From Ulota crispa (taxonomy: Eukaryota; Streptophyta; Bryopsida; Orthotrichales; Orthotrichaceae), in NCBI GenBank assembly GCA_963920765.1, contig OY987244.1, forward strand, positions 9,364,501 through 9,428,500: 64,000 nucleotides of DNA, read 5' to 3'. The notes beneath the pieces were generated by a model that worked only from the letters and a program-made list of their open reading frames with translations, was not told the DNA's origin and searched no databases. Numbering within the stretch: the first letter of the stretch is position 1; each line of letters starts with the position of its first letter. The translations under genes and the position numbers were made by a program. Shown in pieces: positions 1 to 64,000 of this stretch.

Positions 1-2609
1 GGAAGCCTGGTTCTGTTCGATTCTCTCCCAGAAAAAGAGGAGCCACCTGCACAACAACCTTGTGAGCCACAGCTGCTGCCATGGCTTGCTGGCCGAGGAA
101 GTTTTCAAGACCCGAGAACAGTGGACCCCTGGAATCTAGAAGCACTGAGGTAGCTCCTCGCTGGTAACACGCATTCAAGACATGCTCCAACCTTAAGTCC
201 TTCATCATCACCACATCCACACTCCGGGCTCGCAACCGGTCTTCCAGTGATTTCCCAGTTGCTTTCTTTGACTGGATGCTCTCCATGCATGCTTGTTGAT
301 CTGCCAGCACCAGCGTCTTTGCAGAGGATGTGTCGAAAACTTTTGATTCCACTGGGAGATCCAAAGACCTGATCAATAGAATATAAATATTTCCCACGTA
401 GTAAGAGAAAACACGGTTCAGCGAAGAGACACCAAAACAAAACAAAAAAGCCTGAAGGCACTAATCATTCCAATCTCTGCAAATCCATTGATATGAACAT
501 AAAAAAACAGGGGAGTTTCCTAATGAAGGCACAAAATTACAAAATGTCTACAAACAAGTGAATAATTTGAAAGTAATTACAAATAAGAGCACACTTGCTC
601 TACACATAATTCAACAAGCCGACCGGTTAAAGAAAATAATTGACTACAATGGTGGATCTAGTGCGCTAGCTAGCTGGTGCAATGGAGATCATGGCAAATA
701 AGTTAAATAATGCTCACAACTCGCAATATGAGAGCGGCACTATTGGCAAATACAAAAAGTTGGGCAAGGAGAGGCGAGGCAATAGGCGGCAAATAATTGG
801 CAATGAGTAGTAAGCAGTGAGCAAAGCAACGGTATTGGAGGTGTGCTCCTATTTGTAATTGCTTTCAAATTCTTATATTGGTCAGTTGATAGAATATAGT
901 AACAGGAAGATAACCGTGAAAAATCCACACCGTAAACATTATTCCTACATAAACAAACCTGGCAAGGATGACACGAAGAGGTTGCGTGGCGCCTGGCTCA
1001 GACGAGAGGAGCACCGGATCATCATAGACAGCCGCATCTGTAATAACAACAGCATCATTCTCTTGTAACAGCTTACTGTAAAGCCCTCCTTGTGCGTTGC
1101 TGAGTCCTACGTTTCCCAAAAATCCACCATCCATGGACATGGAATACCTGGCAAAACAGTTTGAGCGATTGATTTATTAAAAGGATGAAAAACCAGTTGG
1201 ACAACGAACCAAAATTGCTTTTCATTCAGTGAATGTGGAAACATAACCAAGCTCCCATCGTAGAAACAAGAGACGAACTTAACAGAAGTCGAGGTAGGGA
1301 AAGAGGAATTCACGCCTGAGAGTGACAAACGGCTGACCAGTAAGCATCCGGTGGATGAAAGCTTCATTTGCTTTACGGCAGAGCGCTTCCTCCACACCCT
1401 CCACAACCTCTATTCCTGCACTCCGCAAAGTCTTGATGCCCTTTCCTGTATCACACCAAAAACAAAACCATCTGTAAAAGGAGTACTGAATTCTGAGAGT
1501 GTAACTCGCCAGTTAACCATAGAAAAAGAATTCTAGTGGTTTGGCCCTTATGAGTCCGTAGAATTGGTTAACTAGAGGAATTTCGTTCCAACACTGATCA
1601 AGCAACTAACGGCAGTTCCAGAATAGTAAAAGGATTTTTTACAACCTGAAAATGTACGAAACTATGTGTACATGTACATGCACCTCCAGATGTTTAATTG
1701 ACAGAGTGAGAGTTCCACCGAGTCTACCTCCAACTTGAGGGTTTGGATCCACAACGCCCACAACCACACGCTTTAGCTTGGCTTTCACCAATGCCTGACT
1801 ACACGGTGGGGTACGACCATGGTGATTGCACGGCTCTAGGCTCACATACGCTGTTGCACCCTGTGCTAAACGCCCTGCTTCTCTCAAAGCAAACACCTGC
1901 AAAAGATGCAGCAGCTCGTCAGCTCTCATATCCTAGCAACGTTGTACACGAATTTGGACTTGGAAAATATAATGAAGGAGCTCATAGCTCAAGGCAAAAG
2001 CAAGACCTAAAATGATGATGATGATGACGATGACATTGTTCTTTAGCTGTACAAAGATAGCTACAAATCAGAATGTTGCAAACAAAGCTACAACATCAAA
2101 ATTGGAAAAACCAGTCGACAAAACAAAAAGGGGCTCCGCGTTGCCACTTTCAATGAGAGAGAGAGAGAGAGGGGAGAAAAGGGCTAAGAAAGCGACATGG
2201 GAGTTGTAACCTCAGCGTGGGGTTCCCCAGCCTTGGGATGAAACCCTCGACCAACAATCCTACCATCCTTGACAATCACACATCCCACTATGGGGTTCGG
2301 CGACGTCTTGCCAACAGCCTCCTTCGCAAGCTCCACACACATCCTCATGTACGACGCGTCCACTTCTGTCGCTCCTTGCGGCAGAGTGCCCGTGGCTGAT
2401 ATCGCGCATTTGACAGCCAGCATCTCGGGGCTCCTCTGGAAGAGACTAACGCTCACATGCTCCATTGACCTAATTCTAAACTCGGAAGGGCTGATTGAGA
2501 AGTTGGAGGATAACGATGTTGCTGCACCGCAGGGTCTCCACTGACTTAAGCATGCAATAGGGCTCCGAGTCACTGAGCCAGTTTGAACGGACGGGAAGAC
2601 AAGCGCCAT
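1..2609 (-). CDS. PYRD: Plastid pyrimidine deaminase of riboflavin synthesis (PYRD), five exons, 3' end off the window
   Basis: Plant RibD-type enzyme that deaminates the diaminopyrimidine intermediate made from GTP, in the plastid. Coding exons read as 2609-2211, 1896-1728, 1445-1316, 1147-959 and 368 to below 1; all junctions keep frame. About 418 residues are visible. Residues 1 to about 80 are Ser/Arg-rich and fit a transit peptide. The deaminase domain follows: SPNPIVGC near 103-110, then HAE at 131-133 (zinc-ligand His, catalytic Glu) and [11 protein letters not shown] with zinc-ligand Cys156 and Cys165. All catalytic residues are present, which argues for PYRD rather than PYRR, whose deaminase domain is degenerate. 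A RibD reductase-like region follows ([12 protein letters not shown], then [13 protein letters not shown]). Arabidopsis PYRD is about 426 residues, so only a short C-terminus is missing. The start is the first in-frame ATG; an open GTG-started extension exists but has no upstream ATG. One intron appears to be GC-AG. Confidence 0.93.
1148..1315 (-). other. Probable GC-AG intron in PYRD
   Basis: The coding exon ends in CTCAG and is followed by GCGTGA. The acceptor reads TTTTGCCAG before GTATTCC. Joining the exons there restores the conserved RibD stretch [10 protein letters not shown] in frame. No GT donor near the junction keeps the FVTLR residues. The other three coding introns (1897-2210, 1446-1727, 369-958) begin with GT and end with AG. 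Confidence 0.75.
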
Positions 2610-3500
2610 TGCTGCAGAAATCACTGTTGTAGACGTTGGAACCTACAAAAGCGATCACGCATCAACTCCAGATCAAGGCCTCTCCACAAACCGCAACATT
2701 CAGCCAACAAACACGCACAATTCACGCCACCGCCAGCATCGTAATCTTTCTTTGAGACCCCCGGAGTCTCGAGCTAAGGATTGACAAAAACAACGCTTCC
2801 TGATATTCACCAGCGCGATACGTTGCCCTGGATTGCTTGCTTGACTCATACGAAATTGACGAGAACCGCATATTAAGATACCGGACTTGCTCTGCGAGGG
2901 GGGAACGAGGTGGATTCGACAAAAGGAAGCAAAGTGTAGATAATCGGAGACCGTGAAGGGCAAGAAGAGCACATTAGAGCTTCAGAATGCAGGTTCAATT
3001 GGCCAACTGAGGATGTGAATCCCGACCGAGAATAGGCTGAAGCATCTCACCCAATGCGAGAAAGACCCTAAACCAAAACCTAAATCCTAAATCTCCAAGA
3101 GCTGAGCAACGGATTGCGAGCACTAAAGAGCATCATACTCAGAGTAGACTGGAGGGCGGCATTGTTTTGCTTGGACTGAAACAGAGCATATCCAACCACG
3201 CCGTGAACGACCTCGTTCGTCACAGCAGCCGAGATGACGGGCATGAAGAGCACATACCTGGATGGGTGGCTCAAGAAGAGCAATTCGGCTGCTTCAAGGA
3301 CGCGTCGGGCGCGCATTGCTTGGCGATTGTTCCGAACGGGGCGAGGGAGGGCGACGAAGAGCGACGCTGCACGGCGGAGGACGGTGCGAGGACGCCGGGG
3401 GTGCTGGAGATGGCGCTTTCAGCTTCCCCGCAACCGGAAACGCTAATGCCCGCTTCAACTGAATGAGGGCCTATTACCATTACCAACCTAAAACTGTCCG
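2610..3500 (-). promoter_or_regulatory. PYRD 5' leader: probable leader exon plus a 615-base leader intron
   Basis: A strong donor (ATCCAG then GTATGTG, intron from 3257) and a good acceptor (GCTTTTGTAG, ending at 2643) on the minus strand suggest a leader exon at about 3258-3500 spliced to 2642, 33 bases before the start codon. The leader exon is GC-rich, like many plant gene starts. It contains upstream ATGs: one at 3316 would read a short uORF through the splice and stop before the main ATG. Unspliced, the same ATG opens a 78-codon frame to 3080 that I do not recognise. A degenerate telomere-like tract (ACCCTAAACC and relatives, about 3065-3092) lies in the intron. The leader contributes no in-frame ATG to PYRD. 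No cDNA evidence is available here. Confidence 0.5.
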
Positions 3501-3547
3501 AATAAGCCATTGTGTATGGGTTCCATTATACTCCCTCTGTCCCACTA

Positions 3548-3654
3548 TTAACCCTTGAACGACCACGAGGACGAAAAATCGTCAGCTGAAATTTAACAAA
3601 AAAATATTAGATCACGACCCAGCCCACGGGACCAGCCCGACCTTTAAGGGTTAA
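3548..3654. mobile_element. TTAA-CCC element a, 107 bp, nested in the mariner-type element
   Basis: Begins TTAACCCTTGAACGACC and ends GACCTTTAAGGGTTAA. A second start, TTAACCCTTAAAGAACG, uses the same TTAA at 3651-3654, but I could not find its matching right end. Confidence 0.6.
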
Positions 3655-4203
3655 CCCTTAAAGAACGAATGGATTACCGTGGCTTGCTCTGTCTGTAGTA
3701 GTCTACGGTCTTTTGCATATGGGCACTAGTAGGATTGCTTCAAAAAGTTGGAAAAATCAATAGTGCATGATGCCCTCATGAAAATTGCAAGAAGGGCAGC
3801 TTGGGAGCTAACACCATGTTTATGAATCTTATCACAATTTGAATTACAAACAAAATGAATGCATCTCAAGAGGTAATTTATTATCTTCCAAGATGGACCA
3901 CGTGTTTATGGTCATTTCTGAAAAAATTAGATGAAAAATGACATTTTTCTAAATCACATAATCTTTTTTCAAAGCCAGAGGACGTTTTTTGTCCTCCTTG
4001 ACATTTAGAGGTTAAGCTCCAAATTAGGCATAGTTCTGTCTCATTAAAAAGCTCCTTTTTGCTAATTTCAATTGCTGAGAAAGCGTTTGTCATGTTCAAT
4101 GATCTCATGGGGGCAAGTTAAATAATTAGAGAGCATTTCTCCCCTAGCAAGCTTGGCCTTGCTCATGTGAGGTATCATTGTTGCTACTAATATTTAAATC
4201 ATC

Positions 4204-4505
4204 AATAATGAGGAGCTAGCAACATGTACAAATATGGTACTTTTTGCATGGAATTTGGGTGCCCAAACGGCAACATCAAATCTGGAGATTTTGCATACAT
4301 TTGGTAGATGGTTTATTGATTCTAGAACGTATGTGTCATTTGTACAAAGATTAAAATAATGAGGAACTTCAGCAGCATTTACAAACTATGTGCAAATATG
4401 GTATTTTTTGCATGGAATTTGGCTACTCATTTGGCAGCTTTAAAGATGGAGAATTTGCATACACCTAGCAGATGAGTTACTTATTTTGGATTGCATGTGT
4501 CACTA
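4204..4505. repeat. Head-to-tail duplication, two units of about 151 bp
   Basis: Both units start AATAATGAGGA, contain TTTTTGCATGGAATTTGG and then GGAGATTTTGCATACA-like sequence, and end near ATGTGTCA. They are clearly diverged, so the duplication is old. It lies inside the mariner-type element. Confidence 0.7.
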
Positions 4506-4579
4506 GAAAAATTATTGAAAATACAGTTAATCCCTCATGGAGAAGTTTTTTGGAGCTTTATAATGGGACAGAGGGAGTA

Positions 4580-6153
4580 GTCTTCTACACCCGTTGTTTC
4601 AATAAGGTGATGCAAAAGACATTCTCATGCTATCTTTCTTACCTGTCTTGTTGATGAGGTGATACAAGATTAAGGATTCCAAACTCTTTTATAAAAAAAA
4701 TTGACTCTATTAAAAACTATTGTGTAGCTTCAAATACATCAATCTAATTTAATTTACATCTTGCTTGCTAAATACTCTGTCTTATTTGTAAAACCACCAT
4801 CAATACTATGACTAGCTTGTAACGGCATCATGGTGGTCATCCCTTTGGCATTGCCATCCCCATGCCATCCTCCAATCTTGATCCTAATCACTGAAACAAA
4901 ACTTATAAGAAAAATTGTCCGCATGGACATGTCCAAATTGACTAAATGTGTCTGAATTGACAAAAAATGTCCAAAGTGACAAAAAAACTAATGACCAAAT
5001 TTACACCTCCAAAAGAACAAAAATTATCATTTTGGATACCATTTCCTTGTAGTGTTAGTTACAAAAAAGGTTACTCATCCAATCAATTTTCATTCAAATG
5101 ACTCACCAAGACAAACACAACTGAAAATTATATTCTATCATGATATAGATTCATAAATAAGGGAACAAAATCATAAAGCAATTGCAAATTTGAGGCATGT
5201 TGATAATATTGTTGGTGTCATTTGGTCCTGTTGGTGTTAATTGTTTGTAACCAATCGCCCAATCTCTGATATTTGTAAGAACCTTGTATTGTATTGATAG
5301 CGCCGTTCACATTTGTGCCTTGTTTCATCCCTTTGCATCTCACTTTTTTAAATAAGCATTGCGTCCCCATGCTTGTCACCTGACAGTGATAGGTCTAATT
5401 AATAAAAAAACAAATGGTTGTGGGTGATTAAGTGATGGTTATGGGTGATGAAGTGATGGTTGTGCGTGACTAGCATGAGGTTTTGAGTACCCATCTCACT
5501 ATTTAAGAACCAATAAGTCTTGTGATTAGCATCTCTTACACATGGTTCTTACAATTTTAATGATTTTGGACTTTGAAAAATCTTTGTGAACAAATGCTTG
5601 CAGTTGGAATCTTGAAATTGATACCAATATTTTTGGTTTCCATTTCCTAACTTACAGTATTTTTTCAAAGTTAGTCAATTGTTTTACCTACTCCAAAACC
5701 CTTATTTCCACGCTTATGAGTGCGCCTACCTTATATGATTTACTACTACAGCTTTGGAAGTAGTGAAATTCTCTTTGGTTGGGCATGAATGTAGACATCA
5801 AACTTAATCCACATGTAAATGTTGTGCATTTCAATTGAAGAAGAAAGTAGTAGGAAAATCACATCTTTAGTTATTGTAAACCAAATGTAAGCAAATTGCA
5901 CAAAAATGTGCTCAAGTGTATTGATCATTGCAAATTATAGTAACCTTGTTGTGAAACATGTTCAACTAGGGCAATCACAAATCAATTACTTGTTTAAACA
6001 CTATAAGAGGTCAAGACATCTTTATTAATAAGTACTTAATTGAAAGAATACATCAATTATATGTGTTTGTTTAAGCTAGAACTCATCCTACTCATTTGAA
6101 TCAGTACTCCAAGTAAATTACATAATGCATAGTAACAAGCAAAGAGCTTCCTC
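4580..6153. other. AT-rich spacer with no recognisable gene
   Basis: Only short chance frames. The 21-bp tandem at 5415-5477 is the one structured piece I see. Confidence 0.5.
5415..5477. repeat. Three tandem copies of a 21-bp unit
   Basis: Units start at 5415, 5436 and 5457 and read TGGTTRTGGGTGATNAAGTGA with a few changes; the last copy is the most diverged. Confidence 0.7.
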
Positions 6154-7029
6154 TTGTACAGTACCAATTAACAATGATAGGTAGAACTTGCTTTGGCATT
6201 CTAAAGAACTTTGTATAACAAAAAATGTAAAGGTCATTTTAATCTCATATTTTTGGAATCTCATTCTCATGCAATCTCAATCGACCATACCAAATCTTGG
6301 TTACTAAAAATCACAATCTTATTTTTGGTACGTTCTTTTGTGTCAAAATCACTATTTTACAAGAAAATTGATTAGAACACAATAGTGATGAATTTTAAAG
6401 ATTTGATTGCATGGATAGATAGGAGACATCCAAACACACATCTTTCCTTTTAACAAACATCTTCAAAAAGTTCAAAATTCTGTCAATAGACGTTCAAATG
6501 TTGGAGTGATCATAAACAAATTTAGTAAAATAGATAATTCTTTATGGTAATTAAATTGTTCTATTTGACTCATACATTATGATTATATCTATATCTTTGA
6601 ACATGATGATATGTTTATTTTGCCATAAGCTAATTAAAAAATAGAGATATTTATTTTACTAAATTTGTTTATGATCACTCCAACATTTGAACGTCTATTG
6701 ACAGAATTTTGAACTTTTTGAAGATGTTTGTTAAAAGGAAAGATGTGTGTTTGGATGTCTCCTACCTATCCATGCAATCAAATCTTAAAAATTCATCACC
6801 ATTGTGTTTTGATCAATTTTCTTGTAAAACCATGATTTTGACACAAAACAACATACCAAAAATAGGATTGTGATTTTAGTAACCAAAATTTGGTATGGTC
6901 AATTAGGATTGCATGAGAATTAGATCCCAAAAATACAAGATTAAAATGACCTTTACATTTTCTGTTATACAAACTTCTTTTAAATGCCAAAACAAGTTCT
7001 ACCTATCATTATTAAGTGATACTGTACAA
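6154..7029. mobile_element. Long foldback element, 876 bp, arms of about 380 bp
   Basis: The left arm (6154-6536) and right arm (6648-7029) are inverted copies of one another, similar over almost their whole length, around a spacer of about 110 bp. The ends read TTGTACAGTA and TACTGTACAA. I find no convincing target duplication and no coding frame, so this is a long-TIR non-autonomous DNA element of unknown superfamily. A transcript through it would fold into a very long hairpin. Confidence 0.8.
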
Positions 7030-7509
7030 TGATGACTCACACGCTAATCATTGCAAAACCACAGCTTTAATAAATTTAACTACAACTGTGGCTAATGTTG
7101 TCATGCGCACATCACACATAAATGTAATAAAGATCCTTCAACAATTGAATTTCCATGACCATCTTTCATTATGGTAACACTTGCCTAATCAAATTCACCA
7201 TCCTTTCATTTTCAAGGAACACACTACAACACTGCAACCATGCCCTTGATCTCAACATCACAATGATCTCAACAACACAATGGGCACTTTTGTAATTTCT
7301 TGGCAACATGTCCATGGCCTATGCTAGAAGATCAAAAATAACATTTGAATCTTGTGTTGATAGCCACATTGATCAACGTACACATGAGAATCAAAAGACT
7401 TGATAAAAATAAGATTATTTGAATGCATAAATTATAATGGATAAAACTACGATCAAAATTGTTACCGAAATTGTTACTGACTTCCAAAGTCTTCACCTCA
7501 AGTTTTAAT
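7030..7509. other. AT-rich spacer, nothing recognised
   Basis: No plausible coding frame, RNA gene or strong repeat was seen. Confidence 0.5.
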
Positions 7510-8447
7510 TTAACCCCTAAAAGACTATTGTCCCTTCAGGGAACAAATGGGATTTTGGACAAGTACTTATAGTCTCAATTTTTGTCCCGATTTTTTGAAA
7601 CTCTTTTTAAAGATAAAAAAACATATTAGCTTTTGGAGAACGTAATTTTTATTCCAATCTATGCCCGGGAGCAAAAGTTATTGCCCTAATAAGCACAAAT
7701 TTGGGGAGGCTAGGCACTAAAAAAAATTACAAAAACTTGTAAAACAAACTTGCTTTTTTTTTCTCATAGATTATGTTTTTGTCTACATCTGAAGCTTTGA
7801 TTCATTCCATTTGGACTAGTTATGAGAAAGCCATGGACAATCTTGTTTTTTGGGCAATTCAAGCATCTTCTTAAAAAAATAACTTATAAACTTCATTTTT
7901 GAATGCAAGTTTAACTTTTTTTCTAAGAAAATTGTTGGAAAGGGTAAAGTTTTCTTTCTAGAACAATCTCACGTTTGGGATTTTTGTGTTTCAATTCCAT
8001 TGCAAGGTTATTAACAGTTTAAGTTTTTGTTCAATCTCATACCTTCTTCTACCTAATGTCTTTTTTAAGAATGAAAATTAAGAATTTTTTGTTTCATTTT
8101 TTTAAAAGATCTTCAACTCAATTTTCAACCATAAAAAATAAATCTTCAAACTTTGTGGTGCACACATTTTAAGTTAAAAAAGTTCAAAGTCAAATAATCT
8201 AGTTATGCAAGGTGCAAAAAAATTTGTTTTTTACACTTTAAATGCAAATATCTTGCAATTTGTGTAGTTAAAGTTGTTGGAATCTGTTTTACAAACTCTT
8301 ATACTAGTCTAGTACAAGATCCTATGGTTAGATATGCAAAAGGACCAATTTAAATGAAATAAAATAAAATAAAGAAACTATTTGCCATAGAAATGACAAT
8401 TGTGAGTATATTTTGACAAAATAAAGGTCCTAGTCCTTTAGGGATTA
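7510..8447 (+). mobile_element. TTAA-CCC element b, 938 bp (long subfamily)
   Basis: Starts TTAACCCCTAAAAGAC, then TTGTCCCTTCAGGGAACAA; ends GTCCTTTAGGGATTAA. Alignable by eye with element o at 44.0 kb in the same orientation and with element v at 53.8 kb in the opposite one. No transposase frame. Confidence 0.75.
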
Positions 8448-10020
8448 AAGAAAACATCCACAAATTTTTAGAAAATAGGACATGTAAAGGTTATCATTGA
8501 AAATAACATTTTAACCTCTAAAGGCCTAAGTATTCATTCAATGGACACTTCAAAACTTGAATAAGGTTATATAAACTAAATTTTTGACAAATGTTCTCAA
8601 AAATTGACAAGTGATAGGCTTTTTCATCCTTGTCATTTTAAAACAAGTTACTCAAATCCAACTGCCAAAATTTTAAGTATCTTGCTCAAAAGTTTTTGGG
8701 TAAGTTGGGCAGCATGGTTTAGTTGGGCAAGCAAAAAGTAAGGAAGGTCAGATAGGAGCTGCTTCACAAGGGTCATCAATTTGCTGGGTCCGAGCTGACA
8801 AGGGCTCGCAATTACACTTGCAGCTCTTAGGGCTCCCTGCTTGTAGCTTCATGCTTGGGGCTCCAAAAAAATAAAGACTAATTTATAGTTTTTCTCAAGA
8901 GGTATCTTGCAAATTTAGAGTTAGTTGTGATTCTTTACAATAAATCAAAATACTCCTTTAAATTTTTATTTAACTACAAATTGAAGGTCATGAATTCAAA
9001 CATATAATTATCATGTTTAAATCAAGCCTCATATTCTCATGAGCACATATTAGATACACTTATATTTTTTCATTTAATGTCATAAAGTTAATTTCCCTTT
9101 TCAAGAAGGTCTACTACAAGCTCATAAACAAATGTTAATACATGATGAAATCCACTCATAGAAGCAATAAATGTTCAAGTCCTAAAAAAGAGGCCTCAAT
9201 TTCTTTTTATTACTATGAAGTTGTATTTTTCATTTAAAGACTCAAAGGGCACACTCATAGAATATAATTTTGCGGTTCACAAGAGATGTGTGTATTAGAA
9301 GTGGAAGCAATTTTTGACTAGGGACATACATTCACTTAGTAAAAATCACAAAAGCCATGGACACTACTAATGGAGAAATAACTTGAAACGTATGCATTAA
9401 TTACTTTTTACTATGAAGATATACCATTTGTAGAAGGTAGTTGGACCAATCTTCTTATCACTTGGATTTTTTTATATTTTTAAGCTCAATGCACAATAAT
9501 TTATTCCAAATTTCCTAGTGTATTACCAAGTTTTTAGACCTCCTTATATTGCAAGGTAATTCAAAACATGTTAGATTCATAAGTTGCACTTGGAGTTTAA
9601 AAAAAAAAGTGTACCCAATAAGATTTAGATGTCAATGAACACAAAACTTGAATTCATGCCAACCAAAAAACTTATTCCACAAAGGCTCAAAGTTCAATGA
9701 CCCAGTTGGATAGCTAGGGACAAAAAAAAATTCTTCTTAAACTTTGAATGTTATAATCTTTCAATCCATTTGATCAAATGGGTTGAATATGTTTGCACAC
9801 ATTGTACTACAAGTTTATACAAATGAAGTTTCAAAAATAAGTTTCAATTTTCATTTTACACCAACTTACCAAAAAACACATATTTTGACCATTTTTATTT
9901 GTGAAACACCCCTAATGCTTTTAGGGATTAAAGTTTGTGAAAATCGTGGGAGTTCAGTTCAAGCTTGGTATTCTTTTTTTGTGTTTTGTATATAGGCGAG
10001 ATGTTATTTAAAATCTATGT
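8448..10020. other. AT-rich spacer with no recognisable gene
   Basis: Short frames only, for example 9783-9995, with no features of a conserved protein. A slightly GC-richer patch at about 8700-8870 has no assignable identity. Confidence 0.5.
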
Positions 10021-10270
10021 TTAACCCCTGAGCGCCCAGGCCATATTCACCAAAATGCAAACCTAGTCACACTCAATTCAACTAATTTGTCATGAAAAAC
10101 GAGATTCATAAAATCCAACCTTATTGATTGGTAAGGGACATAGGCCCAGAAGTACAGGAAAAAAGGACACATGATTTGTTTTTATTGATGAAAAGATTAT
10201 AACAGTCAAACATGGAACTTTTTCAAATGTAAGAGGCCATATTTGGGGCTGTGGGGCACTTACGGGTTAA
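10021..10270. mobile_element. TTAA-CCC element c, 250 bp
   Basis: Starts TTAACCCCTGAGCGCCCAGG and ends TGGGGCACTTACGGGTTAA, with GGCCATATT repeated inverted near the ends. The CCCCTGAGCRCCC terminus is shared with element w at 62.8 kb. Confidence 0.65.
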
Positions 10271-10411
10271 GAAGTTTTTCAAATACAAATGTAATTAGAT
10301 ATTAATAAGTTAACAAATAATCACCATGTATTTCATATGTAGTATTTATTAGATTTGAGCCAATTATCACCTCACATTAGCATGAAAATAGCAATTGTAT
10401 ATGATAATGGT

Positions 10412-10522
10412 TAAGGGAGACATACCCAATCTCGCTCATGAACTTAATGCCACTCAAATGTACGCAAGGTGTACATTTGAACAGCATTAGATTCATGAGC
10501 AGGATTGGGTATGTCTACCTTA
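10412..10522. repeat. 111-bp hairpin, pre-miRNA-sized
   Basis: The left arm GGGAGACATACCCAATC pairs with GATTGGGTATGTCTACC. Pairing continues through CTCATGAA/TTCATGAG and CAAATGTAC/GTACATTTG to a loop of only about 5 bases. Roughly 85 percent of positions pair. It could be a small MITE or a precursor-like foldback; no flanking duplication was identified. Confidence 0.65.
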
Positions 10523-10530
10523 GATGTGAT

Positions 10531-10600
10531 TTAACCCTTTTGAGACGTGTTTTTCAAGTTTTTACCAATAAAAAAAATGCAAACACGTCTCATGGGTACC
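10531..10600. mobile_element. Small TTAA-CCC hairpin element d, decayed
   Basis: Starts TTAACCCTTTTGAGACGTG. TGAGACGTGTTT (10541-10552) pairs perfectly with AAACACGTCTCA (10581-10592). The right terminus is decayed to ATGGGTACC. Confidence 0.45.
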
Positions 10601-12626
10601 AAAACTTGATTTTTTTCATCCATCCATAGATTATGTGTTTTTTTTGTGAATATCTACGCACACATAGTATGAATTTCCAAAGCTATTTGGTGCAAACACT
10701 CCGCAATTTAAAGACTTCAAGGTTGTTTCACCCCAATTATCAGCTTTCCAATTCAAATGAGGTTTTTCAAAAGTGACATAAAAAAATTGATCAAGCATAT
10801 ATAATAAAAAACCATTCATGTCTTGAGCTTTACTGACATAGAGATTAGAATTTCTTACAAAAAAATCATTCACACTCGATCTACAATCAAAGCTTTTCAA
10901 GAGTTATATTATTTTATTTTGAGGCTTTCTTCATAAATACTACTGTACAGTAGTGAGACAGTATTAATGTGATTTATGGGTGATTCATTTAAAATTTAAA
11001 AAATCAATGTCTTCGTCTAATTATTCTTCTAAGTTGCATGATATATAGTACGCAAACAGCAAGCAAGTTTGCCCGAAAAATGCTTCAAAAAATGCTTCAA
11101 AAAACCAGTTGTCAAATTTCTTTCGGAACTTTCATTTTCAAGTACTATAAGCTTAGTGTTTTCTGGACAACAGATTAAAAAATCAAGGAGATTTCAAAAT
11201 GGTGAACTCAGAACAGTACTTGGAAAAGTATTCTTCTCGGATGTCGTGAAGCTATTATTGTTGACCTACGGTAGTACATCGTTAACCATTGATTTCCCCC
11301 TCCCAAGGTTGCATTCTTGAAAAGAGATGTTTACCAAAATATGCAAATCAATGAAGGTGGTTATACAGAATGAATGAGCTTTTTTGTTGACATTTTTTCT
11401 GAATCGAAGCTTTGTTGACAATGTCCGTTCCGAGAGAGAAAAACGAAATATTCCAAAGAAATACTAAATATTTTTTGAACCGCAAGGCGGGAAAATCAAT
11501 GCCAAACTGCTCCTTGGTTCAAATAGCTGCAGAACAACCGACAAACACGAGAACGTAGTCAACAAAACATGAGCATCGTAATCACTCCTTTATTGCACTT
11601 TAGGAGGAGAAACATGTGTTTGGCAAAATCCAATGTCAAAAGTTCCTTTTTTAAAAAAAACGACCTCTGATTGTTAGAAAATTTTATCCATCACATGTTG
11701 AAAAGAATTCAATGAGTACAAAAAAGTAGGTAAATTTCATGTAACTTAGTGGCCTTTGTTCAAATGGTGAATTCACAAAACTAACACTTGTTCAAAGTGT
11801 TTTCTCTCATTTATCACGCACTACTCATTCTCCATTCATGTTTACATTTAAGGAGTCAAGATCGAAACAACATTCATAACAAGGGGTTCCAAACCTCGAA
11901 GAAAATAGAAATTTTCTCTAATGATGTTTTTTTCCCAACAGAAAACAAACGTTTTCTTATACAAAATCGTAATTTCTCCAGAGAAAACCAAAAAGTAATT
12001 GCATGCCTAGAGTAGTATTTAAAAGTGCAAAGCACGGACTTTTTAGCATGAGAAAAAAAAAAAGCATGGGCCATTGTTTGGGGAGAAATATTAACTTCAC
12101 CAACTAAAATCCGACATCTCTCAATTTCAACCAGTTTTTCACAAGTATGCATCGGTTAGTTCCAATAAAAAAGTTATACTTCCATTGTATTGTCCTACAA
12201 TTAGATTTTGTTTTTTAAATGGTCGGTATTTATCTAATAATTTCAAGTTTCAACAGACTTTTTGCAATTTTAACTGGCTAACAATACACTCAATGGTTCT
12301 CCCCAAACACTAGCATGAGCCCTCTCATATGTAGAAATCAGCTCCAAGAAATAAATAAAAAACAAACAAACAAAAATGAAAAAGGAGCGGAGGAAAAGAG
12401 ATGAAAGATTGAAATGTGAAACGTATGGAGCTTTGAAACCCCTCGTAAGTGCTCATTATCATTTTTTACGAGATATTATAGACTAAAAACTGCCACTCTT
12501 CAAAAGCCTTTGCCTCATTCTAAACTCGCTCAGTTGCTGCTTCGAAAGCTCAGGAAACCAGGGGATTTTCAGAGCAGGAGTTGCCAAGGATGAGACCGTT
12601 GCAATCCATTCCAACTCCGCCCAACT
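10601..12626. other. AT-rich spacer with no recognisable gene
   Basis: Several short frames overlap on both strands (for example 10631-10900, 11069-11320, 11788-12152), all AT-driven and without recognisable motifs. Confidence 0.5.
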
Positions 12627-13068
12627 AAGGTAAAAGCACCTTATCTGGACACCGGTCGTTTTTGGATCCCTAGAATTCTCCCCAAAAAGTAAACCCTTGC
12701 TGCACTCAAATCAAATCCTTGTTTCACGCAAATATGACAAATGTTGTTCCGTATTCAAATCTTATTGACCATTTTAAGCAATGAAGTGATTTTTTCTTAG
12801 ACTCTCATGTCCACTCATTTGATCTATTCCCTATTTGTTTTTCCAAAATTCATAATTGATTTACAATAGGTCTAGGAACCACAATAGGTGTATCTACAAC
12901 ATCATCTTCAAAAACTCATATTTTATTCATAAAATTGCAAAAAATATGATAGCAATTTTTTGCGCATCTCTACCCATTTGCTAACCAAAATTTGATTTCA
13001 AAATCTCAGTGCAACTTCCTCCCAAATTGATTTCACAAAAATATACATGTAAGGTGCTTCTACCTTAT
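12627..13068. repeat. Probable 442-bp element with inverted ends
   Basis: The left end AAGGTAAAAGCACCTTA matches the reverse complement of the right end TAAGGTGCTTCTACCTT with few changes. No target duplication is clear. Similar GTGCNCCTACCTTA sequences occur alone near 5720 and 33015, so this may belong to a dispersed family. Confidence 0.4.
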
Positions 13069-13276
13069 TACCATTTCATTTTGCAATTGCGAGAGTGCAT
13101 TCAAGTGATGCTTCCCAGGTACAATAACTACACTTTTAGGAGTGACAAGACTTAAGCTGTAGAAGGCACCGCATGTAATCGAGACAGGAGGAAACCCAAT
13201 TTTGAGTGAATGCCACGGTGTATAATTTCCTCCAATTTTGCACTTGTGACAAGTCCCAAGTCCACTGACTTGGGTC

Positions 13277-13343
13277 ACTGAGATCTCAGTAACCCCTAAA
13301 TACCTGAGGCACCAAAATTTGGTGCCCCAGGCATTTAGGGGTT
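13277..13343. repeat. Two adjoining palindromes; the second is a 53-bp TTAA-type hairpin (element e)
   Basis: ACTGAGATCTCAGT (13277-13290) is a perfect 14-bp palindrome. Directly after it, 13291-13343 folds almost completely: AACCCCTAAATACCTG and GGCACCAAA pair with TTTGGTGCC and CAGGCATTTAGGGGTT. The ends are those of the TTAA-CCC family with the outer TTAA partly lost. Confidence 0.6.
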
Positions 13344-13599
13344 CACCTTGAAGAGTGGGGCTTGATGTGGTGTTTGTAGGGTGGGGATAGCAAAGTGCAT
13401 CCACTCCATGCTGTCACATTACATCAATCTTAAATTGTTTGTTCACATGGTGCAAACGCACTTGGTTTGAGCATGGACATAGGCATCATGCAATTTATAT
13501 ATTTATTTAGTCTGGACACGGATGTAGCCTTGTATTTGTGCCTTGTCCTCACCTTAATTCCAACATGGACAATCACATTGCTTGGTATGGATAGTCCAC

Positions 13600-13731
13600 C
13601 ACTAGTAAAAACTTGTGTTGAAGTCAACACAAACTACACGATGTTTTCATGCTTCTAATGTAAAAAAATTTGTTAAAAACATGAAAATATCATGTAGTTT
13701 ATGTTAACTTCAACATAGTTTCCTACTAGTG
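13600..13731. mobile_element. Small foldback with CACTA-like ends, 132 bp
   Basis: The left arm begins CACTAGTAAAAACTTGTGTT and the right arm, reversed, begins CACTAGTAGGAAACTATGTT. The arms run about 50 bp each. The terminus resembles plant CACTA elements, but no clean 3-bp target duplication is visible, so the superfamily is tentative. Confidence 0.45.
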
Positions 13732-15536
13732 ACACCCATCCTTTGGCCTAAATTTGTCCAAAGTAACAACCACAATCTATTGAGTGATTGTCACATCAAG
13801 CAAGATTTGATTGTCGGACAGTGCATGTAGACGTACAAAACAGACGGCACATACTGATGTGTTTGTCTACTCTCGCATTTTAGGGTTTTTAACCTAAAAA
13901 TGGAAGAATCAAATTACTAATTTTCATTGTTACTATGTGATATGGCTTTAAATCCATGTTTTGACTTCATGTTGGCAATAATAAGTGTCACTAGCATGTA
14001 CAAAGTGAGCTCTTTTTATCATTTTCTAAAGTCAACTATGAGTTTACTACATCGAATGGATGTGAGCTCAATTGGGCACTTCCGACAAACGGACTAGTAG
14101 ACATGCAAGTGGATGGACAGGCAGTTCAGCATGACAACAATGATTTTTCACTGCCAAAGTGGTCAAGAAGTGCAACCAAGGTGGAGCACCAAGCTAGCAT
14201 GGTGGCGCAAGAATGTGGAAGAAAGAGAGGGAGCCATCATGTATGACAAGCATGGTTGTCACATGGGGCTAACGCTAAACCACATGTCTATTTGATGCAA
14301 ACACAAATGATCAAAATGTAAGCACTTTTCCTTTTCATTTCTTCAAGTTGGGACACAAACTCAACTTTGCAATTACGTCTAGAAGTATGCGCCTGGACTC
14401 TAGCACAGACAACCACCTTGCTTGATCCAGTTTGCCCACTTGTCTTAACCTCGGGGAGTGCACTATACCAAATTTTCATGGGTACCCTGCGTTTGAGGCC
14501 CTATTAGAGGGGGGCTATGTAGGTAGATTTTGTGTATTTTCATAAGGTTATGTTTAGGTAAATTTCTAAATTCTTAAGATTAAATGAACCCTATGCTTCA
14601 TTATAAAAAACAAATTGTGATATTTTAGGATATCCTATTTTCATTATAAGGACACGTATTGGAGGAACAACAAAACTTTCAGAGCTCTAGAGTAACAAGA
14701 TAAGGAAACCCTACCCAGCCTCTGGCAAAGACAAATAATACCCTAAACCATCCTGAAACTAAATTTCATCCATAATTCCGAACCACAAATTTTGCTTTTC
14801 ATCCTCCCCTTGTACCGCCACGTGTAGTATAGAGAGAGCGCCACCCATTGTAAACCCTATGACAGCTGGCGTATAGGGCGCATTGGAAACCTGCTTTGGA
14901 TTCTATGGATACATTTAATACTAAAACCTATACCGGACCCTACCCTATTATAATCTTGGAATTTTGTTTCTAATAAAATAACCCTATTGTAGAACTAAAA
15001 ATATATAAAACTCATCAATATAAAATACCCTTTGTTATTTATAAAGACTGTATACACATTACAATGACCCTTATTTATTTCAAAGGCAGGTCAAAAATTT
15101 AGGACCAAAGCAATTAAAATGACCCTTCATTCAATTGCACGTGTTCTTAAATAAAATGGGGAGTGCACTCCCCAAGGTCTTAACCAACAGCCAAATCTTG
15201 CCCAATGTGACAACCATGACGACAAGCACACACTCATGCAAATGCGGAGGGCATAGTTGACATGCAAAGGCAAAGAAACAAACAATAAGAGAAGCTGGAT
15301 GCAAGGGGTGGGGTTTGAGGGCCATTTTCCATGGGGGGCTAGAACTGGAGGCCCATCGAGGTTGACCCGGATAGAATGAAGAAAATTTCCAAATATGTTC
15401 AGAGTGCGTAGAGTTTAGAAAGTAACCTCTGATTTTGGGTCTAGAACCTCCAGAGATGTAGTTTGACTTTTATAAAATCGATAGCTGGACGTACAACTCG
15501 GACCCCTCCGGCCCCCATGGAAACTAGCCCTAATGC
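13732..15536. other. Spacer with no recognisable gene
   Basis: Mixed AT-rich DNA. Minus frames at 15131-15325 and 15415-15747 lack recognisable domains. Confidence 0.45.
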
Positions 15537-15839
15537 CAAGGCCACACAGGCTCAGAACTAGTGTTTTGAAATGGATGAAGAGTAACTTGTATTTTTGGAA
15601 AACTAGGAGACAATCACTTTCCAAGTTTTCATCTACTATCCAACTAAAAATAACCTCTCCACCATTCCAGGGCAGGAGGTTTGAGACACCAATTTGTGAA
15701 TTCTTAGAACCGACGTTTTTAAACAAACTAGAAAAGTGGGCCCTCAAAAGTCAAAGAATCTGCTTTCACTAAAATCAGTAGCTCCGACACTTGTTTTGAA
15801 ACGCCAATTTTGGTCTGTGGTCTGTGTGGCCTGGCCTTG
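15537..15839. repeat. Dispersed repeat, copy 1 (about 303 bp)
   Basis: Homologous to 27462-27780: both contain GTAACTTGTATTTTTGGAAA, an AGGTTTGAG segment and a CAAAGAAT-TGCTTT segment in the same order. Ends are CAAGGCCACACAGG and, inverted, CTGTGTGGCCTGGCCTTG, suggesting a short-TIR DNA element. Superfamily unknown. Confidence 0.55.
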
Positions 15840-16749
15840 ACTGGTGAGGCTTGGCAGCCGACACGGCAGAACGGGGATTACCAGCCATGGCGAGAAAGAC
15901 GAAGGAGAAGAGAAACACATTCAAACCAGGGGTCCACCAACCAGAGGTCACTGGCATTTGCAAGCAGGGATTGAAGGCAGGTAGGGATCACTCCGCCCCC
16001 CACACGTTGGGTGCACACTGGATTGGGAGCAAGTGGTCCAGTGTGGGCGCCCATGCAGCACTCTATCAAAGCCACGAAATGTCTTGCATTGCTGGTGCTG
16101 CTCACTCGCTCCCAGGTTGGTCGTCTCCGGTGGCGGAACACCTGCTTTGCTTTGAATGGATTAGGGGTGGTCACACCTTCTTCACCCCATTCTCAATCTT
16201 GGTAGTGGCATTTTTTACTTCATTTGCAAAAGTTTCATTTTTTGGAAATTGAAAAAAAATAAAAATCACTTATAAAGGAGAAGAATGGGTGTGGAGAAGT
16301 TTTTGCAAGTGAATTTTTTATCTATGTGTGTTTCTTTTTTGTCTAGCTCTTTTTGTTTTCACCCTCCTTGTAGTTGGAAACCTTGGTTGAGTGTGTGAAT
16401 GTAACTTGCTTTCTTACCAAATCACCATATTTTAAGTAAAATTATTCTCCATTCTCCACCACTCACAAAACAGAGTTACACATTTTTCATAGAAAAGTGC
16501 ATTCATTGGCTCCTATTTCCACTATACAACTTCTCATTCTTCATGGAAGTTTCATTCTTGGAGAAGATGTGAACTACCCCTATTGTATAAGAAAGACAGT
16601 AAAGATTCATGACAAAGTTGGGGTATCAATTGGAGCGACAAGTAAATTTGAAGTATCTTCTCAAACAAAAGATAGGAGATTGCTAAAACCACACTCCATA
16701 TTGTTAAAGCAACACCTCAAGGTGCATTGAGAGCATGCAAATAGAGAAT
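15840..16749. other. Spacer; a GC-richer patch at 15.8-16.2 kb holds unassigned frames
   Basis: Open frames exist on both strands (+ 15851-16252, - 15878-16174), but their motifs match nothing I know and they shadow one another. I do not call a gene. Confidence 0.4.
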
Positions 16750-17691
16750 TTAACCCTTCACCCTTTAGTGCCCGTCAACCATTTGGGGGGGCATCTCAAA
16801 TTTTCACTATACTGTCTACAAAACACATTCAAGGACAAAATTTGTGATTTTAAAATCAGATCGGACTAGACATATCAAAGCTATAAACTTTGGCAACATG
16901 AATATAAAAAAAAAAGTTTGATCTATTGGAACGATTCTAAGTGAGGATTGTGAGAAGCTTGATGATCCAAAAAAACTTGTTGTGCAAAAACGTGAGACAC
17001 TCTAACTAGTTAGTGTCAATTGTGCAATTGAAACTTTTGATAGTGGTGGGATTTGTAGAGGCTATTGCCCCATTCTAGGTTACTGCATTCCAAAAAAAAA
17101 TTCAAAATTCGAGTCAATCCATGCATTTCCCAACATGATTTGTGAAATTGAGCATTGGAAGAATACAAACGTGGCCACACATATACGGTTGAATACAACA
17201 TGCATGGAACATGTTTCCACAAAATCCGATTGGTTAATATCATCTACATTGGGTGTCATTTGAGGTACTAGGTCCCACATTTAGCATTGCAAACCTTCAG
17301 AGCCTAAGGAATCATAGAATACATAATGTTGTAACTGAAATACGCTATACATAGAACTTCTAAATAAACCATGCATCTTCTGCACAATTGCTAGAGACTT
17401 AGCACTAGATACTTTGGGTGCAATATGTGGGCTTTGGGGCCACGTTGCGATTGCACTGAATTAGAATTTCATTTGTTACACTTGTATGAGATTCCCAGCT
17501 TCATATGTAAAACACGCATAGCTACCATGTTTCTTTATACCATGCTTTGAAATTTGTTCTAGTAGGAGCACAAACTAAACCCCAACTCCGTTACGTTCTT
17601 TGTTTTTGCGAACTAAATAGAACAAAGATGACAAGAACCACGGAGTACCAAAATCAACCCAAAAGTGGTCAACCAGGCACTAAAGGGTTAA
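16750..17691. mobile_element. TTAA-CCC element f, 942 bp
   Basis: Starts TTAACCCTTCACCCTTTAGTG then CCCGTCAACC; ends GGTCAACCAGGCACTAAAG then GGTTAA. The inverted ends share GTCAACC and the CTTTAGTGCC block. The interior differs from the other long copies, so it is a separate subfamily. Confidence 0.65.
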
Positions 17692-17766
17692 ACCCTAAAT
17701 GCACAAGGCACCAAAATTTGGTGTTTGTAACACTGAAATTTGGTACTATGGGCATTTAGGGGTTAA
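17688..17766. mobile_element. TTAA-CCC hairpin element g, 79 bp, sharing TTAA with element f
   Basis: Starts TTAAACCCTAAATGC, ends GGGCATTTAGGGGTTAA, with AGGCACCAAAATTTGGTG inside. Related to the 53-bp hairpin at 13291. The TTAA at 17688-17691 is also the right end of element f. Confidence 0.6.
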
Positions 17767-18251
17767 ATGTCCCTCGGAATAGAAGATACATTGCCATATA
17801 ATTGGCATTTACTATCATTCAGAAGTTTTAATTTGGGATCTCAAATAGCTCTCTAGGACTGCATTGATCTATATTCCAATTTCTTTGTTGATCTCAAATG
17901 TAGTAAAGGTGTGAATCTATTCCAAATACAAGAAAATTACCTTGTATTGTACTAGCCACAACAACACATGTAATAGACATTTAAGGGTCAATGCCAAAAA
18001 TTCTTAATTTGGATTTAAAGAACTTGTTTTGTCTTTATTATTCTAGGGTTGTGTTCTTAGAATTTAGGGGTGCTTTAGTCTACAATTGAAAAGAGATAGG
18101 ATTTTGGAATTACATAAAGGGGAGATATATCAATATAATGAGCAATGGCATAATTGAAGTTGAGTATAAACCTATGTTTGTTCTTATTTCTTTGAAAGAA
18201 GTGGCAATATGCCATGATCAAAGGAATGATGGACCACCTTAAGAAGATAGT
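17767..18251. other. AT-rich spacer, nothing recognised
   Basis: No coding frame or structured repeat was seen. Confidence 0.45.
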
Positions 18252-18260
18252 ATTAAATTA

Positions 18261-18666
18261 GGGGACTTTACAAATAGGGGCACAAAAATGAAAAATATTA
18301 CAAATAGGGGCACATTTTCAAAATAATTACAAATAGGGGCGCAATTTCAAGATAATTTGTAAATTTTTGTAATTTTTTTTGGTTTGACCATTGGTTGATT
18401 TAGATATATCACACCAAATGTTAACTAACTTCCATAAACTTAGAGGTCTTTCAAAAAATTGCTATCCCCTTTGCTAAAATTTCTTTACGTAGGCTTAATT
18501 TGGAGAGGCCTTTAAGTTTTTTGGAAGTTAGCTAACATTCAATGTGATATATCTAAATCAACCAATGTCCAAACCAAAAAAATTTACAAAAACTTACAAA
18601 TTATTTTGAAAATGTGCCCCTCTTTGTAATATTTTTCATTTTTGTGCCCCTATTTGTAATTTCCCC
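18261..18666. mobile_element. Mutator-type MITE, copy 1, 406 bp, with a perfect 9-bp TSD
   Basis: Flanked by ATTAAATTA on both sides (18252-18260 and 18667-18675). Ends are GGGGA... and ...TTTCCCC. The left end holds three direct copies of a unit close to ATTACAAATAGGGGCAC; the right end holds inverted copies. Further in, TTGGTTGATTTAGATATATC is mirrored by GATATATCTAAATCAACCAA, so the whole element is nearly palindromic. A 9-bp duplication is typical of Mutator-like elements. There is no coding capacity. Confidence 0.85.
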
Positions 18667-18675
18667 ATTAAATTA

Positions 18676-20308
18676 TCAATACTCCTTGCTCACCGCACAT
18701 CTTGGGGTGTTGCTTTAACAATTCTTTAAAGGTTTTTGTATATAAAGATTCAATTGTAAACAACAACCCATTCAAGGCATAAGGGGTTTGAATACATAAT
18801 ATATATTTCAAAACTCACTATGTTCTTTTCTTTGGTCCTCCTACCCAATATGGGTAACTTACCAAATTATTGACTATTCATGCAATTATGGACTTGATGT
18901 GTTCTAACATTGGAGATTTTCTATATTTTGCATATGTTTTTCCTTGAGCTTTGCACGTTTTATTGATTTAGACATGTCTCTTGATGTTTGTAAACATCTT
19001 CCTAGGTTTTGCTAGTACCTTTCAATGTTTTGCAAACCAAATTAGATTTGACTTTGAATCATTTGTATTTAATTAAATGTGGAATCAAACAAAAACTCTG
19101 GATTTCTTAGTGGTGGTTTCAAGGCTTATTTTTGTTTTTATTGTATTTTTTACTTGTTTTCTCACATGTGAGGGGTTGTACGTTGCACTCTTGCACACCT
19201 AGGTGCACAGAAGTTTTGATTTTCTTATGAAACAACACAATTTTGCTTGAGAGAGCTATCAATTTTGGAAGAAAAGTTTCTTTAGAAAACCTTACTTCTC
19301 CGAGGTTTGATACCCCGAATGGATTCTTAAATCATAAGTATGTTGCGTTTAGAGGGAAAACCAAAATAGAAAATTCACTGCCCATTTTTGTTGTAGCGAC
19401 ATGTAAATTTGTCCCTTTTTAAAATGGTCATATGGAAAATGTGCAATAAGAAAAGATTACTAACCTTCGATCAATTCCCAAAACCTAGCCCCTCCTTTGG
19501 GTTTTCCAATAAAACCTACAAGATGGCATCTTCAACGATGCAGTTGGTTATCCAAAAAATTTGGGCCTCCCAAATTTTAGATAGCAACTTTTCAATCTTC
19601 TACTAGAAGTTCAGGTCTTGGGGCTCCGTAGTGTGAGGGTGTTTTCAAAGTCGAGGGGAAAAATCAAAAAGAATCTTGAAACTACTTGGTTTGCCAAATT
19701 GACAAGTTTTCTTAAGAAAAACCAAGGAAAACGTAAGTTTTTTTCTAGCAAAATTTGGTTTTGTCATGAGAAAAAAAAAATTGCTAGACATTGCGAGATA
19801 GATACAGAGAGGTGCAGAAAAGTGGTCAACTCTCTCGCAAGTTAAAAATCCGAAAAACAAAAATGCAATAATGAATCAAAACATTACAACCTTGAGATCA
19901 TCTGAAAAATCAGAACTCTTGTACGGTGCAAGACAGAATAGACCAACAAAGACCTAATAACCATACGGGCTATCCATAGCTCTCCTCAACAGCGTTAAAA
20001 AATTGGCAAATTTTTGCCAAAATTTTATCCATAACACTAGAAAAACGTGGTAATAAAATGGATAAATTTGCAAAATCTCTTCCCAAACTAACACCCGGTT
20101 CACCAGAATTTGGATGACACATACTAAAATTAGTAGATTATATGGATGAACATGTACACTTTGTAGGTTCTATCTGTTTCTATCCAAATTTTCCTTACTT
20201 GCTTGCACTCATAGGTGCCTGTTGCGCAACCAACCAAAAAAACAATTTTAGAGGCTGCTCCTCAATAAGTGGAAACTCTTCGTAACTAAACGCAGGAAGG
20301 TTTAAGTC
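18676..20308. other. AT-rich spacer with no recognisable gene
   Basis: Frames at 19409-19606, 19618-19845 and their antisense are short and unassigned. Confidence 0.5.
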
Positions 20309-21230
20309 TTAACCCCTAAAGGACCGCGGCCTTTTTTTGTGAATTTCAGTGTAAAATTGCCACTTTTTGGAGAGTGAGTAGAATAGAAAAAAAAACTTTT
20401 TTTTGGAAAATCCAACCGTAGGATCTTGGCCTAGACTATGGGAGGTACTTCTTGGGAAAAAATCAGCTCAATCTAAATGTTGAGGAGTGAGATATTTACA
20501 TCCAAAGTGAAGAAAAAAGTTTTTTCTTTACTGCCCAAAATTTTTAGAAGCCTTTGACCATTGATAACCCAAAAAAATTACTCTACGCAAAGTTGAGAAT
20601 TTTTTTTATCATGTCCAAAACCAAGTTAGTTATGTGTGGGAGAATTTTCAGATGAATTGGACATGTGGATCATACTTTGTAAAATCCTGCAATGCCACAA
20701 GGTCTAGAATTTTACAAATACACTAGGCAAAATTGGAGGATTTATGTAAATTGAGAAATCTGAATTACTTTGATCCAAAAGGTGAAAACCAAGGAATCTT
20801 AGTCTACTACAACTTGGAAAAAAAAAGTAAATAAACAAATACACAAGGAGCTCAAAAAAGTAAAGCAAAAAGTTTTACAAGGGGGAAAAGGAATGGAGGT
20901 TTGGGAGTCCCATACCTACTAGCAAACTAAAACTTCTCATATGTTTCATCTCATCTTCCCAAATGCATAAAAATCTAAAGAACCAATTTCAAAAAAAAAA
21001 AAAAAAAAATCAATTTTTTTGGCTGCTCGGTAGTCCCTTGTTTTTCAATTATTCATGCATAACTTTTTCAATAAATGTCATAATGAAGAAAAAATTACAT
21101 TTCCATGTAGATTTTTGAATTCCTCACCTTCAATAAAAGTTTCAAAAAATCATGCAAAGTAGTTTAGCCATAGGTACATGCTCAAAATCCCATTTGTCCC
21201 CCAAAAGGACAACAGTCCTTTAGGGGTTAA
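20309..21230 (+). mobile_element. TTAA-CCC element h, 922 bp (long subfamily)
   Basis: Starts TTAACCCCTAAAGGACCGCGG, ends GGACAACAGTCCTTTAGGGG-TTAA. Shares interior with elements t and u: a GTGAGTAGAA segment, then TAGACTATGGGAGGTAC, then a TTTGATCCAAA-TGGTGAAAAC-like segment. The terminal 100 bp also match the long copies b, o and v. Confidence 0.75.
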
Positions 21231-21311
21231 ACACCAAAGGGGACAATTTTTGTCCCCGGGAATACACAGGGAGCCTTGTACCCATGGTGACACCCGGCAT
21301 TTAAGGGTTAA
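21227..21311. mobile_element. Short TTAA-bounded element i, 85 bp, sharing TTAA with element h
   Basis: Starts TTAAACACCAAAGGGGAC, ends GGCATTTAAGGGTTAA. It contains GGGGACAATTTTTGTCCCC, a perfect small palindrome. The left end is weaker than in other copies. Confidence 0.45.
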
Positions 21312-23233
21312 GGATAGAAGTAGCCAAAATAGAATGGAACTGTTGTTTGCCAAAAGTTTATTATTTGGCATTCAATGTTGGCAACTCTGGCATTTTTGGC
21401 CAATAATTTGTTGGTTTATGGTCTCTTCCACTATACCACGCGCGAAAAAGGTACTGGAGGAAAACCACGTTCAAGAAATCCAGGTGAGAAACCAGCAGAG
21501 GTTTGAGACCCCTATTTTCCGCTGAGCTCATAAAATGGCTAAAAGAAATGCTAAACGTGTCTGAAGAAGTCCAGTTTTTATTAAAGGGAAGTTCACGTTT
21601 GCAGAAGATTCGCTGAATTTAGCCACGTTTGCAACCACTGCTCCCACGTCGTCAACTTCGCAGGGGGGACTGGGGGAGCTGCTGAGACGTCACCACCTGA
21701 ACGTTACAGCCATCTTACTCACTGACAGAAGTATGCGGTACAAGAGGAGAGCAGGGCGTGGCAGACGAGGACTCCAAAGACGATCACACAGCACATACTA
21801 TGCATGTTGGGAGCCAGCGGGAGAAGCGCAGACACGCTTTTGACTTTAGGACGCTGCGAGTACCGGCAGCGGAGGACAGAGAGTGACGGACTGATCCACT
21901 GCACTGACTGACTATAGCAGAGCAGAGCTTCCATCACCAAAAACACACAGAAGCAACAGACGACTCAAGCGTGTCAAAACAAAAACAGTTCAGGAACAGC
22001 ACACGTTTTTAGCACGGGACTGGACCTCAAAGAAATAAAACGAACCAAGGCAGAAAAGGTGAGGTGAGGTGAGGTGATGTGAGTTCAAAATGGACTATAG
22101 AAGATATAGTCTCTCTTATTAAAGTGGGGGGATCGCAAAGAATGTCATGGGTGAAGAAAGTGTTCAAAGCTATGGAATATCAAGCTCTGTATGTTGGTCT
22201 CGGGCCGAGATGAATTCCAGGCTCACAAGCATCTGTACAGCTACAATCTCCGAATCTACCTTACAAATGGGTCTCTGATGCCAATCATGGTGTCTTTACA
22301 CTTCGCAAATCCAAAAAATGACCCTAACTGTCCACACTACCGTACTCTCTCTTTGGCTCGCTCTATCTCTCTGTCTAACAGGCGTTTCAGGTTCTTATCT
22401 GTATGAAGTTAATAAAACGACGGGAATGTCAAAGGCCTACACATGAAAGCAGCGACATAACACGCAAAATTACAGCGGACAATTGGATGCCTTCTGACTG
22501 AAAAAGAAATGGTCTTCTTCCACGTCCTCATAATAGAACTCGGATGCAAAGGCAAAACTGGCGCCGCTGCTGGTCGAAGACGTCTTATGAATCTAGCAAT
22601 TCAGAGAGAACACCTCCGCAGGCTCCAAGATAGCCTCCTCTTGCTCGCAACGGCAACGCCAATAGCTGAAGAAATCCGCATCACATTCGAAAAGCTTCCA
22701 TGCCACTCGATGTTGCTAAGCCTTCGTTGTTTCGCTCGGTGTGCTTTGTCACGAGCTGCGCTCCATGAATACTCTCGTAGTAATAGTAGTAGTAGTAGTG
22801 GTGGTGTTTCTGTGTTTTTTTTTTGTTGCATATGTGGAAGCTCAAGCCCCACTCTGGTGACACGCTAATCAGTCACCAGATGATGAGGCTCATATGTCGC
22901 TAACCACTTTGAATATTTCTTGTCCGGTGCCTCCACTCGCACTGCCTCTTGGACTCGATTCACCAAGCTATGGAGCTCTGCTTTACTGTTATGGCTTTTC
23001 TTTGTGTGACAAAAGTCACAGGCAAAGGATCCAAATGCAAACGCGCCTGTGGAAAGCAGATGACCATAGCTTGGGACCAAAGAACAATACGCACTGCATC
23101 GGGGCCGTCTCCATAAAATTCCTAAATGCTCAGTAACGCTAGATATGTGTGGTCGAGTTCTCTGCCTTGTCGAACAAGATGGCGAGGCAGAGAAAGAAGT
23201 CTTGGACGATGTGTGATGGAAAAGCAAGGTGGG
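21312..23233 (-). other. Flank and probable 3' UTR of the GRAS gene
   Basis: From about 21.5 kb the repeats stop and composition becomes gene-like up to the GRAS stop codon. AATAAA on the minus strand at 21577-21582 is a possible but distant polyadenylation signal. Small repeats here are GAGGT pentamers (about 22060-22085) and a GTA/GTG trinucleotide run (about 22780-22808). A 10-bp inverted repeat TTCTCTGCCT/AGGCAGAGAA (23159-23194) lies about 40 bases past the stop. Frames such as - 22865-23227 are not recognisable proteins. Confidence 0.4.
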
Positions 23234-25441
23234 CTACACAACCCATGTGGAGGCTGTGAGGAGGCTTCGGTCTTGCCAGTGGAGGGAAATACTGCCGCCG
23301 GGCTGTTCCGAGAGACGGTAACCGTCACACGAGGAAAGCGAGAGCAGGAGCTTGGCTTGAGTAACAGCATGAGAGCTTAGGGGCAGTTGTTGGAACCCCG
23401 CAAGCTCCATGCGCTGCTGCCACACGTCCAGCGCCTCGTGACGCTCGATGCGGTCGGCGCCCTCGCAGGCCACGATGTTCTTGATCTGTTGCGCGAAGTA
23501 GAGCTGCTCGATCTTCGCACGATCTTCGCTTGCCAGGGGCAGGGAGCTGTCCAGAGAGTCAAAAACCGCCGCGTAGTAGTGGAGTGCTTCCACAAACCTG
23601 CCCATGAAAGTGCTCGTGTTGTGATTCGCTTCCTGCTCCACCAGGGTCAACATCACCGGATGAATGTTCCGCAACCCGCTCACAAAGTGTTGCAGCTTGT
23701 CGTCGCTGAGCCGGTGCAGCTGCATCACGCAGTTCACCGCCACGGCTTCCCCGGATTTCACACCCAGCTCCGACGGCGTCAGATCCTCCAGCTCACCCAC
23801 CACCGCGTGAAACTCGAAAGGGACGCCGTAGGTTTCTGCAAAGGCCGCCAGTCGACGCCCCGTGTCTTGCAACGACGTGCAGCTCGTGCCAATACCCGTG
23901 ATTTTCAGCTTCGGAGGACCGTCGTCGCGTTCGCTGAGCGACTGAATCAACCCTGGCCACTGGAAGCCTTGCATCAAATCCAAGTCGATCACGTGCACCA
24001 CGCTGTGGCCTTCCACAGCCTCCAAAATGGCTTGGTTCGCCGTGAAGTGGCCGAATTGGAAGTAAGGGCACACTTTGTAGAGCGTGGTGAATGCGGAGAG
24101 GTAATCGTCAAGGCGAGATTGCACCATCAGATTCTTGTACATGGAGTTTTCCTTGCCCACGATCCGGGCCGCCAATCCTTCCGTGAAAAACGCGGCGATC
24201 CGCTGCATGGAGTCGCCGAAAAGCGACGCGTGCGAGTACAGCTCCTCCAGCTTCTGCGCTGCGACCTCGATCTTGTTCTTGGCGATGGCGTCGGCGCACG
24301 CCAGCAGCAGATGCACGAGTTGCAACCCCGACGCCTCCGACTTCTTGCCTTCGCCATTGCGGCGCATGTCGGCAGCAAAGAACCCCGGAAACAGACCCAG
24401 TTCGTGATGTCGCGACAGCGCTAGGGTGCCGTCGTACTCGCGCTCCTCACGCTCCACTGCGTCGCACTCCCGCTTGATGACTTCCAAATTGAGCAGCGGA
24501 CGCACAGGTTGCTGGCATCGGGATCCCGACTCGACGCACGCCACGCCTTCCATTCTCGACGCGTCCTGGGATTTCATCTTCTGGAACGAGAGGTGGGACT
24601 CCGTGGGGCTCGCGTGTGAGTGCGACACTGCCGGCGCGTCTTGCTTGTTAGACGACGAGGGCGCTTCCTGCTGGGAGCTCGAGCTGGAATACTCGGGCGT
24701 CACGACGGGTGGAGCCAAACACAAGTCTGCCGACACCAATTCCAATCCCGAGCCGCATTTCTGAGACTTGCGCGGGGACGACGCCCGTGAACTCCTGTAC
24801 TCACTTCCCTCGCGGCTATTGCTAATCATCCGGCTGCCTACTCCGAGCACGAGCTCGGAGTCGCAGCTCTCCTCCTCCGCAAGATCCGAGTGCGAGCGTT
24901 TCCTGGTGAATGGCGGCGCCGAGAACGACGTACTGGCTATGTCGCACTCCTGCTTGCACTTTACCGGGCATGACACGGCTACGAAGCCATCCGAGGTTGT
25001 GTCGCGAATTCCTGTCACCAGTCCACTGGATCCCACGTCGGATGACTTGCTGCTTTGGATGACTTGCGGCGTCGTCACGCTATGCTGCTTTGAAAACAAG
25101 CCGCCTGTCGACGGCTGCATATACTGTTGCAATTGAAACGCTGTGTGCCGCGACGTCGGCGGCCACAACGACGTCGTATGCGCATCGTGCGAACTGGGTC
25201 CGCCCAGAGCTGGGAATGGAGCGAACGCCGACGGCTCATGCAGTAACCCCGCCTTTCGCAATGGAGGGTGCGTATCTCGGTAGCTAGAAAACGCGCTCTG
25301 CGCCGTGCCGTCGGACAGGTGCGTGTCCATCCCTATCTTCCGCACTCCCTCCGCCACCGGCTCTCTCTTCACGTAAAACGAACTCTGGCCACCTCCAAAC
25401 TTTGTGGGTGGCTCCAGAAGCGACCCAAAGGGCGGCATCAT
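23234..25441 (-). CDS. GRAS-family transcription regulator, SCL3-like core with a long N-terminus, 735 residues
   Basis: Intronless, as most plant GRAS genes are. The GRAS domain covers about 373-735. It has leucine heptad region I (LVHLLLACADAI, 375-386), VHIID as VHVID at 482-486, a second leucine-rich stretch with LHRL at 575-578, a PFYRE-region segment around FMGRFVEALHYY (612-623), and the C-terminal SAW motif HWQDRSLLTASTW (721-733). Segments such as GDSMQRIAAFFTEGLA and IKNIVACEGADRIERHE resemble Arabidopsis SCL3 most, and DELLA proteins somewhat less. The N-terminal 370 residues are Ser/Pro/Gln-rich and lack DELLA and TVHYNP motifs, so it is not a canonical DELLA. A basic RKRSH at 180-184 may be a nuclear signal. 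SUMO-like motifs are VKRE (24-27) and IKRE (322-325). The start is the first ATG of the frame (a second follows at once); the upstream TTG is not used. No miR171 target site was seen. SCL3 is about 480 residues, so the extension is notable. Confidence 0.95.
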   Translation of the reverse strand: MMPPFGSLLEPPTKFGGGQSSFYVKREPVAEGVRKIGMDTHLSDGTAQSAFSSYRDTHPPLRKAGLLHEPSAFAPFPALGGPSSHDAHTTSLWPPTSRHTAFQLQQYMQPSTGGLFSKQHSVTTPQVIQSSKSSDVGSSGLVTGIRDTTSDGFVAVSCPVKCKQECDIASTSFSAPPFTRKRSHSDLAEEESCDSELVLGVGSRMISNSREGSEYRSSRASSPRKSQKCGSGLELVSADLCLAPPVVTPEYSSSSSQQEAPSSSNKQDAPAVSHSHASPTESHLSFQKMKSQDASRMEGVACVESGSRCQQPVRPLLNLEVIKRECDAVEREEREYDGTLALSRHHELGLFPGFFAADMRRNGEGKKSEASGLQLVHLLLACADAIAKNKIEVAAQKLEELYSHASLFGDSMQRIAAFFTEGLAARIVGKENSMYKNLMVQSRLDDYLSAFTTLYKVCPYFQFGHFTANQAILEAVEGHSVVHVIDLDLMQGFQWPGLIQSLSERDDGPPKLKITGIGTSCTSLQDTGRRLAAFAETYGVPFEFHAVVGELEDLTPSELGVKSGEAVAVNCVMQLHRLSDDKLQHFVSGLRNIHPVMLTLVEQEANHNTSTFMGRFVEALHYYAAVFDSLDSSLPLASEDRAKIEQLYFAQQIKNIVACEGADRIERHEALDVWQQRMELAGFQQLPLSSHAVTQAKLLLSLSSCDGYRLSEQPGGSISLHWQDRSLLTASTWVV

Positions 25442-25477
25442 GGAACGTGATATCAACTCGCCGAAGCCTCCCTCCCC

Positions 25478-25531
25478 TCAAATCAAATCTCTCAAAGCTC
25501 GTTCGCAGCGAACTCGCAACGTCACCTGCAT
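25478..25531 (-). promoter_or_regulatory. Possible 17-codon uORF upstream of the GRAS start
   Basis: An ATG at 25531 reads MQVTLRVRCERALRDLI and stops at 25478, 37 bases before the main ATG. It would lie in the leader whichever candidate promoter is used. Translation is not shown. Confidence 0.4.
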
Positions 25532-25639
25532 TCACAGAACGCAACCCTGTCACGACACTCGAGCTGACCAAGCGATACGAATCACGAAGAATGCCGTGGT
25601 GGGCGCTTTAATCACAGATCTAATTTGCGATCACCGCAC

Positions 25640-25700
25640 AAACTGAACTGTCACTTTTCAAATTCTCTCTCAATTCGGCGGCGGATATAAATGCAATAAG
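25640..25700 (-). promoter_or_regulatory. Candidate proximal core promoter of the GRAS gene
   Basis: TTTATATC on the minus strand (25691-25684) would place a transcription start near 25655 and give a leader of about 215 bases. An alternative TATA-like GCATATAGC near 26900 would imply a much longer leader. Confidence 0.3.
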
Positions 25701-27460
25701 TTCCAGAACAAGAATTCAAGAATCAAATCTAAAACGATGCAACTCTCGAGGTTCTTAGTGCGCAAGCACGATGGCCGTCGCCCCAGATCTGGACCAAATT
25801 GCGAAGCGTGGAACGGACTCTTACCCGTTGGGTCACAATGCTTGACTGCCAAAATGTAATGCTTCGAAGACGTAGTTTTCAATCTCTGTCTTCGAACATT
25901 GGCGATCACAAACGCCAGGAGAGGATGACGACCAGGACCACGAATCTTTCTGTGTACTGCTCGATTCGAAATGTAGCGACTAAAACACAATTCTACGAGA
26001 AAAGTATCGGAAGGCAAGATATGGTAGTAGCTCTCTTGAACGTTTTTGTGAAGTCTATCCTACCGCACACGCTTCTTGGCACCCAAGAAGAGCGAACATT
26101 GAATGGAGCTCGAACGACGCGCAACAGTTACGAAATACGCACTTCTTGCGCCACGACTCTCACAGAGCTTGCGTTTCTAGTACGTCCTTCCGGGCACCAA
26201 TTCCAACGCTACTCATCAACATCGTAAACGCCATCTGCTGGCTACCGACTCGAACTGATCCGCCACCAAGAAATTCTCCTCAAACCACGCCGTTGTTGAT
26301 TCCCACCCACACGACGACGCTGTACCCGAGGCTGCCGTGGCTACAATTGGCACGACGACGACGACGACGATGCTCTCATAACTGACCACCTCACCACGAG
26401 CTTATCTTATTTCCACCAGCACAGATCCGCAATCACCAACCAACACGAGTACGGAGATTGGAAGATTGCCTAAACCACACGACCCCCCACTACCCCGGAT
26501 TGCTAAACCCAAAATGCTCGAATGCTCGCCTCCGACACACTCTCGGGATACAATTAACACACAACGGCGAAAGAACTATCAGGGATCTCACAAGACGAGC
26601 TTGAAAACACAACACACCCACACCCTGTTTTTTGGAGTTTCGTAAAGGAATAAAGTCTACAGACAACAACACGTCTACACAGAACTAGAACCACGACTCT
26701 CGAGAGAGGAGAAGGTTTCAACGACACCAACACCTCAAGCAAGCAGTGTGGAACCAGAAAATTAGAAGATGGGAATGGAGGGGACGATGGCGAAGATGGA
26801 GATGGCGATGGCGACGGAGGTGCTCGAAAGGGGAAAGAGAGATGTGAAATGGTGGCGACGCGGAGGAAAAGCATTTCAGGAGGCCTGCGCCGTGCTATAT
26901 GCCCCACTACTAAAGCTTACTACTACTCCATTCTCAGCAGCCTGGAAGGTGAAGCCACCCTCCTGCCGTGCCCTGTCTTTACCTTGCCTGCTTCCCTTGA
27001 CTTGCACCTGCCTGGAATGTAGCTCCTCCTTCATCATCTTTCTCCTTTTCAAAACCAATCTAATTCCTTTCACCCCTCTCGCCCAGCTGCAGAGTCATCT
27101 TTCTCCGATCTTTATCTCTATAGCTTCTATCTTTTTCTTTATCGTGCTTGTCTTTTTCTTTATCGTGTTTTTTGCCTTTATCTTTCGCTGTCTGGTGGAG
27201 GTGGTCGTCATCATCATCCTCATGCCATGGGTAGGGTGGATGGATGAGAGGGAATCGGGGATCATGTGTGGGAGTTACGGATTCGTCTGGGAATGGTCAA
27301 CACATGCTCTTTCAGTTCCTTCTGGACTCTTCCATGCATTTCCCATGTCCATCCCAAATTGGTGTGACCACGGTATAATGATCTCTCACAGGGCTCTCAC
27401 TCATAGCCCAAATCTTTTGCCAAATATCCATGACCCAGTTTGTTTGTTTGTATCCCAAGT
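25700..27460 (-). other. Upstream region or long leader of the GRAS gene; no independent gene called
   Basis: Composition stays gene-like. On the minus strand, 26900-26560 is CT-rich (CTCTCTTTCCCC and similar), as in plant 5' leaders. A CGA/CGT trinucleotide run lies near 26350-26370. TTCGAAGAC and GTCTTCGAA form a 9-bp stem near 25863-25897. The 231-codon plus frame at 26769-27464 is low-complexity and probably not coding. Confidence 0.35.
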
Positions 27461-27461
27461 C

Positions 27462-27780
27462 TGATGCCTGGGTCACACATGCCAAAACAGCCGGTATGAA
27501 TCAAATGAAGCAGTAACTTGTATTTTTGGAAAATTGGGAAAACATTCATTTTTCCAAGGTTTTGTCTATCGTTTTATTGAAGAGAATCTCTCCATCATCC
27601 TGGAAAGAGGTTTGAGGAGCCGACTTGTGAACTCTCCAAAACATCAGTTTTGAACAGACCAAAAGAATGGGAGTAAAAAATCAAAGAATATGCTTTTACA
27701 CATAGAAGTAAACACTGCCAACTGTCTTTTACAAAACGCTGTTTCAAAAAGTCGGTTTAGTTTAGTGTGGTCCGGATTTG
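27462..27780. repeat. Dispersed repeat, copy 2 (about 319 bp)
   Basis: Same order of shared blocks as 15537-15839 (GTAACTTGTATTTTTGGAAA, then GAGGTTTGAG, then TCAAAGAAT-TGCTTT), with diverged ends. Confidence 0.55.
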
Positions 27781-27791
27781 AACCAAACCCG

Positions 27792-27812
27792 CCCCCCCCC
27801 CCCCCCCCCCCC
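27792..27812. repeat. Poly-C tract, 21 bases
   Basis: An uninterrupted run of C directly after repeat copy 2. Its length may be unreliable in an assembly. Confidence 0.85.
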
Positions 27813-30471
27813 TTCAGGGGTCCGTGTTGCCCACCGTCCACTGTGCAAGGAAAGCTCATTGCAAAACTTGGTCGTTGTTGCCATTGACCCCATCCCCAAG
27901 GCCATTTTGACCAGTCCCCCCTGAATGTCTCAAAGATTCCTGTTAGCAGATGCACCAAACCAAGTCCAAGTCCAAGTCCAATTATTCCATACGTAATTGA
28001 TAAATTTCCCTGGGGTTTGGCAATTCATAAGCACATGCTATGATGTGATGTGCTGGAGCGTACAGTGTACATTCCGCCAAAAATAGTCTCACCAGTACTG
28101 ACTCCACGTTGATCAGTACACCAAAATTCCAACCCAGAAAATGAGAAGGGAGGTCATTGACCCTAACAATGTTGGTTGTTTTCATGGTTAACAATCAGAA
28201 AAAGTACAGGGTTTCTTTGGTAGGGCCTAGAAAAATAGGGAGGGCAATCCAGTGGTTCCACTAAGCAGATTGAATGTACATCCACGAGGAAGACATGATG
28301 TTGTATGGATTTCAAAATAATTTTTTAAAAGGAAACTCTCTTTGCTTCTGCTAATGCTTGTGTAAGTGACCCTCTACCCATATGAAAGAAGTTTCTAAAA
28401 TGCATAATGAGTGCAAACTTCCACACAAAATAAAAGTATGGACTTCCATATGTTTCTTTTTTTTGCTTGTTTGCACATTATTTTTTCACATATCAAGGTT
28501 TCGTAACATTACCACTCATGTTTTTGCTTTTAATTCATTTTGTACAGTACATGCAAGTCTGCTCATGCTTTAATCGATGCTTAAATTCCTGACCTTTAAA
28601 AAATGACACCTACAATAGTAAGCAACTTCGTTGCTTGAATTGCTGCTAATGTTTGTATATATCACCCTTTGATTTTAGGCCGCTACAGGGCTTTACAGAT
28701 TACTTCTGCTTGATGGTGTACTTTTAGACTTGCTAGAAAATCCTCAAGATTAGTGTGCTAACTTGACATAATATCACAAGCTTCTTTTGATGTTTTATTG
28801 AAGAAAATAAAGTTTGTATTATATTCATGATCTAGAGGTTTGAATTGTATTTGGAAGAATTTTGATGCACTTCATATTTCTACATGTCATATTGCCATGT
28901 GTAGTTGGCAACTCTGGTTTTACTCAGTGTCGCCTCTATGGCTATAATTAAACGACTATAATTGAATATTTGACAACACTTGTCACAGAAAAAGTGTAAT
29001 TTAAAACAACCTCCAGGTGTTTTCACCTACTTTAACTCTACCTAACCAGACAAATAAGAAAGACTATCGGGTAGTGCAGAAGAAACTAAGTTACGAGTAT
29101 ATTTATTGAGTGATTCTCAAATTCTGTCAGAGGAGGCATACAGACCATAAGTTAGCAAAAATATATATAAAAGATTAAATTATATATGTCCAACAAAATG
29201 ATGACTCTAACTAAATTTGTAGTTGTTGAGGAAAAGGATCTGCACTTCTTTCTTTCTCGTTTGGTGAAGAATATTTTTTAATGAAAACTTCTATCATGAA
29301 AGGGTGTCAATTTATGTAAATGAAGCAAGCATTATTCAAGCTAGGATGGTTGATTTGAAAATTGGGAGCACCTAGCTTTTACTTTTACTTTGGTAGGTAG
29401 AAGGGTGCAATTTTTACCTTCTACTACCAGTCTCAGTTCAAAATCTATGGAAAACATTGTAACTGCCATCATCACTAAATAATGATACTCTATACAAATT
29501 TCCTTTAAAAGCTGAAAAGCATGCGCCGCAGTTGTTGGGGAAGGGACCAGGGCCATCCAAGGAAGATTAGGGCTCCCAAAGGATTGGCTCATGCAGCCGC
29601 TTGCAGACATCTGGACCAATATTTTATGCCACATAAAAGAAGAATTGGATGAGGAAAAGAGTATGAGTGAAGCAGCAAGAGAATGGATTGGTGATGAAGA
29701 ATACCGGTATTTTTCAATCCCCTCTAACATTGTTATTATTATATTTCTCCTTTCCAATAATGAATTCATTAACTAATTGAGGTACAATAATGTCACATAT
29801 TGGATTTGGGTGATACAATGTTTACTAATATACTTCAAACTAAGGTATGAGGCTCAAATTCAGTGTATGTTCTAACTGCGTTCCCTATCTAGGAATGTGT
29901 AACATATTGTTTCAAATATCCATTTCTATTATTGGTGAGTTAGGTAGGTTTACAGATTACTTTGTAAAACTTTTGTACACAATTGTTCTTCTTAAAAAAA
30001 TTAAAAGGTAAGAGGGTGATTGAAGAGGCATAACTTGGACACATGATACTTTTAAAATTAGTAAATTGTTGAAGATTACGAGGATAGTGTCTATCATCAT
30101 TATCCACCCAAACTTAGATTTGCATAATTGTTAGTCATTTCAAACACAGGTTTTTAATCTTCAAGGTCACAACAACTTTTCCATCCAAACGCTCAAATCT
30201 ACTCTAAGTATTGCCAAGACATGTTGACTAGGCCAAGGCAATTGGCTTTTGAAATTGGAAAACACAAAAAGTAGAGTACACAACTATGAAGAATTAAAGA
30301 GAAAATTTTCATTTTCTGGGTCATGCAATAGCTAAAGTAAGTACAAAAGAGCTTGCCCAACAAAAAATCTTTCTCTTTACGAAGGTTACATCTCGACTCT
30401 ATTGTTGATTGATGCTGTGCTCAAATTTGCATTAGCGAAATTGCTGAAATGCTCCCAAACATTAACCCCTA
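27813..30471. other. Spacer with two exon-like scraps
   Basis: Mostly unassigned. At 28679-28753 (+), after a good acceptor (GATTTTAG), a 24-codon frame reads RLLLLDGVLLDLLENPQD before a stop, like a terminal exon. A second scrap is at 29516-29776. Neither links to a recognisable gene. Confidence 0.35.
29516..29776 (+). pseudogene. Exon-like open segment of unknown family, possibly a gene fragment
   Basis: The plus frame includes GRLGLPKDWLMQPLADIW, then HIKEELDEEK, SEAAREWIGDEEY. It is highly charged and protein-like, unlike the AT-driven frames around it. It begins after GAAAAG (possible acceptor at 29519) and could end at CCG-GTATTT (possible donor, 29706). I do not recognise the family. 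The 142-codon minus frame over the same DNA (29341-29769) is taken as its shadow. A captured exon or a remnant is as likely as a live exon. Confidence 0.3.
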
Positions 30472-30932
30472 AAGGATTGTTGTTCTTTCAGGGAACAAAT
30501 GAGATTTCGGACATGTACGTATGGTTAAATTACTCTAAGTGATTTTTTGAAACTTTTATGGGTGAAGGGGAATTCAAAAATCTATGTGGTCTTCTAATGT
30601 TTTCTTCATTTTGACATTTATTGTAGAAATCAAAATTGAATTTCTAGAAAACAAAGGAGGGCGGACAACCCTAAAACTTCAGCCAAAAACTTTTTTTAAA
30701 ATTACATTTTCAAAGAAATTTTTGGATTGCCTGCCCTCATTTATTTTGAGAAATTAGTTTTTGACTTCTTCATTAAATGTCAGGAGGACAAAAAAATTAG
30801 ATGCCCTGTAGATCTTTGAATTCCACATCTTCCATAAAAGTTTCAAAAAATCACAAAATGTAGTTTAACCATAGGTACATGCCCAAAATCCTGTTTGTCC
30901 CCCAAAAGGCCTAACGTTCCTATAGAGGTTAA
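30472..30932 (+). mobile_element. TTAA-CCC element j, 461 bp, partly foldback
   Basis: Starts TTAACCCCTAAAGGATTG then TTGTTCTTTCAGGGAACAA; ends CCCAAAAGGCCTAACG then TTCCTATAGAGGTTAA. Both ends derive from the right terminus of the long subfamily, so the element is a foldback derivative with an unrelated centre. Confidence 0.65.
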
Positions 30933-33900
30933 GATTAGCCCAAATATTTTTGGCTAAATTTCACAAACTTTTTACCTAAACTTTGATCATGCTAAAAGTG
31001 TGTTGTAAGAAAAATCAAGAAAATCAAAAAATAGCCAAAATTTCAAGATGTCAAATTTCTTGTGAGATGAGGTGTGATTTGAGGTGTGACCTAGTAGCTA
31101 ATGAGATCTTAGATAGAGACAGCTTGAGTAGCCAAGAATCACATTTGATTTCCCCCCACTTTGCATTCAAGCTAGGAGTCAAGTGCCACTTCGCCCTTGG
31201 TAGGATCAAAAGGGTAAAATGTGGGTACCCATTTTTGTAACTCTTGATAGCAATTGCAATTGTCAACTTCATCAGAATTGCAACTTTATTGGACCTTGTT
31301 GCTTGATGATTTTTTGCCCTATTTGCTCTGCAAAAGCAAGGGAATTGCAGATTTGGCATCATATCATTTGTATACACAAACATTGGGGATGTGAGATGAA
31401 ATCAACCTTTGGAGAACTACTAGTATTAGAAGCTATCATTTGCATGATAAATTTACTCTTGCTTCCATTTTTGTTGTATTGCCATTGTAAAGCTATGTAT
31501 TTTCAATTTGCATTGTTAGTTTACACTTTGCAAACTTCCAAGTTAAGCATGAGAACTAACAAAATAAAACAACTATGGAAGATTGATTTTAGACATCACC
31601 AATTTACATAGTTGGATAATGTATAAAAAAAACTAGAAAGTTATCATTTATATCTCAATAAGTTGCAAGACGTAGCTGAAAGTTTCTAACCAAGAAAAAT
31701 TTTGTAGGCAAAATACTAAGCAAAAAGACAAACGATTGCAACTTGCCCTCTACAAAATACAAGGTAAGTAGCAATTTTTTTGACCTACAATCCACGATTT
31801 TAGCAAGTGAAGCTAAAAATGAAAAACGAATTTATGAGCCCTGGTTAAGATGATGTTGCTACCAGCTGGATGAATGTACAATGTTAGATAAAGAAATGAT
31901 CTTTGATTCAAATGCTACATGATGCATTTGTCTTTGTAGATGAAAGTAGCTGCATCAATTCATGGAAGGTCACATAGCTTGCACCATCCATAACGATTCA
32001 AAATTTATGTTTTGAAATTTGGTTTCTCCTATTTTTGGCATTTATAAAATTTTAATTTCTTTTTAAATTTGATTCTTTTCCTCTCTTTCATTAATTTTCT
32101 TTAAGGGCAGGTGGAGGTTGGCTTGTCAATTTTTAGGATTGTGGAGTGGCAATTTGGCAACGCAGCCTCAGCATCCTTTTGACAAAATTACCGTTGCTTT
32201 GCTTTTGCAAACTAAAGAATGACATGACTTGTATAAAAGCATTTGTCTAGCTTTCTAGAGTGGTTTGCAAGCCTCTTCATGTTGCCAACTAGTCCTCTAG
32301 ACTCTCTCTTGCCCTTTTCCACTTTGTGCCTTGATATTGTTATTTCTCCACATGCCCCACACCTCCTCCACCCCAGACCCTGTGACCATGTACCCTATGA
32401 CCGTTTGCCTTACAACTATGGATCCTATGTACACGTGTATTGGAAGTGCGCCTACTCAGACTAGTGAGGGTATGAAGAACTCTTCTTTGCCCACCTCTTC
32501 AAGCCACGAGGATGTTGTTCATTTCAAGGGTGAATAAAGAGGAGATTTTATAAAACACCATTTTATGCTCAACCTCCTTTTGAGCACATTTTTGTGGAAG
32601 TCTTTGATGTATAGCAAGCTCTTAGGTTGCATCTGCCATAACTTGCTATATTTTTCTTTAGATCTTTTTAGAATTACTTATTTGCTTCAAAATATAAAAA
32701 ACATGTTGGTACTTAAGGTAGGAACATCCATAAGCATCAGTGTCCCCATAACCGTCACCTCTAAAATCTTGGAAAATCTGTGGAAGTGAATAGATGTAAA
32801 GACAAGAATGTAAAACATGGGAACACGAAATTTTAAAAGTGGTTATGGGTGCAATGATAGTTTGCTCTTTAAAAATTCACAACTTATTCTCACAATATCC
32901 AAATAATACATTTAAAAGTGCAAATTCATTTTTTTTCTGTTCCTAATAGGATCCTATAATTTGCTAGTTGTTTATTAATAGCCATAATGTTCAAAACCCT
33001 TAGTTGATGTTTATGGGTGCTCCTACCTTACAAGAGTTTTGAATATTTTGTGTTTTCAAAAGGAGGGGGAAAATCATTGTTCTCTACTTGTCCGTGATTG
33101 AATCTTGCTAGACTTTTGCATGATATAACATAGGTTTCACAAGAACATCCACATTGTATTAAGAACAAATCTAGCATTCTTGTGGTTTTGGATGAGGAAG
33201 TGCGCAATTAATACCAAGATCCATCCTCAAAGTCTCTTGTCTTTCAAAATAAACCATTTTCGGCAAGGCATGTGATTCTCACTATAATAAATTTTGTCTG
33301 TGATTAGCAAATTTGGATCATAAACATGATGTCTTGTTTTTTTATTTTTCTTTTCTTTTCATTTCTTTTCTTTTGCTCTTGAATATAAAAGAGAATTTGA
33401 GTTGATTGAAAGTTGGTAATTTTAATTGCAATAGTGCGATTAACAAGTGAAACATCCTCTAAACTCAATAGCAATTTTCTTTTGGCATTAATGAAGTTCT
33501 CTTTTAGTAATGGATATACTCCAGCTTATACCTTTGCTTTGAGGATATTTCTTGCACTTATTTTTAAATCCATGTTCAAATGCTTATTGAACAAGTCAAA
33601 TTGTTTGTATTTAATAGGTTAAATACAAAATTCAAAAAATAAATTGATCTCTCTATCCTTTACCTCAATGATACCGTTCACCTAATTTCTTTTGGAGTGA
33701 ATTCTATTACATCTTTGCTTAATAAAGGCACCAATATAGGAGGTTGTCCTTGTACTCTTAGGCTTGTACTACTTGAAAAAGAAGGTTTAGGAATAAAGTT
33801 GTGGTTTCAAATACTGTTTATTGTACATAGCCCATCATGATTTACAACTTTAAGACACAAATAATTACAAGTTACATGTTGAACGAACCTTAAATGGATT

Positions 33901-35728
33901 TCACTATAAATGTTTGAAGTTTCAAACACAACAAACATGACTTCTTATAGAGAAAATTTTCACATTTTGTCTCCTCACGTGTATTTTGAAGGAAAAAATG
34001 GTATTGTTATTCGTATAAATTCAAAGTAAGGAAACTCCAATCTCATAGAAATCATCCCTCTTGCAGAAGACACAAGTCTCATAAAAGGCATGAGTTCCAA
34101 AAAAAATTGGTGTCCCATACACAACTGCTGTTGTATAGAAGTTTGCGATCTTGTAGAAAACCTTGGTTCCACCACCCAAGTAAAACAACCCCTAGTGTCC
34201 ACCACTCTATGCAAGTAAGGTAGCCAAAACACGAAAGGGTGAATGCAAGGTTGAGTGACTCAATTTTGGCAAAAGTCCTTTAAGTGGGTGTAAGGATTTT
34301 GATTCAAGTGTTAGTTTGTAATTGCATCAAGTGTCCTGATAGCTAAATGACCTCTTCATGTCCATTATAAACTCAATCCAACGGTCCGCTGTCTTTGGAT
34401 TTGTTCTTTTTTAAATTACCCACTGTATGCTATGTTCTAGGGCTTAGACTTATATCAACCAAAGTTGTTCAAAAAGTCCTTATTGCTAGAGGTGCACCTA
34501 GAACTTAGAAAAATACTCAAGTTGCAAAAAGAAAAATTGGAAAAACAAAAAAAACAAAGGAGAAAAAGAACTTGTAAGATTGCAGGTTTAGAAAGGCCTC
34601 AAAAAGTCCTTTGCAAACTTTCTATATACATTTACAAAACAAGATTATAATTTCTTAAAATTTTATCCAAATACCCACTAGAACCCTAGTCCTTTGTATT
34701 CTCTTAAGTAACTATGTTATCTTTAAAAAGTCCTTGAAAAACTTGCTGCTAGCAAAAATGTCACACTCACGTTTTTTCAAAAGTCCTTTACACTTCCATA
34801 AAATGCCAAAGAAGAAACTGAACAACACTATTGTAGTTACAATGAAGTTTAAATCTCTACAATTGACTTTTTTTCTTTTTTGAAAATTTCCAATGTACCT
34901 TTTAAGCATTTGAAAATTGGATGTGTGCAGTTTTTTTAGTGTGACATGATTTTGAGCCACTCAACCATGCATTTACCCAAAATACAAGTATTTTTGTTTT
35001 AAAAGTATAAAGGGCTTGTTTTGGCGTTCTTGTGTTATTCTTAAATTGCAAAATGTGTAATAATGACCAATTTTGCAATCTAGAGTGATTTTGCAACATT
35101 AGAATTGGTCTAGATCTCATTTAGCGGATGTGTGACATAACTTTTGTCATTGGTGCACATAAATTCATACCATATGCACACCACAAGACAATATTATATT
35201 AAAAATTACTACTCAAACAAAGCACAAACATTGCTTGCATAAGTATGAGCAGAAGTAACAACCACATGACAAAATAAGCCATTTCTTAGAGCATGCAAAG
35301 AGCCACATGTTTTGCTTTGCATGCGGGTACAATTCTTGTCTTGCCAAGCTTGACTTGCAGCCGCTTGCATGACAGAACAAGCGGCTCTTTGTATACTTTG
35401 TAACACAAAATAATTCAAGAGCACTCCTTAAGGTAGGAGGTTCTAATTTAGAGTGGGCATTTTGAACGGACCATGTAGGGGTCACAAAAATAGTGCCCAA
35501 AGGTTCTTAAATGGGTCACATTTTCTATGTTTAGAAATTGCACTTGTGTATGCACTCTTTTAGGAACTTAAGAGAGTGACATGAGCCATTGTTGAGTGTC
35601 CTTAATGGTCATAATTGTGTTTGGGTTTGTCTTTCAGTAAAATATAGATATATGTCATACTTACATAAATGAAAACTTGTTCTCAATCATGATTTGAGTA
35701 TTAGAATATGGAATGGGTGCTTGCATGT
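30933..35728. other. Long AT-rich spacer with no recognisable gene
   Basis: Short frames (for example 31219-31611, 32243-32464, 32331-32537, 33975-34232, 35213-35500) show no conserved motifs. CTTTT-rich low-complexity DNA lies near 33340-33380. The sequence near 33000 (CAAAACCCTTA then GTGCTCCTACCTTA) recurs near 5690-5730. Confidence 0.45.
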
Positions 35729-37030
35729 TTTACCCCTAAAGGACTTGGTCCATTTTAAAATGGTCAAACTTTATGTTTAAGCTAATTTTTGCCTTTAAAG
35801 TGTGTTCAAACAAAAAACATATATATGTATTGCTTGAAGCTATGATTGATATGTCACTTCACAAAATTTCAATTTGTTTCATGAAAATTTGTAATTTTTA
35901 TCATTTTTTTTTCAAAAAATGAACATAAATAAGTTAAAATAGCAAAAAATTCAAACTACTTGAATTTTTTTCAAGAGGCACAAGTAGCATTAAAGATTAG
36001 TGTGAAAAAAATTCAACTGGTTATTTTATTTTTTACACCCAAAGCAGCCACAACAAAGAATTTAAAGTCAAATTTGACTATCAAACCAAGCTTATCTTTA
36101 TATTTAGGGGAAATTACAAATAGGCCCATGAAAATGTAAAATATTACAAATAAGGGCGCAAGTTTGAAATAATTACAAATAGGGGCACAGTTTTTTAAAA
36201 AAAATGTGCTTTTTTTGTAAGAAAATTTTGGTTTGGAGATTGGTTGATTTAGATACATTACATTAAATGTTAGCTAACTTCCAAAAAAATTAAAAATTTC
36301 CAAAAATTGCCATCTACTTTACTAAAATTTCTTTATTTAGGCTTGATTTGAAGAGTCCTTGAAGTTTTTTAGAAATTTGCTAACATTTAATGTGATGTGT
36401 CTAAATCAACCAATGTCCAAAACCAAAAAAAAATTCAAAAATTTACACTTTTTTTGAAATTGTGCCCCTATTTGTAATTATTTTGAAATTGCACCCCAAT
36501 CTATAATATTTTATGTTTTCATGCCCCTATTTGTAATTTCCCCTTATATTTAATTAGTATATAAATTTTTGATATTTTTTTCTAGAAGATACATCCATTT
36601 TCTATTTATGATTTTTTTTCAATAAATATGGAAAATTTGAATTATTTGATTTTTTAAAGCTAAGTAAGGAAATAAAATCATATCAATTAGAGTATATATT
36701 AAAAAAAATCTGGAATTTCTACCATAAATTAATGGTAGAATGAGAAACATAGATTTTTAGTTTAAACTTAAAATGCATCTAAAGAGTAGAAAATATGAGT
36801 GAAAAACACACCATATTGTGTTATTTGGATTTTAACACTTGGAGCTTTCAATGGCAATAGCTCTTTCGGTTATTGACATTTTTCAACAGATTAGATGGAA
36901 TAAGAAGAAAACATGTTGAGCTTCATTTTTTTAGTTTGAATCATGTTGTAAAAATTGTTATTTTGAAAATTGCTATCAAGGTTGACCAAGGTGAATCCAC
37001 TTTTTGGATGCACAAACCTTAAAGGGTTAA
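35729..37030. mobile_element. TTAA-CCC element k, decayed, interrupted by a Mutator-type MITE
   Basis: The left end reads TTTACCCCTAAAGGACTTGG and the right end ACCTTAAAGGGTTAA. Without the nested MITE and its duplication it is about 860 bp, near the size of the long subfamily. Pairing of these two ends is inferred from position. Confidence 0.4.
36107..36543. mobile_element. Mutator-type MITE, copy 2, 437 bp, with a perfect 9-bp TSD
   Basis: Flanked by TTATATTTA at 36098-36106 and 36544-36552. Ends GGGGAAATTACAAATAGG and CCTATTTGTAATTTCCCC. Three repeat units close to ATTACAAATAGGGGCAC lie at each end in inverted orientation. The inner arms match copy 1 at 18.3 kb. No coding frame. Confidence 0.87.
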
Positions 37031-40000
37031 GAGCCTTATTGGAGCATTTTTGGCGTTGTAATGATTGCTTTTAGGAATCATGTGCTCCATTTACAAGTTG
37101 CCTTTACATCATGAATGCTACCACCTATGATCAAGAATAGCTACCCCTATGAACCTTTTGCTTTGATAGATTGTAGTTAATTCATACCAACTCAAACAAA
37201 TTCAAATTAAATGACCACAAAACTATCTCTTCTTTGACTTTCTAACAAAAATATTTCCATTTTACCAAGTTGCCCTGATTTATCCACAGAAGAGCACTTT
37301 TGCTTAGATGGTCCATTTACAAACCTCCTACCTTATGAGGAAACTCGGAATCGCCTTTGCTTGGATGAGGGATACCCAATTACCCATGGATCAATGGGCA
37401 CATCAAGCAGTACCTTGCCTGAGAATCTGCAGTAACTTACCCATGAGGGGCTGGATTGCTGGTCCCCGGCTCTCCCTCCCTTCACGAACCATGGATGTCA
37501 TGTATATAACTTTTTTATATAAGCTTTTGTATGGCTTCATTCAAGAGGTGCCTGCTGCCTAGTTGATATATAATTTCAATGACCAAGACTGAAACTCCCA
37601 GGCAACCCTCCCCATTCCCCACTCCCCAGCCATCTCAGTCAGTTAATAGTTAATAGTAAAGGCTCCATGATGAGGCCACCCAATATTATTGACGACCCTC
37701 ATTATATGCTGGCCTTGGCAATAAGCTTTGCAATGAAAGCCTCTCCCCAACTATGCGCCCAGTTCCACTAGCTGTAGAGGGGCTATCAAATATCTGGGGC
37801 ATCCGAATCAAAAACTTCAGCCCCACGTGGCCTCCAGCATTTTTTCTAACAAGAACAAGAGTGACCTTAAGGTCCTATGACTCCTATCTCCAAGCTTTGC
37901 AAGAATTTAGTAGAAAAAGTGACAAAGTAGAAGACCAAGTAGCTCACCATAGGATGGACCTAAAATCTCTATGGAATGTGCAGAATAATTGTATTTTTAT
38001 GGCATCCAACCACCAGCGCTCCAAGGCTAACAGTCGGCCGTTTGTTTTACAAGAACCGAATTGTTGAGGTCAATATGTCCGGGGAGAACTGGCATTTAGT
38101 GTATCGTTAACCAGTTGAAATTGCAAAGAAGCTAGTTGAATCTAAAATTACTAGCTAGAAATCAACCAAAATTTATAAAAAGAAACTAAAAATATAAATG
38201 TAGAAAACACTCAATGCAATCCAGTAAAAAACCAGTTGAAAATGGATAATGCCGGAATTTAGCCGGTGAAGTTAAAATTTCTCCCCTAATGTTGGTGGAG
38301 TTGGAGCTGTAAAAATGCCCAACCTCCATTCCTAATGTAAATGCCTTGTAATTGATATTACGAAACACAATCAATAGGAGGCAACGATTAAGGTTTTTTG
38401 GTGCTCCCAAATGGTTAGAGTTTGTAGAGGCAAGGATTAAAAAAGCTCTTGTTTTTACTCATAAATATGGAGAAAAAGTTAAGAACATGCCCCTACTTTG
38501 TAGTTTGGACAATTGTGTCTTGATTTGCAATATCAAACCAGTCTAGGGTTTTCAAATCCCAATGTGAATCCAAAATTCTCATATCTGGTCAATCAATGAT
38601 GTTTTTCCCAAAAATTTATGATCGTAGTGTAAATATGTAGACAATATTAAAAAACTGATTGAAAATGAGAAAAACCCGGATTTTAGCTGATGAAGCTCAA
38701 AATTCTCGAATGAGAGTCAAAAGAATTTAAGAACGATTATATTAATTAGCAAGACAACAGTGATTAAAACAGTAATGATAAACTCTTCATGACCCATACA
38801 AGACAAGTTCACATTACCACCAAATACTGAAGAGTTAATTGCTTTTTTCTCCTTGCTTTCGATTGATTCGTCCCGATAATAATTCGTAGGGAGGGTATAG
38901 AATGGAATAAAAGCTGTAAGTAATTGAATGCAGGTAATCACCAAAGAAACACAGGAAATCATATCAAATCGGAAGTAGGCAAATGCGATGGTGTAGAATG
39001 TAGATAAAGAGAGAGGGATTGTTGTAAAGAGATGGGGGTGATTAATTGAGGGTAGTGGACCAAAAGCCTGTGGCATCAAACTACCTTGCAAAATTTATTG
39101 GATAATATAGCCACGTCTTTAAGAATCCTGGGAGGTTCCTACCTCTGCGAATGCGCCGCGTGGCAGCACTTGGTCCATGCTGATCTGAAGATTAATATTC
39201 TTGTTTTAACAGTAACTTACCTTTTTAAGACCCCCCTATCCTTCTTCTTCGAAAGGTTGCTCTTTTCCCTTCTTTTTTTTTCTTTTCTATCCTTTTTCGT
39301 TCTTCCTTAGACATATGACAGTAGGGGAGTTTCAAACTTAGGAGGAAAAACATGGATTGCTTGAGGCGTTGGAGAAGTTAAAGATTTTTATCACTTGAAT
39401 ATGTGCTTTCCATGAGATTTTTTTTGCATACACGAAAAATCCGAAGCAAGGACGCACTTGCGTGAGAATTCAGAGGAAAAAAAAGACAAGAACCCAACCT
39501 TGAAACCATTGTGAGAAAGACGAATACTTCTCTCACAAAAGGGAATCTATCTTGCTTTGGAAGTTAGTTGTAAGTTTATAGGTTTTTTTTTTGTTTTATT
39601 TAATAATCCCATTAAGCCTTGCAAGAGTACATTTTGGAATTTAGTTCATTTTGGGTGGGGTTCTTGCAACCATGAATTATTTTAAAGTTTGGGATAAAAT
39701 TATCAGGAAAGCTTCTAGATGTTGCGATATGTCTGTGAAGCTTTGTGTCAAATTAGAATGGCTAGACAAAAAGTACACCTTAAACCCTACTCCACTAAAC
39801 CCTAAAATCGTAAATCTAAGAGTACCCCGTACCAGCATGAAGATTCGCTATCTTTTGAAGGAATTAGGTGGGGAGACCATGGATTTCCCCACCTACCCAC
39901 TGACGGTATATGCCGGCCATTTTGAACAAGGACATGCTTCATTGCCACGGCAACTCAACCAAATTAAAGGGCGCGACATTCAAAAACATGGGAATTCCAT

Positions 40001-40091
40001 AGATAAACAAATGGAACTATTGGTTAAAATTAAATACTAATGAGATCGCTTACGTAAAAATGTTTTCTTCACTTGTTTCTCTAGACTATCT
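37031..40091. other. Spacer with several unassigned frames
   Basis: Plus frame 37753-38067 (104 codons, MRPVPLAVEG start, contains SYDSYLQALQEFSRKSDKVED) and plus frame 39672-40040 (122 codons, MNYFKVWDK start) look somewhat protein-like but match nothing I know. Two diverged copies of a segment with CCGGAATTTAGCCGGTGAAG-like sequence lie near 38230-38290 and 38650-38710. Confidence 0.35.
38717..39076 (-). CDS. Unassigned small membrane-protein-like frame, 119 codons
   Basis: From ATG at 39076 the frame reads MPQAFGPLPS. A hydrophobic stretch (around CVSLVITCIQLLTAFIPFY) is followed by a charged linker (RDESIESKEKKA) and a strongly hydrophobic C-terminus (FIITVLITVVLLINIIVL). That layout suggests at least two membrane segments. 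No family is recognised, no promoter is obvious, and AT-rich DNA readily yields hydrophobic frames, so coding status is doubtful. Confidence 0.25.
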   Translation of the reverse strand: MPQAFGPLPSINHPHLFTTIPLSLSTFYTIAFAYFRFDMISCVSLVITCIQLLTAFIPFYTLPTNYYRDESIESKEKKAINSSVFGGNVNLSCMGHEEFIITVLITVVLLINIIVLKFF

Positions 40092-42037
40092 TTAACCCCT
40101 AAAGCTCAAAGGGTGTTGCAGAGAAAAGTAAGACCAAAACTGCCATTTTTTGATGATTTATTTGAAATTCAAAATAAAACTTTTCTTTGGAGTTTCAACA
40201 GCACAAAAGTGTAATAGACAAGTAAGGCAATGTGTGAAAAAAAATTTAGCCCATTTAACCGCATAGATTGTAAGGTTGCAATGTTTGAAGTGAGAAAAAC
40301 AACTTTTTTTCATTCTTGCAAAACAAGATCAACAGACATTGGGCCCTCCTAACGCAAATTTTTTTCCCTAAATAAATAAAGAAGAGATTTAGACCATTTA
40401 CAAATGTATGATGTTAGGTTCACTCATGAAAATTTTCAAAATTCTACAAGAAAAGCATGGTCAAATTTACAAAAATTTGACAAAAAATGTAACCTAATCT
40501 ACAATATACTATAGATTACGTCACAATCTGTGTCAACTTTTTGTAGATCTTACCATGGCTTTCTTATAGTGGAAGCAAATATAGAATCTAGCTTATTCTA
40601 AATCACCTTGTAATGCAAGGAGGTTTAGTGAATTGGCAATACCTTAGTCATATTTTCATGATTTCTTGAGCAATGAGGAAGTCTTTTATTTGAATTCCAA
40701 ATGGCAAAAAAATTAGAGACAAGCATTTGGAATATGTGGAAAAAATTTCAAGAACTTTGAATTTATGAATTGCAAGAAAATAGGGCCTAAAGTTAGAAGA
40801 AATTGTTTTTTCTTGAAATTGCCCGGAACGCCGTATTAAAAAAATTGGGGAAAGAGTACATTTTGGAACTTTTGAAGGTTTGAGGTGATCACTGAGCTCC
40901 ATCATTTTTTTGGTACATGTGCTCTCACCTGAGAGGAGGAATTTGCAAGGGAAAAATCTTAGTTGCTCAGACTGAATTGAATCTGGTTTAAGGTAACTTT
41001 TTGGGTTTAATCATTTAAGGTAACTTTTTGGGTTCAAGGTGGAGTACAAAATGGTACCTCCGTTTTTCCCAATTTACCTAATATGACGTTCTAGACATAG
41101 TTAACAAATTTTGACTCCTCTTAGAATGTGATTTGCAAGCTCAATTTATTTTATGTTTTGACATTAATCATATACAAGCCAAGTTTCAAAAGCTGATGAG
41201 AGTTTTAGCATAAGATTCTCCAAAGATGCCCAAATTGCCCAAGGTGCTTGAATATTATTGAGCATCATAACTTTTTACTTAATCATCCAATCATAGCTTT
41301 TTTCTCACAAATATGTTCATTGTGTGCACCTTGTTTTCAAATTTCAAAAACAACTGCCAAACATTAACTTCATAGGAACCTACCCAAACTTTCAACCAAC
41401 TGTTGAACAAACATTGGTGGTTTAGAAAAATAACGTAATCTTTACAAAATATAGCCTGCATTTTCCTTAGAACCAAAATTTCAATTTCCATTTTGTATGG
41501 AATAGTCACTTAAAAAAATACTCGTATTTTCTGTCTCCAATCCCAATTCCTACTTAATTCCCGAAATCTAATTGGTTGAGGGATTTGAGATTTGGATTTA
41601 TGGCTTCACAATATTTTTAAAGTCTTAAGTCTTCATTCACTTAGAGTACCTACATAACATCACTTTATGGAAATTCGAATAGCAAGGAAGTGCAACTTTG
41701 TTGCAAGACTTGTTTCTAGCAAAAAAAACTCCAAATTGGGAACCAAAATCCTCCAAATATTATTTTGGCATAATACATTCGAGCATAAGCTCAGAAATTA
41801 ATTCTGCCCTTCACAACCCAACAAAATTTAAGATTTGACATTAAATTGGACCTTGTAGTGTCAAGACATGAGACATAGTGTCAACCTCCAATAAGATAAA
41901 AGCAAATAGTTTTTAGTCTTATTTTCTACAAGCTTCCTAGTATGCATACAAGGAAGAAATCAAATAACAACAAAAAAAAACGAATAGCTTCATATGTGCA
42001 TGTTCATCACTTGAAAACAGCTATAGTTAGCAACTAT
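40092..42037. other. AT-rich spacer starting with a solitary TTAA-CCC end
   Basis: TTAACCCCTAAAGCTCAAAGG at 40092 is a family left end, but no matching right end was found. A 21-bp direct duplication (TTTAAGGTAACTTTTTGGGTT) lies at about 40987-41034. No gene is recognised. Confidence 0.45.
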
Positions 42038-42347
42038 TTAACCCCTGAAGGTTCAAGCACTGTTTTTTTTTTTGGCAACATAGCAATTTTGGGTGGCTTA
42101 CTACAAATGGATTTTTTTTCTTTGAAATTTTCCCAAATGATTTACCCAAGGAGTAGTTTAGAGTCCAAAAAATTTCATAACTTTTGAGCCATTTAGTCAA
42201 AAGTTATGAAATTTGTTGGACTCTAAGCTACTCCTCAAGCACATCATGTGTGAAAATCTCAAAAATTAAAAAATAAAATTCCATTTCTAGTAAGCTGCCC
42301 AAAATCTCTATGTTGTCAAAAAATAGTGCTTGGGCCTTTAGTGGTCA
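42038..42347. mobile_element. TTAA-CCC foldback element m, about 310 bp
   Basis: Starts TTAACCCCTGAAGGTTCAAG and ends CTTGGGCCTTTAGTGGTCAA. Almost the whole length is an inverted repeat with a minimal loop near 42187: for example GCAACATAG mirrors CTATGTTG and CAAAAGTTATGAAATT mirrors AATTTCATAACTTTTG. Confidence 0.75.
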
Positions 42348-43011
42348 ACCCATTACGGTTTGGTTGACCAGTTTCTGGTTGATTTTTACTCTTTTTAGTT
42401 GGTAGGGAGAGCATGTTAGGGAATTTGAGGATGTGGCAAAGGGGATGTATGTAGACGATTAGGAACCCCATAGCTTGGAACAAAAATCAAGTTTAGCTGA
42501 GCTGCCACGTGGTCAAGGCATTGGAAAAAATCAAGAAGTACTTGCTGCCAAAATACAAGAATGAATGAAGAAAGATGGTCATATTTAGTATAGATAGAGT
42601 ACTTGCACGCGTTCCCAAGAATCCAAAATTCCCTAAACCCATCTTCACCCTAAAGAATTGCCATGTGGTCTATTAAGCAACAAGAAAAAACAATCCATAA
42701 AGAAATACAATCCATAACCGTTGAGACTGCCATATTTGTACAAAAATGCATACATGCACACTTAAACCTACTTGCAAACGTAATCAAACATGAAAAAATG
42801 ATGCATACCCATAAACCATGCATGACATTGTCATCCGTACGGTTGAATCTTCTATACGCATTTGTATTCTTTGTTAGTATGAGTTTTTCCAAAGCACCAA
42901 GAAAGGCCTTGTCCACCCCAAAATCAACCTTTGACCGTAATGGATTAAGGTGCAATGCATGTTTTCTAGAATTCTAACATTTTTACCAAGTCTTTCTCCC
43001 AACTGTCTGTG
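42348..43011. other. Spacer, nothing recognised
   Basis: Overlapping frames on the two strands (+ 42663-42977, - 42650-42955) shadow each other and carry no motif. Confidence 0.45.
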
Positions 43012-43243
43012 TTAACCCTTGAAGGGCCCAAACGCCATTTGCAGCCATATGTATGACAATATATACAGATGTATTTGAGCTGCAATGAAGGCTTTTTAAA
43101 AAACATTATGCACCCACCATCATATAACCCTTCAATACGTATGGTTGTAACACTTAATTTTGAGCTAATTTTAACTTTTGAATATTAGTTACAACCGTAT
43201 TTGGTACCGTAGCTCCACAGCCAAAGAGCCCTTCAGGGGTTAA
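43012..43243. mobile_element. TTAA-CCC element n, 232 bp
   Basis: Starts TTAACCCTTGAAGGGCCC; ends GAGCCCTTCAGGGGTTAA. The terminal inverted repeat covers about 18 bp. The interior has partial mirror symmetry. Confidence 0.7.
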
Positions 43244-44001
43244 AGCAGCTATTGTCAAAGGAGGAAAATTTCCTCTGAAAAAAATTCTTGAAAACTAAGC
43301 CAAACACTCAATGAATCTATTAATCTATTTGTGTATTTATGTGAGGAACGGCTATAGTGCCACCCAAAATTGCTAAAGCGGACATCTTTGTGAATATGCA
43401 ATTTGAGAATTAAATTCAATTTTTTTATAATAGAAGTGGTCCATCATTCATTTAATCATGGCATTATCACTTCTTTTAAAGAAAGAAGAACAAAAACAAA
43501 TTTTGATTCAAACTTTGTTGCACAATTATTAAATTTTTGATGTATTCTTGCTTTATATAGTTCAAAAGTCTCATATTTTCAATTTCAAATTCAAGCACCT
43601 CCAAATTTTGTGGATACAAGGAAATGGTAGTTTTTTGACTCAGCATTATGACCGTCGTGAGTGATTTTGGACACAAAATGACTCCAAAATGACTCATGGT
43701 AGTCATAGTGCTGAGTCAAAAAAGCGTCCTTTTCTTGTAGATATAGCCTTATGATGATAAAGGTGAAACAAATCTTTTAGTCCAAAATCAAAAAAATCAA
43801 CTTTGACTTCTCACATTTCATGCTCAAAGCATACCTTGGAGTGTCCCTTTGACAACTTTGGATGTGGCTTTAGCAATTCTCTTTAATTATTTTGTTAGTT
43901 TATGTATTTATTCAATTTGTCCATATGTATGTTTGTTTGTCTAATTATCCATTTTCTTAGTTAGTTTTATTTACGTTTATATTTCTTTGCCTATTTTACT
44001 T
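43244..44001. other. AT-rich spacer, nothing recognised
   Basis: Contains a loose inverted pair, TTTTGACTCAGCA near 43633 and GCTGAGTCAAAA near 43712; otherwise featureless. Confidence 0.4.
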
Positions 44002-45153
44002 TTGACCCCCAAAGGACCATTGTCCCTTTCCTTTTAAGGGACAAATGGGCTTTTTGGCAAATACCTACAGCCTTGATTTTTGTCTTGATTTTTTGAAACT
44101 TCTTTTGAAGATAGAAAAACACATTAGCTTTTGGGAATATAATTTAAATAAGCACAAATTTGGGGAATCGGGGCATACTATATATATATTTCATAGATTA
44201 TATCTTTGTCTACATTTGAAGCTTTGATTCACTCCATTTGGACTAGTTATGAGAAAGTTATGGACAATCTTGTATTTTGGGCATTTTAAGCATCTTCTTG
44301 AAAAAACAACATATAAATTTCATTTTTGAATGCAAGTTTAACAATTTCAAAAAAAATTGTTGGGAAGGGTGAAGTTTGCTTGCTAGAATGATCTCACTAT
44401 TGGGATTATGGCGTTTGAACTCCATTGCAAAGTTATTAATCATTTAATTTTTGTTCATTCTCATAATTACCTTCTTCTACCTATTTTTTTTAAGAATGAA
44501 AACTAAGTTTTTTTTGTTTTAACTTTTTCCCAAAGATTCTCAACTCAATTTTCCACCATAAAAAATTGAGAAAGTGACTAGGGAGACACCCCTAGTTGCT
44601 AGGGAGACAACCCCATGCACATTGGGGGTAAATTTTAGATATTTACCATCAAGCTTAATTCGGAAAGTTAAACTTTTCTATTGGGCATGTTCAATTGTAA
44701 CCTCTTTTGTAATTCTAGAATAAATTAAGGTCTCTAAATCCAAATTTGAATTCAAACTTTCCAAATTTAGCTTGATGGTAAATATCTAAAATTTACCTCC
44801 TAGTATGCATGGGGGGAGTCTCCCTAGCAACTGGGGGTGTCTCCATAGTTGTTCTCAAGAATAAACCTTGAAACTTTGTGGTGCAAAAATTTGAAGTTAA
44901 AAAAGTTTAAAGTCAATCATCTAGTTACAAAAGGTGCAAAAAAGTTTGGTTTTTAAACTTTAAACGCAAATATCTTGCAATTTTTTGGTCAAAAAATTTG
45001 ATTTTTTTACACATCCTTATATTAGTTGAGTACAAGATCTTATAGTTTGATATGAAAAAAAACAAATTTTCAATTTTCTTTACTCTTTGCCATAGAAAAG
45101 GCAGTTTTGAGTGTTGTTTGACAAAATAAAGGCCGCAATCCTTTAAGGGTTAA
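44002..45153 (+). mobile_element. TTAA-CCC element o, long subfamily, interrupted
   Basis: Starts TTGACCCCCAAAGGACCATTG (TTAA decayed) and ends GCAATCCTTTAAGGGTTAA. Colinear with element b; without the nested foldback (44566-44858) it is about 860 bp. Confidence 0.75.
44566..44858. mobile_element. Foldback element nested in element o, 293 bp
   Basis: Arms of about 100 bp: TTGAGAA..., GAGACACCCCTAGTTGC, GGTAAATTTTAGATATTTAC then CATCAAGC, mirrored on the right. Elements b and v lack this block at the same place, so an empty site is available within the window. The centre resembles that of the foldback at 56578-56989. Confidence 0.8.
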
Positions 45154-45241
45154 CGAATAAAAAAAAACTAGGCAAAGACTTTTGTGACAGCCTATTAACA
45201 ATCCAAGGCCAAAAAGTGTGTAGACTTTCTGGCTCTTGGTT

Positions 45242-45892
45242 TTAACTCCTAAATGCCTAAGGCCTTTCTAAACTTCTTGGCATTTTCAGGAAAGTGAACA
45301 ATCAACTGACCTTTTCAGAAATCTCATCAAGTTTTTTTAAATTGTAATTGTACAAATTTAAACTTGACATGTTAGAGATTACACAAAAAAAGAAAATTCA
45401 ACAATATCACTTATAGTTTGAAAGATTATAATGTTTGAACATGAGGGTGTTAAAACTACAAAAGTGACATGAAGTTTTCTAATCCTCATTTCACATGTCA
45501 AATCTAAAAAGTTGGTTATCATAAAACATGAGGTTTAAGGTCATTATGTTTAACCTAGACCAATTTATGGCTTTCAAAATCTACTTTTGTATTTTTTTTA
45601 AATGGATTTCTAATGCGGATTTTTCTCCAAGCTCTAGTGTATTTGAGACTCATTTTCAAGATCTTCCAACACTAAAAAAACTCAAGATTGCAATGAACAC
45701 CCTTGTACAAAATCTTGAATAGAAAAATTATGAACATTCATTTTCAAAATCAGATTTTTAATGTTGAAAATAGACTTCAAAACCAACTTGTGTTCAAAAG
45801 AAAATACCAAAAATAGTGATTTGATCAGATTTAATTTGTCTTCAAAGTTTTGCAAACACCCAAATTGGGTGCCTTGGGCATATAGGGGTTAA
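45242..45892 (+). mobile_element. TTAA-CCC element p, 651 bp subfamily
   Basis: Starts TTAACTCCTAAATGCCTAAGG, ends GCCTTGGGCATATAGGGGTTAA. Colinear with element r: both contain GAAAGATTATAATGTTTG and CATGAGGGTGTTAAAA. Confidence 0.75.
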
Positions 45893-45939
45893 TCCTAGTC
45901 AGAGTTTTGGGCAAGGTGGCAAGTTGGAAAAGATGTAAG

Positions 45940-46266
45940 TTAACCCCCTAAATGCCCAAGTGGCCCTTTGAGGGTCAAGTGGGGTTTCGAGCATGTACTT
46001 ACAGCTAAACTATTTCTTGTAATTTTTTGAAGCTTTTATGGAAAATGGGGACTTCAAGGATTTGCACAGGCATCTAATTTTTCTTCATTCCGCCATTTAT
46101 TGAAGTAGTCTTCTTCAATAAATGGCAAAATGAAGAAAAATTTAGATCCCTATGCAGATTTTTGAACTCCTTGTCTTCCATAAAAGTTTAAAAAAATCAC
46201 ACAAAATAGTTTAGTTGTAAGTACATGTCTAAAACCCCACTTGGCCCTTTAGGGGATAGGGGTTAA
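45940..46266. mobile_element. TTAA-CCC foldback element q, 327 bp
   Basis: Arms of about 160 bp around a minimal loop: AAGTGGCCCTTTGAGGG and CATGTACTTACAGCTAAACTA are mirrored on the right. The arm sequence is the right terminus of the long subfamily, as if one end had been duplicated in inverted orientation. Confidence 0.75.
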
Positions 46267-46913
46267 CCCCTCAACGCCCTTGGAATTTTGGAGTATCTCA
46301 AAATTTGGTTGAAAGTGAACAAAATGCTGGCATTTTGATCAATCTTATCAAATTTTTTGAAATGTAATTGAACAAATTCAAAGTAGACATGTTATAGATT
46401 GCATACAAAAATAAATCACAACTATTTCACTTATGGATTGAAAGATTATAATGTTTGCTCATGAGGGTGTTAAAATTGTGAAAGTGATTTGAAGTCTTTC
46501 AATCTTCTTTTTGCATCTCAAACCTAAAATGGAGGGTACCAAAAAAATATGAGTGTGTAAAGTACAACATGCATAACTCCAATCAATTTATGGCTTCTCA
46601 AAATCTATTCTACAATTATTTTAAATGAATTTTTAATGCAATTTTTTCTCCAAGTTCTAGTGTACTTGAGGTCATTTCCAAGAGCCTTCAACACTAGAAA
46701 GTGAAGATTTGCAATGGACACCCTTGCACAAAATCTTGAATAGACAAATCATGTTAATTCATTTTCAAGATCAGACTCTGGATGCTGAAACTAGACTTCA
46801 ACAACAATTTAGATATAATAATAACCACACAAAAAAATCTCCAAAAACTTTTTGTATCCTTGAAAAAAATTCAAAGGGGTGAAATAAACACCCCTTGGGC
46901 GTTGAGGGGTTAA
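46263..46913 (+). mobile_element. TTAA-CCC element r, 651 bp subfamily, sharing TTAA with element q
   Basis: Starts TTAACCCCTCAACGCCCTTGG and ends CCTTGGGCGTTGAGGGGTTAA, a 20-bp perfect inverted repeat. Colinear with element p and the same length. Confidence 0.8.
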
Positions 46914-48054
46914 CCCAAACCTTAAATGCAAATTTTGACAATGAATGAATGTAAAGCTAAACCATGTACACATTCATTGTCATTGTTTTCATCCGCCTGG
47001 CTGCGCCTACAACTTGGGGTAATAGCAAAGTCCATATGCTGGCCTTCATAACATTCAGTAGCGCTCATTATGCTTGCCCTCCCTCTAGATGAAGAGTGTG
47101 GAATATTCCACACTCTTTCATCTTGCTGGATGAAAGAGTGTAGAATATTCCACACCCATCAGTAGCTAAGAAGACACATGGTTGAATTTATCAGAGAGTT
47201 TATGAAAGAGAGGCTCAATTTTGTGCACATATGTCAATGTGGGGGCCAGCCATGTCAGAAAGAAAGAAAAAAAAAAAAAAAAAAAATTGTCATGATGAAG
47301 TTCGTGAATGATACCTGAAGAGAGGGAAAGGCAGCCTCTCTTCAGGTTACTGAATGTTATGTTAGACTTGGAAAACCCCAAAAACAATAAATAGTTCTAT
47401 ACTTGAAACTGGTTTGTTATTTTTTGAATTTTATAATTTTGGGTCAACGTGAAAATCTGTTGTAATTTAATTAGTTGTGCATTGCCCTCCAACAAATTCT
47501 CAAGTTTTTTGAAACTTAACTAGTCATTATCTCAACTTCATCAAACAATATCAAGTCCTGCAGTCCAACTAGTATTTTTTTCCATTAATAGGATATATAA
47601 ATATGTGGTTTGAACTTTTTAGCACAGGGCCTCGTGGGATTTTAGTGATTTTGAAGCTTCTAATTGTTGTTCTTCACCAATGATAGTTGCCTACTTGAGT
47701 TTCAACAAACTCGAGAACATTTTAGAGGGCACTGCACACTAGCCAAACAAAAAGAAATGCATGCCAATATTCCACTTCATTTTGCAGTGCTTGATGAATT
47801 GTCATTTGTGACAAAGAAAGTATAAAATTTAAATGTTGGAAATGAACTCTACTCTAAACTCTCACGACAATTTTTGAGGAACATTCTTGAAGAGGGTTGG
47901 GTGGTGTGAAAGGAATTTGTGAGTGGTTGTTGTAGTGAAGTAATGCAGTTTCTTTTTTGACCAGGTATTGTACTGAAAATACAATATCGAGATCACGGAA
48001 TAAATAGCAAAACTCCATGAAAACATCATTGTGACCAGGAGGTAGGGTATTTAT
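46914..48054. other. Spacer with palindromes and a 20-base poly-A tract
   Basis: No gene is recognised. Poly-A runs 47267-47286. The palindrome pair is listed separately. Confidence 0.45.
47087..47160. repeat. Two tandem palindromes around GTGTGGAATATTCCACAC
   Basis: The first (47087-47123) has ends AGATGAA and TTCATCT and an 18-bp perfect core. The second (47128-47160) is a diverged copy beginning GGATGAAAGAGTGTAG. Confidence 0.75.
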
Positions 48055-48164
48055 TGTATATGATATTTTATTTTATTGTATATGATATTTTATTTTATTG
48101 TATATGATATTTTATTTTATTGTATATGATATTTTATTTTATTGTATATGATATTTTATTTTAT
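48055..48164. repeat. Minisatellite, five copies of a 22-bp unit
   Basis: Identical units, each starting TGTATATGATATTTTATT, at 48055, 48077, 48099, 48121 and 48143. The identity implies recent expansion. Confidence 0.9.
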
Positions 48165-48849
48165 TGTGTCAACTTTTGGGAAGCTGGAAGACAAAGTCTG
48201 AAAAAGACACCAGTTCTAATGAGACAATTTCAAGTATTTGAACTAGTAAGGGCTTTCACCAGGTGGAGGTTGAATACCTCAAGGATAAAATCTCATGAAG
48301 TGATTGGAATTCGAGCTTTTTGTTTTTGTAAAAGGAAGTAAATGTGATACAATCCTTTGAATTTTCTTGTGATGGGGCAATCTATACTAAGGGAGGAGGT
48401 CGATAAATCAACCAGGTAAGCCTATTTAACTCATCAATGATAAAAATAGGTATTTGAAGAAACATGTTACTCATTCTTAAATAGAGAACGCATTCATAAC
48501 ATAGTTGGTTCATGGATTTCTTGTCTTCATATGTTCCAAACTACAACTCTTCTCTAAGTCCCAACTCAATGCTAGCTCATAGCTTTGCTAGGTTGTAAGA
48601 GCAATTTTCAATGTCATGTTGGAAAAGGTCCTTAACCAAAAAGAAATGGCAAGTATGGATCTTAGGTCCCTTTACATTAGAGGTGAGAGCAAATTTCAGC
48701 CAATAAAAAATCCCAAAAATCGAGAATACTAAGCAACATCACTTTACATAAGATTTTTTTTTGTAAGGACAAAAAAACGAAAAAATAAGTTGAAAAACGC
48801 TTTTGTTCCCGATGGCAATGAAAGTACACAATTTTTGGGTCATCTGAAA
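48165..48849. other. AT-rich spacer, nothing recognised
   Basis: Only short chance frames, with no motif or structured repeat. Confidence 0.45.
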
Positions 48850-48947
48850 TTATAATCAAGTCCATCAAAAGAAGTGGGCCTGATTATATTGTTTAGGTCC
48901 TCTGGACTTATAATCAAGCCCATGAAAAGAAGTGGGCTTGATTATAA
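48850..48947. repeat. Duplicated hairpin, second copy with a perfect 15-bp stem
   Basis: TTATAATCAAGCCCA (48908-48922) pairs perfectly with TGGGCTTGATTATAA (48933-48947) over a 10-base loop. A diverged version with the same loop type lies at 48850-48880. Confidence 0.75.
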
Positions 48948-50515
48948 TTTTGGGAATCATTTGGCCAAAATCTTCATAACCAATTATTTCTATTTTATTA
49001 ATATTTTTTTTGTAGGAAATGTGCTAAAAAAAACTTAAAGTTTTGACCCCTTCTCACTTTACTTTACAACCAAAAGCCATTACCTTCAAAGGCCGGCTTC
49101 TCAAGGACAAGCCATGGCTCATGAGGGATTTTCTTCACGACTTCTCACCTCTAGTGTAAATTAAAGAGAGCCTTAGAGCAACTTGAGTTGAATTGCCACA
49201 CTAGTTTTGCAAATTGGCAAGTAGTGAGGTGGTGCCACACTAGTCTTGCAACCTTGCAAGTAGCGGTGTGGCATAGGCAAATTGTTAGGCAAGGTTGGTT
49301 TGCACAATCCACTCCATTGGGCACCTAGATCATTGCTCCTCCTTTTGCCTCAGTTCCCTCCCCTCCGCTCTTATGATTACAACAACAAATAAGAACTAGC
49401 CACATGGCAACATGCAATACGACAAGAAGCCCAACATTTTCCCTTTCCATCCACCATCTAAGATGGATTTGCAAGGACTCTACTCCCACTAGCAACTTGC
49501 TCTCCCCACCTAAGGTTGCCAACATGGGGTGGAGGCTGCCTAGTGGTCAACTTTGAGTTCTACACCAATGGGTTAGATGGAGATGATTTTAGAAGCTAGA
49601 AATGTTGATTTAACCCCTAAAGGACCAAGGAGCCCTCTTTGAGCAAATGGATAAGTGGGCAAGCATTTCCCATGTAAATACACAAGATAAGACTATGAAA
49701 ATAAAGGTGTATGTGCTCATATTGAAAAGCTTGCATACCTCCCCAAAAAATTGAATAGTTTTTGAGTGAGATATGGTACCAAATGTGATTTAGGTGTCAA
49801 CGCGGGCATCCCTAAAAAAAATCAGAAACAAAGAGGTTGAGGAAGGGTGTTGCCCAAACAGTGTTCAAAAGCACTTTCCAATGGCTTGGTCAATGTGCAA
49901 AATTTGAAGTGAACTCTCCTTGACTATGTAATAACTTCTATTTTACTTTTTATTTTAAAAACAACATACTTTGACAAGTACTCTATATAATGTTTTATGT
50001 TTATACCATATGGATTTTGTAATTGAGATTTATTTCTTTAAGAATCTCTTTGGTGAAGTTTTTTTTGTGTAATGACAATTTGAACAAAGTGATTCCCGCT
50101 TTTGATTTTTTTCCATTATGTTTTAAGGATTATATGATCATGAAATTTGTGAGGCATATAGCCAACTTCATGGTCTAAAATACGTTAAATTGCACAATAA
50201 ATCATATAGTGGAAGATGTCATTTTGAATGACCAAAAAAAAAATTGACACCTAAGAATGCTTCAAAAATAGTGTTGGCCCTACTTTGAGTGTTATAATCT
50301 AATGGAGTATGCCCTCACAAAGTTTGAATTTTTGAGAAGATGTACATAAGAAAGTTACAAAATAGATCTTACGATTAAATTCTTGGGGAGATCACTCCCT
50401 CTTACATTTTGCATACACCTTTAATAATGACATATATTTTAAATGGGGGCTATTTACCTTGTCAAAAAGATTGAAAGACATGGTTTAAAAAATTTATAAA
50501 GGCAAATGTTAGTAA
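48948..50515. other. Spacer with a solitary TTAA-CCC end
   Basis: TTAACCCCTAAAGGACCAAGG at 49610 is a clear family left end with no right end found. A short diverged duplication (GCCACACTAGTYTTGCAA) lies at about 49195-49275. No gene is recognised. Confidence 0.45.
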
Positions 50516-51897
50516 TTAACCCCTAAAGGACCAAGCCATTTTTTTAGTGAAAGTTATTGAAAACTGCCACTTTTGGGGAAATGAGTAGAATGGTAGGAAA
50601 AACAATTATTTTTGGAAATCTAACCATAAGATCTTGCTCTAGACTATGGGAGGTACTTGTGGAAAAAAAAATCAGCTCATTCTACATGTAGAGGAGTGAG
50701 ATATTGACATCTGAAGTGAAAAAAAAAAGTTATTTTCCTTGTTGCCTAAAAATCTCAAAAGCCTTTGATTACCCCTAAATCAAAAAAATTGCTCTACGCA
50801 AAGTTGAGGTTTATTTTTTCCATATGTTTGACCACGTTATGTAAGTGTGGGAGAAAATTCAAATGAATTGGAGGTGTGAATCATACTTTGTAAAATCTTG
50901 CAATGCTGTAAGAGTATTTGCACCCTGCCCGCTGGCCCATCTCGCGACGCCGGCTTGGCGCGTTGAGGGCTGAAAAACCCTCCCCACCTCGCGCATGCAA
51001 TGGAGGCCGGGGAAGTGGGGCGATGCCTAGGGCGTTGCAGCCCCGGCATTTTCCCTCCCTATGGCGAGGCAGGAGGGAAAATTCATGGGCTACAAACTAA
51101 TCTGCAGATGACACGTGGCACAATCTCATTGGATGCGATTCTGTTCTCTTGGGGCTCTATAAGAACCACTAACATGATGACACGTGGAGTAGCGTGAGAG
51201 GCTACGTACGGCAAGTGGCAAAAAATGTTTTTATTTTAAAACTGGAGCGGCGCCGCGATGCCTCAGCTGGGGTGGGTTGTGCTAGCCACCCTGCCGTCCC
51301 GCTCTGTCTCCCGCCTTGCTGCCTTGCTGGGCAGGGTGTAGATGCTCTAAGGCCATCAAATTTGCTTATACATTAGTCAAAATTGGAGAATTTATGTAAA
51401 ATTGAGAAATGTGAATTACTTTGATCCAAATGGTGAAAACAAAGGAATCTTAGTCTACTACAATTTGGGAAAAAAAGAAGCAAAAAAACAAATACATAAA
51501 GAGCTCAAAAAAGTAAAGCACCAAAGGCAAAAGGAATGGAGGTATGGGAGTCCCGTACCTGCCCACAAACTAAAACTTTTCACTCATGAATCAGAATCAA
51601 ATGATTAAAAGCTCCCCATATATGTTTAAATCTGAAGAACCAAATTCAAATATTTATTTTGAAAAAAAATTATTTCAAGAAATTTTTTTGGCTGCCCACT
51701 CTCCCATGTTTTCAAATTTTCATGCACAACTTCTTCAATAATTGTCAAAATGAAGGAAAAATTAGATACCCACGCAGATCTTTGAATTCTCCATCTTCAA
51801 TGTAAATTTCAAAAAATCATGCAAAGTAGGTTAGCCATAAGTACATGCCCAAAATCCCATTTGTCTCCCAAAGGGACAATGATTCTTTAGGGGTTAA
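50516..51897 (+). mobile_element. TTAA-CCC element t, long subfamily, interrupted by a Harbinger-type MITE
   Basis: Starts TTAACCCCTAAAGGACCAAGC, ends GACAATGATTCTTTAGG then GGTTAA. Colinear with element h. Without the nested MITE and its TAA it is about 942 bp. It contains an unassigned 68-codon frame (51402-51608), partly matched by open sequence in element h. Confidence 0.8.
50911..51347. mobile_element. PIF/Harbinger-type MITE nested in element t, 437 bp, GC-rich
   Basis: Ends GAGTATTTGCACCCTGCCC and, inverted, GAGCATCTACACCCTGCCC (16 of 19 match), flanked by TAA at 50908-50910 and 51348-51350. The TAA duplication and GAGCATCT-type end are typical of plant Harbinger MITEs. Element h has no insertion at this place. 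Its GC content is far above that of its host. Confidence 0.8.
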
Positions 51898-52832
51898 CCC
51901 GTAAAAGCCCAAGCCCTTTTTTCTGTGAAAGTCACTGAAAATTGCCACTTTGGGAGAAATGAGTAGAAAAGTAGGAAATAAAGTTTGTTTAGCAAATCCA
52001 ATTGGAGGGTCTTGCCTTACACTAGAAGAGGTACTTGTGGAAAAAAATCAAGGCATTCTAGATGGAGAAAAGGGAACTATTTACATCTGAAGTGGAAAAA
52101 AAGATTTTTTTGTGCTGTCAAAATAAAATCAGACACCTTTTACCACTCTTACATGAAAAAAATTTCTCAACACAAAGTTGAGGTTTATTTTTTCCATGTG
52201 GAAGACCAAGTTAGGTATATGTGGAGAATTTTCTAATCAATTGGAACTACACAACACATGGGGGGAAATAGTAAGTAAAAAGAAGTAGAGAATGAGTCAA
52301 ATCACTAAATTGTTAAGAATTTAATTATTAAAATGAAAAATGAAAATCCCAACAATCATAATGTTGTAATAAACAATCTACTTCCTTAGGTTTAGTTTTT
52401 ATTTCAAAATATTGAAAATTGTAGAAGATAAAGGACTTCAAAGTTCATTTTAGAGTAGAGGATTTGTAACTGCCCACAAACTAAAACATCTCATAACTTT
52501 CATGTCATTGATTGAAGTTGAATGATTCAAAGCTTCCTAAATATTTAAAAAAATCTAAAGAACCAATTTCAGAAACTTTTAATTAAAAAAATGTAAATTT
52601 TGAAGAAGTATTTGGGCTGCCCGGATAGCCCTCTCTCCGCCGGGTTGCAATAATTCTTGCGTAAGTTCTTTGTCAAATGTCAAAATGAAGAAAAAATTTG
52701 ATGTCTGCGTAGGTCTTGGAATTCCCCACCTTCAATAAAAGTTTCAAAAAATCACACAAAATAGTTTAGCTAGAGGTACATGCCCAAAATCCATTTGTCC
52801 TCTGAGGGGACATTTGGGCCTTTAGGGGTTAA
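51894..52832 (+). mobile_element. TTAA-CCC element u, 939 bp, sharing TTAA with element t
   Basis: Starts TTAACCCGTAAAAGCCCAAGC; ends GGGGACATTTGGGCCTTTAGG then GGTTAA. Colinear with h and t, in the same orientation as t. Confidence 0.78.
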
Positions 52833-53829
52833 GTGCACCGTGTTGGTACTTATAATTTTTCCAAGGGCTCATTTTAAGCTACCCTATATTACTTACAATT
52901 CTTTATTTTCCTTATAACCCAGTTATTCCTTGTAAATCATTCTATTTGTTATATGCATTTTGTTTCATAGGTTTAGCACTATCTTGAAAGTGTCTAGTAC
53001 TATGAGCCATTGTGTAATGACATACACACAATTTCAACATAAGAATCCAAGGCAACGAAGAGCCGGTAGGAGCCATGGTAATACATATGGTAACATAAAA
53101 AACAATAGAAGAGTATAATTTGTGTTGCAAAATATAGTGAAGGATGGGAATATGTGCCTCCATTGCTGTACATTTGTTGTTTGAGGTTTGCCTAGGATTA
53201 TGAAGCACACATGCAAGGATTATTTTTCAAACAACTCTGACTTCTATCAGCGTCCCCATAGCAATGAAGGCAAGTCCAAAAAGAAATACTAAAACCATTA
53301 GATATCCACTCCTCCAGTGATGACCAAGCGGTTGGTGAAAACCATCCATCCATAAATTTTGGAGCATAAAATGTACTTTTTGTTCTTATTGAATGAACCC
53401 TAAAGCCCAAGGCCCCAAACCCTATAGGCCTATACCCTACACCTTATACCCTAAGTACTCACTAGTCACTACTAACCTTTTTTCTCTATGCTATTTTACG
53501 TCTACGGCTTACATAATTCTATCAATTTTTGTCTACCCTATATTATATATAATCTTGTTTTCCACTATTAGACCACCCTATATTATATGTAACAAATTTT
53601 ACCCAAAATTAATGTAATGGACCTTATATTTAAATGCACGTAGTTTCTACTTTTTTTGCAAGTGACCCTCCAAGGTTAAATTATTGAAAAAAAATCAAAA
53701 GTGTATTATCCAGCACAAAATGTTTCACATTTTAGATAGCCTCATATGCTGGAGAAAAATGCTTTGTCAAAGCCATATGGCAATGTCACAGGGGTTCAAG
53801 GTGCACAAAGGACAAATATTTCTCTCTTG
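52833..53829. other. Spacer, nothing recognised
   Basis: Frames at 52942-53208, 53198-53410 and 53393-53617 are unassigned. The CCCTAAAGCC / CCCTATAGGCC tract near 53395-53450 is a degenerate telomere-like repeat. Confidence 0.4.
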
Positions 53830-54757
53830 TTAACCCCTAAAGCCCTTAGGCCTTTATTTTGTCAAAAGACACTCAAAACTGCCATTTCTATTGCAAAGAG
53901 TAAAAAGTTTTAAAATTGGTCTTCATATCTAACCATAGGATCTTGCACTAGACTAGTACAAGAATGTGCATTAAAAAATTCCAAAACTTTGACTACCCAA
54001 ATTGCAAAATATTTGCTTTTAAAGTGTAACAATCAAACTTTTTTGCACCTTATATGATTAAATTGTTTTACTTATAACTTTTTGAACTCAAAATTTTTGC
54101 ACCACAAAGTTTTGAAGTTTATTTTATTATGGTGGAAAATTGAGTTGAGAATCTTTGGAAAAAAAATTAAAACAAAAAAACTTAGTTTTCATTCTTAAAA
54201 AGAGCATTAGGTGGAAGAAGGTATGAGATTGAACAAAAATAAAATGGTTAATAACCCTGCAATGGAATTCAAACACCATAATCCCAATAGTGAGATTGTT
54301 CTAGCAAGCAAACTTCACCCTTCCCAACAATTTTTTTTGAAATTGTTAAACTTGCATTCAAAAATGAACTTTATAAGTTATTTTTTCTAGAAGATGCTTA
54401 AATTGCCCAAAAAACAAGATTATCCATAACATTTGCACTTAGTCCAAATGAAGTGAATCAAAGCTTCAAATGTAGACAAAGATATAATCTATGAGAAGAA
54501 AAGTTGAAAAAAAAATTCAAGTTTTTGTAAATTTTGTTTGCTGCTTGATCTTCATAAATTTGTGCTTATTTAGGCATAACTTTTGCTTTTGGGCATAGAT
54601 TGGAATAAAAATTATGTTCCCCAAAAGCTAATGTGTTTTCCTATCTTCAAAAAAGTATCAAGAAACGAGGACAAAAATTGAGGCTGTATGTACCTGCCCA
54701 ATATCCCATTTGTCTCCTGACTGAGTCCCGAGGGGAGACTCAGGGATTTAGGGTTAA
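53830..54757 (-). mobile_element. TTAA-CCC element v, 928 bp, reverse orientation
   Basis: Starts TTAACCCCTAAAGCCCTTAGG, ends CAGGGATTTAGGGTTAA. Reverse-complement colinear with elements b and o, and without the block nested in o. Its left 120 bp also align with the left end of h, t and u (CATAGGATCTTGC then CTAGACTA), which ties the two long groups together. Confidence 0.78.
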
Positions 54758-56577
54758 AGAAGGACTACGAAAACAAAACAAAAAACAAAAAAAAATCCTT
54801 TTATTTCGCTTACATTGGAATGTGTAACACTTGAACAACTTGTCAAAATTTCAAGCAATTTTCTTGGCACAATATCCTCATTATTTTGAGATTGCGTTCG
54901 GTATGTGTTTTCAAGATCTTCTAAATGGCCATATGAAATATTAAAGAATTACTTTTCAAAAGTTTCATGCAAAGGAATTGTTAGAACTTGCCTCCTAGGT
55001 TTGATCTTTATTTTAGCAACATCCAACTCATGACCAAAGTCCAACTTCAGTGGCACCAGTTTTTTTTTTAAAGATTTTCATGCAAACATTTTAAAGTGAA
55101 ATAAGACTTGGAACTTGGAAGTTTGAGGCTACACAACTAAAACTCTATTTGTTCATCAATCCCATTTTTAAGTTTCACTGAGACTTAGGATATATTACAA
55201 ATTTGTGAAACACCTAATGTATGAAAACTTTGAGAAAACAAAGTTGATCTTAGTGGTAGGAGTGGTGAGAACAGAATGAATATAGTTAAAAGAAATACTA
55301 AACATTTGTTACTAACAATATTGTTAATACTTTTCCCAACTTAAAGTGTGTAGTGGACCTTTACTGTACAGTTTTTTGACGTTTGAAAAAAAAGTTAAAA
55401 AATGGATGGCAGTTTTAATCACGTCGGGGATATAGACCACCTTAGGTACAATAGGAATTAATCATGTTTTTCCAGAACAAATCAAAAGGAAGATTAAACA
55501 ATAAAGACGTGGTACCCATACCAAACTATTTCTACTAAATGTAATTTGTGCAGGAGCCAGGTGCACAGAGGGCAAAGGGCCTTTAGTTTGAAATTACCTT
55601 GCGGCCATTCCTCAGACTTTGTATTGCATGTAAAACACCTGTTCCTTGAAAAAAGATTACCAATGCATGTTGCCTCCAACATGTCAATATATCATGTGGC
55701 GAGGTCTAGCAGCTGAGGTAGACACAACCATTACAGACCCCTCCCCAATCCCACACCTTAGATTGGAGGCTTTCATCACACAGGAACACACAATGTTGAA
55801 CCCGTAGTGGAGTAAGGTAGTGTGCTCATAAACAGTCCATTTAAGGGCTGAAATTGAATTTTGGGAGGTAAAATTTTTTGAACTATTTTTCATTAAATTT
55901 TCCTTGAAAGACAAGAAGAATTGACATCTAACACAAGTTTTTTCATATTTTTTGGAACTTCGTCGAATTAGGTATGAAAATTTGAAGTGGAAAGGCCATA
56001 GGTCTCTAAAACCACCCACCTCTTCAAATGTACACTCCTTGTACATTTTGAAAACCCATGAAAAAAATCGTGTACAAAAAGAGAACATTTGAGAAGGTGG
56101 CGGTTTAATGCCTGGACGGTTTATGAGCACACTACCTTAGTGATTATCACTTGCACAAGCAAAATTTGCCACATGTCAATTGCTAAGCTACTTTGGGATG
56201 GTTGGGATTGGGACCATCGAGTGCCACTATGAGAACATATCCAAGTAGTTTCAAGGTTAGTCTACAATCGCAAATAGGGACTCTATGAGTTGCAACTTTG
56301 CCCTTTAATATAAAATATTCTACATAACATTTTTCCACAAAAAATACATCCCATGATAGCTTGTTGAAAGGCTAACTCTATCGGTTTTTTTCTTCAATTT
56401 TCCAAGACCTTGAGATACCCCAAACCCTTAAACAGTCAGGTATAGGTATGTCTACATAATGTACTGCGAGTGATAGAGAGCCCACTAAAAGAAAAAGGAA
56501 AAAAAACCTTTGAATTTTCACTAAGATTTTTCCTAGCTTTGACATCTACTATATTAACTATAAAATGGGGCAAAAAT
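54758..56577. other. Spacer with no recognisable gene
   Basis: The minus frame 55684-56130 (148 codons) has no motif. Two similar segments (TAAGGTAGTGTGCTCATAAAC at 55814 and its near reverse GTTTATGAGCACACTACCTTA at 56118) bracket about 325 bp as inverted ends, so this may be another TIR element. Confidence 0.4.
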
Positions 56578-56989
56578 GGGGATTGATATGTCTACCTCAC
56601 CCTTTTAGCTATTCTACCATCCTCCCAAGATAAATTATAGATTTCTACCGTCAAATAGTTGAATCTGACAATTTGGAATTTAGATTTGGACTTAAAGACC
56701 TTGATTTTGTCTGAAACCATAAAAAAGGTTGTAATTGAACAACACCTAATGAAAAAGCTTAGCGAGGTGAAAAAGTATTACTTTTACTTTTGTTTATAAA
56801 AATAAATAAGCTTATTCATTGAATGTTGTTCAATTAGAACCCTTGTATGATTCTAGACTAAATGACAATCTCTAAGTCCAAATCTGAATTCTAGATCCTC
56901 AAATTCAACATATTGATGGTAGAAATCTAAAATCTACCCAGGGAGGGTGGTAGAATAGCTGAAAGGGTGTGGTAGACATATCAATCCCC
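56578..56989. mobile_element. Foldback element, 412 bp, possible 9-bp TSD
   Basis: Arms of about 75 bp: GGGGATTGATATGTCTACC and TTAGCTATTCTACCATCCTCCC, mirrored on the right. Flanks GGCAAAAAT and GGCAAAAAA match at 8 of 9. The centre (GTTCAATT, GATTCTAGACTAAAT, then TCCAAATCTGAATTC) resembles that of the foldback at 44566-44858, although the outer ends differ. Confidence 0.7.
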
Positions 56990-57651
56990 GGCAAAAAATA
57001 TACGAAATCGAAGTAACCACGCCAGTACTTAGATGAATGATAAGAGACTTCGTGATACATGGATGAACTTGTGAGCTTGGATGACCATATCCAATTTAAC
57101 CATTACCTGCATGTATTCAAGGGTACGTGTCATTAACCCAGTACACAAAGAAGTGCGCTGGTATAAATAGGAGCGCCACATGCGGGATTGCCGGCAACTA
57201 CCGGTATACACCAGAACTCTATTGTCGTCTACCAATATATTCGAAGAGGGAAAACACAAGGAACGTGAACAAAGTAGATTCGACAATGGATTCGTCAAGA
57301 AAAACTTTTAAGAAGGAATATTACAAGGTGTTCATTTACCAATACACCAAATAGTGCATCGAGGTTGCCTCACACTTTCTTGACATTTTACAATATATGA
57401 ATATTTATAGTTGTTATAATAATTTTGATCAAAAATTACTAGAGCAAACAATTTTAAAGGTTTTGGTAATGACCGTGAAATTGCAAAAAAGCAAACTAAT
57501 GACGACCAAGTTATAAATCAAGTAAATTATTATAGCAGCAAATATTTATATCATGTAAATTGTTTAGAAATTAGTGTGCGGCAACCTAAATGCAAAATTT
57601 AGTGTGTAGAGAAAGATTGTGCTCCACTCTTGCAAGAGGGGAGCCCCATGC
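56990..57651. other. Spacer, nothing recognised
   Basis: Frames at 57029-57298 (-) and 57127-57354 (+) overlap and carry no motif. Confidence 0.45.
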
Positions 57652-57654
57652 TAA

Positions 57655-58101
57655 GAGCATCTCCACCGATGGCTTCAAAAGTAGGCTCGTGGAAACAGAT
57701 ACAGTGGGCCCTCCAAAGCTATTCTACTTGGGCAACCGTAGCAATCTCCACCAGTGCAAGCTACATTCAAACACAGCGGGAGCAATCTGATTTTTGTGGC
57801 CTACTACCCTCTGCCACGTTAGCATGCGGGTCCCAACCTTTCTTGACAGATTCTCCGGATCCTTCGTAGATCCTAGACAAGCGCTAAGATTAGTGTTTCT
57901 AATAGACATTGCTTTTGGGCAAGCGCAAAACCAGCTTATTGAAAATAAACTGAGCTCTAGGAGGTCACCGTCCCATGGCTCTTGTTTGGTGAGCTTGCTC
58001 TAAGATTTGGCCGTGTGGAGCCAACAGTGGGAATTCATTTTGCAAACAGTACCAATTTGACTCGCTACTTGCGCGGCCATAGGCAACCGGTGGAGATGTT
58101 C
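57655..58101. mobile_element. PIF/Harbinger-type MITE, 447 bp
   Basis: Ends GAGCATCTCCACCGATGGC and, inverted, GAACATCTCCACCGGTTGCC, flanked by TAA at 57652-57654 and 58102-58104. Same superfamily as 50911-51347. Short frames inside are not transposase. Confidence 0.78.
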
Positions 58102-58112
58102 TAATCTCGTTA

Positions 58113-58500
58113 GGGCATCACCACCCGGCCCCCTAATACTTGGCCTACTTCGGGCTTGCAATAGGAGGGGCCATTGGATATGGAGGTCAGGGCCACTCTA
58201 ATGGCATGTTAAGAGGCCAAGTAGCCTTGGGTCTCGCTGTCTCCCTTCTTTTGTGCTCAAAAAGAACAAATTGTGAGCAAATCATCACGTTAGAGGAGAA
58301 AGATGCACCTCTTGTCTCATTAGGTTTTGGAGGCCAAGAGGGTGATTTGAAAACAAGATAATTTTTGGGACCATGACAAATTTTGGGATCACCCTTTCCA
58401 AAAAGTCATCCATTTTTGGGGTTGGGTGGAGTTCTTTTTTGGGAGTAGGCCGGCCTCTTCCCAGAAGGCCATCAGTTTTGTAGGATGGGTGGTGGTGCTC
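58113..58500. repeat. Possible diverged inverted-end element, 388 bp
   Basis: GGGCATCACCACCCGGCC and, inverted, GAGCACCACCACCCATCC are loosely similar. The left flank is TTA and the right flank TCA, so the duplication is not intact. It would lie next to the MITE that ends at 58101. Confidence 0.3.
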
Positions 58501-61206
58501 TCACACGGATCCCCTCACACGGTTTGACGGACACTGTACGCATGTTGACACCCACGGATTGACCCTTGGAGCCGGATTCCTCCACCCTTCCAATTCTGGC
58601 CCTCTGCAAGTTCATCGGGCATTTCGACACCGAAGGTTCAGCTGAAAGAAATGGGTGAAATCTCCAAAACCCTCTAAAAGATGTGCCTAATTGTAGATGA
58701 AAGTTGCTAATGTTAGATATAGTTCTGGATGGTCGTGGATGATTCCATGCATGTTCTTTTACCTGCCTGCGTTCTACGGTACCATTTAAAAATACACAAA
58801 CAAAAGTGGAGCGTGAGAGGAGGAGTTACAGGAGGAAATCTGGCAAAGGACGAAGCAGGAAGACAAAGTCCTTTTCAAAGGGAAGGGGAGAAGAATCTGG
58901 GCTATTAATGTGGTAGAATCATGCTGGCAATGACGGTAGTGATCTGGTACGCAATTTGTGGTCGGTACGTGGGTAGACTTGCAACTGCCAGTCGGTGCTC
59001 TTATTATTCTGCGAGAGATGTGGGTGGGAGGGGCGCCTGATTTGTGGCCGCGATTTACGCGGCCGAACGAGGCGAGAAAGCTCTGGAAGGCATGGCATCT
59101 GCAGATTCCGGAGAGAGAGAGAGAGACGTGTCATTCAAGCAGGCGTGGCAATCGAGGGCAGTGGGAATATTTGGCCGGATTGTTTATTGTACTCGCCAAA
59201 ATCATGGGAGCAGATCAGCCGAAGATTCCTTGATTCATTTTTGACTCCTGCGAGAGTCCTGGCCCCATGGCCTCATCACCCCCATAGTCCCATGGTCCCA
59301 TGGGGGTATGGTCTTATGTTGCTTTTGCCACCGGCCCCATGCCAGTGCTGCTGCTACACTGCCAGTGTCCCAGCCTTGGCCGTAACGCTTGATGGCCATC
59401 GTCGTCCGCAATGAAATCAACGTTGCCGATTGTTGCCGGTTGGAGTGCAAATCTTGAGTTCCCGGGGCACCAGAAGCAATTTTTCGTCCCGGATCGATGT
59501 AATTCAGGTCAGGCCGGCATTCCGGATTGTACCGGATTTGAATTTTTTTCAAAATGTCTGGAGCCGGGCTGGACGGATGGACGGACGGATCAATCAGTGA
59601 ATCCGTGGCAGGGGCGAATCTGCTGGCACCGCAAGTCAGGATTGACTATTGCGGTGGGGCGGGCACCAGGAATGCTGCGAGAATCTGGTGACTGGGAAAG
59701 GAAGAAAAGCAGGAAGGGAAGAGAGGGAAGGGAGGGATGGGGGAGGTAGTGCCGGTCACGCGGTGAGGGCGAAGGCGCGGGGCAGGTAGCGGAGGCGCGT
59801 AGCGTGAAGCACCACGCCAACTGACGGGCTGGCCAGGATCATTATTGGAGATTATACGGTACCATTTTGCCGTGCTAACCTTGCGATTGGTGACGATTCG
59901 TTTGTTGCGACCACCACCACCACATGTTGTTTTCGGAACGGAATTCCTTTGTGCCAGTATATATTTTACACATATATATTCCTATAAAGGAGATAAAGGA
60001 GGCACCCAGAATACGCATGCCCCCTTTCCCGCAACAGAAAGGAACGAATCAATAATACTTTGAAATATTCCTGCCTCCCACTCCCAGCAGTACAGTACCA
60101 CGACTCAATCAAAGTGGCCGATTGCCACGCCGGTGCAGGTAATGTCGCCACAGCGACCAGCAATGGCCATCGCCAGCTGCTTGCCTGCGGGCGAAGTTTC
60201 ACGCCTTCACCCCTTCACTCCCACCCCTTTGAAAAATCAGGAAGAAGAAGAGGAGATACCATGAACATGAATCATGCATGAGCGGGGTTTCTAAATTCAT
60301 TACAGTAGCCTTTTTTTTTTCACTCTGCCAGGACCGGATGGGGTTGGCACGTTGATTGTAGCGTGGAGCGCACGCCGCAACTCCACTGGGCAACGTCGGA
60401 CTCGTAGCAGGTGGCAGGCATGACGATGCCGGCTCTCTGGCTCTGGCTCTGGCGCTGTCGTTCTGGTGGAAGCGGATTGCGAAGGCGAACTCGACGACTT
60501 GATCCGTCGGGACGGGTTCGTGTGCGTCGATCACCAATAAGTCAAAGTGTGCTGATGGCGATGAGCAGCAGTAGCAGCAGCTGGATGGGCATCTGGGCGT
60601 TGAATCGGAGGTACCTACTGATGAGCTGCTGCCGTGGAGGGGCGGGGGTGGGGTGGGGATTGGGGAAGGGTGAGCCGGTGAGGTGGCAACCGGTTGCATC
60701 GTCAACTGCAATTATGGTGCCATGGGGCAAGGAAGGAATCCGTCAAGGGTGGCTGCACCTGGCCGGCACCAACTCACTGCACCTATGATGCTGACCAGTG
60801 ACCACCCCCCCCCGTGTAGGTGGACGGAGTGACCTCATCACTCTTTCGTAATCCCTGGCGCTGCTAAAGCGACGCGAATCACCCCCTCCTGATACCATGC
60901 ACAGATCTGGGAGATCCCAAAGCCCAACCATCCGCCCTTGCTTAGTGCTCCTCTCCTCCATATAGAAAAAACTTTACACTTACGAGTGCCGGTGGTGAAA
61001 CGCGTAGATCTGCAGCCAGAAAAATCATGGCCGACGCGGATGTTAGGGAGAAGATCTTCATTTGTGCAAGTCTTCTTTTCCTGAAACAAGTCACGTACTG
61101 TAGTTGAAACACAGAAAGAACTCAAGGCTCCGTTCAAACTAGCGACCGGATGAAACATGAAAAGTGGCACTCCATCCACTTTTTCATCCACCGTTTCATC
61201 CGTCAT
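58501..61206. other. GC-richer island without recognised repeats; gene not resolved
   Basis: Composition resembles the flanks of the two real genes and no TTAA element is present. On the minus strand, ATG near 59844 opens a 27-codon GC3-rich frame (MILASPSVGV...). TATATATTCCTATAAAGG-like sequence lies near 59980-59998. CT-rich runs lie near 59690-59750. Minus frame 60199-60711 and plus frame 60411-60788 oppose each other and carry no firm motif. An inverted pair around CCACTTTTTCATCC lies at about 61148-61203. It may be a promoter plus short exons, or a noncoding transcript. Confidence 0.3.
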
Positions 61207-62822
61207 TGCATTTTCATGTCATCCAAGAGTGTTGAAGAATAATGTTGCAAGAAAGCAAGAGTATTCATGTTACAAACAAGTTTGGAGCCATCCTAATTGC
61301 TGGCCCCAAAATTTCACTAACTTGTCTGCTAACGTAGTTAAATTGATTGGTGAACTAACAACTTGAAATACCACAAAAACCCTAATTGTGAACACTTCAA
61401 TGGACAAATATTTTAAGCAATGACATTTGAGATAATTTAGTTTGGGGTTGCTAGTTTGAACCAAGCCCAAATCTCTGAATTCTAATCATACTTGGATGCA
61501 ATTCATCCATTTCGCCGTTTGAAACCATTTATTGGTCTCGTCATGAACGCTCGTTGCCCCCAACATGCACCGGCACTGAATATGTTTCTGAACCACTTGT
61601 CTGATTGTCATTGGACTCGTTTACTTTCTTCGACCTTTACAAAGCCAATCCCCATTGCTTGGGACGTTGAGGCAAGAAATAGTAGACTTGCACGTACTCC
61701 TCTCGTGAGCTTGCATGCTGGTGCCACGTGGTGACCGCAATCCTCATGGACATAACATTGTTAACATTCACTAGGGGTTCCCTTTTGCTTCCCCAATATG
61801 AGGACCCCTAGCCAATACGATTCATCAGCTCTTGACCAGTCCCAACAAAAATCTAAAACTGAACTCTCCCCCAAGTATCGTAGGAGGAATATCCTTCCAC
61901 CTGGGGTGAGGTACCTGAGCGGTTTAACAATGTTATAGGGAGTACCCACTATGCCTTGCTTTCGTTGCCACTCCGGAATCATCCCCTCCCTGTCCCTGAT
62001 TCCTCTTTACTGGTTCTTATCTTCCACTTGCCCCCTATCACCTCCACTGTATTATCACTATTGATTTTTGCTGGGGGAAGGAAAGAAATAAAGATAAAGA
62101 AGTAGATACAAACTTTGAAAAATAAAAGGAAAGCCCTCATCACCAGTCCTCGTTCTCTGCTCCGTGCTACTGATTATTCTACTTGTCGTCACCAAGCTTC
62201 TACAGTTCTCCGCCGTGTAACTTGAAATAGTGATCTCTCCGTTCCTAGTCCGCACTTGTCTTTTCAGATGCTTGATAGGGCTGGCGGCATAATTCTTTGA
62301 GTTTCATGTGGCCCTCGCTGCTGCTTCTCTTCCTTTTCTTCTGAAGGTTCGTTCTAAAAAAATTGGAGGTCTTAACCCATTTAGCTGCTGGTGGGGGCAG
62401 TCCCATGAAACACCTAAAGAATAAGAAGTAAAAATAGACTTAGCCTGAATGCCAGGGTTTTCTTTTTTCATTTTGTACAAGGTGTCAAAGTGGCGATTTA
62501 TAGAGTTATAGTGGTGCTTCAAATTTCAACATTCATCCATATAATGGATAGAAAATATCACATTAGCACATATTACATGTCTATAATTTGGTTTTCATTC
62601 ATAATTTGGCAATTTCATCCAAGATTTTTTTAAATTTGAAGCTTTTTTGGCGATTTCATCCAAGGTTTTTGTCACATTTTTTAACTAGATTTTTATTTTT
62701 GGTGTAATCGAGCACCAAATCGCCATAAAAAAAACATTGTTGAATGCATGCAATGATCAATCACATCAAGGAAACAAAACAAGTATAATTTGACATTGGT
62801 GGTTGGGTATGATATTCAGAGG
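61207..62822. other. Spacer with no recognisable gene
   Basis: Frames at 61492-61734 (+) and 61761-61982 (-) are unassigned. Confidence 0.4.
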
Positions 62823-63624
62823 TGAACCCCTGAGCACCCAAAGTGAAGACAAGAAAATGAGGCCAGGAGTGACCATGCTCAAAAAGATAGTACGCCCCGA
62901 GTTGGGAATTTTGATCGGGGAGGATTCACCGTTGAAATAGCAAAAAGGGTGCTTGATGCACCCACCCAGAAATTTGCAAAAATTTTGATCGCACCATTTT
63001 GTAAATTATAATAGTCAAAGTATAGTTGACTATGTGGCAACCGGCCAATTTTAGGGGGTTTGTGGCTTTGGATGCAAAAATCTATGCCTCAAAATAGGCT
63101 ATTTTTTGATGAAATTTAAGTAAGGGATGCGATTTACAAGTATCTTGCTTGCTGCCAAATTTAGTGATGTTCCAACATCCACAAGGTGCTTTTTGAGAGG
63201 CCTAAAGTTGCAAGGCTCACATGGCATGGTGGACAATAGACGGGGATAGGTATAGCCTTGACCTCCACAAGTGCACGGCTCTTGGAGGTATAGTTGCAAA
63301 ACCCTTCTCTAATCTGATGCATTTGTGCCAAAACATCTCTTACGGTATGGAACCGGCAATATTTGGTGGTCTCTATCCTCACACCCAAACCCTAAACTGC
63401 ACAAAATGACATTTTGGCATCTATTTGTCATACTTGACTTGCACAATCTGTGCTTGTACATGCAAGTAACAAAATCCCATCGGTCCACTCTGATGACATG
63501 AGAGTAGTACTGTACCCTAAACCCAAGTATAGTTTTTGGCCAGTACCCCTGATGTGGACAAAATTCTTTTCAAAGTCTGATTTTGGGCACCCCAGTTTGA
63601 GGCGCTGGGGCTCTCAGGGGCTAA
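62823..63624. mobile_element. TTAA-CCC-type element w, 802 bp, ends decayed
   Basis: Starts TGAACCCCTGAGCACCC and ends GGGGCTCTCAGGGGCTAA. Both outer TTAA copies carry one change. Its terminus is shared with element c. Confidence 0.55.
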
Positions 63625-64000
63625 CCCCTAAAGGACCAAGCGATGTTTTCTCCAAAAACTCTTCAAAACTGTCATTTTTAGAGCATCAACCAAATTTGAA
63701 AACAAAAACTTTTTTATGCATATGTAACCATAGGATCTTGTAATAGGATAGTTTGAGAATACTTGGGAAGAATTTCAGAATTTTCCGCCACGTGGGTTGG
63801 AAGATACAACTGTTTGAATGTTCAAAAATATCTTGTGAAAATCGGCAGCTACCCTTCAAAAGGTGGAACTCTTAAGGAAAAAAGGCTGTGTGGGTGGCGC
63901 TTCTCTAGATTACTTATTCCACCTAAGTAGGGTACTTGTCAAATAAGTTTCAAATCATTTGGAATTATACAACATATGGGAAAAAAATAGTAAGCAAAAA
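63621..64000 (+). mobile_element. TTAA-CCC element x, long subfamily, runs off the window
   Basis: Starts CTAACCCCTAAAGGACCAAGC; then CAAAACTGTCATTTTTAG and TAACCATAGGATCTTG as in elements v, h, t and u. It shares its CTAA with the end of element w. Confidence 0.7.

Follow-up and report, generated by a model that had tools for sequence, protein, structure and literature searches.

Elements in the Window

The window, that is, the whole 64,000-bp stretch of land-plant nuclear DNA that was analysed, contains a swarm of elements bounded by TTAA and CCC tips, lying among other elements which we take to be Stowaway- and Tourist-like. Curation by hand gave 21 paired elements, with a union of 14,807 bp (23.1% of the window and 25.4% of positions 7510-64000), and beyond these pairs three single ends, at 40092, 49610 and 63621 (Table 1). 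An earlier note on this DNA had described more than 20 such elements filling about a fifth of the window between 7510 and 64000. The number and the coverage were confirmed, whereas the swarm was found to begin earlier, with a clear element at 3548-4015. The size classes of that note were roughly borne out, the elements comprising the ~930-bp class, a 651-bp family (two copies), copies of 57 to 604 bp and larger ones of 802, 1302 and 1421 bp. Two copies of the ~930-bp class have been enlarged to 1152 and 1382 bp by other insertions, and the 935-bp element at 16757-17691 represents a family distinct from this class. Several unrelated interiors sit behind similar tips.

Table 1. Positions of the paired TTAA elements, the single ends and the host MITE (inner, agreement of 11 inner bases between the two ends; terminal identity, over 14 bases; percentages, identity to the stated positions).
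Feature	Position	Strand	Remarks
TTAA element, 468 bp	3548..4015	.	In left arm of Stowaway-like MITE; empty site 29/31; terminal identity 8/14
Stowaway-like MITE hosting 3548-4015	arms 3529.. and ..4579		
~930-bp class, A end left, B end right	7510..8448	+	Inner 10/11; 79.8% to 53830-54720 (916 columns)
TTAA element, 1421 bp	8511..9931	.	Inner 8/11; stretches resembling the 40092 copy
TTAA element, 250 bp	10021..10270	.	Inner 7/11
57-bp foldback, hardly more than two ends	13289..13345	.	Inner 10/11; flanks GTAA and (read inward) TGAA
TTAA element, 935 bp	16757..17691	.	Inner 10/11; no second full copy within the window
79-bp foldback	17688..17766	.	Convergent-pair test; TTAA 17688-17691 common with neighbour
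~930-bp class, B left, A right	20309..21230	-	Inner 10/11; 78.6% to 50516-50906
471-bp foldback, two A ends	30462..30932	.	End clustering; self-inverted 74.7% over 474 columns; inner 8/11
Weak candidate TTAA element, 1302 bp	35729..37030	.	Terminal identity 9/14; harbours another MITE at about 36104-36552
Single TTAACCCC end, element-like sequence inside	40092..40700 (end nominal)	.	40092-40358 58.7% to 50516-50784; right border sought, not found
311-bp foldback, TTAA/TTGA	42038..42348	.	Internal inverted repeat 42068-42323
604-bp element	42345..42948	.	Inner 8/11; tetranucleotide 42345-42348 (TCAA) common with neighbour
232-bp element	43012..43243	.	Inner 9/11
~930-bp class, A left, B right	44002..45153	+	83.9% to 7764-8139; 75.2% to 8134-8452; unrelated insert around 44567-44857
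651-bp family, copy 1	45242..45892	+	Inner 9/11; 45242-45789 75.5% to 46263-46810
327-bp foldback, two A-type ends	45940..46266	.	Self-inverted 80.5%; ends cluster as A type; outermost bases offset between its ends (4/14)
651-bp family, copy 2	46263..46913	+	Inner 10/11; TTAA 46263-46266 common with neighbour
Single TTAACCCC end	49610..49660 (end nominal)	.	Exact-motif search; partner sought, not found
~930-bp class, B left, A right	50516..51897	-	Inner 9/11; TAA-flanked insert around 50908-51352
~930-bp class, B left, A right	51894..52832	-	Inner 9/11; TTAA 51894-51897 common with neighbour
~930-bp class, B left, A right	53830..54757	-	53830-54720 79.8% to 7536-8448; right terminus altered (7/14)
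802-bp element	62823..63624	.	Inner 8/11; tetranucleotide 63621-63624 common with end at 63621
B-type end, element extends past window	63621..64000	-	63622-63740 70% to 50517-50636; clusters with B ends

Counting both strands, the exact motif TTAACCC was present 35 times, whereas 20 first-order shuffles had a mean of 11.05 and a maximum of 17; with one mismatch permitted the count was 162 against 159.1, so that ends by themselves were without enrichment. Pairing was evaluated for convergent TTAACCC ends spaced 50-1500 bp apart, of which 11 inner bases were compared, using 100 second-order shuffles. At inner agreements of at least 9, 8 and 7 of 11, there were 10, 14 and 22 convergent pairs, respectively, against shuffle means of 0.03, 0.39 and 2.06 (maxima of 1, 3 and 8), an excess that rules out chance clustering of TTAACCC. 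Control pairs in the real sequence numbered 3, 7 and 15 in the same direction and 2, 3 and 5 when divergent, at the same thresholds; these orientations exceed the shuffles probably because of neighbouring copies from one family. Among the 22 convergent pairs are 15 of the 21 curated elements. The other six (3548, 35729, 42038, 44002, 45940 and 53830) were included on the basis of an empty site, family similarity or an internal inverted repeat, the support for 35729-37030 being a weak terminal match and nothing further. Low 14-base terminal identity was found in 8511-9931 and 44002-45153 (9/14 each), as well as in 3548-4015, 35729-37030, 45940-46266 and 53830-54757 (Table 1).

Pfam scans of all six frames, in which stops were treated as X, covered 2101-7102, 7401-22301 and 30400-64000 and yielded no transposase match in these ~53,500 of 64,000 bp (about five-sixths); 1-2100, 7103-7400 and 22302-30399 lay outside them, apart from individual ORFs (eight in all). 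The scans returned two weak sub-threshold DUF matches alone (E values of 0.072 and 0.075), and the method detects real coding, as a deaminase exon, presumably RibD, was recovered with an E value of 1.8e-7. No coding capacity was detected for the elements in the scanned stretches, and Rfam and tRNA scans of the window were empty. With no transposase match, the scanned sequence yielded no autonomous parent.

TTAA as the Duplicated Target

That TTAA is the target duplicated on insertion is indicated by one empty site within a MITE. When the element at 3548-4015 and one TTAA are removed, the joined flanks match the right arm of the Stowaway-like MITE at 29 of 31 positions, the reference being the opposite arm of the same MITE, at one site, and not an orthologous locus. 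The empty site in that arm carries a single TTAA-like tetranucleotide, and when the number of bases retained at the joint is varied from -2 to 10, four gives the best fit (32/44). Among 818 TTAA flanks, the right border of this element alone matches 8/8, the runner-up reaching 6/8. A 22-bp palindrome surrounds the TTAA at 3651-3654, inside the element, and may mark a nested or abutting pair of 107 and 365 bp. The one-element and two-element readings yield an identical outer empty site. Removal of 3548-3654 alone gives 31/44 over the full joint, against 32/44, yet its first 8 bases fit only 4/8; the similar subterminal sequences of the left end at 3548 and the right end at 4015 favour a single element.

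Where elements abut, one tetranucleotide is common to both, as observed at four junctions (17688, 42345, 46263 and 51894) and probably at a fifth, at 63621 with the unpaired end. Compared with random TTAA insertion, the four junctions are a mild excess that was not relied on (1.34 expected, P = 0.037; with the fifth, 5 against 1.75 expected, P = 0.022). The four TTAA positions are conserved in 41, 39, 38 and 41 of 42 curated ends; the pattern used to pick these ends included TTAA, and the four junctions are counted twice among them. A search with the inner bases only was for this reason carried out; it gave 68 matches against 11.7 expected, of which 32 read TTAA, and TTAA accounted for 32 of the 36 matches with a central TA, a pattern that speaks against the targeting of plain TA (mariner) or TWA (Harbinger). 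Outside TTAA, no direct repeat beyond chance was found for the 21 elements (one 4-base coincidence against 0.14 expected). The earlier note had offered the alternative that TTAA belongs to the terminal repeat; this reading, which would call for some other flanking duplication, was rejected on the lack of an outer repeat, the shared junctions and the empty site. Its first proposal, a TTAA boundary arising as a piggyBac-type target duplication, is supported by the same empty site and junctions, and the comparison of filled with empty sites, which it had suggested for relatives, was obtained here within one MITE.

Terminal Structure

The tips are conserved, with C at positions 1, 2 and 3 in 38, 41 and 38 of the 42 ends, respectively, while position 4 holds C in 31 and T in 7 (together 38 of 42), in agreement with the TTAACCC(C/T)T terminus and its inverse described earlier. 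The terminal repeat is about 14 bp long, the ends reading about CCC[C/T]TAAAGGNCC. The piggyBac hallmark is a TIR of 12-19 bp with a CC[C/T]T terminal motif (PMC2872659). Against this strict motif, most tips here are CCCCT instead, with the CCC tip and the ~14-bp TIR present; the paper on coral TTAA MITEs treats a CCCCT family as conforming to the piggyBac motif (PMC2872659). Automatic clustering of the ends assigned one A and one B end to each of the six copies of the ~930-bp class, and two foldbacks (30462-30932 and 45940-46266) carry A/A ends. Unlike ends are required by piggyBac in cells (PMC7351741). The unlike ends in 6/6 copies fit piggyBac, and the CCC[C/T]T tip with the ~14-bp TIR comes near to its hallmark.

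In Trichoplusia ni piggyBac, a subterminal palindrome within bp 17-33 is bound by a dimer of the C-terminal domain (PMC7351741), although such a palindrome is not universal, being absent from the right end of piggyBat. Hairpins had been noticed by eye in the window ahead of palindrome testing. A profile from one hand-picked end per family (z = 4.3) was set aside and replaced by automatic clustering, because the ends had been chosen knowing their sequence. The family-weighted test peaked at bp 25.0 (p = 0.0027 and 0.001), with bp 91.5 close behind (0.383 against 0.392). Unweighted, the test gave p = 0.054 with 41 ends, and with 43 ends the top centre was bp 84 (0.382), ahead of bp 25 and bp 14, which tied at 0.364; once the A-type ends were left out, bp 25 fell to fourth. 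The palindrome near bp 25 is a fragile signal and, as support for piggyBac, moderate at best.

Superfamily Assignment

The elements, MITEs together with relatives of ~930 bp, are probably old non-autonomous cut-and-paste DNA elements of piggyBac type in the nuclear genome of a land plant. This link, already suggested in the earlier note, is supported by the CCC tips, the unlike ends and the TTAA duplication, and since the scanned sequence gave no transposase it is still inferred. A transposase encoded elsewhere would recognise the ~14-bp ends, excise the elements and reinsert them at TTAA, duplicating this tetranucleotide. The enzyme would be of piggyBac type, its catalytic core contacting the first ~16 bp and a dimer of its C-terminal domain perhaps sitting on the palindrome near bp 25. 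Several families may have been cross-mobilised through the common tip, and the copies are presumably silent now. In a bolder version, which we consider doubtful, land plants would have a lineage of transposons specific for TTAA, branching deep within piggyBac or forming a superfamily apart, and hugely amplified genome-wide as non-autonomous copies. Its end plan would be fixed (14-bp tip plus palindrome near bp 25), with the palindrome sequence differing by family, as though one source transposase after another had altered the specificity of the domain that binds the palindrome.

The main rival to a piggyBac origin is the Sola superfamily, of which the Sola3 branch targets TTAA. A derivation of the present copies from Sola is unlikely. 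The 4-bp duplication seen at the empty site is shared with Sola, together with a reported occurrence in a moss; the termini of Sola are highly variable with TIRs from 11 bp up (PMC10741241), and in the C-Fern table Sola repeats number 2,739 against 1,230 for piggyBac (PMC6890710). However, the literature examined, as far as it goes, neither links CCC tips and unlike ends to Sola nor confirms the TTAA target of Sola3. Somewhat less probable still is an undescribed TTAA-specific plant superfamily or lineage whose ends resemble piggyBac by convergence. The scanned window gave no parent, similar tips occur on several unrelated interiors and land-plant elements of such a kind were not described among the papers listed, but the testable end features fit piggyBac fully or partly and none excludes it.

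Tc1/mariner (TA) or PIF/Harbinger (TWA) MITEs that prefer TTAA, with a TIR starting with A, have little to commend them, even though Stowaway- and Tourist-like elements occur in the window. A TA duplication within a TTAA target yields identical filled and empty sequences, so that the empty site alone cannot separate TA from TTAA duplication. A TA duplication would, however, not take in the outer T and A, and each of these is conserved in 41/42 curated ends; in the search that ignored the outer bases, 32 of the 36 central-TA matches read TTAA. A 3-bp TAA or TTA duplication of PIF/Harbinger type would leave the ends unequal by one base, whereas all four TTAA bases are conserved at both ends. Kolobok, like the T2 MITEs of Xenopus, shares the TTAA duplication (PMC9587614, PMC6004289), but its termini are 5'-RR (PMC9587614), given as AG/AGG for Kolobok and T2 MITEs (PMC6004289), and do not fit the CCC tips of the window; the plant distribution given is green and red algae only (PMC9587614). 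An origin from Kolobok is scarcely credible.

Plant Context and Related Systems

Work on elements of the piggyBac type has dealt mostly with animals. For plants, a 2023 guide to TE annotation lists nine plant DNA superfamilies, piggyBac not being among those named there (PMC10741241), and a 2024 plant review names piggyBac in a general list (PMC10794571). If the assignment holds, TTAA/CCC elements filling nearly a quarter of a gene-bearing plant region would extend the known range of piggyBac. They would also suggest that such elements are overlooked or wrongly classified when plant repeats are annotated, and a transposase with precise TTAA excision might then be obtained from a plant.

Among the closest known systems are the coral CMITE families, which share the TTAA duplication, a TIR of 13-14 bp, the CCC tip, the lack of coding and the occurrence of neighbouring copies (PMC2872659). 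Set against the best-matching of 36 ends from the window, and without a chance control, the tips of coral families II and III agree at 11/14 and that of family I at 9/13 (PMC2872659). The CMITEs are about 100 bp long with a conserved interior, whereas here the interiors vary by family and the elements measure 57 to ~930 bp or more; a piggyBac parent was proposed for one CMITE family (PMC2872659), in contrast to the plant host, whose scanned sequence gave no parent. Trichoplusia ni piggyBac shares the TTAA target, the short TIR and the unlike ends (PMC7351741), but is autonomous, with 2,472 bp and a 594-aa transposase (PMC10140906), while no coding was detected in the stretches scanned here. 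A further possible common feature is a palindrome near bp 25, a little inward of the tip (PMC7351741), although the palindrome sequences differ here and some copies are symmetric A/A.

Element Swarm and Its Families

The swarm of TTAA-CCC...GGG-TTAA elements described in the earlier note was borne out. Convergent pairs with inner ends agreeing at at least 9 of 11 positions numbered 10, whereas 100 shuffles averaged 0.03 and never gave more than 1. The estimate that the swarm fills about a fifth of the window also held, the 21 hand-curated pairs spanning 14,807 bp (23.1%). At the same level, the real sequence contained three same-direction and two divergent control pairs, both exceeding the shuffles, a surplus probably due to neighbouring copies of one family. 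Exact TTAACCC was found 35 times (shuffle mean of 11), and the excess was gone once one mismatch was allowed (162 versus 159). The curated set was drawn from several repeat and end scans, with 15 of its 21 members among the 22 pairs of the convergent-pair test, and the terminal match was weak in several of them. The window is AT-rich (38% G+C) and is nuclear plant DNA, as judged by its genes, a GRAS protein and deaminase-domain ORFs.

Families were defined by an all-against-all comparison of the window. The ~930-bp class comprised six copies in two subfamilies, with aligned stretches 75–89% alike among the elements starting at 7510, 44002 and 53830, about 70–80% alike among those at 20309, 50516 and 51894, and 58–63% alike, or limited to the ends, across the two. 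The members of the 651-bp pair (45242 and 46263) were 75.5% alike, and the remainder included two foldbacks (30462 and 45940) made from the A end, one of the two end types of the ~930-bp copies, and several singletons. Since the copies have diverged to this extent, the insertions are old; two ~930-bp copies carry later insertions by other elements, around 44567–44857 and 50908–51352. Automatic single-linkage clustering of 41 ends on bp 15–200 placed an A cluster (10 ends) apart from a B cluster (12 ends, with ends of other families drawn in), and all six ~930-bp copies paired a single A end with a single B end. The presence of similar tips on unrelated interiors suggests that many families were acted on by a single transposase source or by close relatives of it. 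No transposase emerged when about 53,500 of the 64,000 bp were scanned in six frames, stops being treated as X; the deaminase exon, serving as a positive control, was picked up by this approach. The longest stop-free run within any of the 21 elements was 98 residues.

Target Duplication

Four lines of evidence established TTAA as the duplicated target, as far as one window allows. The alternative, that TTAA is part of the terminal repeat, was contradicted by the lack of any direct repeat beyond chance outside the TTAA..TTAA unit in the 21 elements, and by abutting neighbours with a single tetranucleotide in common at 17688, 42345 (TCAA), 46263 and 51894. A fifth shared tetranucleotide lies at 63621, its partner end running off the window; five such junctions are slightly more than insertion at random TTAA sites would give (P about 0.02–0.04). 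The four bases were kept in 41, 39, 38 and 41 of the 42 curated ends, TTAA having been in the search pattern. An independent search used only the 18 bases inside TTAA, trained on TTAACCC sites (threshold 11), and yielded 68 matches versus 11.7 expected. These were preceded by TTAA in 32 cases, by one change from it in 10 and by other bases in 26, the last including shifted registers and chance matches. Among matches with a central TA, TTAA was found in 32/36. A TA duplication inside a TTAA target would give identical sequences, and the target is TTAA either way.

An empty site was reconstructed at element 3548–4015, which sits 19 bp inside the left arm (TACTCCCTCTGTCCCA...) of a Stowaway-like MITE. 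Deletion of the element and one TTAA gave a gapless arm with a 29/31 match to the right arm; the comparison was thus made within one MITE, against its other arm instead of an orthologous locus, and that arm carries TAAA opposite the element's TTAA. When joints keeping −2 to 10 bases were compared, keeping 4 was best (32/44; 11/20 after the joint), the others reaching at most 7/20. Deleting 3548–3654 alone gave 31/44, with 10/20 after the joint. The first 8 bases past the joint agreed at 4/8 after this shorter removal versus 8/8 at the right border, 4015, the only one of 818 TTAA-site flanks in the window to reach 8/8 (next best, 6/8).

Superfamily Assignment

The tips of 42 ends read CCC, followed by C (31/42) or T (7/42) and then by T (39/42); the tip CCCCTAAA is similar to CCCTAAA, the repeat unit of plant telomeres. 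Sola is the leading rival, though an unlikely source of the elements; one branch of it, Sola3, probably uses TTAA. In Sola's favour are the 4-bp duplications, variable termini and moss record given in a plant annotation guide (PMC10741241). Kolobok, described as using TTAA with RR termini (PMC9587614), was ruled out by the CCC tips. The hallmark of piggyBac is stated in a paper on coral MITEs to be TTAA with a 12–19-bp TIR carrying CC[C/T]T, and a CCCCT family was counted there as conforming (PMC2872659); most ends here read CCCCT. Judged by end anatomy, piggyBac is probably the correct assignment, being the best reading and not a proven one, and the elements would then be an addition to the piggyBac-type kind in an unusual host.

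A cryo-EM study of piggyBac reports that bp 1–16 are bound by the core and that a palindrome in bp 17–33 is bound by the C-terminal domains as a dimer (PMC7351741); an analogous imperfect palindrome is reported at one end of piggyBat. Palindrome tests were set up here after small hairpins had been spotted by eye. Hairpins in the subterminal 32-bp segments of 43 ends averaged 5.07 versus 4.25 (SD 0.15; 200 dinucleotide shuffles), a value inflated by related copies. Unweighted, the signal at bp 23.5–26.5 was borderline with 41 ends (p 0.054); with 43 ends the top centre was bp 84, bp 25 being level with bp 14 and dropping to fourth when A-type ends were removed. Weighting by 18 automatic clusters gave a best centre at bp 25.0 (0.392 versus a background of 0.275; p 0.0027 when interior offsets served as the control, 0.001 when random window positions did), with bp 91.5 close behind (0.383). 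The weighted test omitted two elements shorter than 150 bp, in one of which the palindrome centre also falls at bp 25. A palindrome near bp 25 may thus lend piggyBac moderate support at best.

In the 2023 annotation guide, nine plant DNA superfamilies are given, seven with TIRs, and the word piggyBac is absent from the whole text (PMC10741241). PiggyBac appears in the general superfamily list of a 2024 plant review (PMC10794571), and piggyBac-like elements are stated, in passages lacking detail, to occur in plants (PMC8086355, PMC10140906). A C-Fern survey reports 1,230 PiggyBac and 2,739 Sola elements, jointly <0.1% of the assembly (PMC6890710). Among the matches listed, as titles and abstract starts with subscription journals thinly covered, no TTAA/CCC MITEs were described in a land plant.

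Other Features

The remaining repeats and the genes are collected in the table.

Coordinates of genes and other repeats in the window
Feature	Position	Strand	Remarks
TTACAAATAGGGGCAC-ended inverted-repeat family (repeated end units)	504–596; 18255–18666; 36104–36552		Last copy within candidate TTAA element 35729–37030
Deaminase-domain ORFs, two	1639–2642	−	Presumably RibD
Stowaway-like MITE	3529–4579		Arms TACTCCCTCTGTCCCA, matching over 31 bp; left arm split by TTAA element 3548–4015; direct repeat pair in body (4224–4356/4388–4520)
Long inverted repeat	6154–7029		Arms about 400 bp, 90–93% complementary; spacer 77 bp
GRAS-domain ORF	23234–25477	−	Uninterrupted, 747 aa; closest solved structures Scarecrow-like 3 and SCARECROW
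Insert with inverted ends (ACTAGGGAGACACCCC...)	44567–44857		Within ~930-bp TTAA element 44002; inner part resembles inverted repeat 56578–56989
Tandem array, 22 bp	48050–48167		Perfect; unit TTTATTGTATATGATATTTTAT, 5.4 copies
G+C-rich insert	50908–51352		Within TTAA element 50516; inverted ends GAGTATTTGCACCC/GAGCATCTACACCC, TAA at both sides; looks like a Tourist-type (PIF/Harbinger) insertion
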